Origin: Promicromonospora sukumoe | GTDB taxonomy: Bacteria > Actinomycetota > Actinomycetes > Actinomycetales > Cellulomonadaceae | Direction of reading: 5' to 3' | Length of the DNA stretch: 64,000 nt | Assembly: GCF_014137995.1 (NCBI RefSeq) | Contig: NZ_JACGWV010000002.1 | Span: 248,001 to 312,000 of the forward strand | Shown here: piece after piece, positions 1 to 64,000 of the stretch | Layout: each line of letters starts with the position of its first letter | How positions within the stretch are numbered: position 1 is the stretch's first letter | The notes under the pieces: model-generated | Seen by the model: the letters and a program-made list of their open reading frames with translations, nothing else | Told to the model about the DNA's origin: nothing | Databases searched by the model: none | Made by a program: the position numbers and the translations under genes

Positions 1-1
1 G

Positions 2-412
2 CGCGCCATGCTCGCCGTGCGCGACGGCGCGCGCCTGATCGCCTCGACCGGGCCCCGGGCGCCCAACCTCGCCAACTCGGTGGCCCAGGTGGCGCACCTG
101 GAGGCCCAGGGCTTCGCCGGGACGGACGCGGTGCTGGCGTTCATCGCCGTCTCCCGGTACACGATCGGGGCGACGCTGGAGGAGCAGTCGGCGCCGGGCG
201 AGGCGGCCTTCGTGGCCGACGACGGCGCCGGCCCTGGTACCGGCGGCGGCGCCGGGGGTGACCGCAGGGGTGACGCGGTCGAAGACGCCGGCCTCGAGGG
301 CGCCGACCATCTCCTGGCGGTCGTCCGGGCCGTCGCCGACCTCGGCGCCGCGCACGAGTTCGACGTCGGGCTCACGGCGCTCGTGCGGGGCCTGGCGCCG
401 TCGGACGACTGA
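2..412 (+). CDS. TetR-family transcriptional regulator, C-terminal part
   Basis: The reading frame is already open at the left edge, so the N-terminal helix-turn-helix lies outside the window and the ATG at 8 is internal. The 130-odd visible residues resemble the ligand-binding and dimerisation domain of the tetracycline-repressor class: an RDGARLI segment, then a hydrophobic helix, then TIGATLEEQ, matching the family pattern of a helix ending in LEEQ. A Gly/Asp-rich loop (about residues 70-90) and a last amphipathic helix follow. The family represses a neighbouring efflux or enzyme gene until it binds a small ligand; the target is probably to the left and is not visible. The 3' end is reiterated (397-453). 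Confidence 0.75.
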   Translation, partial: RAMLAVRDGARLIASTGPRAPNLANSVAQVAHLEAQGFAGTDAVLAFIAVSRYTIGATLEEQSAPGEAAFVADDGAGPGTGGGAGGDRRGDAVEDAGLEGADHLLAVVRAVADLGAAHEFDVGLTALVRGLAPSDD

Positions 413-453
413 ACCGACGTCGGACGGGTGGGCCGCCGTCGGACGGCTGAACG
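397..453 (+). repeat. Three 19-bp degenerate copies of the TetR gene 3' end
   Basis: Units at 397-415, 416-434 and 435-453 share the core GTCGGACG. The first contains the real TGA (410-412) and the third regenerates CGGACGGCTGAAC, including a TGA. This is one of many stop-straddling reiterations in the window. It reaches the stop codon of the convergent DUF3592 gene. Confidence 0.8.
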
Positions 454-454
454 G

Positions 455-1228
455 TCAGACGGGCTCGGCCGACGGCTCCTCGGACGGTCCGAGCGACGAC
501 TCAGCGGCTGATCCAGCGGCAGATCCGGAGGCAGATCCGGAGGCAGGCCCGGCGGGCGGTTCGACGAGCGCCCGGGCGGGCCTGTCGGCGTCGTACCGGA
601 GGGTGACCTGGTCCCCGACCGCGTGCGCGGCGCCCCACGTGGTCTCGACGAGGGTCTGCTCGCCGGCGAACGGGTGCCGCCAGCGGACGGTGGTCGCCAT
701 GCGCGGACGACCGTTGAGGACGACCTTGCCGGCCGCGCGCACGTCGGTGACCGTGCCCGTGGCCCGCTGACCGGTGCGGGCCAGCCGACGCCGCGCGGCG
801 CCCCGCCCCCAGACGAGCAGCACGGGAACTCCCGCGCCGGCGAGCGCCAGCGCGACCAGGCCGAAGATGGTCTCCAGCCAGTACCCGTAGGCCGCGTCGA
901 GGCGTGCGTCGCCCGGGTCGGCGGGGTCGTACAGGACGGTGACGCGCTCGCCGACGGCGTACCGCGGCGGGTTGGTGCCGGTCCGGTCGGTGAAGCCGTG
1001 CTCCTGGCCGCCCACCTCGTACGCCACCTCCGCGTGGTAGGTGGAGCGCGTGGTGCCCTCGTCGCTGCTGCTGTACTGCTCGTCGAGGCCGACCACGACG
1101 CCGTCGACCGCCTGGGCGTCGGCCAGGAAGCCGGCGGTCCGCACCGCGAGGACGCCCGCGACCGTGCCGAACACCGCCGCCATGACCAGCAGTCCGACGG
1201 CGACGAGGAGGAGGGCACGAGATCTCAT
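455..1228 (-). CDS. DUF3592-type membrane protein
   Basis: A 257-residue protein with an N-terminal membrane helix (about residues 7-28), a soluble segment of about 80 residues carrying VTVLYDPADPGDARLD, a second membrane helix (about 118-142) and a second copy of the soluble fold ending LRYDADRPARALVEPP. The 'VxxLYDPxxPxxA' pattern marks the DUF3592 family, whose function is unknown. The last 30 residues are Ser/Gly/Ala/Pro low complexity built from short DNA repeats. The ATG at 1228 has no convincing ribosome-binding site. It converges with the TetR gene. Confidence 0.7.
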   Translation of the reverse strand: MRSRALLLVAVGLLVMAAVFGTVAGVLAVRTAGFLADAQAVDGVVVGLDEQYSSSDEGTTRSTYHAEVAYEVGGQEHGFTDRTGTNPPRYAVGERVTVLYDPADPGDARLDAAYGYWLETIFGLVALALAGAGVPVLLVWGRGAARRRLARTGQRATGTVTDVRAAGKVVLNGRPRMATTVRWRHPFAGEQTLVETTWGAAHAVGDQVTLRYDADRPARALVEPPAGPASGSASGSAAGSAAESSLGPSEEPSAEPV

Positions 1229-1263
1229 CGGGGCATCGAACCACGCGCGGTTCCCGCGCGCGA

Positions 1264-1343
1264 CGCCCTGGACGTCCTGGACGTCAACTTCGCCCTGGAC
1301 GTCGGACTCGCCCTAGTCGAGCTCCCCCTAGACGTCGAGCTTC
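1264..1343. repeat. Degenerate ~18-bp reiterations of the DUF5808 gene 3' end
   Basis: On the minus strand the last codons GAAGCTCGACGTCTAG are followed by GGCGAGTCCGACGTCCAG and GGCGAAGTTGACGTCCAG, with shorter partial copies between and after. The copies run from the stop at 1328 through almost the whole gap to the DUF3592 gene, which reads the same way. Confidence 0.75.
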
Positions 1344-1651
1344 GCCCGGACGATCGCGACGACCCGGCCCACGTTGACCGCCCAGCCGACGCCGAAGACG
1401 CGCGGCCCGACGACGTGCTCCGCCTCCGGGTCCCACAGCCGCTCCTTGGCGCGCTCCAGGGTCGGGAACCGGAAGTCGTACGGCACGACGGCCGCGACCT
1501 TGCCGTTCCAGGTGCGTTCGTCCTCCGGCTTGCGCAGCTCCTTCACGATCGCCGCGACCGCAAGGCTGATCGTCACGAGCGTGAGGAGCCGGTTGAGGCC
1601 GCCCTTGCGGTGCTTCTTCGTTCCGCTGCCGCCCGACGTGCTGGATCCCAC
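1328..1651 (-). CDS. Small DUF5808-like membrane-anchored protein
   Basis: The GTG at 1651 is preferred (107 residues) because GGAGG lies about six bases upstream; a longer frame opens at 1735 but encodes an implausible charged leader. The protein starts with a Gly/Ser/Lys-rich tail, then one membrane helix (LLTLVTISLAVAAIVKEL), then a soluble part with RTWNGKVAAVVPYDFR and PTLERAKERLWDPE. That pattern of a helix followed by a GxVxxxVPYDFRxPT-like motif is seen in short actinobacterial DUF5808 proteins of unknown role. The downstream DNA is a degenerate repeat of its own 3' end. Confidence 0.65.
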   Translation of the reverse strand: MGSSTSGGSGTKKHRKGGLNRLLTLVTISLAVAAIVKELRKPEDERTWNGKVAAVVPYDFRFPTLERAKERLWDPEAEHVVGPRVFGVGWAVNVGRVVAIVRAKLDV

Positions 1652-1810
1652 GACGTCCTCCGGGGTTCGCGGCGCCGGTCCTTGGTCCCGGTGCCTGTCG
1701 CCACCATCCTGGTCCACGCTCCTGGTACACGCCACGGGAGGTCGCCGACGGCGGGCGTTTCGGCGGGCGATTTGCCGACGTGTCGGAGGCAGGTGGCATG
1801 CTCGACGCCC

Positions 1811-2254
1811 ATGGGCTTGATCACCGACTACTTCATCGCCGGCTCCGACTCCGAGGCGGCGCGATTTCTCGACGGCGGCGTCTACGGCGCCGGGCTGGAC
1901 GCCGACGACCTCCAGGAGGCCAAGGGCATCGACCCGTTCATCATGCTCCGGACGCTGGAGGCGACGCTGACCGGTCAGCCGTACGACGAGATCGCGGAGG
2001 ACCAGGGCGACCCCGTCGGCCTGGGCGACGACGGCGGGTCCGGCGTCGTGCGGGTGCGCGGCGTGCTCACCACGGCCCTCGCCGACCTGGCGCCGGGCCG
2101 CGTGGCGGAGGTCGCCGCGACCTGGGGACGCACCGAGGAGTTCGGTCCGGACGCGGACGCCGAGGGTCCCGTCGAGTTCCTCACGGGTCTGTCGGCGCTC
2201 GGCCGCCGCGCGATGACCCGGGGCGGGGACCTGTACTGCTGGTTCTCCGTCTGA
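1811..2254 (+). CDS. Conserved hypothetical acidic protein
   Basis: A 147-residue soluble protein beginning MGLITDYFIAGSDSEAA. It is rich in Asp and Glu, has no signal peptide or membrane segment, and ends in GGDLYCWFSV. Proteins of this shape occur alone in actinobacterial genomes without an assigned role; I do not recognise a characterised family. The ATG at 1811 is the first in frame after the divergent DUF5808 gene; no strong ribosome-binding site is seen. The last 19 bases are duplicated just after the stop (2236-2274). Confidence 0.6.
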   Translation: MGLITDYFIAGSDSEAARFLDGGVYGAGLDADDLQEAKGIDPFIMLRTLEATLTGQPYDEIAEDQGDPVGLGDDGGSGVVRVRGVLTTALADLAPGRVAEVAATWGRTEEFGPDADAEGPVEFLTGLSALGRRAMTRGGDLYCWFSV

Positions 2255-2274
2255 CCTGCTGGTTCTCCGTCTGA
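2236..2274 (+). repeat. 19-bp direct repeat duplicating the gene end and stop
   Basis: CTGCTGGTTCTCCGTCTGA occurs at 2236-2254 and again at 2256-2274, separated by one base. The first copy holds the genuine stop and the second repeats it exactly. It is the least diverged stop-straddling duplication in the window, so probably the most recent. Confidence 0.95.
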
Positions 2275-2303
2275 GAGCAGGGACCGTTCAGCGCAGGGCA
2301 CGT

Positions 2304-3200
2304 TCACCGCAGGGCGGCGAGCACCCGGGCGCAGCGGGGCGGGTCCTCGGTGAGGCCGTTCTCCAGCCCCCAGACCCAGTAGTCCGTGACGCGCCACCGC
2401 GCCCACGCCCGGGCCAGCCCGTCGTCGAGCCCTGCGGCCTCGACCAGCACGTCGAACCAGCGGGGTATCTCGTGGTCGGCCATCTCGTCGACGCGGTGCC
2501 AGAGCACGTTCACCGCGGTCCGCTCCGCGTCGCCGCGCCGCAGCACGGGGTCGACGACGCACCACCGGCCGTCCCGGTCGCGCAGCACCTGGTCGAAGTG
2601 CAGGTCGGCGTTCACCGCGAGGGGCTCCCGGTCACCGGCGAGGATCACGTCCGCGGCGTCGGCGGCCCGGACCAGGACGGACTCGTCGAAGGGCCGGCCC
2701 AGCCGTTCCCAGGCAGGCCGCAGGCCCGGCGTCAGTGCGGCCACGTCGTCCGCCGTGTGCCCGACGCCGGACGCGACCCCGTCGTCGGCGGGGACCGCGA
2801 GGCGGCGTGCGGTCCGGCCGATCTCGGGGAGAGCGACGTCCAGGGGCTCGTCGGCGAGGGTGCGGTTCGGATCGAGCCGGTCCAGGAGCAGGACGCCGGC
2901 CGCGGTGTCCGCCGCGAGCTCCTCCACGACGCCCTGGCCGCGCCAGAACTCCAGCGCGACCGAGAGCGCTGCGGTGTCGTCGCCCGGCGGCGTCAGCCGG
3001 AGCGCGGCCGGCGTCCCCGCCCGACGTACGGGGACGACCAGGGCGTTCGAGCCGTGCACGGGCGGCCCGTCCACAGTCAGTCGCCAGCGCCGGCACCAGG
3101 TGTCGACGAGGCCCGGGAGGTCGGACAGCCAGCGCTGCTCCGCCGGCGTCGCCGTCCACCAGCGCGGCATCGCGAGGAAGGACGCGGGGACCTCGACCAT
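2304..3200 (-). CDS. Aminoglycoside/streptomycin 6-kinase-like phosphotransferase
   Basis: A 298-residue protein of the aminoglycoside/hydroxyurea kinase family (StrK/APH(6) type), a protein-kinase-like fold that transfers ATP phosphate to a hydroxyl of a small substrate. It opens MVEVPASFLAMPRW, typical of the family. The catalytic loop is NADLHFDQVLRD with the Asp and His in place, followed by the metal-binding Asp in WCVVDPVL. Nucleotide-binding residues lie in the VVPVRRAGTPAALRLTPP strand pair; note the absence of a classical Lys there. The natural substrate is unknown, and chromosomal members need not confer resistance. It lies 22 bases downstream of a nucleotidyltransferase-NUDIX gene read in the same direction. 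Confidence 0.8.
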   Translation of the reverse strand: MVEVPASFLAMPRWWTATPAEQRWLSDLPGLVDTWCRRWRLTVDGPPVHGSNALVVPVRRAGTPAALRLTPPGDDTAALSVALEFWRGQGVVEELAADTAAGVLLLDRLDPNRTLADEPLDVALPEIGRTARRLAVPADDGVASGVGHTADDVAALTPGLRPAWERLGRPFDESVLVRAADAADVILAGDREPLAVNADLHFDQVLRDRDGRWCVVDPVLRRGDAERTAVNVLWHRVDEMADHEIPRWFDVLVEAAGLDDGLARAWARWRVTDYWVWGLENGLTEDPPRCARVLAALR

Positions 3201-3222
3201 GCCGAGACCGTACAGCAGGGGC

Positions 3223-4407
3223 TCAGGACCCCGCCGCCTCCGCGAGCAGCGCGTGCCGGTTGGTCCGCACGAACGCCTTGAGCGCGGTGGGCACCAGGTC
3301 GACGCCCGCGAGCGCCCGCTCGTCGTGCAGGTCCACGTGCTCGACGTCGTAGGTGCCGCGCATCGGCTCCTGGAACTCCGGGCCGGAGCGCAGCGTCAGG
3401 TCCATCGAGACGACCCGGGCGAGGAAGTAGTGGCTCACGGCGACCCCGGCGTCCTTGGGCTGGGAGGCCAGGAACACCTGCCGGACGACCTTCGCCGTGG
3501 CGCCGAGCTCCTCCAGGAGCTCCCGGCGCAGCGCGTCCTCGACCGAGGCGTCCTTCGGCTCGACGGCGCCGCCCGGCGTGACCCAGTAGGGAGCGCGTCC
3601 CGGGACGGTGCGCTTGATGAGCACGAGGCGCCCCTCGGCGTCGAGCAGGATCGCGCGCGCCGCCTGCCGCACCACGACCGGCGGCACGACGGCGGGGACG
3701 TCGTCGACGACGGGTGCCTGCCGCAGGTACCCCTCGAACAGCGGGCCGCCGGCGGCGTCCAGGGTGCTCCGGGCGACGTCGACCATGGCCTGGTCGTCGT
3801 AGCGGGCGGTCACCCAGCGGGCCGCGAACCCGGGGTCCCAGGCGCGCAGCTCGCGCAGGAGCCACTTGCCGCCGCCGTCCCAGCGGCCGGCGGCCGCCAG
3901 CGCGAGGTGCCCCACGCGCTCCCACAGCACCGACCGCACCACGTCGGCCTCGCCGAGGTCGCGGGCGTAGGACAGGTCGTCCATCAGGTCGGTGACGCCG
4001 TACCGCGCGTCCTCCAGCGCCGCCTCCGACGCCGGGCCGGGGCCGGCCTCGACCAGCTCGCGGCACTCGGCCTGCAGCTCGGTGACGAGCTCGGCCGCGC
4101 CCGCGACGGGCATGCCGGTGGCGATCATCCGGGCCAGCGTCGGCTTGCGGCGGGCGGTCTCGTTGGCGATGAACCAGCGGTGGCCCGCCTCGGTGTTCAC
4201 GAACAGCTCGACCGGCCAGCCCCGCCAGCGCACCGAGTCGCGGTGCCCGACGGCGTCGTCCGGCACGCACACCACGATGTCCAGGTCGGAACCGGCCGTG
4301 CGGGAGCCGGGGTCGAGCACGCTGCCGCCCAGCAGTGCCCACCGAGCGTCGGGGTAACGGTCGGTGATCAGCGCAGCGGCATCAGCGACAGGGTCCACAT
4401 CCGCCAT
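3223..4407 (-). CDS. Nucleotidyltransferase - NUDIX hydrolase fusion protein
   Basis: A 394-residue two-domain protein. Residues 1-110 resemble a Pol-beta-type minimal nucleotidyltransferase: LLGGSVLDPGSRTAGSDLDI gives the G-S and D-x-D catalytic pattern, as in aminoglycoside or lincosamide nucleotidyltransferases. A helical segment (110-235) follows, then a NUDIX domain (about 245-375) with a near-canonical box, WVTPGGAVEPK plus RRELLEELGA, carrying one extra residue in the loop. NUDIX enzymes hydrolyse nucleoside diphosphates linked to another moiety. One inference is that the NUDIX half removes or recycles nucleotides made or used by the transferase half. The neighbouring StrK-like kinase suggests a small-molecule modification pair. 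Substrates are unknown. Confidence 0.8.
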   Translation of the reverse strand: MADVDPVADAAALITDRYPDARWALLGGSVLDPGSRTAGSDLDIVVCVPDDAVGHRDSVRWRGWPVELFVNTEAGHRWFIANETARRKPTLARMIATGMPVAGAAELVTELQAECRELVEAGPGPASEAALEDARYGVTDLMDDLSYARDLGEADVVRSVLWERVGHLALAAAGRWDGGGKWLLRELRAWDPGFAARWVTARYDDQAMVDVARSTLDAAGGPLFEGYLRQAPVVDDVPAVVPPVVVRQAARAILLDAEGRLVLIKRTVPGRAPYWVTPGGAVEPKDASVEDALRRELLEELGATAKVVRQVFLASQPKDAGVAVSHYFLARVVSMDLTLRSGPEFQEPMRGTYDVEHVDLHDERALAGVDLVPTALKAFVRTNRHALLAEAAGS

Positions 4408-4439
4408 CCTTGCGCACGATGACGGGCCTACACATTCGT

Positions 4440-4477
4440 TTTCGTGAACCCCACCCCTCGGTTTCGTGAACCCGAGG
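4440..4477. repeat. Direct repeat and hairpin between SRPBCC and nucleotidyltransferase genes
   Basis: TTTCGTGAACCC occurs at 4440-4451 and 4462-4473, 22 bases apart. The second copy sits inside a CCTCGG...CCGAGG stem (4456-4461 with 4472-4477). The DNA lies after the SRPBCC gene and just before the next leftward gene, so it could terminate the former or serve as an operator for the latter. Confidence 0.5.
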
Positions 4478-4494
4478 CCTCCGCCGGGCGGCCA

Positions 4495-4989
4495 CTAGCC
4501 GGTCGCCGGGCCCGTCCGCCGTCGGACGCGGGTCACGATGCTCCGGGTCGCGATCTTGTGGATGCCCGAGTCGATGACCAGCAGCCGGTACACCGCGCCG
4601 AGCACCCCGGGGAAGGTCGCGTCCGTGTGCGCCTCCAGCCGCGTGCCGCCGTCGTCGTCGGGCAGGAGCAGGAAGGTGAGGGTGTAGACCGAGAAGCGGT
4701 GGACGCCGTCGAGCACGAGACGGGCCGGCGGGTCCGCGGCCGTGACGCGGAAGCCCGGGACCACCGAGCCCGGTCGGAGCGGGCGCGGGCCCTCGGCGCG
4801 CCGGTCGCGGCAGCCGATCAGCCACACGTACCAGGACGGCCGGCCGAGCACCTCGACCTGGTCGAGGACGGCGCGCCACACCGCCTCGGGCGGGGCGCCG
4901 ACCGGTATCGCGCGCACGTCGCGGTAGCGGCGCGGGCCGGAGGAGTTCCCGCCGGAAGCGCCCGAACCGGACGTGCTCGCACCAGACAT
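4495..4989 (-). CDS. SRPBCC/DUF2867-like ligand-binding protein
   Basis: A 164-residue protein with a Ser/Gly-rich first 20 residues, then a START/SRPBCC-like pattern: RDVRAIPVGAPPEAVWRAVL (first strand and helix), a conserved WYVWLIG segment, PGSVVPGFRVTAADPPARLV, and a final amphipathic helix. The helix-grip fold holds hydrophobic ligands in a deep cavity; members act in lipid transfer, polyketide cyclisation or as toxin antitoxin-like proteins. No catalytic residues can be assigned. The next rightward gene is divergent. Confidence 0.65.
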   Translation of the reverse strand: MSGASTSGSGASGGNSSGPRRYRDVRAIPVGAPPEAVWRAVLDQVEVLGRPSWYVWLIGCRDRRAEGPRPLRPGSVVPGFRVTAADPPARLVLDGVHRFSVYTLTFLLLPDDDGGTRLEAHTDATFPGVLGAVYRLLVIDSGIHKIATRSIVTRVRRRTGPATG

Positions 4990-5102
4990 GCTCGGACCCT
5001 ACTCGCAGGACTCGCAGGATCAGGGACCAAAGTCCCTGACGCGGCGGCTTCCCCGGGCAGACACTCCAGGTAGGCGACCCGGTCCGTACAGGGAGGTACG
5101 CG

Positions 5103-6431
5103 ATGTCCGCCGCGCAGATGTTCCTCAGGGGCCTGGCGGCGTGCGGCGGCAGCCTGGCCCTGCTGGTCGCCGGGCTGGCCCTTCCGGCGGCGGCCGAGCC
5201 GGAGACCCCGGTGGTCTACAGCTCGGGCTCGACGGCGACGCGGGCCAACGGCCTCGGCTTCGACGCCTGCTCCGCGCCCTCGCTCGCGGCGCTGGGCGCC
5301 TGGCGCGGGACGTCACCCTACGGGGTGGTGAACATCTACTTCGGCGGCAACAACCGCGGCTGCGCGCAGCCCAACCTGACCCCGACGTGGGTCCGGGGCG
5401 CCGTCGCCGCCGGCTGGAAGCTGCTGCCCACCTACTTCGGGTACCAGCCGACCTGCATGTTCGGCAACAAGCCGAACCGCTACAACGCCGGCAATGCCAC
5501 GGCTCGCGGCAGCTCCGACGGCGCCGACGCCGTCGCACAGGCCCAGGCGCTCGGCGTGCTGTCCGGGAGCGGTCTCTACGCCGACGTCGAGAACTACGAC
5601 CGGACCGACGGGCCGTGCCGGACCGCGGTACGGCGGTACGTCTCGGCGTGGACGAAGACCCTGCACGCCGCGGGATACCTGGCCGGCGTGTACGTGCACC
5701 AGGACTCCGGGCTGCGCGACCTGTCCGAGTCCTACAACTGGAGCGCGTACGCCCGGGCGGACGCGGTGTGGATGGCCCGCTGGGACGGCGACCCCTCGCT
5801 CACGAACTGGCCGACGGCGCCGAACTCGCAGTGGTCGTACTACCAGCGCGCCAAGCAGTACCAGGGCGACCACGACGAGACCCACGGCGGGGTGACGATC
5901 AACATCGACTCGGACTCCGTCCGGGCACCCGTCGCCACGGTCGCGCGCCAGTACACCGTGACCAGCTCGACGCCGCTGAACGCCCGTAGCGGGCCGTCGT
6001 CGTCCTCGCCGGTCGTGCGCACCTACGCCCCGGGCGCCGCACTGTCCGTGGTGTGCCAGGGCAGCGGGCAGCAGGTGGGCCCGACGGCGGTATGGGACCG
6101 GCTGACCAACGGGGCCTGGGTCAGCGACCGGTACGTGTCGACGCCGTCGGGCACGGGGTTCTCCGCCTCGGTGCTGCCGCGGTGCACCTATCCCGGGCAG
6201 GTGACCGTCGACCTGGTCAACGCCCGGACCGGTCCCGGGGCGTCGTACCCGACCACCGGCAGCCCGCTGCGGCGGGGCGCCCTGGCCTACGTGATGTGCC
6301 AGCGGGCCGGCAGCCGGGTCGGCACCACCGCGGTGTGGGACAAGCTGCGCAACGGCAGCTGGGTCAGTGACTACTACGTCTCGAACCGGTCGAACACGAC
6401 CTGGAGCTCGCGGGTGCCCCGCTGCCCCTGA
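5103..6431 (+). CDS. Secreted glycoside-hydrolase-like (DUF1906) protein with two SH3-like repeats
   Basis: A 442-residue exported protein. Residues 1-31 form a signal peptide ending AAA. Residues 40-270 match the Rv2525c-type 'glycoside hydrolase-like' TIM-barrel family: GLGFDACSAPS at the start, VNIYFGGNNRGC, then LYADVENYD with the acidic residues expected in a catalytic barrel, and NWSAYARADAVWMARWDGD near the end. Two bacterial SH3-type repeats follow (about 283-350 and 362-440), each with LNARSGP or VNARTGP and a paired-Cys hairpin, probably binding cell wall. GGGAGG precedes the ATG. The family is linked to cell-wall glycans but its reaction is uncertain. Here the SH3 repeats support action on peptidoglycan or surface polymer. 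Confidence 0.8.
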   Translation: MSAAQMFLRGLAACGGSLALLVAGLALPAAAEPETPVVYSSGSTATRANGLGFDACSAPSLAALGAWRGTSPYGVVNIYFGGNNRGCAQPNLTPTWVRGAVAAGWKLLPTYFGYQPTCMFGNKPNRYNAGNATARGSSDGADAVAQAQALGVLSGSGLYADVENYDRTDGPCRTAVRRYVSAWTKTLHAAGYLAGVYVHQDSGLRDLSESYNWSAYARADAVWMARWDGDPSLTNWPTAPNSQWSYYQRAKQYQGDHDETHGGVTINIDSDSVRAPVATVARQYTVTSSTPLNARSGPSSSSPVVRTYAPGAALSVVCQGSGQQVGPTAVWDRLTNGAWVSDRYVSTPSGTGFSASVLPRCTYPGQVTVDLVNARTGPGASYPTTGSPLRRGALAYVMCQRAGSRVGTTAVWDKLRNGSWVSDYYVSNRSNTTWSSRVPRCP

Positions 6432-6450
6432 GCTGCCCGTGAGGTGACCG

Positions 6451-7833
6451 TCACGCCGGGCGGAGGTTGGCGAACAGGTCGTTGAACGCCTCGGTCATCG
6501 ACGGGTGCGTGTAGATCTCGTCGCGCATCTCGCTCGCGGTGACGCCGTGGCGCATGGCGAGCGCCACGGTGTTGATCGTCTCGTGGGCGTCGTGGCTGAG
6601 CATCGTGACGCCGAGGATCTCGTCGGTCTCGGCGTCGACGACCGCCTTCATCAGGCCGCGCGGGTCGTGGACGATCCGCGCCCGGGGAACGGTCGCCATG
6701 TCCGCGACCCTGCGCGTCGCGACCAGGAGCGGCCGCCCGGTCGCGCGGGCCTCGGCCTCGGTGAGGCCGACGCGCGCCAGGGGCGGCGTCATGAAGAGCG
6801 CCGAGGCCACGGCCCTGCGGTCCGTGGTGGTGCGGCGCCCCTCGCCGGTGAGGTCGTCGAGCACGATGCGGTGGTCGTCGAGCGAGACGTAGGTGTACTG
6901 CGGCCCGCCGTTGACGTCGCCGACGGCGTAGACGTGCGGCTGGGTGGTGCGCAGGTGCTCGTCGACGACGACGGCGCCGCGGGCGTCGGTCTCGATCCCG
7001 GCCGCGTCGAGGCGGAGGCCCGCGGTGTGCGGACGGCGGCCCAGCGCGGCGAGCACGGTGTCGCCCCGGGCTGTCCGCCGGACGCCGTCCTGGTCGGTGT
7101 ACGTGACGACCGCGACGTCGCCGTCGTCCTCGACGCCGGTGACCGTGGCGCCCGTCCGGACCGTGACGCCCGCTCCGGTGAGGATCTCCGTGGCGGTCGC
7201 GACGACGTCGTCGTCCTCGCTGCGCAGGAGGCGCGGGCCCCGCGCGAGGAGGGTGACCCGCGCGCCGAAGGCGGCGTGCATGGAGGCGAACTCGACCGCG
7301 ACGTACCCTCCGCCGAGCACGACCAGCTCGCCGGGCCGTTCGGTGCGGGCGAGCAGCTCGGTGCTGGTGACGACGCGCCCGCTCTCGCGCAGGCCCGGGA
7401 CCGGCGGGAGCTCGGGGTCGGCGCCGGTGTTGACGACGATCGTCCGCGCGGTGACCCGCAGGGTGTCGTCGCCGGCCCGCACGGTCAGGGTGTGCGGGTC
7501 CGCGAACGCGGCGGTGCCGGTGATGACCGTGACGGTGTCGAGGGTGTCGAGCATCGCGAAGTTCTTGCCGCGCAGCAGCGTGGTCAGAGCGTCGGTGCGC
7601 TCCGCGGCGCGGCGGTACCGCTCGGGTCCCGGCACGTCGGGCGAGCCGTTCTCGGCGTCGTGCACGAGAGCCTTGGTGGGGACGCACCCGATATTGATGC
7701 AGGTACCGCCGTACATCCGGTCGGACTGCTCGATCATCGCGACCCGGGCGCCGCGGCGGGCCATGGCGGCCGCGAGGGTCTTGCCGCCCTTGCCGAAGCC
7801 GATCACCGCGAGATCCACGTCGAGGTCGGTCAT
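6451..7833 (-). CDS. rclA: RclA-like FAD/NAD(P)-dependent disulfide oxidoreductase
   Basis: A 460-residue class I pyridine nucleotide-disulfide oxidoreductase. The N-terminal FAD motif reads IGFGKGGKTLAAAMARRG, followed by EQSDRMYGGTCINIGCVPTK with the redox-active Cys pair; this wording is characteristic of RclA, the E. coli copper(II) reductase that protects against reactive chlorine, rather than of lipoamide dehydrogenase. The NAD(P) domain has VVLGGGYVAVEFASM, and the dimer domain ends THPSMTEAFNDLF. The ATG at 7833 is chosen because the FAD motif begins ten residues later; the longer in-frame extension is arginine-rich and not conserved-looking. Substrate assignment is by similarity only; mercuric reductase is an alternative, but the C-terminal Cys pair of MerA is absent. 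Confidence 0.8.
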   Translation of the reverse strand: MTDLDVDLAVIGFGKGGKTLAAAMARRGARVAMIEQSDRMYGGTCINIGCVPTKALVHDAENGSPDVPGPERYRRAAERTDALTTLLRGKNFAMLDTLDTVTVITGTAAFADPHTLTVRAGDDTLRVTARTIVVNTGADPELPPVPGLRESGRVVTSTELLARTERPGELVVLGGGYVAVEFASMHAAFGARVTLLARGPRLLRSEDDDVVATATEILTGAGVTVRTGATVTGVEDDGDVAVVTYTDQDGVRRTARGDTVLAALGRRPHTAGLRLDAAGIETDARGAVVVDEHLRTTQPHVYAVGDVNGGPQYTYVSLDDHRIVLDDLTGEGRRTTTDRRAVASALFMTPPLARVGLTEAEARATGRPLLVATRRVADMATVPRARIVHDPRGLMKAVVDAETDEILGVTMLSHDAHETINTVALAMRHGVTASEMRDEIYTHPSMTEAFNDLFANLRPA

Positions 7834-7917
7834 GCGTCGATCTTGCCGGGCGGCCCGGGGCGCCACCAGTGCGCGCCGGGTGAACCGGCCGGATGCGACA
7901 ACCTGCCAAGTGCGACG

Positions 7918-9531
7918 ATGGGGCCCGTGGAGCACCTGATCGACCCGCTGGTCGCAACGTTCGTGATCCTGTCCCTAGCCGTGCTCGGCTTTGCGACGAA
8001 CCGGGTGCCGCTCGTGATCGTGGCCCTCTTCGTCCCGGTGTCGTTGTGGGCGACCGGCGTCCTGCCGCTGGGTGAGGCCCTGGCCGGCTTCAGCGATCCG
8101 GTGGTCCTGTTCATCGCCACGCTGTTCGTGCTCAGCGCGGCCCTGGAGACCACGGGGATCACGGCGTGGATCGGGGCGCAGCTGGAGCGGTGCTCGTCGT
8201 TCGGGCGCACCGGGCTGCTCGCGACGATGGTCGGCGGCACGGCGCTCCTCGCGGCCGTCATCAGCATCAACGGCGCGGTCGCGGCGCTCCTGCCCGTCGC
8301 CGTCGTCGCCGCCGCGCGGGCCGGCATCGTGCCCTCGCGGATGCTGATCCCCGTGGCGTTCGCCGCGAGCGCGGGGTCGATGCTGACGCTCACCGGCACG
8401 CCGGTGAACGTCATCGTCTCCGAGGTGGCCGCGGACGCGGGCGGCCGGGAGTTCGGGTACTTCGAGTTCGCGCTGGTCGGGCTGCCGCTCGTCCTGGTCA
8501 CGATGGTCCTCGTCGTGACCCTCGGCCAGCGCCTCCTGCCGGAGCGCGCCCCCGAGCGGTTGGCCGACGTCGCCGCCGACCCGCGCGAACGCGTGCGCTC
8601 GTGGCAGGAGAGCTACGCCGCGGAGCTCGACGCGGCGCGCCTCTTCACGGGCACCACGGGTGTGGTCGAGGTGCTCATCGCGCCCCGCTCGACCCTGATC
8701 GGGCGTCGTGTCAGCCCCGGCATGACGACGCGGGACGAGGACCTCGTCGTCGTCGCGCTGCGCCGCGCCAGCGACCCGTCGGGCGGTTCCGACGCCTCCG
8801 CGTCGTCGGGGGCGCTGCCGCTGCAGGCCGGTGACTCCGTGCTGGTCCGCGGACCGTGGGAGGCGCTGCACCGCTACACCCGGTCGCCGGACGTCATCGC
8901 CGTCGAGGCCTCGCAGAGCCTGCAGCGCAGCGTGCCCCTCGGGCTCGGCTGGAAGCGCTGCCTCGGGGTGCTGGTCGCGACTATCGGGCTCCTCGCGACC
9001 GGCGCCGTCCCGCCGGTGATCGTCGGGCTGCTGGCCGCGGCGGCCCTCGTGCTGCTGCGGGTCATCACGGTCCCCCAGGGCCTGCGGGCGATCTCCTGGG
9101 ACACCGTGATCCTGATCGGCGCGCTCATCCCGCTGTCGGCGGCGTTCGTGTCCTCGGGCGCGGCCGAGGCGATCGCCGAGCTGGTGATGCGGCTGACCGG
9201 GAGTGGCTCCCCCTACTTCGCGCTGCTGGCGGTGTGCGCGCTCACGCTCGTGCTCGGGCAGTTCATCTCGAACGTGGCGACCGTCCTCGTCATGGCGCCG
9301 GTCGCGGTGTCCTTCGCGCAGACGCTCGACGTGAGCGTGCAGCCGTTCATGATGGCCCTCGCGGTGGTCGGGGCGGCCGCGTTCCTCACCCCGATCGCGA
9401 CGCCGGTCAACCTGATGGTGCTGCAGCCCGGGGGCTACCGGTTCGGGGACTACTGGCGGCTGGGACTGCCGCTGGCGCTCGTGTTCCTGGCGGCGGCCGT
9501 GTTCTACGTGCCGGTGGTCTGGCCGTTCTGA
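7918..9531 (+). CDS. SLC13/DASS-family permease with internal TrkA-C (RCK-C) domain
   Basis: A 537-residue membrane protein. Helices fill residues 5-205; a soluble segment (about 225-330) then carries a single TrkA-C-like domain with APRSTLIGRRVSP, VVALRR and LQAGDSVLVRGPWEAL, and helices resume to the end. Repeated SxNGAVAALLP and SNVATVLVMAPV hairpins match the Na-coupled or anion-transport signature of the ArsB/SLC13 superfamily. Such proteins carry dicarboxylates, sulfate or related anions; the cargo here is unknown. The start is the ATG at 7918 or the GTG at 7927. Transcription is divergent from the RclA-like gene across an 84-base gap, so shared regulation is possible. Confidence 0.8.
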   Translation: MGPVEHLIDPLVATFVILSLAVLGFATNRVPLVIVALFVPVSLWATGVLPLGEALAGFSDPVVLFIATLFVLSAALETTGITAWIGAQLERCSSFGRTGLLATMVGGTALLAAVISINGAVAALLPVAVVAAARAGIVPSRMLIPVAFAASAGSMLTLTGTPVNVIVSEVAADAGGREFGYFEFALVGLPLVLVTMVLVVTLGQRLLPERAPERLADVAADPRERVRSWQESYAAELDAARLFTGTTGVVEVLIAPRSTLIGRRVSPGMTTRDEDLVVVALRRASDPSGGSDASASSGALPLQAGDSVLVRGPWEALHRYTRSPDVIAVEASQSLQRSVPLGLGWKRCLGVLVATIGLLATGAVPPVIVGLLAAAALVLLRVITVPQGLRAISWDTVILIGALIPLSAAFVSSGAAEAIAELVMRLTGSGSPYFALLAVCALTLVLGQFISNVATVLVMAPVAVSFAQTLDVSVQPFMMALAVVGAAAFLTPIATPVNLMVLQPGGYRFGDYWRLGLPLALVFLAAAVFYVPVVWPF

Positions 9532-9555
9532 CGGGGCTGCGGTGGATGCTCGGGT

Positions 9556-9605
9556 GGATCTTCAGCCGGATCTTCGGCCGGGTGCCCGGCCGGATCTTCA
9601 GCCGG
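9556..9605. terminator. Bidirectional hairpin built from GGATCTTCAGCCGG repeats
   Basis: GGATCTTCRGCCGG occurs at 9556-9569, 9568-9581 and 9592-9605. Between the second and third copies GGCCGGG (9576-9582) faces CCCGGCC (9585-9591). The region lies between convergent genes, so it can end both transcripts. The third copy contains the stop codon of the XRE gene (9598-9600), so these are reiterations of that gene's 3' end. Confidence 0.6.
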
Positions 9606-10449
9606 AGGTCGAGCGCAGCGTCTGCGCGCCGATGACGGAGAGCACCTGGAGCTTCTCGTAGCTCTCGCTGCCCGGGACGGCGGTGTAGACCATCAGAGCG
9701 TGGGCCTGCCCGGGATCGACGAGCCGCTGGCAGTTGAGCTCCAGCGCGCCGACCTCGGGGTGGACGAAGTGCTTGACCTCATGGGGATGGATGCCTATCT
9801 CGTGGTCGTCCCACACGCGCCGGAACTCCTCGTTGCTCTCCAGGAGCAGCCCGGCCAGGTAGGCGGCCCGGGAGTCGGGGCCGCGCAGCGTGACCAGACC
9901 ACGCAGGCCGGCGGCGTACATCCGGGTCATGAACGCGTGCTCCTCCGGGGCGTACAGGTCCCGGGCGCCCGGTTCGGTGAACCACCGGTACCCCAGACTG
10001 CGGGCCGGGCCGGTGTACCGGGTCGTGTCGCCGGTGAGCGCCACCCCCATCGGCGTCTGCCGCAGGGTCTCGCCCAGCTCGGTGACGATCTCCGCGGGCG
10101 TGTCCGCCAGCCGGTCGAGGATGCGCAGCAGCCCCGGGCTGATGTGCTCGCTGGACGAGCCCCGGGGCGGCGGGTTGTGCCCGGCGAGGCGGAACAGGTG
10201 GTCGCGCTCGTCGATCGACAGGTGCAGCCCTTGGGCGATCGACGCCAGCATCTGCGGCGACGGCTGCGGCCCGCGCTCCCGCTCCAGGCGGGAGTAGTAG
10301 TCCGCCGACATGTTGCACAGCGTCGCGACCTCCTCGCGCCGGAGCCCGCTGGTCCTGCGGCGCTGCCCACGCGGCATGCCGACGTCCTCCGGCTGCAGCG
10401 CCTCACGCCTGCTGCGCAGAAAGCCGGCCAGCCCGGTGCGGTCGATCAT
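9598..10449 (-). CDS. MmyB-like XRE-family transcriptional regulator
   Basis: A 283-residue regulator. Residues 8-80 form an XRE helix-turn-helix: FLRSRREALQP, then TSGLRREEVATLCNMSADYY as the recognition helices, then SRLERERGPQPSPQMLASIA. Residues 100-270 match the MmyB ligand-binding domain, a PAS-like fold first described beside methylenomycin genes; this type binds fatty acid-like ligands. It is divergent from an MFS transporter, and a twin repeat (10464-10494) lies in the shared promoter, so it probably controls that transporter. This is the usual arrangement for the family. Confidence 0.85.
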   Translation of the reverse strand: MIDRTGLAGFLRSRREALQPEDVGMPRGQRRRTSGLRREEVATLCNMSADYYSRLERERGPQPSPQMLASIAQGLHLSIDERDHLFRLAGHNPPPRGSSSEHISPGLLRILDRLADTPAEIVTELGETLRQTPMGVALTGDTTRYTGPARSLGYRWFTEPGARDLYAPEEHAFMTRMYAAGLRGLVTLRGPDSRAAYLAGLLLESNEEFRRVWDDHEIGIHPHEVKHFVHPEVGALELNCQRLVDPGQAHALMVYTAVPGSESYEKLQVLSVIGAQTLRSTSG

Positions 10450-10463
10450 CGCGCTCCCCCTTG

Positions 10464-10494
10464 TGGAGTACTGCCTCTTCTGGAGTACTGCCTC
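10464..10494. promoter_or_regulatory. Twin TGGAGTACTGCCTC repeat, probable operator
   Basis: TGGAGTACTGCCTC occurs at 10464-10477 and 10481-10494, 17 bases apart start to start. Each copy contains the palindrome AGTACT. They lie 15-45 bases upstream of the XRE start and on the side facing the MFS gene, as expected for a dimeric XRE protein bound to near-adjacent sites. Binding is inferred from position only. Confidence 0.55.
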
Positions 10495-10662
10495 GTTTCT
10501 ACCGGCTGCGCATCGGGTTAGCCACGGCCCGGCGATCCCCCTTTACGCCTCTCGGAGCGAGGAGGTGACAGGGCCAGCCTGTGATCGGGAGGTCCTGGAT
10601 AGGTCTTCGCCGTCCGCCCAGGCTCGTTGCCACAGCCGACGTCGAACCTGAGGAGCAGCCGT

Positions 10663-12099
10663 ATGAGCCCGGTCCCTGAACCTGCCTCTGACCTTGTCCC
10701 CCGTAGTACCGATGCTCTGCCCGGTGCCCAGCCCGGTGCCCAGCGCACCGCCGGCCGGACGCGGAGCCCGTGGTGGGTGGTCGTCGGCGCCGGGACGGCG
10801 AACGCCGTCGGACCCCAGATGTACCTCGCCACCACCGGCATCTTCGTGCTGCCGATCGTGCAGGACACCGGCTTCAGCCGCACGACGGTGACGGGCGCCT
10901 ACTCGGTCGCCGCCGTCGGCATGGTGATCGGCCTGCTCCTCGTCAGCCGGCTCGTGGACCGCTACGCCGCGCGCTACATCCTCGTGCCCGGGTTCCTGCT
11001 GTTCGCGGCCTCGATGGCGACGATCGGCCTGGTCCCGGCGGTCGAGTGGATCTACTTCATCCCCTGCTTCTTCGTGGGCTTCTTCGGCGCCGGCACAGCG
11101 ATCCCCGCCTCCCGGGTGGTCGTGGGCTGGTTCGACAACAACCGGGCCCTCGCCGTCGGCGTCGTCACGGGCATCATCGGCCTGGGCGCCGCGCTCGGCC
11201 CCCTGCTGGCCGGGGCCCTGATCGACGGCGTCGGCTGGCGGCTGGCCTACGGCTGCATGGCACTGATCGCCGCCGTCGTGTCCGTCACGATGGTCACCTT
11301 GTTCGTGCGCGGCCGCGCCGAGCGGCACGTCCGCGGGCGACTCGTCCAGGAGACCCACGTCGGCGACCGGGACGTCAGCCTCGAGCTGCCGGGCCTGACC
11401 TTCCGTGAGTCGCTGCGCACCCGGCAGTTCTGGAACATCGCTCTCGGGCTCGGCCTGGTCGGCGTAGTCGTGATCGGCCTGCAGGTGCACCTCGTGCCGA
11501 TGATGACCGACCGCGGCCTGAGCCCCGACGAGGCGGCCCGGCTGCTGGTCGTCTTCGGCGTCGCCTCGCTGGTGGGCCGGGTCGTGGGCGGCGTCGTCAT
11601 CGACCGGGTCCACGGCTCGATCGTCGGACCGATCGTGATCCTCGCGCCCATCGCGGGCATGTTCTTCCTGCACCCGCCGTTCTCCACGGCCGCCGTCGCG
11701 GTCGCGTTCATCGGCGTCGCGTTCGGCATCGAGGGCGACCTGCTGGCCCTGCTCATCACGCGGTACCTCGGCATGCGCAACTTCGGCCGGATCATCGGCC
11801 CGATCCAGGCGATGTTCATCCTCGGCAGCGCGTTCGGGCCCCTGCTCCTCGGGCTGGGGTACGACGAGCTGGGCTCCTACGACCCGGTCATGCCGGTGCT
11901 GATGGGCGTGCTCGTGGTCGGCGCCGTGCTCATCGCGACGCTGGGCCGGTACGTCTACCCGGCCGTGGACGGCTTCGACCGGCTCGCCGCGCGCGACGAG
12001 CTCGCGGCCGCCGAGGTGCTGAGCGACATCGCCGAGAGCCAGGACTCCCCTGCCTCGTCCTCCCCGGCGGGGCGGGCGCGCTTCGAGGTCCGGGGCTGA
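10663..12099 (+). CDS. MFS transporter, OFA-like
   Basis: A 478-residue major facilitator protein with about twelve membrane helices in two halves joined by a charged loop (about 210-245). The segment PASRVVVGWFDNNRALAVGVVTG resembles the oxalate/formate antiporter branch, which exchanges small monocarboxylates or organic acids. Other recognisable parts are YAARYILVPGFLLFA in the first half and VFGVASLVGRVVGG in the second. GAGGAG before the ATG at 10663 fixes the start. It is divergent from the MmyB-like regulator and probably controlled by it. A perfect 20-bp stem terminator follows. The cargo cannot be read from the sequence. Confidence 0.8.
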   Translation: MSPVPEPASDLVPRSTDALPGAQPGAQRTAGRTRSPWWVVVGAGTANAVGPQMYLATTGIFVLPIVQDTGFSRTTVTGAYSVAAVGMVIGLLLVSRLVDRYAARYILVPGFLLFAASMATIGLVPAVEWIYFIPCFFVGFFGAGTAIPASRVVVGWFDNNRALAVGVVTGIIGLGAALGPLLAGALIDGVGWRLAYGCMALIAAVVSVTMVTLFVRGRAERHVRGRLVQETHVGDRDVSLELPGLTFRESLRTRQFWNIALGLGLVGVVVIGLQVHLVPMMTDRGLSPDEAARLLVVFGVASLVGRVVGGVVIDRVHGSIVGPIVILAPIAGMFFLHPPFSTAAVAVAFIGVAFGIEGDLLALLITRYLGMRNFGRIIGPIQAMFILGSAFGPLLLGLGYDELGSYDPVMPVLMGVLVVGAVLIATLGRYVYPAVDGFDRLAARDELAAAEVLSDIAESQDSPASSSPAGRARFEVRG

Positions 12100-12119
12100 C
12101 TCACACGCACCCGTGGGAC

Positions 12120-12166
12120 GACGGGCCGGCTCCGGACCATCTGGTCCGGAGCCGGCCCGTCTTTCT
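12120..12166 (+). terminator. Perfect 20-bp stem terminator
   Basis: Bases 12120-12139 pair without mismatch with 12142-12161, followed by CTTTCT. It ends the MFS transcript. On the opposite strand it also lies downstream of the oxygenase gene (stop at 12206), after two copies of an 18-bp element. Confidence 0.85.
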
Positions 12167-12205
12167 GGTGGCACTGGTCTTTCAGGTGGCGCTGGTCTGG
12201 CCGGC

Positions 12206-13387
12206 TCAGCGGGCGGCGACGTGGTCCTGGTACGCCGCGTTCCCGTCGCCCAGGGCGGCGATCAGACCGCGGAAGGCGAGGACGCCGTCGTCGACCGCCT
12301 CCTGCACCGCGCCGGGAACCTGGAGCTGGTAGCCGCGCGCCTTCGCCTCCCCGGCCGCGAGCAGCGGCAGCACGGAGGCGACGGGCGACTCCGGGATGCC
12401 GAGCGCCGTCGCGGCCTCGCCGTGATAGCGGCCGGCCAGGGCGTTGAGCAGGTCGCGCCAGCCCGCCGCGTCCATCGGCGACCGCGGCACGGCCGCGAGG
12501 TTGGTGGTCGCGGCGTCGAACAGGGCTCCGACCAGGGCCCGGCTGTTCTCGTCCGGCGCCTCGGACGTCGAGTCGACGAGGTCCAGCAGCTCACCGGCCT
12601 GCTCGTGGTTCCCGATGCCGAGGAAGAGCTCCTCGTCGAGGCCCAGCAGGTGGCCGACGTACCACCAGTACCGGTACAGCTGCGCCTGCTCCTCGCCGGT
12701 GAGCCGGTAGCCGATGCCCTCCAGGAACGTGAAGGGCACCACGGTGAAGTCGAGCCAGGTGCGCGCCGTGTCGGCCTGGTTGATCGGCACTCCCCAGCGG
12801 GCGGCGTCCCACCCGTGCGCGGTGGCGGAGGCCCGCACCCGCGCGTGCAGCAGGCGGACCTGGACCGTCTGCACGTAGCCGGGCGCGCCGTGCCGCAGAC
12901 CGCCGGGCAGCACCACCGACGCGTTCCACAGCCCGGTCTCGGCCAGCCGGCGCGGCGCCGTCGACGTCAGCCGGCCGGTCCCCACGAGCAGCCTCGCGAT
13001 CGCCGGGGACCGGTAGGTGTGCGCCAGCGAGCCGCCCGCGAAGGCGAGGCCGCGCCAGTGCGGCGGCACGGCGAGCGACGTCCGGTCCCCCGCGTCCAGC
13101 AGGTCGGACGCGACCCACCCGGGCACCGTCTCGACCTGGTCGAGCAGCGCGGCGACGCCGGGCGGAGCGTCCGGCACGCTCGCCCGGCCCTCGGCGAGGC
13201 CACGCTGGAGCGCCGCCCGGGCGGGGCGGCCGAGCGCGTCGAGCTCGACGACGACGGCGTCGGCCAGCGGGTCACCCGTCCGCACCTTCTGGACCATGAG
13301 GTCGACCCGGTCGCCGTGCCGGGCGCGAGCCGCGGCGAGGTTGACCAGGCGGTCGGGGGCTGGTGGGGCATTGTTCGAGAGGGTCAT
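12206..13387 (-). CDS. MpaB-family oxygenase (DUF2236)
   Basis: A 393-residue, largely helical protein of the oxygenase MpaB/latex-clearing protein family, heme-dependent or heme-like oxygenases. Visible family features are WRGLAFAGGSLAHTYRSPAI, ETGLWNASVVLPGG, the VRLLHARVRA helix with the His expected as an axial ligand, WGVPINQADTARTWLDFT, and YRYWWYVGHLLGLDEEL. It lacks a Tat or Sec signal, unlike secreted Lcp, so a cytoplasmic role is likely. The ATG at 13387 is preceded by GGATGGCGG. The substrate is unknown. Confidence 0.8.
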   Translation of the reverse strand: MTLSNNAPPAPDRLVNLAAARARHGDRVDLMVQKVRTGDPLADAVVVELDALGRPARAALQRGLAEGRASVPDAPPGVAALLDQVETVPGWVASDLLDAGDRTSLAVPPHWRGLAFAGGSLAHTYRSPAIARLLVGTGRLTSTAPRRLAETGLWNASVVLPGGLRHGAPGYVQTVQVRLLHARVRASATAHGWDAARWGVPINQADTARTWLDFTVVPFTFLEGIGYRLTGEEQAQLYRYWWYVGHLLGLDEELFLGIGNHEQAGELLDLVDSTSEAPDENSRALVGALFDAATTNLAAVPRSPMDAAGWRDLLNALAGRYHGEAATALGIPESPVASVLPLLAAGEAKARGYQLQVPGAVQEAVDDGVLAFRGLIAALGDGNAAYQDHVAAR

Positions 13388-13476
13388 GCCGCCATCCAAG
13401 CCACCGCGCCGGAGGACAACCACGGCCTGGTGATCCCCCTCTGCGGGGTGTTCTGCGGGCCGTGAGCCGTGCGGCC

Positions 13477-14391
13477 CTATCCGGCGGTCAGCCCGGAGTA
13501 GGAGTGCTTGCCGTTGATCACCAGGTTGACGAAGGTGAAGTTGAAGACCACGCACGCGTAACCGACCAGCACGAACCAGGCGGCCTTCCGGCCGGTCCAG
13601 CCGCGCGTGGTGCGGGCGTGGAGGTAGGCCGCGTACACGACCCAGATGATGAAGGTCCAGACCTCCTTGGGGTCCCAGCCCCAGTACCGCCCCCAGGCGC
13701 TCTCGGCCCAGATCGCCCCGCCGATGAGGGTGAAGGTCCAGGCCACGAAGCCGATGGCGTTGAGCCGGAAGGAGAGCGACTCCAGCGCGGTGGTGATGGG
13801 AACGTTGTCCAGCCAGCGCCACGCACGCCGGCCGGTGATCGGACCGTCGTGGTCGCGGGAGTCGCGCAGGAGCTGGAGCGACGCGATGAGGAAGCTGACG
13901 GTGAAGATCCCGGCGGCACCCACGGCGACGCCGACATGGACGACCAGCCAGTACGACTGCAGGGCGGGGAACAGCCCGGTGGCCGGGGTGTAGAAGGCGT
14001 TGACCGCGAGCACGAGGAACAGCGCCCCGGTACCCGCGACGAAGGTGCCGAGGAACCGCACGTCGCGGCGCAGGCCGAGCAGCACGAAGGCGAGCAGGGC
14101 GGCGCACGTCCCGACGAGCGTGAACTCGTACATGTTCGACCACGGGGTGCGGCCGGCCGCTATGCCGCGCAGCACCACGGCTCCGGTCAGCAGGCCGGTG
14201 GCCAGCCAGGTCGTGGACATGCCGATGGCCGCGGCGCGCCGGGGTGCCATCACCGAGGTCGCGCCGGTGAACGCGGGGGCCGCGCGTCGGTCGACCTGTC
14301 GTGACAGGTCGACGGCGAAGGCGACGAGTGCGATCACGAGCGCGGTGACCGTCGCCCAGACGAGGAGCACGCTCAGGGCAGAGATATCCAT
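13477..14391 (-). CDS. ccsB: c-type cytochrome biogenesis protein CcsB/CcsA
   Basis: A 304-residue polytopic membrane protein of the system II cytochrome c synthase. It carries the haem-handling WWD-like segment WGRYWGWDPKEVWTFIIW, the PWSNMYEF motif near helix 3 and conserved His residues in VVHVGVA and YLHARTT. With its partner ResB/Ccs1 it attaches haem to CxxCH proteins outside the membrane. GAAGGG lies before the ATG at 14391. ResB, CcdA and thioredoxin genes normally sit beside it, but here the neighbours are an MpaB oxygenase and a small membrane protein, so this copy is either detached from its operon or a second copy. Confidence 0.9.
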   Translation of the reverse strand: MDISALSVLLVWATVTALVIALVAFAVDLSRQVDRRAAPAFTGATSVMAPRRAAAIGMSTTWLATGLLTGAVVLRGIAAGRTPWSNMYEFTLVGTCAALLAFVLLGLRRDVRFLGTFVAGTGALFLVLAVNAFYTPATGLFPALQSYWLVVHVGVAVGAAGIFTVSFLIASLQLLRDSRDHDGPITGRRAWRWLDNVPITTALESLSFRLNAIGFVAWTFTLIGGAIWAESAWGRYWGWDPKEVWTFIIWVVYAAYLHARTTRGWTGRKAAWFVLVGYACVVFNFTFVNLVINGKHSYSGLTAG

Positions 14392-14599
14392 TCAGGGGTC
14401 CCTTCAAGGGGTCGCCCATGTTCGGAGCGCGGGGCGGCGAGCCGGAACTCAGGCAGATCAAGCAGGTGGACACCGCGCACGGACGCGCCATGGGCGCGCA
14501 CGCCTTGGCCCGCGGGCGCGGGCGGGCGTCGCGGGAGCGATTCCGTGCGGGGAGGCAGCGCCCTCGGTCAGCTGCTGACCAGGGCTGTCACCAGCCAGG

Positions 14600-15046
14600 T
14601 CACGACGGGGCGCCCTGGCGGTGAGGCGGCTTGCGGCACGAGGGAGCGTTCGACGTCGAACCGCTCACGTGGCCTATCTGCGGCACACACCCCAGGAGAG
14701 CGGATCCGGCGTCGTCGCCGGAAGCACGGTGAACGCGCCGGGTGACCAGGAGGACGCCGACCATGACCAGGGCACACAGGCACAGCAGGCTGATCGTGTC
14801 GTGGAGATGCGATCCGACGGTCTCCGCCGCGATGACGGAACCATCACCCAGCAAGGCTGACGGCATCTCGGCCGGCGCCTCGGCCGGCGCCACCGCGACG
14901 GCCGCCGACGACGTCGGGAGCTGCTCCGCGGCCCCGCCGAACAGCACGGTCAGCACGAGCAGGACGGCCACGAGCGCGCACCGCACGGCGCGCGAGCCTG
15001 CTCGACGTCGGACCGGGTTACCCATGATGGGAGACATCCTAGGCAC
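14600..15046 (-). CDS. Small membrane protein, possibly DUF6153-like
   Basis: About 148 residues if started at the GTG at 15046; in-frame ATGs at 15037 and 15025 are alternatives. There is an N-terminal membrane helix (VRCALVAVLLVLTVLFGG), an Ala/Pro-rich external loop, a HLHD motif, and a second helix LLCLCALVMVGVLLVTRR. The layout of helix, loop with His residues, Cys-containing helix and basic end resembles short actinobacterial DUF6153 proteins. Their role is unknown, though they often lie beside copper genes. The C-terminal 30 residues look unconserved. The copper-linked neighbours to the right fit a metal-related role, by inference. Confidence 0.45.
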   Translation of the reverse strand: MPRMSPIMGNPVRRRAGSRAVRCALVAVLLVLTVLFGGAAEQLPTSSAAVAVAPAEAPAEMPSALLGDGSVIAAETVGSHLHDTISLLCLCALVMVGVLLVTRRVHRASGDDAGSALLGCVPQIGHVSGSTSNAPSCRKPPHRQGAPS

Positions 15047-15125
15047 ACGCCTCGACGCCGACCGGCGGTCGTGCGGCCGCGTTGGGAGTGACCTTCGAGC
15101 GGGCTCGACGGTCTACCGTCGGGTC

Positions 15126-15194
15126 ATGGACAGGATGAGGATCGGCGAGCTGTCGCGGCGCAGCGGGATACCCGGCCCGGAGACGATCCGATGA
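15126..15194 (+). pseudogene. Remnant of a MerR-family regulator, now a 22-residue ORF
   Basis: ATG at 15126 encodes [20 protein letters not shown] plus two residues before TGA. The [13 protein letters not shown] part is the classic first helix and turn of a MerR-family DNA-binding domain, which normally continues 'xxTIRYYE' for about 100 more residues. The frame stops exactly at the next gene, with its TGA overlapping the YnfA ATG (ATGA). The likeliest history is a deletion joining the start of a MerR gene to ynfA. The leftover may now act as a leader coupling translation to ynfA. Confidence 0.6.
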
Positions 15195-15526
15195 GCGTCC
15201 TGTACTCGATCGGCCTGTTCATCGCTGCCGCGCTGTTCGAGATCGGCGGCGCCTGGCTGGTCTGGCAGGGCATCCGCGAGCACCGCGGCTGGGTGTGGAT
15301 CGGCGCCGGGGTGATCGCGCTGGGGATCTACGGCGTCTTCGCCAGCCTCCAGCCCGACGCGAACTTCGGCCGGATCCTGGCTGCCTACGGCGGCGTGTTC
15401 GTCGCCGGCTCCCTGGCGTGGGGCATGGTCGTCGACGGGTTCCGGCCCGACCGGTGGGACGTGACCGGTGCCCTGATCTGCCTCGTCGGCGTCGCGATCA
15501 TCATGTACGCGCCGCGATCCGCATGA
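15191..15526 (+). CDS. YnfA-family (UPF0060) small membrane protein
   Basis: A 111-residue protein with four membrane helices, matching YnfA in length and motifs: an [21 protein letters not shown] opening and a [20 protein letters not shown] central segment with the acidic pair. YnfA proteins are related to small multidrug resistance pumps and some export cationic compounds. The start overlaps the stop of the MerR remnant, so expression probably depends on translational coupling. In other genomes ynfA often sits with metal-responsive regulators, which agrees with the remnant. Confidence 0.9.
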
Positions 15527-15592
15527 CCACGGGCACGCCGTAGCGGCGGCGTCGCCCGGCACCGTGTCCGTTCCGTTACTGTTGGCCTCGCC

Positions 15593-16048
15593 ATGAGCCC
15601 GACGCGTCGCCCCAGCTCGCAGCTCGCCGGTCCCCGGCATGGGCTGGCGGGCGCCTGGACGGTCTTGCTCCTCGCGCTGGCGGTCGTCAGCGTGCACGTT
15701 CTGTGCAGCGTGCACCTGGACGAGCAGGCGCGGGGCGCCGGTCACTCGCACGCGGCGAGTGCCCTGGTCTCGGTCGACGAGGTGGCGGACGAGGCTGCGG
15801 GCGACGCCGTCGGCGCACCGGCCGTTCCGGAGCCGGCGGGCGGCGACTCGCACGGCTGCTCCGACCACCATCAGGCCACCGCGGAGTGCGACCCGGTCCT
15901 GCCCGTGCCCGCGGGCTCGGCGGTGCTGCCGGACCTGACCGTCCGGTGGCAGGTGCCCGAAGCGGCGCACCACGCGTCCCGGGTCGGGCCGAACGGAACC
16001 GTCGCGGCCGCACCGTCGCTGCACGCCCTGGGGATCTCCCGGACGTAG
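15593..16048 (+). CDS. His/Cys-containing membrane-anchored protein, possibly metal-binding
   Basis: A 151-residue protein with basic N-terminus, one membrane helix (about 20-38, AWTVLLLALAVVSVHVLCSV) and an acidic, Ala-rich external region holding GAGHSHAAS and DSHGCSDHHQATAECDP. The clustered His and Cys could bind copper or zinc, but no known family is recognised. TACTGT (15577-15582) sits ten bases upstream of the ATG, so the message may be nearly leaderless. A perfect 10-bp hairpin (16062-16087) follows. Neighbouring CopC, CtaG and CDF genes make a metal role plausible, by inference. Confidence 0.55.
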   Translation: MSPTRRPSSQLAGPRHGLAGAWTVLLLALAVVSVHVLCSVHLDEQARGAGHSHAASALVSVDEVADEAAGDAVGAPAVPEPAGGDSHGCSDHHQATAECDPVLPVPAGSAVLPDLTVRWQVPEAAHHASRVGPNGTVAAAPSLHALGISRT

Positions 16049-16061
16049 GCCACCACTCCCC

Positions 16062-16087
16062 GTCGACATCACCCCCTTGATGTCGAC
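16062..16087 (+). terminator. 10-bp perfect stem terminator
   Basis: GTCGACATCA (16062-16071) pairs with TGATGTCGAC (16078-16087) around a six-base loop. It separates the His-rich protein gene from the NlpC/P60 gene. A second, weaker stem (CCCC/GGGG flanked by GCGC) lies at about 16095-16120. Confidence 0.7.
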
Positions 16088-16155
16088 CGGTTTCGCGCGC
16101 CCCCGTCGGGGCAGCGCGTGTGGTCCTCCTTCCGATCTGAAAGGTCCCCGCTTTC

Positions 16156-17004
16156 ATGGACTCGTACACCTCTTCTGCCGCGCCCCAGGGTGGGCGTGGC
16201 CGTCACCGAGCGGCCCGCCGCCCGGTCCTGGCCGGCGTCGCGCAGGCCGCCTCCGGGCAGCTGGCCGCCCTGACCGGTCGCGGCGCCGTCGTCGCCGCTG
16301 CCGGTGGTGGCGTCCTGCTGTCCCTGGTCGCACCCTCGGCACAGGCCGCACCCGCCACGGAGATCAGCACCTCGTTGGCGGGCAAGTCCCTCCAGGGCGA
16401 GCTGAACGCCGCCGACCTCAACGCCCTGGCGACCCAGGCCAAGCAGTCGGTCTCCGCCTCGCCCGTGGTCACCGTGGCCGCCGACGCGACGCTGACGGTC
16501 GAGAAGGCCGCCGTCTCCGTCACGTCCGCCGCGGAGAACGAGGACTACCAGGCCGAGCTGGCCGCCGAGACGGAGGCGGAAGAAGCCGCGGCCGCGGCGG
16601 AGGCGGCTGCTGAGGCGGCTGCCGGGATCGCTGCTGAGGCGGCCGCGGCGGTCGAGATCCCGGCGTCGGCGTCGGGTTCAGCGGTCGTGTCGGTGGCGAT
16701 GCGGTACCTCGGCGTGCCCTACGTGTGGGGTGGGTCGACGCCGGCCGGGTTCGACTGCTCGGGGTTCGCGTCGTACGTCTACGGCCAGGTAGGGATCAGC
16801 CTGCCGCGCACCTCCTCGGAGCAGCGGTACGCGGGACCGGAGGTGCCGTGGTCGCAGGCGCAGCCCGGCGACCTGATCTGGTCGCCGGGGCACATCGCGA
16901 TCTATGCCGGCGACGGCATGCAGATCGAGGCCCCGGTCCCGGGCAAGTCCGTCCGGTACACGAGCATCTGGCAGTCCAACCCGACCTTCCTGCGCGTCGG
17001 CTGA
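16156..17004 (+). CDS. Secreted NlpC/P60 (C40) peptidoglycan endopeptidase
   Basis: A 282-residue exported protein. A basic N-terminus and a helix ending SLVAPSAQAAPA form a long signal sequence (about 1-66). A linker with an Ala/Glu-rich coiled or extended segment (about 135-172) follows. The C-terminal NlpC/P60 domain (about 175-282) has the catalytic Cys in STPAGFDCSGFASYVYGQ, then PRTSSEQ, QPGDLIWSPGHIAIY with the catalytic His, and a final strand. These enzymes cut the peptide stems of peptidoglycan between D-Glu and the diamino acid. An inverted repeat terminator follows at 17012-17048. Confidence 0.9.
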   Translation: MDSYTSSAAPQGGRGRHRAARRPVLAGVAQAASGQLAALTGRGAVVAAAGGGVLLSLVAPSAQAAPATEISTSLAGKSLQGELNAADLNALATQAKQSVSASPVVTVAADATLTVEKAAVSVTSAAENEDYQAELAAETEAEEAAAAAEAAAEAAAGIAAEAAAAVEIPASASGSAVVSVAMRYLGVPYVWGGSTPAGFDCSGFASYVYGQVGISLPRTSSEQRYAGPEVPWSQAQPGDLIWSPGHIAIYAGDGMQIEAPVPGKSVRYTSIWQSNPTFLRVG

Positions 17005-17011
17005 CCCTCCC

Positions 17012-17048
17012 CCGCCGGTGAGGGGCTTGATCGGTCCCTCACCGGCGG
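17012..17048 (+). terminator. 13-bp stem terminator after the NlpC/P60 gene
   Basis: CCGCCGGTGAGGG (17012-17024) pairs perfectly with CCCTCACCGGCGG (17036-17048) across an 11-base loop. No T-run follows, as is common in high-GC actinobacteria. Confidence 0.75.
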
Positions 17049-17141
17049 CCTCGCTCAGCTCACGCGAAGAACACCTTCCCGGCTGCGCGGCCTCGTCACG
17101 ACCAGGCCCCGGCCGTGTCCCACGGCTTCCGAAAGACACCC

Positions 17142-18014
17142 ATGCACACCCATCAGACGTCCCTGCCGCTGTCCCCTCTGCCGCCGTCCGCGCTGTCGCT
17201 GTCCGCGCTGCCGCTGTCTGCCGTGCCGCTGTCTGCCGTGCCGCTGTCCGCCGTGCCGTTGTCCGCCGTGCCGCCGTCCGCAGCCTTGACGCGGCGGGCG
17301 GCTCGCCGCGCGCCCCGGCGTGCCCTGCGCGTCGCCCTCGCGGCGGTCGGGCTGTTCCTGGTCGCCGCCCCGCCCGCGACGGCGCACGACCAGCTGCGGT
17401 CCTCGACTCCCGCCGAAGGCGCGACGACGACCGGGTTGCCCGACCAGGTCACCCTCGTCCTGTCCGAGGCGCCCTTGGCGACCGGCGCCCAGCTCGTCCT
17501 GACCACCCCGGAGGGCGACACGGTGGCCGCCGGTGCGCCCGCCGTCGAAGGGGACGGCGCGACCCTCACGTTCCCCCTGACGGGTGAGGGGCCCGCTGGC
17601 GACTACACGGCGGCCTGGCACGTCGTCTCCTCCGACGGGCACCCGATCGAGGGGATCTTCGAGTTCGCGGTCCGCGCGACAGCCACGGCCGAGCCCACGA
17701 AGGACGCGTCGGAGGAGGCCCGCGCGAGCGCGACGCCGTCCCAGGACCCACCGTCGTCGACACCCTCCGTGGCATCGACGGACCTGGCGGGAGCGTCGCG
17801 TCCGGCAGACGGTCGTCCGGCAGACGGTCGTCCGGCAGACGGTCGTCCGGCAAACGGTGGAGGGACTGTGGACCCGATCCTCGTGGTCGGCGTGGGTGTG
17901 GGCGTAGCCGTCGCAGTCCTGGTGGTGGTCACGTTCCTCACGCGACGCAACCACCCGGCACCGGACCCGGCTGACCACGCCGACAGCACCGACAGCACCG
18001 ACGTCTCGGAATGA
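17142..18014 (+). CDS. CopC-domain copper resistance protein
   Basis: A 290-residue protein. After a low-complexity start made of repeated PLSAV units (about residues 15-45) come basic residues and the export helix ALRVALAAVGLFLVAAPP; cleavage after ATA would leave an N-terminal His (HDQLRSSTPAEGA), the copper ligand of CopC. The domain continues with LVLSEAPLATGAQLVL and WHVVSSDGHPIEGIFEFAV, including the second His. A linker with RPADG repeats and a C-terminal membrane helix (about 247-267) anchor it. CopC holds extracytoplasmic copper. Its stop overlaps the ctaG start (ATGA). A GTG at 17115 would add nine residues. Upstream repeats make the start uncertain. Confidence 0.85.
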   Translation: MHTHQTSLPLSPLPPSALSLSALPLSAVPLSAVPLSAVPLSAVPPSAALTRRAARRAPRRALRVALAAVGLFLVAAPPATAHDQLRSSTPAEGATTTGLPDQVTLVLSEAPLATGAQLVLTTPEGDTVAAGAPAVEGDGATLTFPLTGEGPAGDYTAAWHVVSSDGHPIEGIFEFAVRATATAEPTKDASEEARASATPSQDPPSSTPSVASTDLAGASRPADGRPADGRPADGRPANGGGTVDPILVVGVGVGVAVAVLVVVTFLTRRNHPAPDPADHADSTDSTDVSE

Positions 18015-19006
18015 TGCCGGCAAGGGCGGCCGTCGGGGCGCTGGCCGTGGCGGCACGCGACATCGACGGCCCGGTCTGGATACCGACCGACCCGCCGTCC
18101 TGGGCGAGTTACCTGGCCCCCACGCTCCAGCCGATCCCCCTGATCCCGGTGATCGGCCTGGTCCTGGGCGCGCTGTACCTGGCCGGAGCGATCCGCGTGT
18201 GGGCCACGGGTCGGCGCTGGTCGCCGTGGGCGACGCTGTCGTTCCTGACCGGCTGCGCGGTCCTGGTGGTCGTCACCGGTGCCGGGATCGAGGGGTACGG
18301 GCTGGAGCTGTTCTCCGCGTTCATGTTCCAGCAGCTCACGCTCATGATGGCCGTTCCCCCGCTCCTGGTCCTGGGCAGGCCCGGGACGCTCCTGCTGCGT
18401 GCGACGCCGCACCACGGGGTCGGTCGGCACGTGCTGGTCGCCGCACGATGGGGGCTGCGCTCGGGCGCGGGACGGGTCGCCCTGCACCCGGCCCTGATGA
18501 TCCCGCTGTTCCTGCTGTGCTTCTACGCCCTGTATCTGAGCCCGCTGGCCGGACGCCTGCTCAGCACCTGGACCGGACACCTCGGCCTGGAGCTGCTGTT
18601 CCTCGTGGCGGGCATCCTGTTCACGGTCCCGGTCCTGTCCCGCGACCCGCTGCCGAGCCCGCAGGGCTACCTCGGCCGGGCCGCCGACATGTTCGTCGAG
18701 ATGCCGACGCATGCCTTCTTCGGCGTGATCGTCATGATGTCCACCACGCCGATGGTCAGCGCGTTCACCCATCCACCCGCGTCCTGGGGTGTCGACGTCC
18801 TGGCCGACCAGGAGACCGCCGGCGGGCTGGCCTGGTCCTACGGGGAGCTGCCCGCGCTGATCATGCTGCTGATCGTGTTCGGCCGCTGGCGCAAGGACGA
18901 GGCCAGGGCGACCACGGCCGCCGACCGCCGCACCCTGGACGAGGACCCGGACCTCGACGCGTACAACGCCTACCTCAGACGGCTCGCCGAACGCGGCCGG
19001 GGGTGA
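18011..19006 (+). CDS. CtaG-family cytochrome c oxidase assembly protein
   Basis: A 331-residue membrane protein with about seven to nine helices, matching the CtaG_Caa3 family: a periplasmic WIPTDPPSWASYL start, FMFQQLTLMMAVPPLLVLGRP, FYALYLSPLAG, a GHLGLELLFLVAGILF helix with His, and THAFFGVIVMMSTTPM. The family is needed to deliver copper to the Cu-B centre of haem-copper oxidases. The start lies inside the CopC stop codon, so the two are almost certainly co-translated; this CopC-CtaG pair suggests handling of extracytoplasmic copper. It ends 64 bases before an ArsR regulator. Confidence 0.85.
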   Translation: MMPARAAVGALAVAARDIDGPVWIPTDPPSWASYLAPTLQPIPLIPVIGLVLGALYLAGAIRVWATGRRWSPWATLSFLTGCAVLVVVTGAGIEGYGLELFSAFMFQQLTLMMAVPPLLVLGRPGTLLLRATPHHGVGRHVLVAARWGLRSGAGRVALHPALMIPLFLLCFYALYLSPLAGRLLSTWTGHLGLELLFLVAGILFTVPVLSRDPLPSPQGYLGRAADMFVEMPTHAFFGVIVMMSTTPMVSAFTHPPASWGVDVLADQETAGGLAWSYGELPALIMLLIVFGRWRKDEARATTAADRRTLDEDPDLDAYNAYLRRLAERGRG

Positions 19007-19070
19007 GCGCGGTGATGCCCCTGGAGCAATGGCCCTGGAACATCACGCCCCCGACCGCTATCATCGTTCT

Positions 19071-19532
19071 ATGACGATGCAACCGGACCTGCGCGACCAG
19101 GAGCTCGAAGCACCGCTCGACGAGGCGGCGGCGATCGCACCGGCGGCCGCGCTCTTCCACGCGCTGAGCGAGCCGACCCGGCTGCTGATCCTGCAGCACC
19201 TGTTCAGCGGTGAGCACCGCGTGCGGGAGCTGACCGAGCACCTCGGCCTGGCGCAGAGCACGGTCAGCGCACACCTGGCCTGCCTGCGTGACTGTGGGCT
19301 GGTCCGGTCCCGGGCCGAGGGCCGCGCCTCGATGTTCTCGCTGGTCGACCCCGACCGGCTGACCGCTCTGTTCGCCGTCACCGAGGGGCTGCTGGCCGCG
19401 ACCGGTTCGGCCGTCACGTTGTGCACCCACCTCACCCAGCAGAACCAGACCGAGCAGGACCGGACCGAGCAGGACCGGACCGAGCAGAACCGCGCCGAGC
19501 AGGACCAGACCGAGCAGGAGCGCTCGGCATGA
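19071..19532 (+). CDS. ArsR/SmtB-family metal-responsive repressor
   Basis: A 153-residue winged helix-turn-helix regulator: FHALSEPTRLLILQHLF, the recognition region LTEHLGLAQSTVSAHLACLR, then GLVRSRAEGRASMFSL. A Cys and His in AVTLCTHLTQ, following the last helix, could be metal ligands as in CmtR-like sensors. The tail (about 125-150) is five degenerate TEQDR repeats from a 15-bp DNA unit and is not part of the family fold. TATCAT (19060-19065) lies just before the ATG, so the message may be leaderless. An imperfect palindrome around 19060-19079 is a candidate autoregulatory site. Its stop overlaps the CDF start. Confidence 0.85.
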   Translation: MTMQPDLRDQELEAPLDEAAAIAPAAALFHALSEPTRLLILQHLFSGEHRVRELTEHLGLAQSTVSAHLACLRDCGLVRSRAEGRASMFSLVDPDRLTALFAVTEGLLAATGSAVTLCTHLTQQNQTEQDRTEQDRTEQNRAEQDQTEQERSA

Positions 19533-20449
19533 GCCACAACCACGATCACGCCGGCGTGGGCGCCGAGGACCACCGCGGCAGGCTGGCCGTCGCGTTCGGC
19601 ATCACCGCCGTCATCCTGCTCGCCCAGGCCGTCGGTGCGGTGCTAACGGGCAGCCTCGCGCTGCTGGTCGACACCGCGCACATGCTGACCGACGCGGCCG
19701 GCCTGCTGCTGGCGCTGCTGACCGCCTCACTGACCCTGCGCCCGGCCTCCTCGCGCCGCACCTGGGGGTTCCGGCGAGCGGAGGTCCTGGCCGCGCTCGC
19801 CCAGGCGGCGCTCCTGCTCGCCGTCGGGACCTACGTCCTGATCGAGGGCGTCCAGCGCCTGTTCGACCCGCCGGAGATCCCGTCGACCCAGCTCGTGGTC
19901 TTCGGCGTGATCGGCCTGGTCGGCAACATCGCCTCCATGCTCGTCCTGGCCGGGAAGAGGTCGGCCAACTTCAACCTGCGGGCCGCGTTCCTGGAGGTCC
20001 TCAACGACGCGCTCGGCTCGGTCGGCGTGATCGTCGCCGCCATCGTGATCGCGACGACCGGCTGGCAGCAGGCCGACTCGATCGCCGGCCTGCTCATCGG
20101 CGCGCTGATCCTGCCCCGTGCCATCAAGCTGCTGCGCGAGACCTCGTCCGTACTGCTGGAGACGACACCGCCCGGCCTCGACCTCGACCAGGTCCGAGCC
20201 CACCTGCTGGAGGCCGACCACGTCCGCGGGGTGCACGACATGCACGCCTCCCTCATCGCGACCGGCCTGCCCATCATCAGCGCCCACGTCGTCGTCGACG
20301 AAGGCTGCTTCAAGGACGGCCACGCCCCGCGCATCCTGGACAACCTCCAGGAATGCGTCGCCACCCACTTCGACGTCCCCGTCGAGCACTCCACGTTCCA
20401 GATCGAACCCGCCGGGCACAGCAACCACGAGGCGCCCAGCCACGCGTGA
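19529..20449 (+). CDS. CDF-family metal cation exporter (ZitB/CzcD-like)
   Basis: A 306-residue cation diffusion facilitator. The N-terminus MSHNHDHAGVGAEDH supplies His and Asp; helix 2 contains LLVDTAHMLTDAAGLLLALL, holding the HxxxD zinc-site pair; helix 5 has FLEVLNDALGSVGVIVAAI with the Asp partner. The C-terminal cytoplasmic ferredoxin-like domain (about 205-300) includes VHDMHASLIATGLPIISAHV. Such proteins export Zn, Cd or Co with proton exchange. It overlaps the ArsR gene by four bases, forming a repressor-exporter pair. A bidirectional terminator follows. Confidence 0.92.
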   Translation: MSHNHDHAGVGAEDHRGRLAVAFGITAVILLAQAVGAVLTGSLALLVDTAHMLTDAAGLLLALLTASLTLRPASSRRTWGFRRAEVLAALAQAALLLAVGTYVLIEGVQRLFDPPEIPSTQLVVFGVIGLVGNIASMLVLAGKRSANFNLRAAFLEVLNDALGSVGVIVAAIVIATTGWQQADSIAGLLIGALILPRAIKLLRETSSVLLETTPPGLDLDQVRAHLLEADHVRGVHDMHASLIATGLPIISAHVVVDEGCFKDGHAPRILDNLQECVATHFDVPVEHSTFQIEPAGHSNHEAPSHA

Positions 20450-20485
20450 TGCCCCTGGGGTGTCCACGACACCCCGGCACGCGAA

Positions 20486-20523
20486 GAGGCCCGGACCCGC
20501 GGAACTTCGCGGATCCGGGCCTC
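20486..20523. terminator. Bidirectional terminator between CDF and lpd genes
   Basis: GAGGCCCGGA (20486-20495) pairs with TCCGGGCCTC (20514-20523) and CCGCG (20497-20501) with CGCGG (20508-20512), with one mismatch, around a GAACTT loop. It serves both convergent genes. Confidence 0.85.
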
Positions 20524-20560
20524 TGGCCGGTTCGGCTCCCGAGAGACCGGGAAGCCGGAC

Positions 20561-21964
20561 TCAGAAGTTGATCATGTGCCCCGCGATGCCGTGGATCGAC
20601 TCCTGGAGCGCCTCCGACAGCGTCGGGTGGGTGTGCACGTTGCGCGCCAGCTCGTCGGCGGTGAGGTCCCACTTCTGCGCGAGCGTCAGCTCGGGCAGAA
20701 GCTCCGAGACGTCCGGGCCGATCATGTGGGCGCCGAGGATCTCGTTGTACTTGGCGTCGGCGACCAGCTTGACGAAGCCGGTCGGGTCGCCCAGGCCGTG
20801 CGCCTTGCCGTTGGCCATGAACGGGAACGAGGCGACCTTCACGTCGTAGCCCTCGTCCTTGGCCTGCTGCTCGGTGAGGCCGAACGACGCGATCTGCGGG
20901 GAGCAGAAGGTCGCGCGCGGCATGTTGCGGTAGTCGCCCAGCGTCTGGGTCTCGGCCCCGCCGATGGTCTCGGCGGCGACGACGCCCTGCGCCTCGGCCA
21001 CGTGCGCGAGCATGAGCTTCGCGGTGACGTCACCGATCGCGTAGATGTGCGGCACGTTGGTGCGCATGTAGTCGTCGATGCCGATGGCGCCGCGGTCGGT
21101 GAGCTGCACGCCGGCGCTCTCCAGGCCGATCCCCTTGACGTTGGGCGCGAAGCCGACGGCCATGAGGACCTTGTCCACCACGAGCTCGCCCGGCTTGTCG
21201 TCCTTGACGCCCTTGTAGGAGACGGTGACCGACGAGCCCTCGTCCTTGACGGTCTGCACGGCCGTCGAGGTCAGGACCTTGATCCCGATCTTCTTGTACT
21301 GCTTGGCGATCTCCTTGGAGACGTCAGCGTCCTCGTTCGGCAGCGCACGGTCGAGGTACTCGACGATCGTGACGTCCACGCCGTAGTTCTTCAGGACGTA
21401 GGCGAACTCCATGCCGATGGCGCCGGCGCCGACGATGGCGATCGACTTCGGCAGGTCGCGCGTCAGGATCTGCTTCTCGTACGTGACCACGTTCTCGGAC
21501 AGCTCGACGCCGGGCAGCAGGCGCACCTCGGAGCCGGTCGCGATGATCGCGTTGTCGAAGGTCACGGTCTCGGTGCCGCCCTTGTTGAGGGCCACCTCGA
21601 TGGTGTTCGCGTCGCGGAACGTGCCGCGGCCGTCGAACTCGGTGATCTTGTTCTTCTTCATCAGGAAGTGCACGCCCTTGACGCGGCCGTCAGCGACGGT
21701 GCGCGAACGGTCCCAGGCCTTCCCGAAGTCGAACGTGACGTCTCCGGACATGCCGAAGAAGTCCTTCTGGTGGGTGAAGATGTGGGCCAGCTCGGCGTTG
21801 CGGAGCAGAGCCTTGGAGGGGATGCAGCCCACGTTGAGGCAGACACCACCCCAGTACTTCTCCTCGATGATCGCAACGGACTTGCCGAGCTGGGCAGCGC
21901 GGATAGCGGCGACGTAGCCGCCGGGGCCCGCACCGAGGAGTACGACGTCGTAGTGGGAAGCCAT
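20561..21964 (-). CDS. lpdA: Dihydrolipoyl dehydrogenase (E3)
   Basis: A 467-residue flavoprotein that reoxidises dihydrolipoyl groups of 2-oxoacid dehydrogenase and glycine cleavage complexes, reducing NAD. It shows [19 protein letters not shown] (FAD), [16 protein letters not shown] (redox Cys pair), [20 protein letters not shown] (NAD), the second FAD motif YAIGDV, and the catalytic [11 protein letters not shown]is-Glu pair. Length is standard. Start ATG 21964. It stands alone, with no E1/E2 genes beside it, so it is probably the shared E3. Compare the RclA-like paralogue at 6451, which differs at the substrate end. Confidence 0.96.
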
Positions 21965-22075
21965 GGGTCAAGGGTATTGGTGCACGCGAATCGTGGTGAC
22001 GTGACTTCTGTCTCGTTGGGCGGACGTGCCGCCCGACATGCGCCCGACGTGCGCCGGAGGTGCGCCGGACGTGCG

Positions 22076-22540
22076 TCAGCGCACGCTGTCGACGCCCTTG
22101 TTCGCGAGGGCGTCGGCCCGCTCGTTGCCCGGGTCGCCGGCGTGGCCCTTCACCCAGACCCAGCTCACCTCGTGCTTACCGACCTCCGCGTCGAGCGCCT
22201 GCCACAGGTCCACGTTCTTGACGGGCTGCTTGCTCGCCGTCTTCCAGCCGTTGCGCTTCCAGCCGTGGATCCAGGTCTTCATCCCGTTCATCACGTACGT
22301 CGAGTCGACGTGCAGCGTGACGACGGTCGGGCCCTTGAGCGCCTTCAGCGCCTCGACGACGGCGGTCAGCTCCATGCGGTTGTTCGTGGTGACCCGGTCC
22401 CCGCCGAACAGCTCCTTCTCGTGCGTCCCGGAACGCAGCAGCGCGCCCCATCCGCCCAGGCCCGGGTTGCCCTTGCAGGCTCCGTCGGTCCAGATCTCCG
22501 CCGTCGGTCGCGTCGTGCTCGTGCTGCTCGTGCTGGTCAC
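22076..22540 (-). CDS. rnhA: Ribonuclease HI
   Basis: A 154-residue type 1 RNase H that cuts the RNA strand of RNA-DNA hybrids. The four acidic catalytic residues are visible: Asp in [13 protein letters not shown], Glu in NNRMELTAV, Asp in HVDSTYV and Asp in NERADALAN; the His of [10 protein letters not shown] is also present. The GTG at 22540 is preferred because AGGGTGAG lies five bases upstream; an ORF opens at 22567, but its first residues look non-native. The first 14 residues are Ser/Thr low complexity. Confidence 0.93.
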
Positions 22541-22629
22541 GGGGCTCACCCTAACCGTGCGGGCCAAGTGTCAGTGGTCCGGCATAGCGTGTGAGTCGGC
22601 CCCGGTACGACGACGCATCAGGAGGACGG

Positions 22630-23484
22630 ATGAAGTTCGGGTTCATCAGCAGCTTCGGCACCATCGACCAGCACGTGACACTCGCGCGGGAGACCGAGGA
22701 GCACGGCTGGGACGGGTTCTTCACCTGGGACGCCATCAGCCTGGGCGGTGAGTGGGCCATGCCGGTCTACGACCCGTTCGCCGTGCTGGCGGCCGCGGCG
22801 GCCGTGACCGAGCGCATCACGCTGGGCGCGATGGTGTTCGCCGTGCCCCGGCACCGGCCGTGGGAGCTCGCGCAGCGGGCGCTCACCGTGGACCGGATCT
22901 CCGGCGGTCGCCTGGTGCTGCCCGTCGGCGTCGGCGTGACCGACGACCGGGGCTTCACGTCCGTCCCGGGCCAGGCGACGGGCCTGAAGGAACGGGCGGA
23001 GCTGCTGGACGAGACCCTGGCCTGGATGGAGCGGTCCTGGTCCGGCGAGGAGTTCGAGGCCGACGGCGAGCAGATCCGCACGGGCCCGTTCCGGTTCCCC
23101 GAGCCTCCCGTGAACGGCCGCATCCCGGTGTGGCCGGTCGGTGTGTGGGACGTCGAGCGTCCGCCCACCAAGAACCTGCTGCGCGCCCTGCGCTGGGACG
23201 GGATCGTCCCGCAGCTGCGCGGCACGGCGGACGACCTGACGACGAACGACATCGCCGCCCTGGTCGACTGGCTCACGACGCACCGGCCGGACGGGGCGGA
23301 GGAGCGGCCGTTCGAGGTCATCCTGCAGGGCAAGCTGTCCAGCGACCCGGAGCAGGCGGCCGAGCAGGCACGCGCCATGGCCGACGCCGGGGTCACGTGG
23401 TGGATCGAGTCCTGGTGGGACCCGGCGACGGACTCGGCGGAGTCGCTGCTGGAGAAGGTGCGCCAAGGACCGCCGGCTCTGTAG
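22630..23484 (+). CDS. LLM-class flavin-dependent oxidoreductase
   Basis: A 284-residue luciferase-like monooxygenase-family protein (TIM barrel using FMN or F420). It opens MKFGFISSFGTIDQHVTLAR, has HGWDGFFTWDAI, the RITLGAMVFAVPRHRPWELA segment and DRISGGRLVLPVGVG, all usual for the family. The barrel's second half shows VWPVGVW and MADAGVTWWIESWW. GGAGGA nine bases before the ATG fixes the start. Substrate unknown; proteins of this size with SGGR are often F420-dependent in actinobacteria, but this cannot be decided here. It is divergent from rnhA. Confidence 0.85.
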   Translation: MKFGFISSFGTIDQHVTLARETEEHGWDGFFTWDAISLGGEWAMPVYDPFAVLAAAAAVTERITLGAMVFAVPRHRPWELAQRALTVDRISGGRLVLPVGVGVTDDRGFTSVPGQATGLKERAELLDETLAWMERSWSGEEFEADGEQIRTGPFRFPEPPVNGRIPVWPVGVWDVERPPTKNLLRALRWDGIVPQLRGTADDLTTNDIAALVDWLTTHRPDGAEERPFEVILQGKLSSDPEQAAEQARAMADAGVTWWIESWWDPATDSAESLLEKVRQGPPAL

Positions 23485-23535
23485 TCGGACGAGCCCTCCT
23501 GTCGCGGGCCGGGGGCCGGTAGCATCTCGGCCAAC

Positions 23536-23570
23536 TTGCGCCGGTATGCGCGAGTTGCGCGAGATTGCGC
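23536..23570 (+). promoter_or_regulatory. Four helically phased (T/A)TGCGC repeats before the acyltransferase gene
   Basis: TTGCGC at 23536, ATGCGC at 23546, TTGCGC at 23555 and TTGCGC at 23565 are spaced 10, 9 and 10 bases, one helical turn each. They lie 16-50 bases upstream of the GTG at 23586. An array bound on one face of the helix by an oligomeric regulator is one reading; chance in GC-rich DNA is another. Confidence 0.4.
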
Positions 23571-23585
23571 CGACGGAGAGACGAC

Positions 23586-25733
23586 GTGACGGACGAGCGC
23601 CGAACCACCCCGCGAGCCGACATCCAGGCATTGCGGGCCGTGGCAGTGCTCGCGGTCATGCTGTACCACCTGTGGCCCCAACGGCTCACCGGCGGGTACG
23701 TGGGCGTCGACGTCTTCTTCGTGATCTCGGGCTTCCTGATCACGTCGCACATCGCGCGGGACGTCGACGCGGGCAGGTTCTCGGTGACGCGGTTCTGGTC
23801 GCGCCGGATCCTGCGGCTCCTGCCCGCCTCGCTGCTGGTGCTGGGCGTCACGGCGCTCGGCGTCTGGCCGCTGGCAACGGTCCAGCACTGGGAGCAGTGG
23901 TTCCGCGAGATCGCCGCCTCGGCGCTGTACGCGCAGAACTGGGTGCTGGCCGCCGACGCCGTCGACTACCTGGCGGCCGGCGACTTGCCCTCCCCGGTGC
24001 GGCACTACTGGTCGCTCGCCGTGGAGGAGCAGCTCTACCTGCTCTGGCCGCTGCTGATCGTCGCGGCGCTGGCCCTCGACCACCGGCTCCGCGGCTCCCG
24101 GCACACAGCCGGTTGGCGGGCGACCGTCGTCGGCGTGCTGGCGCTGGTCGTCGTCGCGTCGTTCGCCGCCTCGGTCGTCTGGACCGGGGCCGACCCTGCG
24201 TACGCGTACTTCATCACCCCGACCCGCGCCTGGGAGTTCGGCGCCGGGGCGCTGCTCGCGCTCGCGCCGTCCCCGGGAACACCGACCCTGACGCCGTCGG
24301 CGGCCCGGAGTGCCACGGCCCGGGGCGTCGCAGCATGGTCGGGCCTGGCCATGATCGTGTTCTCGGCCGTCCTCTTCACCGAGACGACGCCGTTCCCCGG
24401 GGCCTGGGCGGCCGTGCCCGTGCTCGGCACGGTCCTGGTCCTCGGGGCGCGGGCGTCGGACCGGTTCACCGGCCGGCTCGCGGGGCTGCCCCCGGTGCGG
24501 TTCCTCGGCGACGTCTCGTACGCCGTCTACCTGTGGCACTGGCCCCTGATCGTGCTGGTCCCGTACGTCACCGGGCACGACCTGCGCACCGGCGACAAGG
24601 TCGCCGTCCTGGCGGCCACCCTCGTCCTGGCCTGGGCCACGCGACGCTGGGTCGAGGAGCCCGTGCGCCGTCGCCGGGGCCGGCTGCGGCCCTGGCCCGC
24701 GATCATCAGCGCGGCGCTGATCGGCGCCGTCGTCGCGGGCATCTCGCTCACCGCGACGTACACGGCCCGGGAACACGTCCGGAACGAGCTCTATGCGGCG
24801 ACCGCCGCGGCGGCGGCCGGCGTCGCGTGCTTCGGGGCGGCGGCCCGGCCCCCGCAGGGCGAGCACTGCGCCAACCCGGACCTGGCCGGGACCGCGGTGC
24901 CGGCCCCGGAGGCCGTCGCCGCGGACCTGCCGGCGCCGTTCGCGGAGTCCGCGACGGACAGGTGCGCGAGCACGGGCCGCGAGACCACGGAACCCGTCGC
25001 GTGCGAGCGCGGCGACCGCACGAGCGGCGTCCGGATCGCGCTCGTCGGCGACTCGCACGCCGCGCACTACGCGAGCGCCCTCGTGGGTGCTGCGGAGACC
25101 GAGGGCTGGGCGCTGGACATCTTCGTCAAGGCCGGCTGCCCGTTCTCCGACGCGGTGCGCGTGCAGGACGACGTCCTGACCGCAGCGTGCGTCGAGTGGG
25201 TCGACCGGACGGAGCGGGTGCTCCTCGACGGCGGCTACGCCCTCGTGGTCACCTCCCAGATGAGCGGCGTCGGCTGGGAGAATCCCTGGTCGGCGGCTAC
25301 GACCGGAACCGGCGCGACACCCCAGGCTGCGACACCTCAGGCCTGGGCGAAGGACGGCCTGGCCGCCCTGTGGCAGCGGCTCGCCGCCGAGAAGCTCCCC
25401 GTCGCGGCGATCGCCGACGTGCCCAGGCCCCGCCCGGACGTGGTCGAGTGCCTGACGGCGCCCGACGTCGACCTCACCACCGCCTGCCGCAACCCGCGCG
25501 GCGACGCGACGCGCGCGTTCGACCCGCAGCGGGGCGCCGTGGACCGGTTGGACCGGCCCGACGTCGTCCTGGTCGACCTCACCGACGTCTACTGCGACGC
25601 CCGCGAGTGCCACCCGGTGATCGGCGGCGTCACGGTGTACCGGGACGCCGACCACCTGTCGGACACCTTCGCGGGCACCCTGGCGCCCTACCTCGCGAAC
25701 GCACTGGCGCCCCTGCTGCGGGCAGGAAGCTGA
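23586..25733 (+). CDS. OafA/YrhL-type membrane acyltransferase with C-terminal SGNH domain
   Basis: A 715-residue protein. Residues 10-390 form the acyltransferase-3 domain with about ten helices: IQALRAVAVLAVMLYHLWP (His and Arg needed for catalysis), GGYVGVDVFFVISGFLI, the RILRLLPAS loop, YWSLAVEEQLYLLWPLL and the FLGDVSYAVYLWHWPLI helix. Residues 440-715 form an extracytoplasmic SGNH domain: ALVGDSHAAHYASAL gives the nucleophile Ser and DADHLSD the Asp-His pair. Such fusions move acetyl groups from cytoplasmic acyl donors to cell-wall or surface polysaccharides. GGAGAG precedes the GTG at 23586. Its convergent neighbour is leuD. Confidence 0.9.
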   Translation: MTDERRTTPRADIQALRAVAVLAVMLYHLWPQRLTGGYVGVDVFFVISGFLITSHIARDVDAGRFSVTRFWSRRILRLLPASLLVLGVTALGVWPLATVQHWEQWFREIAASALYAQNWVLAADAVDYLAAGDLPSPVRHYWSLAVEEQLYLLWPLLIVAALALDHRLRGSRHTAGWRATVVGVLALVVVASFAASVVWTGADPAYAYFITPTRAWEFGAGALLALAPSPGTPTLTPSAARSATARGVAAWSGLAMIVFSAVLFTETTPFPGAWAAVPVLGTVLVLGARASDRFTGRLAGLPPVRFLGDVSYAVYLWHWPLIVLVPYVTGHDLRTGDKVAVLAATLVLAWATRRWVEEPVRRRRGRLRPWPAIISAALIGAVVAGISLTATYTAREHVRNELYAATAAAAAGVACFGAAARPPQGEHCANPDLAGTAVPAPEAVAADLPAPFAESATDRCASTGRETTEPVACERGDRTSGVRIALVGDSHAAHYASALVGAAETEGWALDIFVKAGCPFSDAVRVQDDVLTAACVEWVDRTERVLLDGGYALVVTSQMSGVGWENPWSAATTGTGATPQAATPQAWAKDGLAALWQRLAAEKLPVAAIADVPRPRPDVVECLTAPDVDLTTACRNPRGDATRAFDPQRGAVDRLDRPDVVLVDLTDVYCDARECHPVIGGVTVYRDADHLSDTFAGTLAPYLANALAPLLRAGS

Positions 25734-25746
25734 CCGCAGCAGGGGC

Positions 25747-25811
25747 GCGAGCGTGAGACAGGTGCGAGCGTGAGACAGGTGTGAACGTCAGGCCGGCGCC
25801 GACGCCCGGCC
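25747..25811. repeat. 17-bp tandem duplication and imperfect hairpin between convergent genes
   Basis: GCGAGCGTGAGACAGGT occurs twice in tandem (25747-25763, 25764-25780). Beyond it GGCCGGCGCC (25791-25800) faces GCGCCCGGCC-like sequence to 25811, an imperfect stem. On the minus strand the leuD end GGTCTGACGTTC is echoed as GCCTGACGTTC at about 25784-25794. Confidence 0.6.
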
Positions 25812-25821
25812 GAAACGAACG

Positions 25822-26457
25822 TCAGACCGGGCGCGCCGCCTCGATCTCGACGGACGGCAGGTGCCGGGCCGGAAGGGTCTTCGGACGCCACGACGCCCGG
25901 GTCTCCTCGAACGCGGTGATCTTGTCGGCCTCCTGGAGGGTGAGCCCGATGTCGTCGAGCCCCTCCATGAGCCGCCAGCGCGTGTAGTCGTCGATCTGGA
26001 ACGGCACGGTGACGTCGTCGGCCGTGGCGGTCTTCGCCCCCAGGTCGACGGTCACCTCGGTGCCCGGCTTGGTCTCCAGGATCTTCCACAGGATCTCGAT
26101 GTCCTCGGGCGAGACGATGCCCGCCACGAGGCCCTGCTTGCCCGAGTTGCCGCGGAAGATGTCGGCGAACCGCGACGACAGCACGACGCGGAAGCCGTAG
26201 TCCTTGAGCGCCCAGACGGCGTGCTCGCGCGACGAGCCGGTGCCGAAGTCGGGCCCGGCCACGAGCACGGACCCCGCGGAGTACGCCTCCTGGTTCAGGA
26301 TGAACGACGGGTCGCCCCGCCACGCCGCGAACAGCGCGTCCTCGAACCCGGTGCGCGTGACCCGCTTGAGGTACACGGCCGGGATGATCTGGTCGGTGTC
26401 GACGTTGCTGCGCCGCAGCGGCACGCCGACGCCGGTGTGCGTGGTGATCTTCTCCAT
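25822..26457 (-). CDS. leuD: 3-isopropylmalate dehydratase, small subunit
   Basis: A 211-residue aconitase swivel-domain protein that pairs with LeuC to isomerise 2-isopropylmalate to 3-isopropylmalate in leucine synthesis. It opens with [20 protein letters not shown], has [19 protein letters not shown] around the substrate-binding Ser-Arg loop and [11 protein letters not shown]. Length is normal for actinobacterial LeuD. It starts 14 bases after the leuC stop, so the two form an operon, regulated by the divergent IclR protein. Confidence 0.96.
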
Positions 26458-26471
26458 GGTCAGTGGTCCTC

Positions 26472-28001
26472 TCAGCGCAGCGCGGGCTGGCCGGCTACGG
26501 GCATGGGCAGGTCGACGACGACGGACTCGCCCAGCGGCGAGACACCCACGCCGTCGAGCGGCGTGCCGTCGAACGTGGTGATGTCGATGTCGAACGGCAG
26601 GTCCAGGTCGCCGACGCTGGAGAGCGTGCCCCGGATCGCCGTGGCGGCCGCGACGAGCGGCGACACCAGGTGGGTGCGCCCGCCCTTGCCCTGCCGGCCC
26701 TCGAAGTTACGGTTCGACGTCGAGGCCGACCGCTCCCCCGGTGCGAGCTGGTCCGGGTTCATGCCCAGGCACATCGAACATCCGGCGTTGCGCCACTCGG
26801 CACCGAAGTCCTTGAAGATCACGTCGAGGCCCTCGGCCTCCGCCTGCAGGCGCACGCGGGCCGACGACGGGACCACGAGGACGCGGACGTCCGAGGCCTT
26901 CTCCTTGCCCTTGACGACCTTGGCGACGGACCGCAGGTCCTCGATGCGCCCGTTGGTGCAGGACCCGATGAACACGGTGTCGACCCGGACGTCGCGCAGC
27001 GGCGTGCCGGCCTCCAGGCCCATGTACTCCAGGGCCCGCTCGGCGGCGAGGCGCTCGTCCTCGTCGGCGATGTCCGCCGGGACGGGCACCGCCGCCGACA
27101 GCGGCAGGCCCTGGCCCGGGTTGGTGCCCCAGGTGACGAACGGCTCCAGGTCGGCCGCCTCGAGGACGACCTCGGCGTCGAACTGCGCGTCGTCGTCGGA
27201 CCGGAGGGTCTTCCAGTAGTCGACGGCGGCGTCCCAGTCCTCGCCCTCGGGCGCGTGCGGGCGGCCCTTGAGGTACTCGAACGTGGTCTCGTCCGGCGCG
27301 ATCATGCCGGCGCGCGCGCCCGCCTCGATCGACATGTTGCAGATGGTCATGCGCGCTTCCATGGACAGCGCGCGGATGGCCTCGCCGCGGTACTCGAGCA
27401 CGTAGCCCTGCCCGCCGCCGGTGCCGATCTTGGCGATGATCGCCAGGATGATGTCCTTGGACGTCGCGCCCGCGGGCAGCGCGCCGTTGACCGTGATCGC
27501 CATGGTCTTGAAGGGCGCCAGCGGCAGCGTCTGCGTGGCGAGCACGTGCTCCACCTCGGAGGTGCCGATGCCGAACGCGAGCGCGCCGAACGCGCCGTGC
27601 GTCGAGGTGTGCGAGTCGCCGCACACGACGGTGAGGCCGGGCATGGTGAGCCCCAGCTGCGGTCCCACCTGGTGCACGATGCCCTGGTCCGCGTCACCGA
27701 GGCTGTGCAGCCGGACGCCGAACTCCTTGGCGTTGGCGCGCAGCGTCTCGATCTGCGTGCGGCTCGTGGCGTCGGCGATGGGCCGGTCGATGTCGAGCGT
27801 GGGGGTGTTGTGGTCCTCGGTCGCGATCGTGAGGTCGGGCCGCCGGACCTGCCGTCCGGCAAGGCGCAGTCCTTCGAACGCCTGGGGGCTCGTGACCTCG
27901 TGGACCAGGTGCAGGTCGATGTAGAGAAGATCGGGCGAGCCGTCCTCGCCTCGGCGCACCAGGTGCGCTTCCCAGACCTTCTCCGCCAGCGTGCCGGCCA
28001 T
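26472..28001 (-). CDS. leuC: 3-isopropylmalate dehydratase, large subunit
   Basis: A 509-residue aconitase-family protein binding a [4Fe-4S] cluster. The three cluster cysteines are seen in [10 protein letters not shown] and [33 protein letters not shown] is the classic substrate loop. GGGAGG lies before the ATG at 28001; an upstream in-frame start at 28067 would fall in the shared regulatory region and is rejected. It is transcribed divergently from the IclR regulator with four GRAACAACT repeats between them. Confidence 0.96.
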
Positions 28002-28036
28002 TGCGGTTCGCCTCCCTGTCAAAACTACCTCTGTCA

Positions 28037-28080
28037 GAAACAACTGTGTGGAACAACTTGGGAACAACTCGGGAACAACT
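28037..28080. promoter_or_regulatory. Four GRAACAACT repeats between leuC and the IclR regulator
   Basis: GAAACAACT (28037), GGAACAACT (28050), GGAACAACT (28061) and GGAACAACT (28072) are spaced 13, 11 and 11 bases. Inter-repeat bases are partly conserved (TCGGG, TTGGG). The array lies 36-80 bases upstream of leuC and 49-92 upstream of the regulator. IclR-family leucine regulators bind here in related genomes; these repeats are the obvious candidate sites. Confidence 0.65.
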
Positions 28081-28128
28081 TTGGGCCTCGACTTGCAATC
28101 TCACGTTCCGAGACGGCAATATCGCGGT

Positions 28129-28848
28129 ATGGACGATACTAGCGGAGTCGGCGTCTTGGACAAGGCGGCGTCCGTCCTCGGGGCACTCGAGGCCGGCCCG
28201 GCCACCCTGGCGCAGCTCGTCTCCTCCACCGGCCTGGCTCGCCCGACGGCGCACCGCCTGGCGGTGGCTCTGGAGCATCACCGCCTGGTGGCACGGGACA
28301 TGCAGGGACGGTTCGTACTGGGTCCGCGCCTCAACGAGCTGGCCACGGCCGCCGGTGAGGACCGCCTCCTGGCGGCTGCGAACCCGGTGCTCATCGCGCT
28401 GCGCGACCACACGGGCGAGAGCGCACAGCTCTACCGCAGGCAGGGCGACCACCGCGTGTGCGTCGCCGCCGCGGAGCGCCCCGTAGGCCTGCGCGACTCG
28501 ATCCCGGTAGGGGCCACGCTCAGCATGAGCGCGGGCTCCGCGGCGCACGTCCTGCTCGCGTGGGAGGAGCCGGACCGCCTGCACCGCGGCCTGCGCGACG
28601 CCACGTTCACGGCCACGATCCTCTCCGGCGTCCGACGCCGGGGCTGGGCCCAGTCGGTCTCAGAACGTGAGCTCGGTGTGGCGTCCGTCTCCGCGCCGGT
28701 GCGCGGACCGTCGGGTCGCGTCGTGGCGGCGGTCAGCGTGTCCGGTCCCGTGGAGCGCCTGTCGCGGCAGCCCGGCCGGCTGCACTCGGCCGCCGTCGTC
28801 GCCGCGGCCAACAAGCTGACGGAAGTGCTGCACCGCTCCGGCGAGTAG
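28129..28848 (+). CDS. ndgR: IclR-family regulator of leucine biosynthesis (NdgR/LtbR-like)
   Basis: A 239-residue regulator: winged helix-turn-helix (VGVLDKAASVLGALEAGP, then LAQLVSSTGLARPTAHRLAV) and an IclR effector domain (about 80-235) with VRGPSGRVVAAVSVSGP near its end. Divergence from leuCD is the conserved arrangement of NdgR in Streptomyces and LtbR in Corynebacterium, which control leuCD and other amino-acid genes. The ATG at 28129 lies just after GCGG; the long in-frame extension upstream covers the operator region and is not coding-like. Confidence 0.85.
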   Translation: MDDTSGVGVLDKAASVLGALEAGPATLAQLVSSTGLARPTAHRLAVALEHHRLVARDMQGRFVLGPRLNELATAAGEDRLLAAANPVLIALRDHTGESAQLYRRQGDHRVCVAAAERPVGLRDSIPVGATLSMSAGSAAHVLLAWEEPDRLHRGLRDATFTATILSGVRRRGWAQSVSERELGVASVSAPVRGPSGRVVAAVSVSGPVERLSRQPGRLHSAAVVAAANKLTEVLHRSGE

Positions 28849-29087
28849 CGGACCCCGCGATCAGTCCCGGTACCTCCCGGTCCCCGCGGGGGTTTCCGGC
28901 AACAGTCCTGGTCCCGCAAAGAATCAAGGCCGCCGGCCGTGCGCACGAGGTGTGCGGCCGGTGAGCGGTCCGTGAGTGTTGGCCCGCCACGCCGGGCCAG
29001 GTCATTCCCCAGGTCGGGGTGGTGTCAGTAGTCTCGTCCGCGACGTGCGCACACCCGGTGCGCACGCACCAACGTCGGAGGAATCTG

Positions 29088-29270
29088 ATGCCGCCAAAGG
29101 TGAGACTCATCATCATCTGGGTCGTGGTGATCTTCTTGCTCTACTCGGTCATCAACGACCCCCAGCGGTCCGCCGACGTCGTGCTCGCCCTCTGGGACGT
29201 CATCTGGGGTGCCATCGCCAACATCGGCACCTTCTTCGAGGAGCTCTTCACCGGGTCCATCGGCCGCTGA
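29088..29270 (+). CDS. Short membrane protein, 60 residues
   Basis: MPPKVRLIIIWVVVIFLLYS starts a single membrane helix, followed by INDPQRSADVVLALWD and a second hydrophobic, amphipathic stretch ending FTGSIGR. GGAGG nine bases before the ATG makes it a convincing real gene. Function unknown; the length and shape suggest a small integral protein that may partner the PH-domain membrane protein downstream (gap of 127 bases). Upstream, GTGCGCAC palindromes occur at 28939, 29045 and 29058. Confidence 0.7.
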   Translation: MPPKVRLIIIWVVVIFLLYSVINDPQRSADVVLALWDVIWGAIANIGTFFEELFTGSIGR

Positions 29271-29397
29271 CCACGTAAGGTCGGCGGCGAGGTCCGGCGC
29301 GCGAACACTCGCGACGCCGGACCTCGCCGCCCGACCTGCGGCTTCGCCGCCGGGACCGGCACCACCGGACCATTCCGAACGCACCGGGGAGACCCGC

Positions 29398-30594
29398 ATG
29401 AGCGCAACAGCGGACTTCGTCATCCGCCACCGCGCCCTGCAGCGGTACATCCTCGCGGACGAGAAGGTCGTCGTCGCCACCCGCCGGCACTGGGCCCAGC
29501 TCTGGGAGCCGATCCTCACTACATCCGGCGCGTTCATCCTCGGCCTGGCGATCCTCGTCGCGGTCGACCCGGACGTCCGCGACAGCCTGGCCTGGGTGTG
29601 GCTGCCGTTCCTGGTCCTCGGCGCGCGCCTGCTCTGGAAGTGGCTGAACTGGCGGGCCGAGTGGTTCGTCATGACCGACCGCCGGCTCATCCTGCTCACG
29701 GGGTTCCTGGTGCACCGGGTGGCGATGATGCCGTCCGAGAAGGTGACCGACCTCGGGTACGAGCGCACCCCGCTGGGCCAGGTGCTCGGGTACGGCACCT
29801 TCGTCTTCGAGACCGCGGGCCAGGACCAGGCGCTCGACCGCGTCACCTGGGTCCCCCGGCCCGACTCGCGCTACCGCCTCATCATCGCGACGCTCTTCCA
29901 CCCGGACGCCGCCGACGCCGAGGCCGCCGCCCAGTCGAACCCCGGCCAGCGGCCGCTGGCGGTGCCGCCCGCGGCCGAGCCTGTCGCGCCCGCCGCACCG
30001 CCCGCCCTGATGCCGCGGATCGGCCGGCGCAGCAATCCCCCGACCCAGCGCATCGAGGTCCCGGCGCTGCGCGACCTCACGGGCCCGGGCGGGGCTGCGC
30101 AGGGCGGGACGGGCTCGGGAGGCATGGTCTCAGGCGGAGCGGTCTCGGGTGGTGCGGGTGCTGGTACCGCGGGTGGCCCGGTCTCCGACGGTGCCGTCCT
30201 GGGCGGGGCGGCGCAGGGCAGCGACGGCTTCGGTGGGGGCGGTTGGAGCGGGGTCGGTTCGAGCGGGACCGGTTCGGGCGGGGCTGCCTCAGGCAGTCCG
30301 ACGTCGGGCGGCGTGAGCTCCGGCGGGACGACGTCGGGCGGGGCCTCGGGCGGTGTGATCTCCGACGGCGCCGGGAACCACGGTGGCCCCAACAGCGACG
30401 GCTCCGGGGCCTCCTGGCGGTCGGGCGGAGCGGCCGCGGCAGCGGCGTCGTCGGGCGGCGGAAGGATGCCCGGACGGACCAGCGACGGCAAGGGCGGCGA
30501 CCACGTGCCGGGCGGGCCGACGGCGGCGACCGACGGCTCCGACACCCTGCCGAGCCCGTTCATCGAGGGCGGCAAGGACCCGAAGATCCGCTGA
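29398..30594 (+). CDS. Bacterial PH-domain (YdbT/DUF304-like) membrane protein with Gly/Ser tail
   Basis: A 398-residue protein. Residues 15-90 include two membrane helices (LTTSGAFILGLAILVAV and VWLPFLVLGARLLWKW). Residues 95-165 form a bPH2-like domain: EWFVMTDRRLILLTGFLVHR, VTDLGYERTPLGQVLGYG, TFVFETAGQDQ. Residues 225-385 are Gly/Ser/Ala low complexity built of SGGxxSGG-like steps from 15-bp or longer DNA units. The first half matches the common actinobacterial family of unknown role, probably in the membrane. GGGGAGA precedes the ATG. The tail is unusual and may be a disordered spacer. Confidence 0.75.
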   Translation: MSATADFVIRHRALQRYILADEKVVVATRRHWAQLWEPILTTSGAFILGLAILVAVDPDVRDSLAWVWLPFLVLGARLLWKWLNWRAEWFVMTDRRLILLTGFLVHRVAMMPSEKVTDLGYERTPLGQVLGYGTFVFETAGQDQALDRVTWVPRPDSRYRLIIATLFHPDAADAEAAAQSNPGQRPLAVPPAAEPVAPAAPPALMPRIGRRSNPPTQRIEVPALRDLTGPGGAAQGGTGSGGMVSGGAVSGGAGAGTAGGPVSDGAVLGGAAQGSDGFGGGGWSGVGSSGTGSGGAASGSPTSGGVSSGGTTSGGASGGVISDGAGNHGGPNSDGSGASWRSGGAAAAAASSGGGRMPGRTSDGKGGDHVPGGPTAATDGSDTLPSPFIEGGKDPKIR

Positions 30595-30730
30595 CCTGCC
30601 GGCCTGGTGATCTGCTGGCCTGGCCAGATCTGTCCGACATTCTGAGATCGGTCAGATGTCCTGAGATCGGTCGGTCGACGGACCGGTCTCAACGCAATGG
30701 GCCGAAGTCATCTGCTGGGCGGAACGACGA

Positions 30731-30758
30731 AAGGCCCGGTCCGCGTGGACCGAGCCTT
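30731..30758. terminator. Terminator of the tRNA cluster
   Basis: AAGGCCCGGTCC (30731-30742) faces GGACCGAGCCTT (30747-30758), one mismatch, four-base loop. On the minus strand it ends ...GCCTTTCGTCG directly after the tRNA-Glu 3' end. It may also stop the PH-gene transcript. CTGAGATCGGTC is repeated at 30642-30653 and 30661-30672 nearby. Confidence 0.8.
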
Positions 30759-30765
30759 CCTGCTG

Positions 30766-30838
30766 TACCCCCAGCGGGATTTGAACCCGCGTTACCGCCG
30801 TGAGAGGGCGGCGTCCTAGGCCGCTAGACGATGGGGGC
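30766..30838 (-). tRNA. tRNA-Glu (anticodon CTC), copy 1
   Basis: 73 bases. Acceptor GCCCCCA pairs with TGGGGGT (G-U at the end). The anticodon stem CCGCC/GGCGG closes loop CTCTCAC, anticodon CTC. The T arm is GCGGG-TTCAAAT-CCCGC. CCA is not encoded. The body is identical to copy 2. Confidence 0.95.
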
Positions 30839-30885
30839 CTTGAACTCGTCCGCCGACCGAAGCCGATGGACTGCGTACCCCCAGC

Positions 30886-30958
30886 GGGATTTGAACCCGC
30901 GTTACCGCCGTGAGAGGGCGGCGTCCTAGGCCGCTAGACGATGGGGGCCTGAACTAAC
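30886..30958 (-). tRNA. tRNA-Glu (anticodon CTC), copy 2
   Basis: Identical in all 73 bases to copy 1, 47 bases away, but with different flanking sequence, so the duplicated unit is close to the tRNA itself. The CTC anticodon reads GAG, the Glu codon that dominates in this GC-rich DNA. Confidence 0.95.
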
Positions 30959-31039
30959 CGGATACGGACCGGCTGCCGGGAGAACCGTAGCGCACCATGC
31001 TGCCGACTGACGTCGGCCGCACATGCGCTGCGCTCTGCG

Positions 31040-31111
31040 CTGGGGTACCAGGACTCGAACCTAGACTAAGTGAACCAGAATCACTCGTGCTGCCAATTAC
31101 ACCATACCCCA
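31040..31111 (-). tRNA. tRNA-Gln (anticodon CTG)
   Basis: 72 bases. Acceptor TGGGGTA pairs with TACCCCA. The anticodon stem AGTGA/TCACT closes loop TTCTGGT, anticodon CTG. The T loop is TTCGAGT. It is first in a leftward cluster of three tRNAs that probably share a transcript. CCA is not encoded. The U1-A72 pair is typical of tRNA-Gln. Confidence 0.95.
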
Positions 31112-31258
31112 TGGGGGTATTGCCGCCTGGATACACCTGTCTCCGACAGGCTTTTCGTGGGGGCCCTACCGCTGGAGAACACTACCTGACCTCGGACGGT
31201 GGGCAAAACGCAATCGGGGTGCCGTCCGTCACCCGTGCCCGATCGGGCCGTCCGACAC

Positions 31259-31290
31259 CCGTCGGGAGCCCTCTTCAGGGCCCCCGACGG
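31259..31290 (-). terminator. Hairpin downstream of the HAD gene
   Basis: CCGTCGGGAGCCCT (31259-31272) faces AGGGCCCCCGACGG (31277-31290), one mismatch, CTTC loop. It lies between the HAD stop (31355) and the tRNA promoter region. Repeats echoing the HAD gene end (CAGCGTCGGTGAGC, CACCGTCGGCGAGC on the minus strand) fill 31315-31355. Confidence 0.7.
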
Positions 31291-31354
31291 CTGTCCCCGC
31301 TGGTCGGTCATGCCCGCTCGCCGACGGTGCCAGCTCACCGACGCTGCCCGCTGG

Positions 31355-32305
31355 TCAGTAGCCCAGCGCCGCCGGGAGCTCGGCCAGCGTCTCGACCACC
31401 ACGACACCCGCAGCGCGCAGAGCCTCCGGGTTCTGCGGGTCGCCCCGAAGGACCGCCCGCTGCGCCGCATTGGGCTCTGCCAGGCCGGGCTGTGCCAGGC
31501 CGGGCTCTGCCAGGCCGGGCTCTGCCAGGCCGGGCTCTGCCGGTTCGGCCTGCCCGGTTCCGGGCTGCCCCGCGCCGGACCCGAGCGCACCGGACAGCGC
31601 GGCGTCCGACAGGCCGCTACCAGGGAGCCCGCTGCCGGGCAGCGCGTGACCGGCGTAGCCCGGACCCCGCCGGTGGCCCGCCCGGTCCAGCCAGACGCCC
31701 GTCAGGCCCGCCTCGTGGGCCGCCAGGGCGTCCACGGTGGGCTCGTCGCCCACGTAGGCGGTCCGGGACGGCTCGGTGCCCAGCTTCCGCGCTCCCTCCA
31801 GGAACACGCGGGGGTCCGGCTTGCCGAAACCCAGGGTGTCGACGCCGACGAGCACCGGCAGGTCGCCGAGCCCCGCAGCCTTCAGCTTGCGCTCCTGCAG
31901 CTCGGTGGCGGCGTTCGTCACCACGCCCACGCGGAGGCCGGCGGCGAGGACGGCGTCGATCGCGGCCCGCGCGTCGTCGTGCGCCGCCCAGGACCGCTCG
32001 AACGTGCCCCAGAACAGCGCGTCCCAGGCCTCGAAGGACGTCTCCGTGACGGGCGCCGCGCCGAACGTCTCGTGCAGCAGCGCCGCGCGGTGCCGACGCT
32101 GCGTCACGTGGTCCATCTCGCCGCGCGTGTACCGGCTGTAGAAGCCGCCCGGATCGGTCCGCCAGTGCGACAGGATCTCCGGGTCGCGCTCGGCCGGCAC
32201 GTGCGGCAGGTGCTCCGCCCGCACGGCCTCGAGCGCCCGCGCGAAGGCGCCCTTGGTGTCGACGAGCGTGTCGTCGACGTCGAACAGGATGCCGTCCATC
32301 GTCAT
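31355..32305 (-). CDS. HAD-family hydrolase with repetitive C-terminal insertion
   Basis: A 316-residue haloacid dehalogenase-like phosphatase. Motif I GILFDVDDTLVDT holds the nucleophile Asp; motif II is VGVVTNAATEL; motif III the Lys in GFGKPDPRVF; motif IV the Asp pair in AYVGDEPTVD. A four-helix cap lies between motifs I and II. After motif IV the fold is interrupted by about 70 residues with AEPGL repeats, then completes with RAAGVVVVETLAELPAAL. The insert is unique-looking and probably an exposed loop. GGGAGAG precedes the ATG at 32305, which overlaps the CPBP stop (ATGA). Substrate unknown. Confidence 0.8.
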   Translation of the reverse strand: MTMDGILFDVDDTLVDTKGAFARALEAVRAEHLPHVPAERDPEILSHWRTDPGGFYSRYTRGEMDHVTQRRHRAALLHETFGAAPVTETSFEAWDALFWGTFERSWAAHDDARAAIDAVLAAGLRVGVVTNAATELQERKLKAAGLGDLPVLVGVDTLGFGKPDPRVFLEGARKLGTEPSRTAYVGDEPTVDALAAHEAGLTGVWLDRAGHRRGPGYAGHALPGSGLPGSGLSDAALSGALGSGAGQPGTGQAEPAEPGLAEPGLAEPGLAQPGLAEPNAAQRAVLRGDPQNPEALRAAGVVVVETLAELPAALGY

Positions 32306-33768
32306 GCCGTCTCTCCCTGTGCTCTTTCGTGCTGTGCTGGTTCGTGCTGTGCCGGTCCGTGCTGTGCCGCCATCGTGCCTGCCTGTCCTGCCACTGCCCC
32401 AGACGGCGCTGCCACAGGCGCCCCGGCTCCCGGGGCCCAGCCCGGCGGGCCCGGGGGCGGCGCCGGCGGGTCCGTCACCACCAGCGTCGGCTTCCGACGT
32501 CGCGCCCACCACAGCAGCACCGCGGTCGTCACGAGCGTGCCGGCGATGCTCACCGCGCCCTCGGCGGGCGCCACCTCGGTGATCAGCAGGGAGTCCTCGA
32601 GGCCGTCGTAGGCGATGGCGAGGCCGAACGCGATGAGGTTGTTCGCCACGTGCAGGGCGACGGCGACCTCGAGCCCGCCGGTGCGCCACACGAGCAGGCT
32701 CGCGACCAGGCCAAACACCAGCCGGTCGGCGAACAGCCACGGGCTCTGGGCGCCGTGCGCCATCGCGAACAGCACGGCGGTCACGACGGCGGGCACGATC
32801 AGGGCGACCCAGCGCCAGCGCAGCAGGCTGCCGATCCACTGCGTCAGCCAGCCGCGGAAGAAGTACTCCTCGCCGGCCGCCTGCAGCGGGGTCGTCAGCA
32901 GGATCACGAGCGCCAGCACCAGCCAGCCGGACGCCGGCGTGAGGGGCCACAGTCCGGGATCGTCGGCGCCCGAACCGGCGTCGGCCCCCGCCCCGAACTG
33001 CGCCATCAGGATGCTGCTGCCGACCGTGAGCGGCGCCAGGAGCAGGAGCGACACACCGAGCCCGCCGAGCAGCAGGCGCCAGCGGACCCGCCCCAGCACC
33101 GACGACACCAGGCCGCCGCGGCGGGCCTGCGCCCAGGTCGCCACCAGGGCGAGCGGGATGCCGAGGGCGAGACCGAGGTTGGTCACGACCAGCCCGGCCG
33201 GCGAGACGAACCAGGCGTCGGTGACGGTGCTCGGGTCCGGGAGCTGCGTGCCCAGCGCCGACGCGACGAGCCAGACGAGGGCGTACAGCAGCATCGCCCC
33301 GAACACCAGGGCGATGCACGCGCCGATCGCGACCAGCCCGAGCAGCGGCCGCCACCACCGGAACCACGGCCCGCGGAGCGCCTGCGGATACTCGCGCGGC
33401 CCGGACGGCAGCACTCTCGGGGGCGCGGGCCGGACAGGCCCGACAGCCCACGCGGGCGGCTGCACCGGCCGGGACGCCGCCGGGGCGGGCGCTGCCGGAG
33501 CGGGCGCTGCTGGGGCGGACGCTGCTGGGGCAGGCAGCCCTTGGGCAGGCACCCCCTGGGCGGGCCCTCCCGGAGCGGGCACCCCCGGAGACGACGGCGC
33601 CGCAGCCCCCGGTAACGGGGACTGCGGCGTCGGCTGTGCTGCGGTCGAGGGCTGTGGCGCGGTCGAGGGCTGCCGTACGTCTGTCGGCAGCACCGCTGCG
33701 GGCTGGTCCGGCTGATCGGTCGTGGGCGGCACGGCGTCAGGAGTCTTGGCGTCGGTCACGCCAGCCAC
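32302..33768 (-). CDS. CPBP-family intramembrane metalloprotease
   Basis: A 488-residue membrane protein. Residues 1-125 are Pro/Ala low complexity (GGPAQGVPAQGLPAPAASAP-like repeats); residues 140-420 hold about eight helices. The CAAX/Abi motifs are intact: EEYFFRGW (Glu-Glu-Arg), FAMAH (zinc His) and HVANN. Related enzymes trim prenylated or peptide substrates, mature bacteriocins or confer self-protection. The C-terminus repeats AQHxPAQHE from a 15-bp unit up to the stop. It precedes the HAD gene with a four-base overlap, so both are one transcript. Confidence 0.85.
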   Translation of the reverse strand: MAGVTDAKTPDAVPPTTDQPDQPAAVLPTDVRQPSTAPQPSTAAQPTPQSPLPGAAAPSSPGVPAPGGPAQGVPAQGLPAPAASAPAAPAPAAPAPAASRPVQPPAWAVGPVRPAPPRVLPSGPREYPQALRGPWFRWWRPLLGLVAIGACIALVFGAMLLYALVWLVASALGTQLPDPSTVTDAWFVSPAGLVVTNLGLALGIPLALVATWAQARRGGLVSSVLGRVRWRLLLGGLGVSLLLLAPLTVGSSILMAQFGAGADAGSGADDPGLWPLTPASGWLVLALVILLTTPLQAAGEEYFFRGWLTQWIGSLLRWRWVALIVPAVVTAVLFAMAHGAQSPWLFADRLVFGLVASLLVWRTGGLEVAVALHVANNLIAFGLAIAYDGLEDSLLITEVAPAEGAVSIAGTLVTTAVLLWWARRRKPTLVVTDPPAPPPGPPGWAPGAGAPVAAPSGAVAGQAGTMAAQHGPAQHEPAQHERAQGETA

Positions 33769-33802
33769 GTTAGACCAGAACGTCCGGACTGCTCGGCCGG
33801 GG

Positions 33803-33834
33803 GCCGGGGCGTCCAGCCATCAAGACGCCCCGGC
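33803..33834 (-). terminator. 11-bp perfect stem terminator after gltX
   Basis: GCCGGGGCGTC (33803-33813) pairs with GACGCCCCGGC (33824-33834) across a ten-base loop, just downstream of the gltX stop. It suggests gltX ends its own transcript before the CPBP-HAD pair. Confidence 0.75.
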
Positions 33835-33837
33835 GGC

Positions 33838-35310
33838 TCACTCCGTCGGGGCGAGCTGCGCCGCGGCAAGACGCGCCAGCGCAGCGTCGATCCGCGCGAG
33901 CGTGCGCTCCTTGCCGAGCACCTCGAGCGACTCGAACAGCGGCAGGCCGATCCGGCGTCCGGTCACGGCGACCCGGACCGGGGCCTGCGCCTTGCCCAGC
34001 TTCATGCCGTGCTTCTCGCCCACCTCGGTGACGACGTCCTTGAGCGGCTCGGCCGCCCAGGCCGTGCCGTCGGCCAGGGCCGCGCGCACGTCGGCGAGCA
34101 GCTCGGCGGCGCCGGCCTTCATCGCCTTGTTCCAGGAGTCCTCGTCGACGATCGGGGCGTCCAGGAACAGGAAGTCCACGTTGGCCGTGATCTCCGACAG
34201 CACGGCCACCCGGGAGTGGGCCAGCGGCGCGACGGCGTCGAACACCTTCTGGTCGAACTGCTCCGGCGTCCAGGGCGCGGCCGGGGCCTGCAGCCACGGC
34301 GCACAGGCCGCGGCGAAGTCCTCGACGCTCAGGGCGCGGATGTACTCGCCGTTGAACGCCGTGAGCTTCTTGATGTCGAAGAACGCCGACGACGAGTTGA
34401 TGTCCTCGACGCGGAACCGGCGCACCAGCTCGTCGAACGGGAGGATCTCCTCGTCGTTGCCGGGCGCCCAGCCGAGCAGCATCAGGTAGTTGACCATGGC
34501 GTCGGGCAGGATGCCCTCGGCGAGGTAGTCCTCCAGCGCCACCTTGTCGCGGCGCTTGGAGAGCTTCTGCCGCTTCTCGTTGACGATCACCGGCATGTGC
34601 GCCCACTGCGGCGGCGTCTGGCCCAGGGCCTCCCACAGCAGCTGCTGCTTGGGGGTGTTGGGCAGGTGCTCCTCGGCGCGCATGACGAGGGTGATGTGCT
34701 CGTCGATGTCGTCCACCACGTTGGCCAGCAGGAACACCGGCGAGCCGTTGCCGCGCGCGATGACGAAGTCCTCGAGGTTCGCGTTCGGGAACGTCGGGTT
34801 GCCACGGATCAGGTCGACGACCTGCGTCTCGCCCTCGTCGGGCGTGCGGAAGCGCAGCGCGCGGCCCTCGGCGTACTCCAGGCCCCGGTCGCGGCAGAAG
34901 CCGTCGTAGCCGGTCTGCTGGTTGCCGGTGCGCGCCGTCACGGCGTCGCGGGTGCAGTCGCAGTAGTACGCCTTGCCCTCGGCGAAGAGCCGCTGGGCCG
35001 CGTCCTTCTGGATGCCCGCGTTCTCGGACTGGAAGTACGGGCCCTCGAACGCCGGGTCGTCCTTGCGGATGCCGAGCGCCTCCATGGCCGACAAGATGCC
35101 GTCCACCCACTCCGGCTGGTTGCGCGAGGCGTCGGTGTCCTCGATGCGCAGCACGAACGTGCCGCCCTGCTGCTTCGCCACGGCCCAGTTGAACAGCGCG
35201 GAGCGGGCACCGCCCACGTGGAACATGCCGGTCGGGGACGGCGCGAAGCGGACGCGCACGGCCGCGCCGTCGGGCGCGGGCTGGGTCGGGGTGTCGGTCA
35301 CGGAAGTCAC
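33838..35310 (-). CDS. gltX: Glutamyl-tRNA synthetase
   Basis: A 490-residue class Ic synthetase that charges tRNA-Glu with glutamate. The HIGH-type motif is [18 protein letters not shown], preceded by VRVRFAP; the KMSKS-type motif is [14 protein letters not shown] and the C-terminal anticodon-binding helical domain are present. Actinobacteria usually lack GlnRS, so this enzyme probably also misacylates tRNA-Gln, later repaired by GatCAB; the three cognate tRNAs lie 2.7 kb downstream. The start is the GTG at 35310 (GGCTGGGG upstream) or the GTG at 35301. Confidence 0.95.
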
Positions 35311-35385
35311 GGGCCCCAGCCTAGGCGCTGCGGGGGCCGGGGACTGCGCGATCACCTGCCCGCGCAGTTGCCGGCCTCGCAATGC

Positions 35386-36054
35386 CTAGTCGGATGCCCG
35401 GCCGCCCAGCCGGGCCCTGGCCCGCAGCACCAGCTCGGCCAGCTCGGGGTCGGGCAGCGCGTCGACGGGCCACCAGCGCAGGTCCAGCGACTCGTCCGAG
35501 ACCGCCGTCTCGGCGTCCGCCGGCGCGACCGCGACGAACCGCACGTCCAGGTGGTGCACCGGGCGCGCCGGGTCGCCGGTGCCGGGCCGGCAGAACGGCA
35601 CGACGTGCTCGTCGAGGTGCACCGGGACGGCGTCGAGCACCAGCCCCGCGATCCCCGACTCCTCGCGCGCCTCCCGGGCGGCCGCGGCGGCCGGCGTGAC
35701 GTCCCCGGCCTCCAGGTGACCGCCGAGCTGGAACCAGCGCCGCGCCTTGGCGTGCAGCGTGAGCAGCACCTGTGCGCCGTCGTGCGAGAGCACCACGGTC
35801 GACGCCGTCAGGTGGTCCGGGACGCAGTCGCGGTACACGCCGTCGTCGTCGGCCCGGTCGTGGGCCTCCAGGTGCACCACGTACCGGGCGCGCAGGCGCT
35901 CCTGCTCCGCCGTCGGCGCGGTCCAGGAGCGCAGGGTCGCGAGAGCCTCGGCATGCAGCCCGGACGCGGGCTGGGATTCGTGGACGTCGGACGACGCCGT
36001 GCCCGACGACACCACGCTGGACGCCGTCGGGCCGGAGGATGTCTGGGCAGCCAC
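35386..36054 (-). CDS. NUDIX hydrolase
   Basis: A 222-residue NUDIX protein. After a Ser/Ala-rich first 25 residues comes a helical part, then ASTVVLSHDGAQVLLTLHAK and the NUDIX box GGHLEAGDVTPAAAAARE-ARE-ESGI. The second Gly-Glu is replaced by Gly-Asp with an extra turn, but the metal-binding Glu residues in REAREES remain. ADP-sugar, CoA or nucleotide derivatives are possible substrates. The GTG at 36054 overlaps the FAH stop by context (TGAG GTG, one base apart), so the two genes are an operon. Confidence 0.8.
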   Translation of the reverse strand: MAAQTSSGPTASSVVSSGTASSDVHESQPASGLHAEALATLRSWTAPTAEQERLRARYVVHLEAHDRADDDGVYRDCVPDHLTASTVVLSHDGAQVLLTLHAKARRWFQLGGHLEAGDVTPAAAAAREAREESGIAGLVLDAVPVHLDEHVVPFCRPGTGDPARPVHHLDVRFVAVAPADAETAVSDESLDLRWWPVDALPDPELAELVLRARARLGGRASD

Positions 36055-36055
36055 C

Positions 36056-36838
36056 TCAGCGACGCCGCAGCACCGGGTTGGCGAGGACGCCCACGCCCTC
36101 GACCTCGACCTCGACGCGGTCGCCCTGGTCGATCCGGCCGACGCCGGCGGGCGTGCCGGTGAGGATCACGTCGCCCGGCAGCAGCGTCATGGCCTCGGAG
36201 ATGTACGAGACGAGGAACGGCACGTCGAACACCATGTCGCGGGTGCGGCCGTCCTGGCGTGGCTCGCCGTTGACGCGCGAGCGCACGCCGACGTCCTCCG
36301 GGTTCAGGTCGGTGTCGATCCACGGCCCGAGCGGGCACGAGGTGTCGAAGCCCTTGGCGCGGGCCCACTGACCGTCCGTCCGCTGGGCGTCACGTGCGGT
36401 GACGTCGTTCGCCACGGTGTAGCCCAGGATGTACGACGACGCGTTCTCCGGCGTGACGTCCTTGCAGACCTTGGAGATCACGACGGCCAGCTCGGCCTCG
36501 TAGGAGACCTCCTGCGTGAAGTCGGGCAGCACGATCGGGTCGTCCGGGCCGACCACCGCGGTGTTCGGCTTGAAGAAGAGCAGCGGCGTCGTCGGGACGT
36601 CGCCGCCCATCTCCTTGGCGTGGTCGGCGTAGTTCTTGCCCACGCACACGATCTTGGAGCGCGGGATCACCGGGGCGAGCAGCCGGACGCCGTCGCCCAG
36701 CTCGATGCGCTCGCCGGTCGGCATGGCCGGCATGTAGAGGGGGTCTCCGCCGAGCACTGCGAGGAAGGTCTTGTCGCCCTCCTGCTGCACGAGGGCGAAG
36801 CGGGGGTCGTCTCCGGTGGTGAATCTCGCGATACGCAC
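36056..36838 (-). CDS. Fumarylacetoacetate hydrolase-family protein
   Basis: A 260-residue protein of the FAH/YcgM superfamily. It has VCVGKNYADHAKEMGG, the metal-binding SYEAELAVVI Glu pair, NDVTARDAQ with the Asp, and PGDVILTGTPAGVG near the end. Members hydrolyse or decarboxylate oxo-acids such as acylpyruvates. In actinobacteria this gene often sits next to gltX and leuCD, and that neighbourhood is present here. GTG start at 36838 with GCTGAGG upstream. The exact substrate is unknown. Confidence 0.88.
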   Translation of the reverse strand: MRIARFTTGDDPRFALVQQEGDKTFLAVLGGDPLYMPAMPTGERIELGDGVRLLAPVIPRSKIVCVGKNYADHAKEMGGDVPTTPLLFFKPNTAVVGPDDPIVLPDFTQEVSYEAELAVVISKVCKDVTPENASSYILGYTVANDVTARDAQRTDGQWARAKGFDTSCPLGPWIDTDLNPEDVGVRSRVNGEPRQDGRTRDMVFDVPFLVSYISEAMTLLPGDVILTGTPAGVGRIDQGDRVEVEVEGVGVLANPVLRRR

Positions 36839-36871
36839 GGCCTCAGCGTAAGCCGCCGGGCCGCCCGCCTG

Positions 36872-37984
36872 TCACGCCCGGGCGAGCACCTCGCCGTTGA
36901 GCACCGCGAACCAGCCGTCCGGGGCGGCGGCCCACTCACGCCAGCCCTGGGCGAGCTGCTCGAGGGCCACGTCGTCCGCGAGCGCCGAGTCCTTGGCCTG
37001 CACGGCGAAGTTGGACTCGGTGCAGCGCTCGGCCCAGAGCCCGCCCCACCAGGTGCGGTCATCGGGGGTGGCGTAGCACCAGACGCTCGCTCCGGGCTCG
37101 ATGGTCGCGGGGTCGAAGCCGGCGTCGCGCACCCAGGAGGCGAGGCGGCGTCCGGCGTCGGGCTCGAAGCCGTAGGTGTGCGTGACCTCGTGGTAGAGCA
37201 TGTTCCACTCGGTGAGCTCCGCGGACTCCGGGTACCAGGTCATGGCCTCGTAGTCGGCGTCGCGGACGGCGACGAACCCGCCCGGCTTGGCGACGCGCTT
37301 CATCTCGCGCAGGGCCGCGACCGGGTCGGAGAGGTGCTGCAGGAGCTGGTGCGCGAACACGACGTCGAACGAGTCGTCCTCGAAGGGCAGCTCGTAGGCG
37401 TTGGCGTGCTCGAAGGTGATGTTCTTGGTGCCGTGCGCGTCGGCGAGCCCGCGGGCGGACTCCAGCACGTCGTCGGAGGCGTCGACGCCGACGACGCTGC
37501 CCTGCGTGAGCCGCTCGGCGAAGTCGACGGTGACCGTGCCGGGGCCACAGCCGACGTCGAGCAGCGTCATGTCGGACAGCAGGTGGGGCAGCAGGAACGC
37601 GGCGGAGTTGGCCGCCGTCCGGCGTCGGTGGGAGCGCAGCACGGACTCGTGGTGCCCGTGCGTGTACGACTCGGACTCCTTGGTGAGGTCCGTGCCGGCG
37701 ACCGGGGTGTCGTGGCTCCCCTGCCCGTCGCCGTCCTGCCCGTCGCCGTTGCCGGAGCCGCTGCTACCAGGGCCGTTGCCGGTCAGGCTCGAGAGGCTGC
37801 TGGGGGCGTCGACCGCGTCGATGGGGTCGGTGCCCGCGGGCTTGGAACGGTCGCGGGCGGAGCCGCCGTTGCCCTCGTTCGAGGGGAACCTGCCGCCGAA
37901 CGTGTCGCCGAGCTTGTGGCTGGGCGCGTCGGTTCGGGCCGTGTCGATGCGAGCGATGTCGTGCTCGTTGGCGCTGCCGGTCAT
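36872..37984 (-). CDS. SAM-dependent methyltransferase with a disordered N-terminal extension
   Basis: A 370-residue protein. Residues 105-260 form a class I methyltransferase fold: motif I LLDVGCGPGTVTVDFAERL, the acidic loop GVDASDDVLESARG, motif II-III FEHANAYELPFEDDSFDVVF, AHQLLQHLSDP and VAKPGGFVAVRD. The domain is normally preceded by ESYTHGHHESVLRSHRRRTA, as here. The first 95 residues are Gly/Ser/Asp/Pro low complexity with no recognised domain; translation could start downstream but no better start is visible. Methyl acceptor unknown; the fold is UbiE/menaquinone-type-like. Confidence 0.8.
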   Translation of the reverse strand: MTGSANEHDIARIDTARTDAPSHKLGDTFGGRFPSNEGNGGSARDRSKPAGTDPIDAVDAPSSLSSLTGNGPGSSGSGNGDGQDGDGQGSHDTPVAGTDLTKESESYTHGHHESVLRSHRRRTAANSAAFLLPHLLSDMTLLDVGCGPGTVTVDFAERLTQGSVVGVDASDDVLESARGLADAHGTKNITFEHANAYELPFEDDSFDVVFAHQLLQHLSDPVAALREMKRVAKPGGFVAVRDADYEAMTWYPESAELTEWNMLYHEVTHTYGFEPDAGRRLASWVRDAGFDPATIEPGASVWCYATPDDRTWWGGLWAERCTESNFAVQAKDSALADDVALEQLAQGWREWAAAPDGWFAVLNGEVLARA

Positions 37985-38110
37985 GGCCGCACTGTATGTG
38001 TGCCGCGCCACGCTGCACATCTGCGTTCTCATCCTTCGGGACGGCTGTCCAACAAGCCTGCCCCGGCGGGTCCTCGCGCGTCGGGCCCCGGGACGCGCGA
38101 GGATGCGCGC

Positions 38111-39502
38111 ATGTCCACGCTTGCTCAGCCGTCCGGCGCGTCGTCCGAGGGGCCGTCGGGCCGGTCGTCCGAGGCGGTTCCGGATCCGACGTCGGAGGCG
38201 CCGTCCGACAAGCCGTCCGACAAGCCGGCCGGGAAGCCCGCCGCGGCCTCCGGGGGTGCGCGCCGCAGGCTGCGCGACAACCTGCGCGACAATCTGCTCG
38301 GCGGACCGGGCCGCGTGCTCGGCGCCGACATCGCGCGCGGCGTCGCGGTGCTCGGCATGTTCACGGCGCACGTGGGCGTCACCTCCGACGACCTCAGCAC
38401 GTTCGAGGGCTGGCTGAGCCTGGCGCACGGCCGGTCGTCGATCCTGTTCGCGACGGTCGCCGGGCTCTCGCTCGCGCTGGTCACGGGCGGGTCCAGACCG
38501 CTGACGGGCGACGCGATGCGCACCGCGCGGGCCCGGATCCTCGTGCGCGCCGTCCTGCTCCTGGCACTGGTCGCGGTGCTCGACCTGTTCGGGACGCGGG
38601 TGCTGCTCATCCTGGGCTTCTACGCCGCGTACTTCGTGCTCGCGCTGCCGTTCCTGCGCATGCCGCCGGGCCGGCTGGCGGCGATCGCCGCGCTCCTCGC
38701 CGTGGTGGGTCCGTTCCTCGTCTACTACGGGCCGGAGGCGCTGGCCCGGGCCGGCCTGCGAGCGCCGCACGACGGGTCCGGTGCCGCCACGGACTTCCTG
38801 CTCACGGGCCACTACCCCGGCCTGGTCTGGATGGCGTACGTGCTCGCCGGACTCGCGCTGGGGCGCTGCGACCTGCGGTCGCCCACGCTGCAGCTCGGCC
38901 TGGTCGCGGGCGGGTTCGGGATGGCGGCCCTGACGTCGGTCGCGTCGGCGGTCCTGGTGGCCGGCGCCGGGGGCGTGCTCTCGATCGAGGGCCAGGTCTC
39001 CGTGACGTCGTCCCAGTACGTCACGCCGCCGCCCACCTGGTCGGACCCGTGGCCGCCGACGGCGGGGCTCTACCTCGAGGGCCCGCACGACGACACGACG
39101 TTCGAGGCCCTCGGCTCCGGCGGCTTCGCGCTCGGGGTGATCGGGCTCTGCCTGCTGGTCGGGACGGTGGCCCGGAAGGGTGCGGGCACAGGTTCGGGCA
39201 CAGCTTCGGGCACAGGAAACGGCCTGCGTGTGCCGCTCGACGTCGCGCGGAAGGTGATCCTGGTGCTCGTGACGCCGCTGGCCGCCGTCGGCGCCCTGGC
39301 TCTGACCGTCTACTCGCTCCAGATCGTCACGATCTGGTGGTGGACCCGCACCTACTGGGACCTGCTCGACCCCGCGACCAACACCCCGCTCGCCTGGATG
39401 GTGCTCATCACCCTCGTCGCGGCGACGCTGTGGCGGGCGCTGCTGGGCCGGGGCCCGCTGGAGCGCCTGTTCGGATGGGTCGCCCGGAAGGCGTTCCCCT
39501 AG
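38111..39502 (+). CDS. DUF418/DUF1624-like membrane protein
   Basis: A 463-residue membrane protein. After a Ser/Lys/Pro-rich 50-residue tail, GRVLGADIARGVAVLGMFTAH starts a helical bundle of about ten helices typical of heparan-alpha-glucosaminide acetyltransferase-like (DUF1624/DUF418) proteins; conserved Asp, Arg and His in this first helix resemble acyltransferase motifs. Further helices hold AHGRSSILFATVAGLSLAL and LLTGHYPGLVWMAYVLAGLA. It may acylate an exported sugar, but no evidence is direct. The ATG at 38111 is used. The 3' flank carries a 14-bp repeat, ×4. Confidence 0.75.
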   Translation: MSTLAQPSGASSEGPSGRSSEAVPDPTSEAPSDKPSDKPAGKPAAASGGARRRLRDNLRDNLLGGPGRVLGADIARGVAVLGMFTAHVGVTSDDLSTFEGWLSLAHGRSSILFATVAGLSLALVTGGSRPLTGDAMRTARARILVRAVLLLALVAVLDLFGTRVLLILGFYAAYFVLALPFLRMPPGRLAAIAALLAVVGPFLVYYGPEALARAGLRAPHDGSGAATDFLLTGHYPGLVWMAYVLAGLALGRCDLRSPTLQLGLVAGGFGMAALTSVASAVLVAGAGGVLSIEGQVSVTSSQYVTPPPTWSDPWPPTAGLYLEGPHDDTTFEALGSGGFALGVIGLCLLVGTVARKGAGTGSGTASGTGNGLRVPLDVARKVILVLVTPLAAVGALALTVYSLQIVTIWWWTRTYWDLLDPATNTPLAWMVLITLVAATLWRALLGRGPLERLFGWVARKAFP

Positions 39503-39505
39503 TTC

Positions 39506-39561
39506 GGGCGCGCTGGGCCGGGTGCGCTGGGCCGGGCGTGCGGGTCCGGGTGTGCGGGTCC
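39506..39561 (+). repeat. 14-bp tandem repeat, four units, after the DUF1624 gene
   Basis: GGGYGYGCTGGGCC at 39506-39519 and 39520-39533, then GGGYGTGCGGGTCC at 39534-39547 and 39548-39561. The first unit starts four bases after the TAG (39500-39502). The two halves show sequential duplication and drift. Confidence 0.85.
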
Positions 39562-39599
39562 GGTTGTGCCCGACGGCGGGGCCCGCGCCCGGGACCCGG

Positions 39600-40544
39600 C
39601 TAGAGGGCGACCTCGCCGACGATCGTGGTGACGGTGTCGCCGCCGACCCACACCTCGCCGTCGGGCCGCTTCTCGACGTGGACGCGGCCGGCGCGCCCCA
39701 GCGCCGTCCCCTGCGACGCGACGTACGACGACGGCAGCACGTCGCCCGCGAGCCACTGGCCCAGGCCGGCGTTGAGGCTGCCGGTCACCGGGTCCTCCCC
39801 GACGCCGATGGACGGGACGAAGGCGCGCACCTCGACGGCGGGCCGGTCTGCGTAAGTGCTGGCGTCGGTGCCGCCAGTGCTACCAGCAACAGTGCCGGTG
39901 TCTCCGGTCGGGCCCGTGCCGGGGGCGTACTCGCCCACCACGCCCAGCTTGAGGTCGCCCATCGCGACCAGGTCGGGTTCCAGACCGAGCACCACGTCGG
40001 CGTTGCGCAGCTGGACCGCGACCCAGCCGGGGCCGTTGTCGACCCAGGCCGAGCGGACGACGTCGGACACGTCAAGGCGCAGCGACCGCGCGATCTGCGC
40101 CAGGTCCGCGTCGTCGACGGCGCCCGACCGTGTCAGGGGCGGGCCGGCGAACGCGAGCCGCTGCCCCGACCCGGTGCCCTCGCGCGGCGCCTGCACCCTC
40201 ACTCGCACCAGGCCGACGCCGCACTCCTGGATGACGTCCTGCCCACGCGGCTCGCCGCCCGCCTCCAGCCACGCGTGCGCGGTGCCGAGCGTCGGGTGCC
40301 CGGCGAACGGCAGCTCGCCGCCCGGGGTCCAGATCCGCACGCGGTAATCGGCGCCGGCGTCCCGCCCGGCCTCGGTCGGGTCGAGCAGGAACGTGGTCTC
40401 CGAGAGATTGGTCCAGCGGGCGAAGGCCGCGAGCTGCTCGTCGGTGAGGCCCTCGGCGCCGTGCACGACGGCGACCGGGTTGCCGCCTGTCGGGTGCGCG
40501 GAGAAGACGTTGACCTGCCGGAACGGGCGCAGCGGAAGACTCAT
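39600..40544 (-). CDS. PhzF-family isomerase/epimerase
   Basis: A 314-residue protein of the diaminopimelate-epimerase-fold PhzF family. It begins LPLRPFRQVNVFSAHPTGGNPVAV; the catalytic Glu sits in NLSETTFLLDP; ELPFAGHPTLGTAHAW is the family signature; GEDPVTGSLNAGLGQWL is the C-terminal twin. Around residues 215-245 is a short Gly/Thr insertion. PhzF converts DHHA in phenazine synthesis, but most members have other, unknown substrates. No phenazine genes are near. ATG at 40544. A palindrome family member lies upstream (40637-40692). Confidence 0.88.
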   Translation of the reverse strand: MSLPLRPFRQVNVFSAHPTGGNPVAVVHGAEGLTDEQLAAFARWTNLSETTFLLDPTEAGRDAGADYRVRIWTPGGELPFAGHPTLGTAHAWLEAGGEPRGQDVIQECGVGLVRVRVQAPREGTGSGQRLAFAGPPLTRSGAVDDADLAQIARSLRLDVSDVVRSAWVDNGPGWVAVQLRNADVVLGLEPDLVAMGDLKLGVVGEYAPGTGPTGDTGTVAGSTGGTDASTYADRPAVEVRAFVPSIGVGEDPVTGSLNAGLGQWLAGDVLPSSYVASQGTALGRAGRVHVEKRPDGEVWVGGDTVTTIVGEVAL

Positions 40545-40636
40545 GCGGCCCACGCTACCCAGACCGCACCCCAGAGCGGACCGGAGCGCATGTCGACCGC
40601 AGCCGCACGTGTCAGCGGCACACCTGTCAGACACCG

Positions 40637-40692
40637 CCGCACGTGTCAGACGCACAGGTCCCTCGGGTGACCTGTGTGTCTGACACGTGCGG
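40637..40692. repeat. Inverted repeat, dispersed palindrome family, copy 1
   Basis: The 24-base arm at 40637-40660 pairs with 40669-40692 with one mismatch, around an eight-base loop. The core TGTCAGACGCACAGGTC is nearly identical to that of 57149-57168 (GTCAGACGTACAGGTCCCC). Both right arms end GTCTGACACGTRCGGGG. It lies between two leftward genes, the aldo/keto reductase and PhzF, and may terminate transcripts approaching from the right end of the gap or form a mobile palindromic element. A second TGTCAG-containing fragment lies at about 40606-40632. Confidence 0.85.
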
Positions 40693-40756
40693 GGATTTCT
40701 GACTGGTCGTGCTGACAGGCGGAGCTGACAGGCGATCAGGCGGGGATAGTTCGAGC

Positions 40757-40806
40757 GGGGAAGGTCAGGCGGGGAAGGTCAGGCGGGGAAGGTCAGGCGG
40801 GGAAGA
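40757..40806. repeat. 14-bp tandem repeat covering the aldo/keto reductase stop
   Basis: GGGGAAGGTCAGGC occurs at 40757-40770, 40771-40784 and 40785-40798, followed by a diverged fourth unit GGGGAAGATC. On the minus strand each unit is CGCCTGACCTTCCCC-like: the gene's own stop TGA (40793-40795) lies in the unit nearest the gene and is copied further downstream. Confidence 0.9.
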
Positions 40807-41764
40807 TCTCGTCGAGCTCCGCGAGGTCCTCCGCCGTCGGCGTCCAGGTCCAGGCCTGGGCGTTGCCGCGCACCTGCTCGGGCCGGGTGGCCCCCGCGAT
40901 GACCGACGAGACCTCGGGCCGCGTCAGCAGCCAGGAGAACGCGACGTCGGTCTCGGTCACGCCGCGCTCGCGGCAGAACGCGCCAAACCGGTCGAGCGCA
41001 GCCCAGGGCGCCGTGTCGAGGAGCTGGGGCTTGGTCGTGACCAGGCGGGAGCCGTCGGGCCGGGCGCCGCCCGAGTACTTGCCCGTGAGCAGGCCGTTCT
41101 CCAGCGGGTGGTACGGCAGGATGCCGATCCCGTACTCCTTCGCGGCGGGCAGCACCTCCCGCTCCAGCCCTCGGGCCAGCAGGGAGTACTTGTTCTGCGC
41201 GGAGACGAAGCGGGTGCCGCTCAGGCCGCCCTGGGCGCGAGCCACGTGCTCGGCGTCGGCCACCTGCCAGCCCCGGAAGTTGGAGTGGCCCACGTAGCGG
41301 ACCTTCCCGGAGCGGACCAGGTCGTCCAGTGCGGCGAGCGTCTCGTCGACCGGGGTCGCCGGGTCGGGCGCGTGCAGCTGGTAGAGGTCGATCCAGTCCG
41401 TGCCGAGCCGGCGCAGCGACGCCTCGGCGGCCCGGACGATGTACCGGCGCGACCCGCGCGACCCGAAGTCCTGACCGTTCGCGCCCTGAACGTCCAGCCC
41501 GAACTTCGTGGCGACGAGCACGTCGTCGCGGCGCCCCTTGAGGGCGGAGCCGAGCAGCTCCTCGGACAGGCCGGGCCGCGCGCCGTAGGCGTCCGCGGTG
41601 TCGAAGAAGGTCACGCCCGCGTCGATCGCGGCGTCGACCAGGGCCGTCGCCCCCTCCGCGGTCTCGGTGACGGTGCCAGCGCGGCCGAGGTTGTTGCACC
41701 CCAGCCCGACGACGGGAACGGACAGGCCGGAGCGCCCGAGACGGCGCAGGGGAAGGTCGGACAT
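40793..41764 (-). CDS. Aldo/keto reductase
   Basis: A 323-residue TIM-barrel NADPH reductase. It opens RLGRSGLSVPVVGLGCNN, and shows FFDTADAYG with the catalytic Asp and Tyr, VATKFGLD with the Lys, and IDLYQLHAPDP with the His. Near the C-terminus VIAGATRPEQV gives the cofactor phosphate contact. It is closest in pattern to the YghZ/Tas-like branch that uses small aldehydes. Start ATG 41764. It is followed leftward by a 14-bp stop-straddling repeat. Confidence 0.9.
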   Translation of the reverse strand: MSDLPLRRLGRSGLSVPVVGLGCNNLGRAGTVTETAEGATALVDAAIDAGVTFFDTADAYGARPGLSEELLGSALKGRRDDVLVATKFGLDVQGANGQDFGSRGSRRYIVRAAEASLRRLGTDWIDLYQLHAPDPATPVDETLAALDDLVRSGKVRYVGHSNFRGWQVADAEHVARAQGGLSGTRFVSAQNKYSLLARGLEREVLPAAKEYGIGILPYHPLENGLLTGKYSGGARPDGSRLVTTKPQLLDTAPWAALDRFGAFCRERGVTETDVAFSWLLTRPEVSSVIAGATRPEQVRGNAQAWTWTPTAEDLAELDEIFPA

Positions 41765-41920
41765 GGTCGCACCCTACGACGTCGGTCCGGCCGGGCTGAC
41801 GGCGCTCCGGCCCTGACGGTGCCGCTCCGACCCTGCCGACGCCGCCCGCGACCTGCCGACGCCGCCCGCACACGGCTGACGTCGCCCGGGCAGGTGTCAC
41901 CGCAGCCGTACCCTGGAGCG

Positions 41921-42976
41921 GTGACCACAGTCCTCGGCGAGCCGACCGCGCACGGTGCGCGCGACGTCGTCGTACCCCAGGGCGAGACACACGGGGCGGA
42001 CAGAGCTCACGAGCCGGACGGGGCGCTGGCTCCCGAGGAGTGGCTGCCCCTTGCCGCCGCGCACGCCGAGCGCGCGGACGCGCTCACCGCGGTCTGGCGC
42101 GCGGCCCGCGCGGCCGGCCGCAAGCACGCGATCGAGGACTTCCTCTTCACGTACTACCCCACCCGCGTCGCGCACCTGCGCCGCTGGCACCCGGGAGCCG
42201 GCGTCGCGCTCGTGCTGCCCGACGGCGGGGCGGAGGCTCCCGGAGCGACGCCCGACGGCGATGCGCCCGATGTACCCAACGCGCCCAGTGCAACCAATGC
42301 ACCCCATGCGGACGACCGCACCACGTGGCGCTGGCACCGCACTACCGACGGGGAGATCGTCACGCTCGACCCCGACGCGTTCCTGGCCGACCGCGGCGAC
42401 ACCGTGCGGTACGTGCGCGGGCTGCTGTCGGCGACGTCGTCCCGCGCGGGGACCTTCGGGTGCTTCGGGCTGCACGAGTGGGCCATGGTCTACCGCGACC
42501 GCGAGGCGGGCCGCGACCAGCGGCACCCGTTGCCGCTCCGGCTTGGGCACGAGGGCACCGATGCCGTGGTCGAGGCCAACCCCGTGCGCTGCTCCCACTT
42601 CGACGCGTTCCGGTTCTTCACGCCTGAGGCGACGTCGCGCAACCAGCTCCAGCCCAGCCGCGCCACCCAGGTCGGCATGGAGCAGCCGGGGTGCCTGCAC
42701 GCCAACATGGACCTGTACAAGTGGTGCCTCAAGCTCGGTCCGGCCGTGCCCGGGGACCTGCTGCTCGACGCGTTCGAGCTGGCCCGCGACATCCGCTGGA
42801 CCGACATGGCGGCCTCCCCGTACGACGTCTCCGCGTACGACGTCGCCGCCGTCCAGATCGAGACGCCCCACGGCAAGGCGGAGTACGTACGGCGGCAGCG
42901 CGACTTCGCGCAGCGGTCGAACGCGCTGCGCGAGCGTCTGCTGCGAGTCTGCGACGCACTGCTCGGCGCGCAGTAA
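41921..42976 (+). CDS. Conserved actinobacterial protein, often labelled 3-methyladenine DNA glycosylase-like
   Basis: A 351-residue protein starting at GTG 41921, with GGAG upstream. Conserved-looking features are HAIEDFLFTYYPTRVAHLRRWHPG, FGCFGLHEWAMVYRDREAGRDQ, RCSHFDAFRFFTPEATSRN and PGCLHANMDLYKWCLKLGP, many with His, Cys and aromatic residues that suggest a metal or cofactor site. The usual database label of 3-methyladenine glycosylase is doubtful: no helix-hairpin-helix or AAG barrel motif is recognisable. A short PDGDAPDVPNAPSATNAPHA-type insert is repeat-derived. Function unknown. A 15-bp repeat follows the gene (42984-43044). Confidence 0.6.
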   Translation: MTTVLGEPTAHGARDVVVPQGETHGADRAHEPDGALAPEEWLPLAAAHAERADALTAVWRAARAAGRKHAIEDFLFTYYPTRVAHLRRWHPGAGVALVLPDGGAEAPGATPDGDAPDVPNAPSATNAPHADDRTTWRWHRTTDGEIVTLDPDAFLADRGDTVRYVRGLLSATSSRAGTFGCFGLHEWAMVYRDREAGRDQRHPLPLRLGHEGTDAVVEANPVRCSHFDAFRFFTPEATSRNQLQPSRATQVGMEQPGCLHANMDLYKWCLKLGPAVPGDLLLDAFELARDIRWTDMAASPYDVSAYDVAAVQIETPHGKAEYVRRQRDFAQRSNALRERLLRVCDALLGAQ

Positions 42977-42983
42977 CCCGGCG

Positions 42984-43044
42984 CGCTCTTCACTCAACAC
43001 GCTCTCGCTCAGCACGCTCTCACTCGGCACGCTCTCACTCGGCA
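42984..43044 (+). repeat. 15-16-bp tandem repeat after the gene end
   Basis: CGCTCTTCACTCAACA (42984-42999), CGCTCTCGCTCAGCA (43000-43014), CGCTCTCACTCGGCA (43015-43029) and the same again (43030-43044). The last two copies are identical, implying recent duplication at that end. Confidence 0.9.
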
Positions 43045-43265
43045 CGCATAGCCCGACGTCGTACCGCGGCTCGCCCCTGCCCGGCCCTCCCTGGCCGGCC
43101 CTCCCTGCCCAGACGCGCGTCTGATCTACGCATTTCGGTCATTCGCGAGTACGTAGTTGCCCTACTTGTCGCCGATCCCGCGCTTTTCTAGCGTCAGTCC
43201 TGTCGCACCCCAGCACTCAGGAGCACTTCAGGAAATTCCCAACTTCAGAACCCGAGGTGAGCGCC

Positions 43266-43892
43266 ATGAGAGAGTCCGCACCGCACACACCCGTCGCCAG
43301 AGTCGTGCTCGGCATCTTCGCCGTCCTGGCCCTGACCCTGACGGCGCTGGTCGCCACGCCGAGCGCCCTGACGCCCAAGGCCGAGGCACACGGCTGGGTC
43401 GTCTCGCCGCCCAGCAGACAGGACCACTGCGCCAAGCGGACCGTGAGCTGGTCCTGCAACGGCGTCGAATGGGAGCCGCAGAGCGTCGAGGCGCCCAAGG
43501 GGTCCATGCTCTGTTCGGGCGGCAGCCGCTTCACCACCCTCGACAACGGCTCTCTCGCCTGGCCGCGCACCAGCATCAGCAGCACACACACCTTCCAGTG
43601 GACCCTGACGGCCTTCCACCGCACGGCCAGCTGGGAGTACTTCGTGGACGGCCGGCTCTTCAAGACGGTGAACGACAACGGGGCCACGCCGCCCGCGACC
43701 GTCACCCACACGCTCTCGGGCCTCCCGAGCGGCAACCACACGATCCTCGCCCGGTGGAACGTGTACGACACGGCCATGGCGTTCTACGCGTGCATGGACG
43801 TCAACGTCGGCGGCGGCGCGAGCGCCGGCAAGACGGCGGTCGACGCCGGACAGCAGGCGACCGGCGGACGCCTGGTGGCCGCCCGCCTGTGA
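43266..43892 (+). CDS. Secreted AA10 lytic polysaccharide monooxygenase, copy 1
   Basis: A 208-residue exported copper enzyme that oxidatively cleaves crystalline chitin or cellulose. The signal sequence ends KAEA and cleavage leaves His42 as the mature N-terminal histidine (HGWVVSPPSRQ). The second brace His is His118 (TAFHRTASWEYF), and FYACMDVNV carries the axial Phe. The motif EPQSVEAPKGS and the paired Cys residues are usual in single-domain chitin-active actinobacterial AA10. There is no carbohydrate-binding module. GAGGTGA precedes the ATG at 43266. Its twin follows at 44122. Substrate is inferred. Confidence 0.92.
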   Translation: MRESAPHTPVARVVLGIFAVLALTLTALVATPSALTPKAEAHGWVVSPPSRQDHCAKRTVSWSCNGVEWEPQSVEAPKGSMLCSGGSRFTTLDNGSLAWPRTSISSTHTFQWTLTAFHRTASWEYFVDGRLFKTVNDNGATPPATVTHTLSGLPSGNHTILARWNVYDTAMAFYACMDVNVGGGASAGKTAVDAGQQATGGRLVAARL

Positions 43893-43916
43893 CGGGCCCT
43901 GAGCACCAGAACTGAG

Positions 43917-43963
43917 CGCCAGAACGGCCGGTGTCCCACCTCGGGACACCGGCTGTTCTGGCG
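43917..43963 (+). terminator. 21-bp stem terminator after LPMO copy 1
   Basis: Bases 43917-43937 pair with 43943-43963 across loop ACCTC, with one G-T pair. It separates the twin LPMO genes, so copy 2 needs its own promoter. Just upstream the gene end is echoed: GAGCACCAGAAC and GAGCGCCAGAAC. Confidence 0.85.
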
Positions 43964-44121
43964 TCCCGAGGACGCATTCAGAGGCAATCGACAGTGAAAT
44001 ACGGGGAACCGCGTACGAATTCACCCTCATTGTCAGGAAAGCTTCCATTTCCTAGGTTCGAGGCCTACCAAGAAATTTCACCCGCTCGACCCGCAGCATT
44101 CGACCTACGGAAGGCTTCACC

Positions 44122-44748
44122 GTGAATCGTGCACGCAGCACCAGCCCGCAGATCCGACTCCTGCTCTCCGCGCTCGCGGCCCTGGCGGTCGCGGCGGCCT
44201 TCCTCGTCGCCGCCCCGAGCGCGCTGCTGCCGCAGGCCCAGGCCCACGGCTGGATCACGAGCCCGCCGAGCCGCGCGGACCACTGCGCCACCGGCAACGT
44301 CAGCTTCGACTGCGGCGGCCTCCAGTACGAGCCGCAGAGCGTCGAGGCGCCGAAGGGCTCCACGCAGTGCTCCGGCGGCAGCGGCTTCAGCGTGCTCGAC
44401 GACGACTCGCTGGCCTGGCCGCGCACCACCATCAGCGGCGACACCACGTTCCGCTGGCAGATCACCGCCCGGCACTCCACGTCCACCTGGGAGTACTTCG
44501 TGGACGGCCAGCTCTTCAAGACCTTCGACGACGGCGGCGCCCAGCCCGGCGCGACCGTCGAGCACACGCTGAGCGGCCTGCCGGCCGGCGACCACACCAT
44601 CCTGGCCCGCTGGAACATCGCGGACACCATAAACGCGTTCTACCAGTGCGTCGACGTGACCGTCTCCGGTGCAGCCGCGGTGGACGCCGGTTCCAGCACG
44701 CAGGCACCGGCCGCCTTCAGCGCGCGAGGGACCCTGAGCGCCGTCTGA
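44122..44748 (+). CDS. Secreted AA10 lytic polysaccharide monooxygenase, copy 2
   Basis: Also 208 residues, with His42 (QAQAHGWITSPPSR) and His118 (ITARHSTSTWEYF) at the same positions as copy 1; FYQCVDVTV holds the axial Phe. The body is closely similar (EPQSVEAPKGS, SLAWPRT, EYFVDGxLFKT), but the signal peptide and loops differ, including DHCATGNVSFDCGG against DHCAKRTVSWSCNG. It is therefore a tandem duplicate that has diverged, possibly in substrate or conditions of use. GGAAGG precedes the GTG at 44122. A terminator hairpin follows (44822-44867). Confidence 0.92.
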   Translation: MNRARSTSPQIRLLLSALAALAVAAAFLVAAPSALLPQAQAHGWITSPPSRADHCATGNVSFDCGGLQYEPQSVEAPKGSTQCSGGSGFSVLDDDSLAWPRTTISGDTTFRWQITARHSTSTWEYFVDGQLFKTFDDGGAQPGATVEHTLSGLPAGDHTILARWNIADTINAFYQCVDVTVSGAAAVDAGSSTQAPAAFSARGTLSAV

Positions 44749-44821
44749 CCCCTGCTCGCTCCCCGATCGCTCCCTGATCGGCCTCTGTCCGATCTCTGTC
44801 CGACCTCTGTCCAACCCGTCA

Positions 44822-44867
44822 CGAGGCCGGGTGCCGACGCCGATCCGTGCGCCGACACCCGGCCTCG
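44822..44867 (+). terminator. 12-bp stem terminator after LPMO copy 2
   Basis: CGAGGCCGGGTG (44822-44833) pairs with CACCCGGCCTCG (44856-44867) across a 22-base loop. Before it, 44753-44815 hold degenerate CTCTGTCCGA-type repeats echoing the gene end. Confidence 0.65.
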
Positions 44868-44940
44868 CCGTGTCGCCCAGTGCCCACCTGCACCACGAAC
44901 CGGGAGCCCTTTTTCACCCGCTCCGTGGGACGATGGTGCC

Positions 44941-45867
44941 GTGTCGAGCACGCTGGTCGGCATCAGTCCGACACCCGTCGAAGTACCGCCCGTCGTGCAC
45001 AACCTGGCCGGACGACTGCGGCCCGTGGCGACGGTCGTTCCCGTGTGGCGCAACGAGTACGGCGGTTTCACCGCCCGGCTCGAGGACAGTGCCCGGCTTG
45101 AGGACCGCACCAACGCACCCGGGCGGACGACGCCGCGAGCCGCCGGGCGCAGCTCGTACCTCAAGTGGGTCCCCCACGGTTCGGCCTGCCCCGACCCCTT
45201 TGCAGAGGCCGACCGGCTGGTCTGGGCCGGCTCGTTCGCCCCGCTCCCCCGCGTTCTTGACGTCGGCCGCAACAGGTACGGGTCCTGGCTGCTGACCGAG
45301 GCCGTCGAGCGGGACGGAGCGATCGCGACGTCCGCGATCGAGCCCCGCTGGCGCTCCCTGGCGAAGCGGTCCGCGATCGCCATCGGACTCGGCCTGCGCC
45401 AGCTCCACGACCTGCTCCCCGTGGACACCTGCTCGTTCGTCCGGACGGCGGAGCTGCGCGTGGCCGCCCTCACGAGGAGCGCCGCGGTCGCCCTGTGCGG
45501 CACGCCCCTGGGTGACCCGCCGTCCGTCGACCGGCTCGTCGTGTGCCACGGCGACGCGACGGTGCCGAACACGCTGCTCGACCGGGCCGGCCGCTTCGTG
45601 GCGCACGTCGACGTCGGCGACCTGGGTGTCGCCGACCGGTGGTCCGACATCGCGGTCACCACGCGCAGCGTCACCCGGCGCTATGGCCCTGGCCTGGAGC
45701 CGCTGGTCCTGGCCGCCTACGGCGTCGCGCCTGACCCTGTACGGACCAGGTACTACCGGGCCCTCTGGGACGCCGAGGAGGCGGTCCGCGTGCGGCGGGT
45801 CGCGCAGCGGGCCGAACCGCGCTACCCCGACCCGAACGGCAGAGGTCACCTACGGCGCGCGTCGTAG
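44941..45867 (+). CDS. APH(3')-like aminoglycoside/small-molecule phosphotransferase, copy A
   Basis: A 308-residue kinase-fold protein. The catalytic loop is LVVCHGDATVPNTLLD with the Asp and Asn, followed by AHVDVGDLGVADRWSDIAV with the metal Asp; the wording is close to APH(3') enzymes. RNEYGGFTARLE and SSYLKWVPHG hold the strand pair and the nucleotide-binding Lys. The C-terminus ends RTRYYRALWD. Substrate unknown; resistance is possible but unproven, and true resistance enzymes are usually closer to known APH(3'). It starts at GTG 44941. Its 3' end overlaps the convergent DUF418 gene by 22 bases. Paralogue at 47390. Confidence 0.78.
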   Translation: MSSTLVGISPTPVEVPPVVHNLAGRLRPVATVVPVWRNEYGGFTARLEDSARLEDRTNAPGRTTPRAAGRSSYLKWVPHGSACPDPFAEADRLVWAGSFAPLPRVLDVGRNRYGSWLLTEAVERDGAIATSAIEPRWRSLAKRSAIAIGLGLRQLHDLLPVDTCSFVRTAELRVAALTRSAAVALCGTPLGDPPSVDRLVVCHGDATVPNTLLDRAGRFVAHVDVGDLGVADRWSDIAVTTRSVTRRYGPGLEPLVLAAYGVAPDPVRTRYYRALWDAEEAVRVRRVAQRAEPRYPDPNGRGHLRRAS

Positions 45868-47204
45868 ACCCGGTGCATCACCAGCTCGATGGGTCCGCGC
45901 GGCCACCGCCGGAGCCACAGGGGCGCCGCCACCATCAGGGTCAGCGAGATGGCCGCCCAGATGAGCGCGACCTGCCACGGGTCGCCGCCCGCGAGGCCGA
46001 GACCCCAGTCGTAGCAGATCGCCGAGGCGAGGACGTTCTGCAGCACGTAGCAGGACAGCGCCGTCCGCCCCACGCCCTCGATCCCCCGGCGCAGCAGGCT
46101 CGGGGTGGCTCCCGGACGGGTGCGGGCGACGAGCGTCGTGCCCAGCGCGAGGATGCCGAGCGCGACCAGCGGCGGCACCAGGTAGCGGTCCACGAGCACC
46201 CAGCTCGGCCCGGCCCAGGTAGTCAGCGCGTTCAGCGGGACGCCGACCCCCAGCCCGACCCAGGCCAGCCGACGGCGTAGGCGCGCGCCCTCCTCGGTCA
46301 TCGAGAACATCCCGGCCCGGACCAGACGCGACCCCACCAGGAACAGCACCGTGGCCGACGGCACGATGAGGAGCAGCTCGATGCGGAAGACGTCCATGTG
46401 CGTGATCCGCAGCAGGACCTGGTCCAGCCAGCTCGCCGTCGACAGGCCGGCGGCGCCGTCGCCCTGCCCACTTGATCCGTCCTGCCCGCTCGCTGCGCCT
46501 TGGTCGCTCGTTACGCCAGAGGTCATCGCGAGCAGCGCCGTGAGCGCCACGACCAGCACGACGTAGACGCCGGCCACCACGCCGCCCCAGACCCGCACGA
46601 CCCGGTCGCTGCGCCCGACCAGGTAGGCGGCGAGGAGGGAGGCGATCGCATACCCCATGAGCACGTCGAACTCGAAGACCAGCACGTAGTGCAGGAGGCC
46701 CTCGACGAAGAGGATCGCGGCCCGCAGCGCGTACCGACCGGGCCACGGCAGGCCGCGGCGCACCATCGAGCGGTACTGCAGCTCGAGCCCCACCCCGAAG
46801 AGCAGCGTGAGGAGCGCGAGGAACTTCCCGTTCGACAACGCCTGCAGCACCGTTCGCACCGGGTCCGCCGTCGCGAAGCCGTCCGAGATCCAGGCCGCAG
46901 GGCCGCCCGGGGTGCTGAACAGCCAGATGTTGCTGGCGAGGGTGCCGAGGATCGCGATCCCGCGCAGGACGTCGAGCGCGAGGATCCGCCCGGTCGCGCC
47001 CCTCGGGCCGGAGACGATCCCTGCCGACGACGATGCCGGCGCCGGAAGGGTCGGCACTGGATGGGTCGGCACTGCAGGAGTTGGCGCCGCAGGAGCTGGC
47101 ACTGCAGGAGTCGGCGCCGGAGGGGTCCGCGCCGGAAGGGGCTTGCTCGTTGACGGGACGGCGGGCACGGACAGGACGGCGGGCACGGACGGGTCGGCGG
47201 GCAT
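45846..47204 (-). CDS. DUF418 membrane protein
   Basis: A 452-residue membrane protein. The N-terminus (1-60) is Pro/Ala/Val low complexity; then GRILALDVLRGIAILGTLASN starts the helical core of about ten helices, including LLFGVGLELQYRSMVRRG, FEFDVLMGYAIASLLAAYL and the C-terminal DUF418 block with SCYVLQNVLASAICYDWG. The family is part of the acyltransferase-like superfamily and function is unknown. It is inverted between two APH(3')-like genes and overlaps the first by 22 bases. ATG/GTG choice in the repetitive N-terminus is uncertain. Confidence 0.75.
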   Translation of the reverse strand: MPADPSVPAVLSVPAVPSTSKPLPARTPPAPTPAVPAPAAPTPAVPTHPVPTLPAPASSSAGIVSGPRGATGRILALDVLRGIAILGTLASNIWLFSTPGGPAAWISDGFATADPVRTVLQALSNGKFLALLTLLFGVGLELQYRSMVRRGLPWPGRYALRAAILFVEGLLHYVLVFEFDVLMGYAIASLLAAYLVGRSDRVVRVWGGVVAGVYVVLVVALTALLAMTSGVTSDQGAASGQDGSSGQGDGAAGLSTASWLDQVLLRITHMDVFRIELLLIVPSATVLFLVGSRLVRAGMFSMTEEGARLRRRLAWVGLGVGVPLNALTTWAGPSWVLVDRYLVPPLVALGILALGTTLVARTRPGATPSLLRRGIEGVGRTALSCYVLQNVLASAICYDWGLGLAGGDPWQVALIWAAISLTLMVAAPLWLRRWPRGPIELVMHRVYDARRR

Positions 47205-47389
47205 GGTCCGAGCCTGTCGCGGCCGGCGCGCGACGGCGTCCGCCGTCCGGGCGATCTCCGGCGCCGCACATACATCTTTCGGAGGACGCCGAACGGAGCA
47301 CTCCCAACAGAGGCTCCGAGCAGAGGAGCATCGCGCACGGCACGGAATTCACCTCGTGCATGCCGCGCCCGGTCTGCCACTGTGGCTCC

Positions 47390-48202
47390 ATGACGATCCC
47401 CATCGAAGCCGTCTCGGTGCCTGACGTCGTCTCCGAGCTCGCCGGTGACGGACTCGTCACGCCGGCCTGGCGCAACGAGCTGGGCGGCCTGACCTTCCGG
47501 GTCGACCCCACGGCGGACGCGGCAGATGCGGCAGAACCGACGCCGCGAGCGGCCTACTACGTGAAGTGGATGCCCTACTCGGACCGCGCCACGACCGAAC
47601 GTGTGGACCTGGCCAACGAGGCCGCACGGATGCGATGGGCGGCGCCGTACACGCCGGTGCCGCACGTGCTCGACGTGGGTTCGGACGAGGAGGCGAAGTG
47701 GCTGGTGACGGCCGCGATGCCCGCACGCTCCGCCGTCGACCCCCGCTGGCTGGCCGAGCCGGAGACCGCAGCGCGGGCGATCGGCGCCGGGCTCCGGGCG
47801 CTCCACGACGTCCTGCCGGTCGACGAGTGCCCCTGGACCTGGAGCGTCGAGGACCGGATCGCCGTCGCCGAGGACCGGGCGGCCCGCGGCCACGCGGCCG
47901 ACGGCTGGTCGCTCGAGACCCGGGCGCGTCTCGCTGACGCGCCCGAGCACGACCGGCTCGTCGTCTGCCACGGCGACGCCTGCGCGCCCAACACCCTCCT
48001 CGCCGACGACGGCACCTGGGCGGGGCACGTGGACCTCGGCGGTCTGGGCGTCGGCGACCGCTGGGCCGACCTCGCCGTCGCGACCTACAGCCTCGGATGG
48101 AACTACGGCTCCGGCTACGACCACCTGGTGTACGAGGGGTACGGGATCGACGAGGACCCCGACCGGGTCGCCTACTACCGCCTCCTGTGGGACCTCGGAT
48201 GA
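47390..48202 (+). CDS. APH(3')-like aminoglycoside/small-molecule phosphotransferase, copy B
   Basis: A 270-residue kinase paralogous to the copy at 44941: PAWRNELGGLTFRVD against PVWRNEYGGFTARLE, and LVVCHGDACAPNTLLADDGT with HVDLGGLGVGDRWADLAV as catalytic loop. AYYVKWMPYSD carries the nucleotide-binding Lys. It ends YYRLLWDLG and its stop overlaps the start of the P-loop kinase gene (ATGA), so the two are co-translated. The start is the ATG at 47390. Substrate unknown. Confidence 0.8.
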   Translation: MTIPIEAVSVPDVVSELAGDGLVTPAWRNELGGLTFRVDPTADAADAAEPTPRAAYYVKWMPYSDRATTERVDLANEAARMRWAAPYTPVPHVLDVGSDEEAKWLVTAAMPARSAVDPRWLAEPETAARAIGAGLRALHDVLPVDECPWTWSVEDRIAVAEDRAARGHAADGWSLETRARLADAPEHDRLVVCHGDACAPNTLLADDGTWAGHVDLGGLGVGDRWADLAVATYSLGWNYGSGYDHLVYEGYGIDEDPDRVAYYRLLWDLG

Positions 48203-48774
48203 GCGCGAACGATCCTGGGCCCGGCCTGCTCGTCGTGACGGGGCCGCCGGGCTCGGGCAAGTCCACGGTGTGCGAGGCCCTGGCCGACCGCTGGGAGCCG
48301 AGCGTCCTGGTCGAGGGCGACGCGTTCTTCCGGTTCCTGCGCCGCGGGATGATCCCGCCGTGGCTGCCGGAGGCACACGCCCAGAACGACACGACGGTCC
48401 GCGCCGCCGCGGCCTCCGCGGGCGGCTTCGCAGCCGGTGGGATGGCCGTGGTGTACGACGGCGTGATCGGGCCGTGGTTCCTGCCCGCCTTCACGCGGCT
48501 GACCGGCCTCGACGTGATCGACTACGTGGTGCTGCTGCCGCCCGTCGAGACCTGTTTGAAGCGCGTCGAGACCCGCATCGGCCACGGGTTCACCGACCTC
48601 GACGCCGCCCGGCACATGCACGACGACTTCGTCCGGGCGACGACGTCGGACCCGGGGGCCGCGAGCCCGCCCGGGGTGGTGCTGACGGACCTGCCGGACG
48701 ACGTCGCCGGGGTAGCCGACGCGATCATCGCCGCGATGGCCTCGGGCCGCTCCCGCTACACGGTCGCGGACTGA
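48199..48774 (+). CDS. P-loop kinase (AAA/zeta-like)
   Basis: A 191-residue nucleotide kinase-like protein. Walker A is VVTGPPGSGKSTVCEAL; EGDAFFRFLRRG holds the acidic substrate-side residues; MAVVYDGVIGPW and DYVVLLPPVETCLKRVETR follow the pattern of small-molecule kinases (chloramphenicol phosphotransferase or shikimate/gluconate kinase relatives). It overlaps the APH(3')-like gene start-to-stop, making a two-kinase operon. Its own 3' end overlaps the convergent CGNR gene by 19 bases. Substrate unknown. Confidence 0.8.
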   Translation: MSANDPGPGLLVVTGPPGSGKSTVCEALADRWEPSVLVEGDAFFRFLRRGMIPPWLPEAHAQNDTTVRAAAASAGGFAAGGMAVVYDGVIGPWFLPAFTRLTGLDVIDYVVLLPPVETCLKRVETRIGHGFTDLDAARHMHDDFVRATTSDPGAASPPGVVLTDLPDDVAGVADAIIAAMASGRSRYTVAD

Positions 48775-49304
48775 CCCGCGCGGCGCGCCCGGTGGGCCGC
48801 CTGCGCGTTGCGGTTGCTGCAGGTCGTGGAGCAGTAGCGGCGCGAGCGGTTGCGGGACAGGTCCAGGACGATCCCCTGGCAGTCGTCATCGGCGCACACC
48901 GCGAGGCGGGACAGCTCGTCGTCCCGGATCACGTCGATCATCGCCATCGCCGTCTCGACCAGGATGCGCGTCGCGAGCGGCGCGTCGCTGGGCACGGCGT
49001 GGATGTGCCAGTCGGCCGGCGGGTGCCGCACGAGCTGCGGGACGGCTCCGGCTGCCGCGAGCATGTCGTTCACCAGCCCGACAGCCGAGTCCCGGTCAGC
49101 GGTGAGGAGCTCGCGCAGCCGCGGCTGCAGCCCCAGCACCTCGTCCAGCTCGACCTGGGTGCTGTCGTGCCGACCGGTGTAGCCCTGCCCGGCGAAGAAC
49201 GCGTCGAGGTCCGCCACGGTGGTGATCGTGACGGGGGGCTCGCTCGCGTTCACGAGCACGACGGCGGCCTGGAGCGATTCCTCGGTGTCATGAGTGAAAA
49301 CCAC
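48756..49304 (-). CDS. CGNR zinc-finger transcriptional regulator
   Basis: A 182-residue protein. The N-terminal stress-response-like domain (about 1-130) has the ABATE-type LLTADRDSAVGLVNDML region, and the C-terminal zinc finger carries CADDDCQGIVLDLSRNRSRRYCSTTCSNRNAQ, split here as CADDDCQGIVLDLSRN, RSRRYC and STTCSNRNAQ; the four Cys and the CxNR block define the family. Members act as regulators. It is divergent from an EamA exporter across 39 bases, which therefore is the likely target. The start is GTG 49304, close to the promoter. Confidence 0.85.
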   Translation of the reverse strand: MVFTHDTEESLQAAVVLVNASEPPVTITTVADLDAFFAGQGYTGRHDSTQVELDEVLGLQPRLRELLTADRDSAVGLVNDMLAAAGAVPQLVRHPPADWHIHAVPSDAPLATRILVETAMAMIDVIRDDELSRLAVCADDDCQGIVLDLSRNRSRRYCSTTCSNRNAQAAHRARRAGQSATV

Positions 49305-49335
49305 GTTGACACATTACCTCGCCCGCCCGTAGCGT
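49286..49335. promoter_or_regulatory. EamA promoter with TGTCA...TGACA inverted repeat
   Basis: TTGACA (49306-49311) and TAGCGT (49330-49335) are a good -35/-10 pair with an 18-base spacer, ending nine bases before the EamA start. TGTCA (49286-49290) and TGACA (49307-49311) form an inverted repeat that overlaps the -35 and the start of the CGNR gene. A CGNR protein bound there would control both genes. Binding is inferred. Confidence 0.6.
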
Positions 49336-49343
49336 CAGGACCC

Positions 49344-50585
49344 ATGGGCCCTGTGACACCTGACACCAACAAGCCGAGCACTCGGCTGCCGCGTCACCTC
49401 ACCCTGGGCCTCGTGTTCGCCGGCGCCTCGGCCGTGGCGTTCAGCCTGTCCGGGGTGTTCGCCAGCGGGCTCCTCGACACGGGGTGGAGCCCTGGCGCCA
49501 TGGTCCTCGTCCGCGTGGCGATCGCGACCCTGGTCGTGCTGCCTCTGGGCATCGTGTCCCTGCGCGGCGACTGGCGCCCCGTCCGCAAGAACCTCGGGCT
49601 CATCGCGGTCTACGGGGCGGTGTCGGTCGCGGGCTGCCAGTTCGCCTACTTCTCGGCGGTGCAGCACATGCCCGTCAGCCCGGCGCTGCTCATCGAGTAC
49701 ACGGCACCAGCGGCCGTGGTCCTCTGGTTCTGGCTCCGGCACGGCCAACGTCCGACGGCGGCCACGATCGGCGGAACGCTGCTCGCCGCCGTGGGACTCG
49801 TACTGGTGCTGAACCTCGTCTCGGGCACCCCGGGCGCGACAGCCGTCGACCCGGTGGGCATCGCCTGGGCCCTGGTCGCGATGCTCGGGGTGTCCACGTA
49901 TTTCGTCATCAACGCGAACGTCGAGACCGGTCTGCCGCCGCTCGCGCTGGCCGCCGGCGGCCTCCTGACCGCGACCGTGGCGCTCGGCCTGCTCGGCGTG
50001 ACCGGGCTCATGCCGCTGGAGTACAACACGACGTCGCCGGTCTACGCCGGAACGGCCGTGCCGTGGTGGCTGCCGGTGGTCGGCCTCGGCGTCATCACCG
50101 CCGCGTTCGCCTACGTCGCCGGCATCGCCGCGGGGCGGTTGCTCGGCCCCCGGTTGTCCTCCTTCGTCGGGCTGTTCGAGGTCGTCTCTGCCATCGGTTT
50201 CGCCTGGCTGCTGCTGGGCGAGCTGCCGCAGCCCATCCAGCTGGTCGGTGGCGTGCTGATCCTCGCGGGCGTGATCGCGGTCCAGGCGGGCGAGAAGCGG
50301 GTCGACCCCGGATCCGCCGACGAGGAGCCCACCGGGACGACTCGACCGACGCCCGTCCAGTCGAACACCGTCCAGTCGAACGACGCACAGCCGAACACCG
50401 CACAGCCGGGGCTCGCACTGCCGACGCCCATGGAGCCGAACACCGCACGGCCGAACCTGGCCCGGTCGGATCCCACCCAGCCGGATCTCACCCAGCCGGA
50501 TCTCGCGCAGCCGGGTCTCACCCTGCCGGATCTGACGCAGCCGGATCTCGCGCAGCCGGACCCCGCACAGCCGACCCCGCTCTAG
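49344..50585 (+). CDS. EamA/RhaT-family drug/metabolite exporter with repetitive C-terminus
   Basis: A 413-residue protein. Residues 15-305 hold ten helices in two EamA repeats: AGASAVAFSLSGVFASGLL, then NLGLIAVYGAVSVAGCQFAYF, and in the second half GIAWALVAMLGVSTYFVI and GLFEVVSAIGFAWLLLGELP. The normal family ends near residue 310. The last 100 residues are Pro/Gln/Asn/Asp repeats (TQPDLTQPDLAQPGL) from 15-bp and 30-bp units and predicted disordered. The export cargo is unknown; family members move amino acids or sugars. It is divergent from the CGNR regulator. Confidence 0.8.
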   Translation: MGPVTPDTNKPSTRLPRHLTLGLVFAGASAVAFSLSGVFASGLLDTGWSPGAMVLVRVAIATLVVLPLGIVSLRGDWRPVRKNLGLIAVYGAVSVAGCQFAYFSAVQHMPVSPALLIEYTAPAAVVLWFWLRHGQRPTAATIGGTLLAAVGLVLVLNLVSGTPGATAVDPVGIAWALVAMLGVSTYFVINANVETGLPPLALAAGGLLTATVALGLLGVTGLMPLEYNTTSPVYAGTAVPWWLPVVGLGVITAAFAYVAGIAAGRLLGPRLSSFVGLFEVVSAIGFAWLLLGELPQPIQLVGGVLILAGVIAVQAGEKRVDPGSADEEPTGTTRPTPVQSNTVQSNDAQPNTAQPGLALPTPMEPNTARPNLARSDPTQPDLTQPDLAQPGLTLPDLTQPDLAQPDPAQPTPL

Positions 50586-50710
50586 CCGACGGGCTGTCAC
50601 GAAGGCACCTGCGGCGACCCTGCTGCCGAATCATCTGATGCCGCCGAGCCGTCTGGTACCGCCCGGCCACCAGCACCACCAGCACCACCGGGTCACCCAG
50701 GTCGGCCGGG

Positions 50711-52474
50711 TCACCCAGCACCGCCAGGATCACCGAGCATCACCGGATCGGCCGGTGCCGCCGGATCGGCGATCGTCCTGCCGTGCCGGTCCGTGAACGC
50801 CCATCCTCCGACGCCCTCGCGCCAGCGCATCGTGACGCCGGTCGTGTCGACCAGGTCGTGGTGGTGGTAACAGAGCAGGGCGCCGTTGGCCACGGAGGTC
50901 TCGCCACCGTCGGCCCAGTGCCGGACGGCGTGGTGGACCTCGCACCGCGACGGTGGCTGGTCGCACGACGGATAGACGCAGTGCTGGTCGCGAGCCATCA
51001 CCGCCCTGCGCATCTGGCCGGTCACCGTCCGGTGCGCCCGTCCGACGTCGAGGACCGCACCGTCCGGGCCGAACACCACCCGCGTCACGGCGCTGTCGCA
51101 GGCCAGCCGACGGAACAGGCTCCTCGGCACGACGCTGTCCCGACCGTCCCCGACCAGTGTGGGCGGGACCGAGTCGAAAGCCGCACCCGACCGCACGGGC
51201 GAGGGCAGAGCTGAGCCACCAGCACCAGCACCAGCACCAGCACCAGCACCAGCACCAGCACCAGCACCAGCACCAGCACCAGCACCAGCACCAGCACCAG
51301 CCAATCCTGGCCCGGCGCCCGTACCCACACCCGCGCCTCCGCTGCGGCTCGACCGTTTGACCAACCGGTCCATCTCACTGAGCGACACCAGCACGCTGAT
51401 CTGCGGTCGGACCGCCGACCCGGAACCCGTCCGGCCGTTGTCGAGCGCCGTACGCGCCAGGTCCGCGAGCGCCTGCGCGCGGCGCTGGGTCGGGGTCCGG
51501 TCGTCGCCCGGGGTGGGCTTGCCCATCACCGACCCGAGCGCAGCGCTCAGGGCGTGGCCGTGCTCGTCGGTGAGGAATCCCTTGATGTGGAACCCGCCCA
51601 GTGTCTGGGCCAGCTCGAGGTGCTCGCGCTCCTTGGCGATCCGGTAGCCGCGCTCGTCGGCATCGGGGTCCGCCTGGTCGGCGAACCGGTCGACGATGCG
51701 CCGGAAGCCGTCCGGCGTGTTCAGGTCGACGTGGGTCAGGAGCAGTTCCTCGCCCGTCAGCAGCCTGCGCTTCCGCTTCGTCTCACCGCCGTCACCAACT
51801 CCGCCGCCACCATTCCCACCGTCATCAAGCCCGCCGTCACCAACTCCATCACCGGCAGCACCTTCGCCGGAGCCGTCGTCGCCTCCGGGCCCGCCACTCC
51901 CGATCACCTCGAACTCGGTCACGCCGGGGTCCACGAGGATCTCCTCGGCGAGCGCCTCGGCACGCATGTCCGACGTCGGCGCCTTGTCGATCATCGCGCG
52001 CACCTGCTCAGGCCCCACGCGGCCGGCCAGTGCCCCCGCGAGGGTCGCCGGAAGGTACGCCGCGAGCCGCCGTCCGGCTTTGACGTCGCGGCTCGCCGTG
52101 CCGAAGCGCACGTGCTCCCGCCGGGCGAGCCACGCCGGGAAGGTCCGTGATCCGTCGGTCGCCCACAGGCCATGTGCCTCGATCCTGGGCAGCCACGACA
52201 CGCGCAGGACGTCGAGCCGGTGCACCGCCGCACGCATCGCCGGCGACAGCGACGTCAGCCGATCCGCCACGGCACCGGCGCCGGCACCACCACCACCAGC
52301 ACCAGCACCAGCACCAGCACCAGCACCAGCCAGTTCCTGCGCGTCCAGCACCGCCGGACCGCCCACCTCGACGAGCTCGTCGACGATCCGGCCCAGGTCG
52401 GCGACGACGTCGACCAACCCGCGCGGGGATTCCGTTCCCACCCGCTGCTCCGCCTCGACCACCACGGCCGTCAC
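50711..52474 (-). CDS. 13E12/DUF222-HNH nuclease-like protein with Gly-Ala arrays
   Basis: About 587 residues. An N-terminal DUF222 helical domain (VHRLDVLRVSWLPRIEAH, then REHVRFGTASRDVKAGRR) precedes a central helical region with TGEELLLTHVDLNTPDGFRR and ends in an HNH domain: QHCVYPSCDQPPSRCEVHHA, then HWADGGETSVANGALLCYHH with the zinc Cys pairs and catalytic His. These 13E12-family proteins are common in actinobacteria; nuclease activity is presumed. Two Gly-Ala arrays (about 28 residues and about 12) come from hexanucleotide repeats on the other strand, at 51218-51301 and 52295-52330. The GTG at 52474 is one of several possible starts; an open frame runs to 52693. Confidence 0.8.
   Translation of the reverse strand: MTAVVVEAEQRVGTESPRGLVDVVADLGRIVDELVEVGGPAVLDAQELAGAGAGAGAGAGGGGAGAGAVADRLTSLSPAMRAAVHRLDVLRVSWLPRIEAHGLWATDGSRTFPAWLARREHVRFGTASRDVKAGRRLAAYLPATLAGALAGRVGPEQVRAMIDKAPTSDMRAEALAEEILVDPGVTEFEVIGSGGPGGDDGSGEGAAGDGVGDGGLDDGGNGGGGVGDGGETKRKRRLLTGEELLLTHVDLNTPDGFRRIVDRFADQADPDADERGYRIAKEREHLELAQTLGGFHIKGFLTDEHGHALSAALGSVMGKPTPGDDRTPTQRRAQALADLARTALDNGRTGSGSAVRPQISVLVSLSEMDRLVKRSSRSGGAGVGTGAGPGLAGAGAGAGAGAGAGAGAGAGAGAGAGAGGSALPSPVRSGAAFDSVPPTLVGDGRDSVVPRSLFRRLACDSAVTRVVFGPDGAVLDVGRAHRTVTGQMRRAVMARDQHCVYPSCDQPPSRCEVHHAVRHWADGGETSVANGALLCYHHHDLVDTTGVTMRWREGVGGWAFTDRHGRTIADPAAPADPVMLGDPGGAG
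51218..51301. repeat. Hexanucleotide ACCAGC array, 14 units
   Basis: ACCAGC is repeated without interruption 14 times (84 bases). On the coding (minus) strand it is GCTGGT, encoding alternating Gly and Ala within the DUF222-HNH protein. Because the unit is six bases, length changes keep the frame and alter only loop length. It is the longest perfect repeat in the window. Confidence 0.97.
52295..52330. repeat. Hexanucleotide ACCAGC array, 6 units
   Basis: Six perfect units, with ACCACC-type variants on the left side (52283-52294). It lies in the N-terminal region of the same gene as the 14-unit array and encodes a second Gly-Ala stretch. Confidence 0.95.
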
Positions 52475-52726
52475 CCCCTTCCGCACCTCGGCCACAACAA
52501 TCCCGAAACCTGATCGATGACCCCCACCGTAGGGAACAGACGTCCGCAGTGGAGTCCAGAAATCAGATCTGTGCACAACCCTTCGAAAAGGTCGCCTGTG
52601 GTCGCACTCCCTCAGTGCAACCACGGCACGAGGGGCTCTCACTGCCCGGGCAACACCGACCACTTCCCCGGCAACACCGACCCCCGCCACCACGCTTCAC
52701 CCCGCCTGCCAGACCCGCCTGCAAGA

Positions 52727-55546
52727 ATGGGCAGCACCATGACCGCGCCCTCCTCGACAACGTCGACAACCTCGACCGCTCCCCCGTCCACCGACCGGCC
52801 CGCCTCGTCGTCGGGCGCCCCGAAGCCCGCAGGGACACTGATTCCCTACCTGCCCGCGCCCACGGGCAAGGACCCCGACCCGGACGTCCTGTTCGAGAAG
52901 TTCGGCGAGTGGGCCGCGGCGGGCGGGCGCGCGCTGTACCCGCACCAGGAGGAGGCCCTCCTGGAGGTCATGACGGGGTCCCACGTGGTCCTCGCGACGC
53001 CCACGGGCTCCGGCAAGTCGATGGTCGCCATGGGCGCGCAGTTCGCCGCGCTGGCCGCCCACCGCTCCGGGCGCGGTGGCCGCACCTATTACACGGCCCC
53101 GCTCAAGGCGCTGGTCAGCGAGAAGTTCTTCGACCTGGTCGCCGCGTTCGGTTCGAAGAACGTCGGCATGATGACGGGCGACTCCGCCGTCAACCCGGAC
53201 GCCCCGATCATCTGCTGCACCGCCGAGATCCTCGCGAACCTCGCCCTGCGGCGCGGCGACGCCGCGGAGGAGAGCGACACCGCCGCGGACGACGAGGCCA
53301 TCGCCCAGGTCGTCATGGACGAGTTCCACTACTACGGCGACCCCCAGCGCGGCTGGGCGTGGCAGGTGCCGCTGCTGGAGCTCACGAACACGCAGTTCAT
53401 CCTGATGAGCGCCACGCTCGGCGACACCGCCCGCCTGCGCGAGGACATCGAGGAGCGCACCGGGCGGCCCGTCGCCGAGGTCGCGGGCGCCGAGCGCCCC
53501 GTGCCGCTCACCTTCTCGTACGTGGTGGAGCCGCTCACCGAGGTGATCCAGGAGCTGGTGACCACGCACCGCGCCCCGGTCTACGTGGTCCACTTCACGC
53601 AGAAGGACGCCGTGGACCGCGCGCAGTCCCTGCTGTCGATGAACGTCTCCAGCAAGTCGGAGAAGGAGGCGATCATCGCGGAGATGGGCGCCTTCCGGTT
53701 CGGCACCGGGTTCGGCAAGATCCTCAGCAAGTTCCTGCGGCACGGCGTGGGCGTGCACCACGCGGGCATGCTGCCCAAGTACCGCCGCCTCGTGGAGCGC
53801 CTGACGCAGAAGGGCCTGCTCAAGGTCGTCTGCGGCACCGACACCCTCGGCGTCGGCATCAACGTGCCGATCCGCACGGTGCTCCTGACCAGCCTCGTGA
53901 AGTTCGACGGCGAACGCATGCGCCACCTCAGCGCCCGCGAGTTCCACCAGATCGCCGGGCGCGCGGGCCGCGCCGGGTACGACACGGTGGGCGAGGTGCT
54001 CGTCATGGCGCCCGAGCACGTCATCGAGAACCGCAAGATCCTGGCCAAGGCCGGCGACGACCCGAAGAAGCTCAAGAAGATCGTCCGCAAGAAGGCGCCG
54101 TCGGGCTCCGTGAACTGGACCGACGCCACCTTCGAGCGCCTGCGCGACGCCGATCCCGAGCCGCTGGTCTCCCAGTTCCGCGTGAACCACGCGATGGTGC
54201 TCAACGTCCTGGCGCGCGGCACGGCCCACGGCACGGCGCGCGGTGCGGCCCACGCCGACGCGGGCGACCCCGTCGACGCCATGCGCCACCTCCTGACCGC
54301 CAACCACGACTCGGAGACGCAGCAGGCCGCGCATGTGCGGCAGGCGTTCCGCATCTACCGCTCCCTGCGGCTCGCGGGCGTCGTGGAGAAGGTCCGGGTG
54401 CCCGACGGCGACGGCGGCCTGCGGCCGTCCGCACGCCTGATGGTGGACCTCCCCCGCGACTTCGCGCTCAACCAGCCGCTGTCGCCGTTCGCGCTCGCCG
54501 CCATGGACCTGCTCGACGTCGAGAGCCCCACGCACGCGCTCGACGTCGTCTCCGTCATCGAGGCCACCCTGGACGACCCACGCCAGGTGCTCATGGGCCA
54601 GCAGAACCGGGCGCGCGGCGAGGCCGTCGCCGCGATGAAGGCGGAGGGGCTGGAGTACGAGGAGCGCATGGAGCTGCTGGAGGAGGTCACGTGGCCCAAG
54701 CCGCTGGCCGACCTCCTGGAGCCCGCGTTCCAGACCTACCGCCGCACCAACCCGTGGGTCGCGGACGCCGAGCTGTCGCCCAAGTCCGTGGTGCGCGACA
54801 TGGTCGAGAAGGCCATGACGTTCGCCGAGATCGTGAGCGTGTACGGGCTGGAGCGCACCGAGGGCGTGGTGCTGCGCTACCTCGCCGACGCGTTCCGGGC
54901 CGTGCGCCAGGTGGTCCCCGAGGAGCACCGCACCGAAGAGGTGCAGGAGATCATCGAGTGGCTCGGCGAGCTCGTGCGCGGCGTGGACTCCTCGTTGCTC
55001 GACGAGTGGGAGCGCTTGGCGAACCCTGTGGACGACGATGCCGACCTCGTGACGGACGGCGAGCTGGCCGACGCCGGGGCCGAGGCGCCCGTGCGGCCCG
55101 TGACCGGCAACCCCCGTGCGTTCCGGCGCCTGGTCCGCAACGCGATGTTCCGCCGGGTCGAGCTCGTCGCGCGCGAGGCTTACTCGGCGCTGGCGTCGCT
55201 GGACCAGGGCTGGGACGCCGACGCCTGGGGCGACGCCCTCGACCCGCTGTTCGAGGAGCAGGGCGACGACGCCGTCGGCATCGGCCCGGAGGCCCGCTCG
55301 GCCGCGCTGCTGACGATCCTGGAGCCGGGCGCGGAGCTGCCCAGCAGCAGCGGCACCAGCGGCACCAGCACCAGCGGGCAGGACGGCGAGACCGGCCGCG
55401 TCGAGCCCGGTACCTGGTGGGTGCGGCAGGTGCTCGACGACGCCGACCGCAACCGCGACTGGGCCATCACCGCCCGGATCGACCTGGCGGCCAGTGACGA
55501 GGCGGGCGAGGTCGTGCTGACGGTGGTCGCCGTCGGCCAGATCTAG
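52727..55546 (+). CDS. Ski2-like DExH-box helicase with DUF3516-type C-terminus
   Basis: A 939-residue helicase. Walker A ATPTGSGKSMV, motif Ia TAPLKALVSEKF, the DExH box VVMDEFHYYGD, motif III MSATLGD, then motif IV-V (VGVHHAGMLPKYRR, CGTDTLGVGINVPIRT) and motif VI HQIAGRAGRAGYD. The C-terminal third (about 500-930) matches the DUF3516 extension, with ESPTHALDVVSVIEATLDDP. The family is common in actinobacteria and may act on RNA; targets are unknown. The start is the ATG at 52727 or 52739; neither has a strong ribosome-binding site. The first 45 residues are Ser/Thr/Pro low complexity. It is divergent from the DUF222 gene. Confidence 0.9.
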   Translation: MGSTMTAPSSTTSTTSTAPPSTDRPASSSGAPKPAGTLIPYLPAPTGKDPDPDVLFEKFGEWAAAGGRALYPHQEEALLEVMTGSHVVLATPTGSGKSMVAMGAQFAALAAHRSGRGGRTYYTAPLKALVSEKFFDLVAAFGSKNVGMMTGDSAVNPDAPIICCTAEILANLALRRGDAAEESDTAADDEAIAQVVMDEFHYYGDPQRGWAWQVPLLELTNTQFILMSATLGDTARLREDIEERTGRPVAEVAGAERPVPLTFSYVVEPLTEVIQELVTTHRAPVYVVHFTQKDAVDRAQSLLSMNVSSKSEKEAIIAEMGAFRFGTGFGKILSKFLRHGVGVHHAGMLPKYRRLVERLTQKGLLKVVCGTDTLGVGINVPIRTVLLTSLVKFDGERMRHLSAREFHQIAGRAGRAGYDTVGEVLVMAPEHVIENRKILAKAGDDPKKLKKIVRKKAPSGSVNWTDATFERLRDADPEPLVSQFRVNHAMVLNVLARGTAHGTARGAAHADAGDPVDAMRHLLTANHDSETQQAAHVRQAFRIYRSLRLAGVVEKVRVPDGDGGLRPSARLMVDLPRDFALNQPLSPFALAAMDLLDVESPTHALDVVSVIEATLDDPRQVLMGQQNRARGEAVAAMKAEGLEYEERMELLEEVTWPKPLADLLEPAFQTYRRTNPWVADAELSPKSVVRDMVEKAMTFAEIVSVYGLERTEGVVLRYLADAFRAVRQVVPEEHRTEEVQEIIEWLGELVRGVDSSLLDEWERLANPVDDDADLVTDGELADAGAEAPVRPVTGNPRAFRRLVRNAMFRRVELVAREAYSALASLDQGWDADAWGDALDPLFEEQGDDAVGIGPEARSAALLTILEPGAELPSSSGTSGTSTSGQDGETGRVEPGTWWVRQVLDDADRNRDWAITARIDLAASDEAGEVVLTVVAVGQI

Positions 55547-55575
55547 CCGGCCAGATCCAGCCGGGCAGATCTAGC
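55535..55575 (+). repeat. 14-bp reiterations of the helicase gene end
   Basis: GGCCAGATCTAGCC (55535-55548, with the TAG stop at 55544-55546), then GGCCAGATCCAGCC and GGGCAGATCTAGC. The third copy regenerates TAG. The unit boundaries match the last two codons plus stop. Confidence 0.85.
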
Positions 55576-55687
55576 TGACCCACCCACGCCCTGCCAACCG
55601 CCGCCCGCCGTCCACCTCGGACGGCGGGCGGTGCGCATGCCGGGCACAACCGGCCACGGGAAGATTTCCCGGGTGATTTACCGTCTA

Positions 55688-55716
55688 TTTACCCAAGTTC
55701 GGCCGTGCCATAAACT
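55688..55716 (+). promoter_or_regulatory. Promoter of the GDSL esterase gene
   Basis: TTTACC (55688-55693) and TAAACT (55711-55716) with a 17-base spacer, in a stretch of low GC (about 55660-55720). The -10 matches the actinobacterial TAnnnT pattern. The ATG is 61 bases further on, leaving a leader with AGGAG before it. Confidence 0.6.
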
Positions 55717-55776
55717 CCGGTATTGAAGATCCGGTCAGCAGCGCCGCACGAGCGCTGCCTGGACACAGGAGTGCCA

Positions 55777-57132
55777 ATGACGACGCACCTGCCCTCGCCC
55801 GACCGCTCCACCCATCCCTATCGACGCCCGTTCACCCGACGCTCGTTCGCCCGACGGCCCCTCGCCCTGCTGCTCTCGACCTGCCTCGCCGCCGCGGTCG
55901 CCGCAGCCGCACCCGCGGCCGCCGCGCCCCTCCCCACCGCAGCGCCCCTCCCCACCGCCGCCCCGCTTCCCACCGCCGCGCCCCTCCCGACCGACGGCCC
56001 CGGCGTCGGCACACCGTGGGTCGTGACCCTCGGCGACTCCTACATCTCCGGCGAGGCCGGCCGCTGGGCGGGCGCCTCCAACAGCGACTCGGACCGGGCC
56101 GACGCACTCGGGCCGACCGCCTACTTCGACAACGCGGGCGGGACGGGCGAGACCATCCCGCGCTGCCACCGCGCCTCCTCCGCCGAGGCCTACATCGGCG
56201 GTGGCGTGGAGGGCCTCAACCTCGCGTGCAGCGGCGCCACGACCGCCACCTCGACCGGATCGAACTTCAAGCCGGGCATCGACTTCTACGAGGGCTCCGC
56301 GGGCCAGGGCCAGGCCCGCATGCTCCAGGAGGCCGCCGCCACCCGGAACGTCCGCATGGTCGTCGTCTCGATCGGCGGGAACGACTTCGAGTTCGCGAGC
56401 GTCGTGCAGAGCTGCGTGGTCAACTTCCTCACGTCGCCGACCTGGTGGAAGAACTACTGCCACGACGACAGCTCCGTCACGGCCAACTTCACGCCCTCGA
56501 ACGTCGCCGCCGTCCGGGCGCGGGTGGTGGCCGCGCTCGACAACGTCGCGACCGCGATGAGCAACGCCGGGTACGACACCAGCCAGTGGACCCTCGTGGT
56601 CCAGACCTACCCGTCGCCGGTGCCGAACGGCTCCGGCATCCGCTACTCCGAGTCCGGGTACACCCGCCAGTCCACGGGCGGCTGCGGCCTGTGGAACCAG
56701 GACGCCGACTGGGCCAACTCCACGGTCCTGCCCACCATCAACGGCGCGCTGCTGGGCGCGGCCGCCGACGTCGGGCTGCCGAACGTCCGCACCCTCGACA
56801 TGACGCACGCGTTCGACGGCAAGCGGCTGTGCGAGCGCGGCGTCGGCCTGTACGAGGAGATCGGCCTGCCGAACTGGCAGTCGGCCGGCGCGGCCGACCG
56901 GACCGAGTGGGTCAACCAGATCCGGACGGTCAGCACCATCGGCGACTCGCCGTACTACGTCCAGGAGTCGCTGCACCCGAGCTACTGGGGTCAGCTCGCG
57001 ATGCGCAACTGCCTGCGGCAGGTCTGGAACGCAGGCGACCCGCGCAGCGGCAGCTGCACCGTGGGCAACCTGGGCACGGCCATGCTCGCGCCGTCGGGCG
57101 AACCGTCGATGGTCCTGGGCCCGCTCGAGTAG
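55777..57132 (+). CDS. Secreted GDSL/SGNH-family esterase or lipase
   Basis: A 451-residue exported protein. The signal is in residues 25-52 (LALLLSTCLAAAVAAAAPA); four AAPLPT repeats follow from an 18-bp unit. The SGNH fold has the nucleophile in VTLGDSYISGEAGRW, the Gly block in NLACSGATTAT, the Asn block VVVSIGGNDFEF, and the catalytic His in ESLHPSYWGQ. Several Cys suggest disulfides, as in secreted actinobacterial lipases. Lipid or polysaccharide esters are likely substrates. AGGAG precedes the ATG at 55777. A palindrome-family hairpin follows the stop. Confidence 0.87.
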   Translation: MTTHLPSPDRSTHPYRRPFTRRSFARRPLALLLSTCLAAAVAAAAPAAAAPLPTAAPLPTAAPLPTAAPLPTDGPGVGTPWVVTLGDSYISGEAGRWAGASNSDSDRADALGPTAYFDNAGGTGETIPRCHRASSAEAYIGGGVEGLNLACSGATTATSTGSNFKPGIDFYEGSAGQGQARMLQEAAATRNVRMVVVSIGGNDFEFASVVQSCVVNFLTSPTWWKNYCHDDSSVTANFTPSNVAAVRARVVAALDNVATAMSNAGYDTSQWTLVVQTYPSPVPNGSGIRYSESGYTRQSTGGCGLWNQDADWANSTVLPTINGALLGAAADVGLPNVRTLDMTHAFDGKRLCERGVGLYEEIGLPNWQSAGAADRTEWVNQIRTVSTIGDSPYYVQESLHPSYWGQLAMRNCLRQVWNAGDPRSGSCTVGNLGTAMLAPSGEPSMVLGPLE

Positions 57133-57148
57133 CCGCCGCAAGAAGCCC

Positions 57149-57190
57149 TGTCAGACGTACAGGTCCCCCCGGGGACCTGTACGTCTGACA
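57149..57190. repeat. Inverted repeat, dispersed palindrome family, copy 2
   Basis: TGTCAGACGTACAGGTCCCC (57149-57168) pairs perfectly with GGGGACCTGTACGTCTGACA (57171-57190) around two bases, a 20-bp stem. It is nearly the same core as copy 1 at 40637-40692 and lies between convergent genes, where it would terminate both. Confidence 0.9.
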
Positions 57191-57265
57191 CGTACGGGGT
57201 GGGACAGGTGCAGGTGGGACAGGTGCAGGTGGGACAGGTACGGGGTGGGACAGGTGCGGGGTGGG
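57191..57265. repeat. 15-16-bp repeats echoing the TauE gene end
   Basis: GTGGGACAGGTGCAG-like units recur about five times. On the minus strand they read CACCTGTCCCACCCC after the gene end CCTGACCCACCCC. The stop of the TauE gene (57266-57268) lies at the edge of the first unit. Units near the palindrome end GTACGTGTCAG, joining the two elements. Confidence 0.7.
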
Positions 57266-58039
57266 TCAGGCCGCCAGGCCGAGCAGGCCCCGGGCGAGCG
57301 TCGCGAACCCACCGATGTAGGCGAGCGTCACGAGCACCTTGCGCGTGGCGCTCGCCGAGATCCGTCCGACGAGCAGCTCGCCCAGCCCGATGGAGGCCAC
57401 GAGCGCGACGCCGACGGCCACCCACTCCCAGACGGCGAAGCCGGGGAACGTGACGTCGGCGACCAGGAGCTTGGCCGTCATCGCGGCGATCGCGTTGGTG
57501 AGGAAGATGGGCTGGGCGGTGGCCGCGAAGTCGCGGGGGTCCCAGCGGTCGAGCACGGAGTAGACGGCGATGGGCGGGCCCCCGATCCCGGCGGCCACGC
57601 TGCCGAAACCGGCCGCGGCACCCGTGACGAGCAGCGGCAGCCGGGCCTCCGGCGCGAACGGCCGCTCCGCGCCCCGCAGCCGCGAGGTCACCAGCGCGAG
57701 CGTCATCGCGACCACGACGACGCCGCCCACCCCGATCTCCAGGGCCGACGCGCTCGCCTCCCGGATGACCAGCGCCGCCGGCACGCTGACCGCCACGGAC
57801 GCGCTCACCAGCCAGCCGTAGCGACGCCAGTTCACGTGCCGGATCGTGCGCCCGAGCACGAGCAGCGCCATCAGCGCCCCCACGAGGTTGACGAACATGA
57901 CGCCCTCGATCGGGCCGATCAGGAGCACGATGAACGGCCCGGCGACGAGTCCGAAGCCCATCCCCGCCACGCGTTGCAGGGAGCCCCCGACGAGGATGGC
58001 GAGGACGAGGAGGGCAAGCACGCCCCCTACGCTAGCCAC
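57266..58039 (-). CDS. TauE/SafE-family sulfite or organosulfonate exporter-like permease
   Basis: A 257-residue membrane protein with about eight helices: ALLVLAILVGGSLQRVAGMG, the family's first block, LLIGPIEGVMFVNLVGALMAL and AAGFGSVAAGIGGPPIAVYSV, the second signature. The start is the GTG at 58039 (GGAAA upstream). Longer frames extend to 58291 but overlap the divergent YbaK gene and consist of 18-bp repeated GAAPSDG-type codons. TauE proteins move anions such as sulfite or sulfoacetate; the cargo here is unknown. Confidence 0.8.
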   Translation of the reverse strand: MASVGGVLALLVLAILVGGSLQRVAGMGFGLVAGPFIVLLIGPIEGVMFVNLVGALMALLVLGRTIRHVNWRRYGWLVSASVAVSVPAALVIREASASALEIGVGGVVVVAMTLALVTSRLRGAERPFAPEARLPLLVTGAAAGFGSVAAGIGGPPIAVYSVLDRWDPRDFAATAQPIFLTNAIAAMTAKLLVADVTFPGFAVWEWVAVGVALVASIGLGELLVGRISASATRKVLVTLAYIGGFATLARGLLGLAA

Positions 58040-58208
58040 GTAGTTTCCGACCGGACTCCCGGGGATTCGGTCCGGCGCCCCGTCCGACGACGGCGCCCCG
58101 CCCGACGGCGCAGCCCCGTCCGACGGCGCAGCCCCGCCCGGCCCGACGACGTCGTCCGCACCGCAAAACCGTTGCGCCGCGACCCGGCCCGCACGGCACA
58201 ATCGCGTC

Positions 58209-58715
58209 GTGGCCAAGAACTCGAAGTCCGCCCGCGCCAGCCACGGGACGCCCGCCGTCGTCGCGCTGGAGAAGTCCGGTACGGCGCACACGCTGCACCC
58301 CTACGAGCACGACCCGTCGAGCGAGCTGAGCTACGGCATGGAGGCCGCGGAGGCGATCGGCGTCGACGCGCCGCAGGTGTTCAAGACGCTGCTGGCCGAC
58401 GTCGACGGGAAGCTCGTCGTGGGCATCGTGCCCGTGGACCGCAAGCTCGACCTCAAGGCCCTGGCCCGCGCGGCGGGCGGCAAGAAGGCGGCGATGGCCG
58501 AGCCCGCGGCCGCCGAGCGCGCGACCGGGTACGTGGTGGGCGGCATCTCGCCACTGGGGCAGAAGGCCCGGCACACGACGGTGCTGGACGAGTCCGCCGA
58601 AGCGTTCGACGTCGTCTACGTGTCGGGCGGCCGGCGCGGGCTCGACGTGGGCCTCGCACCGGCCGACCTGCTGACGCTCACGGGCGGGACGACGGCCCCG
58701 ATCGCCCGCGACTAG
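58209..58715 (+). CDS. ybaK: Cys-tRNA(Pro) deacylase YbaK
   Basis: A 168-residue member of the YbaK/ProX editing family that hydrolyses Cys-tRNA-Pro. The key Lys-containing motif is PQVFKTLLADVDGKLVVGIVPV, and GGISPLGQKARHTTVLDE is the second family block; SYGMEAAEAIGV fits the N-terminal helix. The GTG at 58209 has no ribosome-binding site and CACAAT lies 12 bases upstream, so a leaderless transcript is likely. It is followed by the convergent yccF gene. Confidence 0.93.
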   Translation: MAKNSKSARASHGTPAVVALEKSGTAHTLHPYEHDPSSELSYGMEAAEAIGVDAPQVFKTLLADVDGKLVVGIVPVDRKLDLKALARAAGGKKAAMAEPAAAERATGYVVGGISPLGQKARHTTVLDESAEAFDVVYVSGGRRGLDVGLAPADLLTLTGGTTAPIARD

Positions 58716-58733
58716 TCCTTCGCGAGCAGCCCG

Positions 58734-59147
58734 TCAGGACGCGGCGACCTGCTTGCGGTAGGTCGGCAGCAGGGCGTCGCTGGGGACGATCTGCTTGCCG
58801 AGCGGCATGAGCGAGACGGGAATGAGCTTGAGGTTCGCCCAGGCCATCGGGATGCCGATGATCGAGATCACCAGCGGGATCGCGGTGACGACGTGGCCCA
58901 GCGCGAGCCACCAGCCGGCCACGATCACCCAGATCACGTTGCCGATCAGGGAGAAGATGCCGGAGCGCGGGCTCTCGACGACCTCGCGCCCGAACGGCCA
59001 CAGGGCGTACCCCGCGATGCGGAAGGACGCGACGCCGAACGGGATGGTGACGATGAGCAGGCAGCAGATGATCCCCGCGAGCATGTACCCGAGCCACAGC
59101 CCGAACCCCGCGAAGATGACCCAGATGATGTTCAGCAGCGTTCTCAT
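58734..59147 (-). CDS. YccF-family (DUF307) membrane protein
   Basis: A 137-residue protein of two YccF domains, each a helical hairpin: LLNIIWVIFAGFGLWLGYML with IPFGVASFRIAGYALWPFG, then LIGNVIWVIVAGWWLALGHV with IGIPMAWANLKLIPVSLMPLG. The inner Pro-Gly and Phe-Gly motifs are diagnostic. Function unknown; YccF is a conserved inner-membrane protein. Start ATG 59147, with GGAAGG upstream. Confidence 0.9.
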   Translation of the reverse strand: MRTLLNIIWVIFAGFGLWLGYMLAGIICCLLIVTIPFGVASFRIAGYALWPFGREVVESPRSGIFSLIGNVIWVIVAGWWLALGHVVTAIPLVISIIGIPMAWANLKLIPVSLMPLGKQIVPSDALLPTYRKQVAAS

Positions 59148-59289
59148 GGGACCCATCCTTCCGTAGAGCAGCAGGTCACGGAACCAGGCACCTCCCTGAT
59201 CCGACCCTGAACACCGGTTCCGCAGGCTGCGCCCTCCGTCCAGTCTGCCGACGTCCGTCTGCCCCGGCACGCCGAAATAGACTCGGCCC

Positions 59290-60075
59290 GTGCCCGACCA
59301 GACCCAGCCCGACCAGGTCCAGCCCAACGCCGCCCAGCAGTCGCCCGGCTCGGTCGCCGGCCGGCTCGCCGTCGTCCGGGGCCGCATCGCCGCGGCCGCC
59401 GACGCCGCCGGGCGCGGCCCGGACGAGGTGCGGCTGCTGGTCGCGACCAAGACGCAGACGGCGGACGCCGTGCTCGAGGCGCTGGCCGCGGGCGTCGACC
59501 TGATCGGCGAGAACCGGGTGCAGGAGCTCGTCGCCAAGGCGCCCGCGGTGGCCGACCGGGTCGCGGACGGCACGCTGGCCGTCCACATGATCGGTCACCT
59601 GCAGCGCAACAAGATCAACCAGGTGCTGGCCACGGCCACGGGCCTGGAGACGCTCGACTCGCTCGACCTCGCGCGGGCGATTTCCGACCGCTGCGTGCGC
59701 GACGACCGCACCGGCAGCCAGGCCCTGGACGTGATGGTGCAGGTCAACGTCACGGGCGAGGAGAGCAAGTCCGGCGTCGGGCCCGACGCCGCCGCCGAGC
59801 TCGCCGCCGCCGTCGCCGCCCTGCCGGGGCTGCGCCTGACCGGGTTCATGACGATCGGCGCGCGGCTGGCGGACACGTCGGAGCGAGGTGTCCGTGCGGG
59901 GTTCGCGCGGCTGCGTGCCGTCCGGGACGAGGTCCTCGCGTCGGGCGCACCCGGGACGGGCACCGCGACCGAGCTGTCGATGGGCATGACCGGCGACCTG
60001 GAGCTCGCGATCGCGGAGGGCGCGACGATCGTCCGGGTGGGCACGGCGGTCTTCGGCCCGCGCGCCGCGCCCTGA
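59290..60075 (+). CDS. YggS-family PLP-binding protein
   Basis: A 261-residue alanine-racemase-fold protein that binds pyridoxal phosphate. The lysine is in LLVATKTQTADAV; GENRVQELVAKAP, HMIGHLQRNKIN and LDVMVQVNVTGEESKSGV are family landmarks, and SMGMTGDLELAIAEGATIVR with VRVGTAVFGPR ends the barrel. YggS has a role in PLP and amino-acid homeostasis. The first 18 residues are Gln/Pro/Asp-rich and repeat-like. TAGACT (59278-59283) lies about six bases upstream of the GTG, so the gene may be leaderless. In many bacteria the gene sits near division genes, not so here. Confidence 0.93.
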   Translation: MPDQTQPDQVQPNAAQQSPGSVAGRLAVVRGRIAAAADAAGRGPDEVRLLVATKTQTADAVLEALAAGVDLIGENRVQELVAKAPAVADRVADGTLAVHMIGHLQRNKINQVLATATGLETLDSLDLARAISDRCVRDDRTGSQALDVMVQVNVTGEESKSGVGPDAAAELAAAVAALPGLRLTGFMTIGARLADTSERGVRAGFARLRAVRDEVLASGAPGTGTATELSMGMTGDLELAIAEGATIVRVGTAVFGPRAAP

Positions 60076-60127
60076 GCGCACCCCGCAGAGCCCGAAGACG
60101 GCAGGGCCAGTGACCGCCACCACTCTT

Positions 60128-60169
60128 TGACCCAGGTCACAGACGTGCGTGGGGCCCGGCGGCTAATGT
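60128..60169 (+). promoter_or_regulatory. Palindromic TGACCcaGGTCA operator and -10 element of the GNAT gene
   Basis: TGACC-CA-GGTCA (60128-60139) is a perfect palindrome and lies about 25-36 bases upstream of TAATGT (60164-60169), a fair -10. No -35 is seen, which suits a promoter needing an activator or a repressor site at this position. The regulator is unknown. Confidence 0.5.
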
Positions 60170-60215
60170 CTTCGGGTCCCCGACTCCCCTGCGTACTCCT
60201 TGGAGTGATAGAGCC

Positions 60216-60755
60216 ATGTCCACTGTCACCGTGCTGCGACCCGCCACTGACGCCGACATCTCTGAGCTGGTGAGCCTGAACAACGCAGCGATCCCCGCCG
60301 TCCCGGACACCCCGGCCGACGACATGTCCGAGCTGCTCGGCGCCGCATCCCTCGCCCTGGTGGCCGTCGACGCGGAGACGCCCGCGCGACCGCTCGGCTT
60401 CGTCGTCGCGCTCGAGGGCGGCGAGGACTGGGAGGGCGAGAACTACGCCTGGTTCGAGGAGCGCGGGCTGGACCACCTGTACGTGGACCGCATCGTCGTG
60501 GGCGAGGGCGCCCGGGGCCGCGGCATCGGCCAGCTCTTCTACGACGCCGTGTTCGACGCCGCCCGCACCGCGGGCCACGACGTCGTCACCTGCGAGGTGA
60601 ACCTCGACCCGCCGAACCCCGGGTCGATGCGCTTCCACGGCAGGCTCGGCTTCTCCGAGCGCGGGCAGCAGCTCACCAAGGGCGGCGACGTTCTGGTCGC
60701 GAAGCTCGCGGCCGACGTCCGCGAGGCGGGCTCCCGCCGCCCGGTCGCGGCCTGA
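60216..60755 (+). CDS. GNAT-family N-acetyltransferase
   Basis: A 179-residue acetyltransferase: LRPATDADISELVSLNNAAIP opens the fold; the acetyl-CoA P-loop is VDRIVVGEGARGRGIGQLFY; EVNLDPPNPGSMRFHGRLGF is the usual motif B with an Asn-Pro-Gly turn. The acceptor is unknown. GGAG about ten bases before the ATG gives the start. A 17-bp perfect stem follows the gene (60796-60833). Confidence 0.9.
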   Translation: MSTVTVLRPATDADISELVSLNNAAIPAVPDTPADDMSELLGAASLALVAVDAETPARPLGFVVALEGGEDWEGENYAWFEERGLDHLYVDRIVVGEGARGRGIGQLFYDAVFDAARTAGHDVVTCEVNLDPPNPGSMRFHGRLGFSERGQQLTKGGDVLVAKLAADVREAGSRRPVAA

Positions 60756-60795
60756 CCTCCTGATCCGGCCGGTCAGGCAGCGAGTTCGTTAGTTT

Positions 60796-60833
60796 GCATT
60801 GAGATCGGCACAGACCTGTGCCGATCTCAATGC
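60796..60833 (+). terminator. Perfect 17-bp stem, AT-richer than its surroundings
   Basis: GCATTGAGATCGGCACA (60796-60812) pairs perfectly with TGTGCCGATCTCAATGC (60817-60833) around GACC. It closes the GNAT transcript or the convergent murQ one. The following bases start a 19-20-bp repeat. Confidence 0.75.
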
Positions 60834-60925
60834 GTACTGCCGACCTCGATGCGAACTGCCTACCTCACCGCGAACTGCCGACCCTGCTTCGTACTGCCGA
60901 ACTCACACCTTGCTGACGGAGCTGG
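60832..60925. repeat. 19-20-bp degenerate repeats at the murQ gene end
   Basis: GCGTACTGCCGACCTCGAT, GCGAACTGCCTACCTCACC, GCGAACTGCCGACCCTGCTT and CGTACTGCCGAACTCAC follow one another. On the minus strand they follow the murQ stop (60926-60928), after a gap of about 20 bases. Confidence 0.75.
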
Positions 60926-61885
60926 TCAGGCCGGCTCGATGCCCAGCCTCGCCAGCGCCTCGCGGACCGACGGCCCGGTGAACCGGCCCGGCTCGACGGC
61001 CAGCGCCGCGACCGCCGCGGACCGGTCGACGCCCGCCACGAGCATCACGAGGGCTGCCCGCAGGTCGCCGTCGGTCGCCGCGAGCGCGTTCGCGCACACG
61101 TCGGCCTCCAGGTCGGTGGCCTGCGTGAGCAGGCGCACCAGCCGCTTGCGCAGCTTCTCGTTGGTCGCGAGCACCTCGACCATGAGGTTCGAGTAGGTCT
61201 TGCCGAGCCGCACCATCACCGCGGTGGAGAAGGTGTTCAGGACCATCTTCTGGGCGGTGCCCGCCTTCATGCGGGTGGACCCCGTGATGGCCTCCGGCCC
61301 GGTGTTCACCAGGATCGGTACGTCGGCCTTGGGTGCCAGGGCGGCGAACGGGTTCGACGCGAGCAGCACGGTCCGCGCCCCGCGGGAGCGGCCCATGTCG
61401 AGCGCTCCCCCGACGTACGGGGTGTTGCCGCTGGCGGCGATCCCGAACACGACGTCGGCCGGCCCGACGTCGGACACGAGCGCGGCGCCGGCCTCGACGT
61501 CGTCCTCGGCGCCCTCGGCCGCCTTCTTGAAGGCGCCCAGCCCGCCCGCGAGGTGCGGGACGAACATCTCCTCGCCCACGCCGTACGTGGGCAGGAGCTC
61601 CGCGGCGTCGAGCAGGCCCATGCGGCCCGACGTGCCCGACCCGACGTAGTGCACCCGCCCGCCCGCGCGGATACCTTCCACCGCCAGGTCGATCGCCTCG
61701 ACGATGCGCGGGTGTGCCGCGCGTACCGCGGCGATGACGGCGGCGTCCTCGTCGGTGATCATGCGCACCATGTCCGCCGTGGAGACCACGTCGATGTCAC
61801 GGGTGCGCGGGTTGCGCTCCTCGGTGGGTGAGACCGGGCGCGGCGCCGACTGTGCGTGCCGTTCGAATCCCGCCTCGGCGATCAT
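60926..61885 (-). CDS. murQ: N-acetylmuramic acid 6-phosphate etherase
   Basis: A 319-residue SIS-domain enzyme that removes the lactate ether from MurNAc-6-phosphate, giving GlcNAc-6-phosphate for reuse. It starts with the TEERNPRTRDIDVVST motif, has YVGSGTSGRMGLLDAAELLP, the catalytic Glu in GAFKKAAEGAEDD, GIAASGNTPYVGGAL and MKAGTAQKMVLNTFSTAVMV. Length is standard. AAGGGGG precedes the ATG. It is the last gene of a leftward recycling group (ABC permease, nagZ, murQ). Confidence 0.96.
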   Translation of the reverse strand: MIAEAGFERHAQSAPRPVSPTEERNPRTRDIDVVSTADMVRMITDEDAAVIAAVRAAHPRIVEAIDLAVEGIRAGGRVHYVGSGTSGRMGLLDAAELLPTYGVGEEMFVPHLAGGLGAFKKAAEGAEDDVEAGAALVSDVGPADVVFGIAASGNTPYVGGALDMGRSRGARTVLLASNPFAALAPKADVPILVNTGPEAITGSTRMKAGTAQKMVLNTFSTAVMVRLGKTYSNLMVEVLATNEKLRKRLVRLLTQATDLEADVCANALAATDGDLRAALVMLVAGVDRSAAVAALAVEPGRFTGPSVREALARLGIEPA

Positions 61886-61936
61886 CAGCGAGCCCCCTTC
61901 GTTCTGCTTGCGCTGTGCTCATGGACTTCTTGCTGC

Positions 61937-61993
61937 ACATCTAACTGCTGGTCAGACAACTGCTGGTCATCGCTCATGACTGCTCATCACTGC
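61937..61993. repeat. Repeats at the nagZ gene end
   Basis: AACTGCTGGTCAGAC and AACTGCTGGTCATCG, then CTCATGACTG and CTCATCACTG, lie in the nagZ-murQ gap and at the nagZ stop. On the minus strand the stop region CAGTGATGAG is copied as CAGTCATGAG. Same stop-straddling pattern as elsewhere. Confidence 0.65.
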
Positions 61994-63912
61994 CGGGGTT
62001 CTCGGTGTTCTGCTCTCGTGCCCGCTGCCACGCCCCGGAGCCGTTCGACGGCCGCCGCGGCGTTCGCCCGACCCGTACCGCACGCCACCACGACCGCCGG
62101 GCCACCACCGCTCAGCGTCCCGAACCAGTCCTCGACCGGTCCGGGCAGCCCCGTGTGCACCACCACCAGGTCCGGGCGCACCGCCCAGAGCTGCTCCAGC
62201 CGGGCTCGTTCGGCCGAACCCGGGACGGGCTCACGGGTGATCACGACGAGCGGCTCGGCCTCGCGCGGAGCGTCGTCAGGAAATTCTGCGCCACGTTCGG
62301 TACCGATTCTGTCGAGATCCGCCGATACACCGTACCGGGTGAATCGGGCAATAAGCACTGCAAGTCCATCATCGTCCAGTCCGAGCCCGCTCGACAGTGC
62401 CTCGGGGAAGTCTCTCGATCCAGGCCAGTCCCTCGATCCAGGCCAAGCCTCGGCGATCGCGGTCTGGACGTGACGCGCCGTCCGGCCCGCGGCGTGGTCC
62501 AGCCGGAGGCGCAGGTCGACGACGTCGGGCGCGGCATCCGGGGCGAGCGGCACCAGGTGCCCCCGCGCGTGCACGACGGCGTCCGCGATGGCCGCGCCCA
62601 GGTCGGCCAGCTCCGCGAGCGCCTGCTGCGCGACGGCCGCGTCGGTCACCGCGCCCACGACCGACCGCCGGTCGCGGACGGCGGCCACGAGGGCCCGGGT
62701 GCGTGCGCCGGACTCCTCCAGCCTCTCGACCCGGACTCGGCCCGATGCCACGGCCCGGCTCAGGGTGTCGTACGCCTCGGTGTAGAGGGCGGGGTCGAGG
62801 CCGAGGCAGAGCAGGTCGGCGCCGGCCTCGACGGCGCGGACGGCGGCCTCGCCCACCGAGCCGGTGAGCTGCCGCAAGGCGCCCATGTCGAGGGCGTCGG
62901 TGATGATCGGGCCGTCGTGGCCCAGCTCGCGCAGCAGTCGGGTCGCCGCGGGCTCGACGGACGCGGGCGCCGGCCCGACGGCGGGGAACAGCACGTGGGC
63001 GGTCATCACCGCGTCGAGCCGCGACTGATCCCGCACAGTTTGAGCCCGCACGACCTGGTTCGGCGTGGCCTGGGCACGCACAGCCTCAGCACGCACAGCC
63101 TGGGCACGCACGACCTGGTCAGGCGCCCCCTGGTCACGCACAGCCTGGCCCGGGTCGGGCACGCCCTCCGGGCACAGGGCCCGCGCGAACGGGACGAGGT
63201 CGCGCGCCCGGACGACGTCGAGCGGCTGGTCCACGACCGGGAGGCCCACGTGGGAGTCCACGGTGGTGGCGCCGTGCCCCGGGAAGTGCTTGCCGCACAC
63301 GCCGACGCCGGCGCTGCGCACCCCGCGGGCGAACGCGATGCCGTGGCGGGCGACGACGTCGGGCGTGGTGCCGAAGGCCCGTACCCCGATGACGGGGTTC
63401 TCGGGCTCGGAGACGACGTCGAGCACGGGCCCGAGGAGCAGGTCGATACCGGTGGCGGCGAGCACGCGGCCCAGCGCACGGCCCGCGTCCAGCGAGATGG
63501 CGCCGCCCGGCAGGACGCCGAGGGCCGCGGCCCCGGGCAGCGACGAACCGTCGGCCGCCTCCAGCCGGGACACGTCGCCGCCCTCCTCGTCGACGGCGAT
63601 CACCAGGTCGGGCGAGATCTCGTGCAGCGCCGCCGACAGCGCGGCGGTGGTGGCGACGTCGGGCGTGTTGCGCGCGAAGTAGACGACGCCGGCGAGGCCG
63701 GCCCGGGCGGCGTCGGCCAGCCAGTCCGGCACGCCGGCGCCGTCGGGCCCGACGCCGTCAGGCCGAACACCGTCAGGCCCGACGGCGTTCTCGAACCCCG
63801 GCAGGAGCACGCCGTTGACGGCGCGTTCCGTGCGACCGGGCCCGGCCTGCGGCCCTGCTTCCGGCCCCGCTTGCGGACCGGCGTCCGCCCCCGCCGTCGG
63901 CGCGTCGGTCAT
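61987..63912 (-). CDS. nagZ: Beta-N-acetylhexosaminidase (NagZ, GH3) with repetitive insertion
   Basis: A 641-residue family GH3 enzyme, larger than the 340-residue Gram-negative NagZ because of a second domain (about 390-640), as in Gram-positive forms. It has the VDEEGGDVSRLE opening, CGKHFPGHGATTVDSHVGLP holding the catalytic Asp-His pair, and TDALDMGAL with the nucleophile Asp. An insertion of about 45 residues (VRAQAVRAEAVRAQ repeats) lies in a loop before MTAHVLFPAV. It removes GlcNAc from peptidoglycan fragments, feeding MurQ. The start overlaps the permease stop by four bases (ATGA). Confidence 0.93.
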   Translation of the reverse strand: MTDAPTAGADAGPQAGPEAGPQAGPGRTERAVNGVLLPGFENAVGPDGVRPDGVGPDGAGVPDWLADAARAGLAGVVYFARNTPDVATTAALSAALHEISPDLVIAVDEEGGDVSRLEAADGSSLPGAAALGVLPGGAISLDAGRALGRVLAATGIDLLLGPVLDVVSEPENPVIGVRAFGTTPDVVARHGIAFARGVRSAGVGVCGKHFPGHGATTVDSHVGLPVVDQPLDVVRARDLVPFARALCPEGVPDPGQAVRDQGAPDQVVRAQAVRAEAVRAQATPNQVVRAQTVRDQSRLDAVMTAHVLFPAVGPAPASVEPAATRLLRELGHDGPIITDALDMGALRQLTGSVGEAAVRAVEAGADLLCLGLDPALYTEAYDTLSRAVASGRVRVERLEESGARTRALVAAVRDRRSVVGAVTDAAVAQQALAELADLGAAIADAVVHARGHLVPLAPDAAPDVVDLRLRLDHAAGRTARHVQTAIAEAWPGSRDWPGSRDFPEALSSGLGLDDDGLAVLIARFTRYGVSADLDRIGTERGAEFPDDAPREAEPLVVITREPVPGSAERARLEQLWAVRPDLVVVHTGLPGPVEDWFGTLSGGGPAVVVACGTGRANAAAAVERLRGVAAGTRAEHREPRQ

Positions 63913-64000
63913 TCCTTCACGGCCCCGGAGGTGAGGCCCGAGGCGAGGCGGCGCTGGACCAGGACGAAGAAGATCATCACGGGCACCGTGATGATGGTCG
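63909..64000 (-). CDS. Carbohydrate ABC transporter permease, C-terminal end
   Basis: The last 29 residues of a MalG-type permease: a final membrane helix ITVPVMIFFVLVQRRLASGL ending GAVKE. Short QRRLxSGLTxGAVKx ends are typical of sugar ABC permeases. The gene runs off the right edge. Overlap with nagZ suggests that the transporter imports amino sugars, disaccharides or peptidoglycan pieces (inference). Confidence 0.8.
   Translation of the reverse strand, partial: TIITVPVMIFFVLVQRRLASGLTSGAVKE

Follow-up and report, generated by a model that had tools for sequence, protein, structure and literature searches.

Mycobacterial interspersed repetitive units (MIRUs) are tandem intergenic units that may overlap stop or start codons, and they belong to one dispersed homologous family. 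The tandem repeats of the archaeal Borgs are described as fast-changing and of independent origins; unit lengths within ORFs are divisible by three, and arrays are either intergenic or have their first unit partly inside a gene end (PMC9879509). For the uptake-signal terminators of Neisseria and Pasteurellaceae, the account cited here gives a length of approximately 9-11 nt and a copy number that is generally 1,000 or more per genome (PMC1852404).

Here, we analysed a 64 kb stretch of Promicromonospora sukumoe (NZ_JACGWV010000002.1, 248,001-312,000, forward strand), referred to as the window. A preliminary description had reported short tandem arrays straddling the stop codons of many of its genes and had proposed a recurrent duplication process acting near stops, possibly linked to replication or transcription termination. 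The observation was partly confirmed and its interpretation partly supported. Short tandem duplications probably arise along the chromosome, with selection leaving them mainly between genes.

Results

Tandem arrays at gene ends of the window

The best ungapped array at each of the twelve places named in the preliminary description was scored against 400 dinucleotide-shuffled versions of its own stretch. A tandem array was present at 12/12 places; at 11 of them none of the 400 shuffles matched its score, and at nagZ 2/400 did so. On block shuffles our detector returned 4 and 6 arrays versus 218 in real DNA. Gene ends are those of our own gene predictor, not of a curated annotation. An Rfam search of eight sources yielded three tRNAs, every one inside the window.

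Straddling of the stop held for seven of the twelve sites, six by our detector and DUF5808 solely by Tandem Repeats Finder (TRF). Between convergent genes, a 19-bp-step array at 396-452 (detected period 38) covers the stop (410-412) of gene 8-412(+), which encodes a TetR C-terminal-domain protein (Pfam PF02909). Degenerate arrays occupy 1264-1352 on the 3′ side of the DUF5808 gene 1328-1735(-) (Pfam PF19124); the best array of our detector (ungapped, 1264-1303) falls short of the stop at 1328, which is reached only by the looser TRF array 1279-1352. In a convergent gap, two copies of an exact 20-bp unit (2236-2274) cover the stop 2252-2254 of gene 1793-2254(+), encoding a 147-residue protein, and a 16-bp array at 2277-2315 lies at the 3′ end of the converging gene 2304-3200(-), whose stop is at 2304. 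The 12-bp-step array at 9556-9606 (detected period 36), also in a convergent gap, covers the stop of an HTH/MmyB-like regulator gene (9598-10449, -; previously called XRE). Arrays of 14 bp cover the stop of the aldo/keto reductase gene 40793-41764(-) (array 40755-40805) and the stop 55544-55546 of a DEAD helicase/DUF3516 gene (array 55534-55575). The convergent gap 57132/57266 contains 15/16-bp arrays (57198-57270), the second of which (57228-57270) covers the TauE stop.

At the other five sites the detected arrays lie beside a stop. A 17-bp array (25747-25788) in the convergent gap 25733/25822 adjoining leuD (25822-26457, -) covers neither stop, and the 14-bp array at 39505-39569, again in a convergent gap, starts 2 bp past the stop of gene 38111-39502(+) (DUF1624). 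A 15-bp array at 42993-43047 lies 17 bp 3′ of gene 41921-42976(+). In the convergent gap before the murQ-like SIS gene 60926-61885(-), a long hairpin (60777-60852; z -8.5) is overlapped by a 19-bp array (60819-60883). The weak 15-bp array at 61943-61969 is located 3′ of a glycoside hydrolase family 3 (nagZ-like) gene (61987-63810, -). Two hairpins, both from a palindromic family dispersed in the genome (TGTCAGACGNACAGGTC type), are located at 40644-40685, 3′ of the aldo/keto reductase gene (z -9.7), and at 57149-57190 in a convergent gap.

Repeats extending C-termini had also been noted. In the window, four arrays were found in the last 60 bases of genes and one in the first 60; outside the window such enrichment did not recur, with 8 arrays in 52.9 kb of last-60-base regions versus 9 in 53.1 kb of first-60-base regions.

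Array density in the window and elsewhere

High array density proved not to be a general trait of the genome. The window contains 58 arrays in 64 kb, a density approximately six times that found across 57 other sampled stretches of the genome (264 arrays in 1116 kb). Stretches with less than 66% predicted coding sequence were left out, namely four of P. sukumoe for density and period counts and for the placement test below, four of its relatives for the placement test, and six of P. sukumoe for hairpin-association and regional comparisons. The excess extends to gene interiors. In the syntenic region two relatives are also hot and one is not.

Differences at four-fold sites between window and elsewhere amounted to 0.257 and 0.239 for relative G010 (38 and 83 genes), 0.238 and 0.232 for G006 (36 and 59 genes) and 0.253 and 0.202 for G009 (18 and only 3 genes). 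A general mutation hot spot was rejected, silent substitutions in the window showing no marked rise. So was an effect of the replication origin, as dnaA is located at C2:1506480, approximately 1.2 Mb away. Foreign origin is opposed, for most of the window, by synteny with seven relatives and by ordinary GC content.

Placement of arrays relative to genes and between species

For arrays touching non-coding gaps in 58 stretches of P. sukumoe and 34 of relatives, positions were compared with free placement. Stop codons were covered in 55 cases (51.0 expected) and start codons in 10 (28.8 expected); starts are thus avoided. Once the control counts only placements that leave proteins intact, there is no enrichment at stops in the sample studied, the outcome that the preliminary description had itself named as speaking against its proposal. 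In co-directional gaps taken alone, stop overlap was 24 versus 16.5 expected.

Outside the window, periods were divisible by three in 157/162 gene-interior arrays and in 10/31 convergent-gap arrays. Arrays per kb decreased from convergent (1.32) through co-directional (0.55) and divergent gaps (0.36) to gene interiors (0.19). Divergent gaps of the window (2.98) rival its co-directional ones (2.80), for which missed gene starts are perhaps a partial reason.

The view of the duplications as local, recurrent and lineage-specific was borne out, orthologous gene ends carrying different arrays. At the leuD end P. sukumoe has a 17-mer of its own, G008 a different 17-mer straddling a TAG, and G005 and G003 others again. 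Where a gap holds arrays in both species, 16/20 gap-by-species cases have no common 10-mer and 4/20 have one. In seven relatives, there was no sign that the same gap is struck repeatedly (Fisher p 0.33-1.0). In other genera (65 of 79 loci used), gap arrays ranged from 0 to 0.75 per kb, except in Curtobacterium (1.21); the value for Promicromonospora was 0.81.

Hairpins, strand bias and dispersed repeats

Selection on the arrays themselves, which might serve as terminators or supply spare stop codons in alternative reading frames, is an unlikely explanation. In its favour is a 16-bp module family found outside the window, which forms long hairpin arrays mostly between convergent genes. Among its 29 elements, 25 are inverted and 23 lie in convergent gaps; the hairpins are very stable (z -15.2 and -13.8), and the outermost TAG is often the stop codon of a gene, a TAG in every module being built into the search core. 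This compact hairpin design would put a stop codon in successive frames for both convergent genes. Within the window, the sense strand is C-rich in most co-directional arrays (12 arrays; pattern noticed post hoc). Against selection, most array-bearing convergent gaps of the window have no long hairpin, and, 57149-57190 and 60777-60852 excepted, the arrays were not found to form or adjoin a stable hairpin as intrinsic terminators do. The array of the 147-residue protein gene has no more stable a fold than its shuffles (z 1.36; 183/200 equally good), the periods of convergent-gap arrays do not avoid multiples of three, which counted against spare stops in other frames, and the arrays are not conserved across species.

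We consider it somewhat less likely still that duplication is directed to stop codons, to transcription termination or to sites of replication-transcription conflict, as first proposed. Convergent gaps are the richest class, those holding an array make up 8/9 in the window versus 32/171 elsewhere, and the stop overlap in co-directional gaps exceeds expectation; the total stop overlap, however, equals free placement. Convergent gaps showed no association between arrays and hairpins (odds ratio 1.28, p 0.59); where such gaps measured 60-120 bp, arrays were commoner without a hairpin (0.38) than with one (0.12). In co-directional gaps the association was weak and not significant (odds ratio 2.17, p 0.09). 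A sense-strand C bias is absent overall, the C-over-G skew of co-directional-gap arrays being equal to that of controls (0.03, n=75, versus 0.05, n=658); Rho loading by C-rich arrays was rejected on this ground. Absolute skew exceeded that of control DNA in convergent (p 3e-10) and divergent arrays (p 5e-5). At 0.22 and 0.26 it is no more than in random 15-mers (0.21) and is therefore an effect of repeating a short unit.

Units were locus-specific at the cited places, with the exception of the murQ unit, which on visual inspection is similar to a dispersed 19-bp hairpin family. An origin of the arrays from dispersed families, and not from local duplication, is very improbable: the 16-bp family does recur between genes of this genome, as do palindromic hairpins and 19-bp families, but no 16-bp core lies in the window, and although 16/37 gap arrays of the window match elsewhere in the sampled genome (E<1e-3), unit-shuffled controls also do so (32/156, versus 69/156 real arrays), and much of the matching is therefore low complexity.

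Discussion

The arrays consist of adjacent head-to-tail copies beyond chance, keep the frame only in genes and are lineage-specific. They look like ordinary small duplications surviving where they are harmless. Such duplications, mostly of approximately 10-20 bp, would arise all along the chromosome, most likely through replication slippage, and then decay through point mutation. Selection would determine where they are seen: in genes only multiples of three would persist, and arrays over start codons would be removed. A duplication from the last codons across the stop would leave the protein unchanged because the first copy still terminates it, and should survive like any non-coding duplication. 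Most arrays would be retained in convergent gaps, which contain no start and are flanked by a gene end on either side. A filter can in this way mimic a mechanism: stop-spanning duplications keep the protein intact and gene ends therefore accumulate them.

The co-directional stop overlap, the richness of divergent gaps in the window and the regional excess count against a selection filter. The prominence of the window reflects regionally dense arrays, in P. sukumoe and two relatives, and selection alone does not account for this excess. One tentative reading is that at least three Promicromonospora species have, at corresponding chromosomal positions, a domain of roughly 60-140 kb where fixation of tandem duplications may be several to approximately 20 times more frequent than elsewhere, within and between genes, with no marked rise in silent point substitutions. 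The duplication process would then be domain-specific and would differ in extent or be absent in other close relatives. Such a hot spot, if it holds genome-wide, would be a natural setting for asking why one domain fixes short duplications more often, its silent substitutions staying nearly level with those of its neighbours.

Compared with known systems, the arrays are MIRU-like in being tandem intergenic units that can overlap stops or starts; unlike MIRUs, most units of the window appear unique to their gene. Like uptake-signal terminators, the 16-bp family has a short motif repeated in inverted orientation at close spacing, often between convergent genes, but it does not reach their hundreds to thousands of single copies. 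It has 41 exact cores in P. sukumoe and 0-152 across 13 genomes of the genus, against at least 1,000 (PMC1852404). It is also comparable to the TAACTGA direct repeats of marine Beggiatoaceae, for which a single 7-nt motif, in most cases oriented toward start codons, is described; unlike these, the 16-bp family is inverted and lies at convergent gene ends, and the units of the window appear to be unique (PMC4679880). Borg repeats, as described, are perfect, A-rich and element-wide, whereas the arrays studied here are GC-rich, regionally concentrated in a bacterial chromosome and mostly degenerate, that at 2236-2274 being exact. They resemble Borg repeats in being independent, fast-changing arrays that keep the frame in genes and lie in gaps and at gene ends (PMC9879509).

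Short tandem arrays at gene ends

The P. sukumoe genome comprises 6.51 Mb in four contigs (window: C2:248001-312000), and the sample consisted of 81 stretches, 1596 kb in total. Genes were called with a purpose-built codon model, so gene ends are predicted, and ungapped tandem arrays with periods of 6-60 were searched for. For one window protein, the nearest relatives bearing a species or genus name belong to Promicromonospora. Block-shuffled control sequence gave 4 and 6 matches, compared with 218 real arrays in 844 kb scanned. Several 20-kb stretches of lower GC (0.66-0.69), namely L004, L012, L133, L213 and L224 of P. sukumoe and L178, L185, L188 and L189 of its relatives, were only 25-60% coding by the codon model and are probably DNA with different codon usage.

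Arrays were present at all 12 window sites cited in the preliminary description; none of 400 dinucleotide shuffles matched the score at 11 sites, and 2 of 400 did so at nagZ. That these arrays straddle the stop codon was confirmed in part: the stop is covered at 7 of the 12 sites (DUF5808 being counted solely via a looser Tandem Repeats Finder array), and the array lies beside the stop at 5. Pfam supports the gene names given earlier to window proteins wherever some model matches; no Pfam family was found for the 147-residue protein and the product of 41921-42976.

Placement relative to genes and terminators

The view that duplication is directed at stop codons was not supported. When each of 334 gap-touching arrays (score >=12) was slid over all positions keeping both neighbouring proteins intact, the observed stop overlap was close to the free-placement expectation in the window (7 versus 6.7), in the other P. 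sukumoe stretches (26 versus 24.2) and in the relatives' stretches (22 versus 20.1), whereas start overlap fell below it (0 versus 2.5, 4 versus 12.4 and 6 versus 13.9, respectively). Stop codons are thus neutral ground for arrays and start codons are avoided. The sole contrary hint came from co-directional gaps, with 24 stop overlaps observed and 16.5 expected. Outside the window, the final 60 bases of genes did not differ from the initial 60 (8 and 9 arrays); in the window they did (4 and 1).

Array densities outside the window (57 stretches) were 1.32 per kb in convergent, 0.55 in co-directional and 0.36 in divergent gaps and 0.19 in gene interiors. The corresponding window values were 6.03, 2.80, 2.98 and 0.34, so there the divergent class does not fall below the co-directional one. 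Of 162 arrays in gene interiors, 157 had a period divisible by three, compared with 10 of the 31 in convergent gaps. One 760-bp convergent gap of the window contains three minus-strand tRNA genes (30766-31111).

Inverted repeats (score >=14) were distributed as expected of terminators: 95 of 180 convergent gaps had one, against 99 of 464 co-directional and only 5 of 206 divergent gaps. Within convergent gaps, however, array presence showed no association with such repeats (odds ratio 1.28, p 0.59), which speaks against the earlier suggestion of termination-linked duplication; for the 78 convergent gaps that are 60-120 bp long, array frequency was 0.38 without an inverted repeat and 0.12 with one. 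Sense-strand skew of C over G in co-directional arrays was no different from controls, and the C-richness of most of the window's 12 co-directional arrays was noticed after the fact.

Regional density

Predicted gaps of the window (10.9 kb) contained 37 arrays, up to 4 of them within a DUF222 ORF (50711-52693) missed by the gene predictor, compared with 118 in 208.9 kb in the other P. sukumoe stretches; no count above 6 occurred among 73 other 20-kb stretches. For arrays whose period is not divisible by three, the window had 16 in 64 kb versus 71 in 1596 kb, and 8 of its 9 convergent gaps carried an array versus 32 of 171 elsewhere. The direct flanks were ordinary (0-0.9 arrays per kb). The window's own excess may be selected, because a reader noticing repeats chose it.

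The syntenic regions of two relatives, G009 (24 arrays in 9.5 kb, with three other stretches giving 2 in 15.3 kb) and G010 (33 in 13.4 kb, with ten others giving 21 in 26.4 kb), were hot as well, and 16 of the latter 21 arrays came from one stretch, L207. This second array-rich stretch of G010 (C10:1700001-1720000) holds 16 gap arrays in 20 kb. Past the syntenic block G010 is still hot (1.2-2.4 per kb; L197, L198, L200), while P. sukumoe is not. Gene-interior arrays were also raised in the two hot syntenic regions (0.40-0.44 versus 0.09-0.18 per kb). The syntenic region of G006 was not hot (0.55 versus 0.38 for the rest of the contig), and well-annotated syntenic stretches, read without a baseline of their own, gave 0.8-1.3 arrays per kb in G003 and G011, 0.66 in G005 and 0-0.2 in G008. 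Four-fold-site divergence was hardly raised in the window region.

About 11 kb of the window (9600-20560; genes 10777 to 20449) had no match in the syntenic stretches compared, and the flanking genes stand about 550 bp apart in G010; the segment therefore looks either inserted in the P. sukumoe lineage or lost from the other ones.

Evolution of the arrays

Local, recurrent duplication, as originally proposed, was borne out by the orthologous ends of leuD, the helicase, the aldo/keto reductase and DUF1624, which carry different arrays or none in different species. The TauE-end arrays are missing from G010, yet the matched segment of the TauE protein shows 99% identity. These species differences show that the array-forming process is recent and recurrent. 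No common 10-mer was found in 16 of 20 gap-by-species cases with arrays in both species; of the four cases that did share one, two involve GGAACAACT, a repeat that lies upstream of an IclR-type regulator and resembles a conserved operator. Between leuC and this regulator, four GGAACAAC(T)-like copies lie at 11-bp spacing (28039-28081), a putative operator because 10-mers are common to G009 and G010. The match of the regulator is 100% identical in seven relatives.

Dispersed hairpin families

Outside the window, 16-bp modules GTTCTAYYTCGCYNNR of the P. sukumoe genome stand in tandem on both arms of inverted repeats (L236, L238, L239, L240, L241, L243, L244, L249, L252, L255, L257, L259, L261, L020, L039, L137, L226). 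The pattern, with <=3 mismatches, gave 86 matches and a control pattern 0. Among 29 distinct elements, taken from the first-listed loci of three genomes (P. sukumoe 14, G008 8, G011 7), 25 were inverted, 23 occupied convergent gaps, and no element fell within a predicted gene. Of 15 flanking stops within elements, 14 (13 elements) are the outermost module's TAG. Corresponding spacers of the two arms were identical in 15 of 38 pairs (5.4 expected), and module numbers of the two arms showed no correlation (rho -0.05). The two elements that were folded gave hairpins of very high stability (z -15.2 and -13.8). As 16 is not divisible by three, a run of three modules would bring TAG into every reading frame. 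The elements may act as terminators in both directions and also stop ribosomes that read through.

This family is genus-limited: exact cores numbered 0-152 per genome and were present in 10 of 13 genus genomes (control matches, 3 in total), and the two-module pattern, present in P. sukumoe, occurred in 0 of 296 other genomes of the order, none from the genus. In one convergent gap, P. sukumoe, G010, G009 and G008 carry the family and G006, G003 and G001 other hairpins, a comparison covering these seven genomes.

A 19-bp modular hairpin family of GGTCGGCAGNNNGTCAGGTGGTCGGCAG type occurs at P. sukumoe gene ends (L005, L016, L025, L028, L123, L124, L131, L212, L216, L223, L227), with 17 clusters in the sampled sequence; of 297 genomes surveyed from the order, a single one contained its strict pattern. 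The highly conserved palindrome GTGTCAGACGTACAGGTCNCC... lies at window 40644-40685 and 57149-57190 and in many other P. sukumoe stretches (31 clusters in about 1.66 Mb of P. sukumoe sequence, mostly directly past stop codons).

Comparison with known systems

Among the literature matches listed (titles and abstract openings), neither the 16-bp family nor tandem arrays of Promicromonospora were described. TAACTGA repeats overlap stop codons and provide stops in all frames (PMC4679880), and paired uptake signals act as terminators in tail-to-tail gaps (PMC1852404). Borg tandem repeats have the frame filter found here and include arrays beginning within gene ends (PMC9879509). The window arrays are best filed with Borg tandem repeats, as short duplications on which selection acts as a filter.
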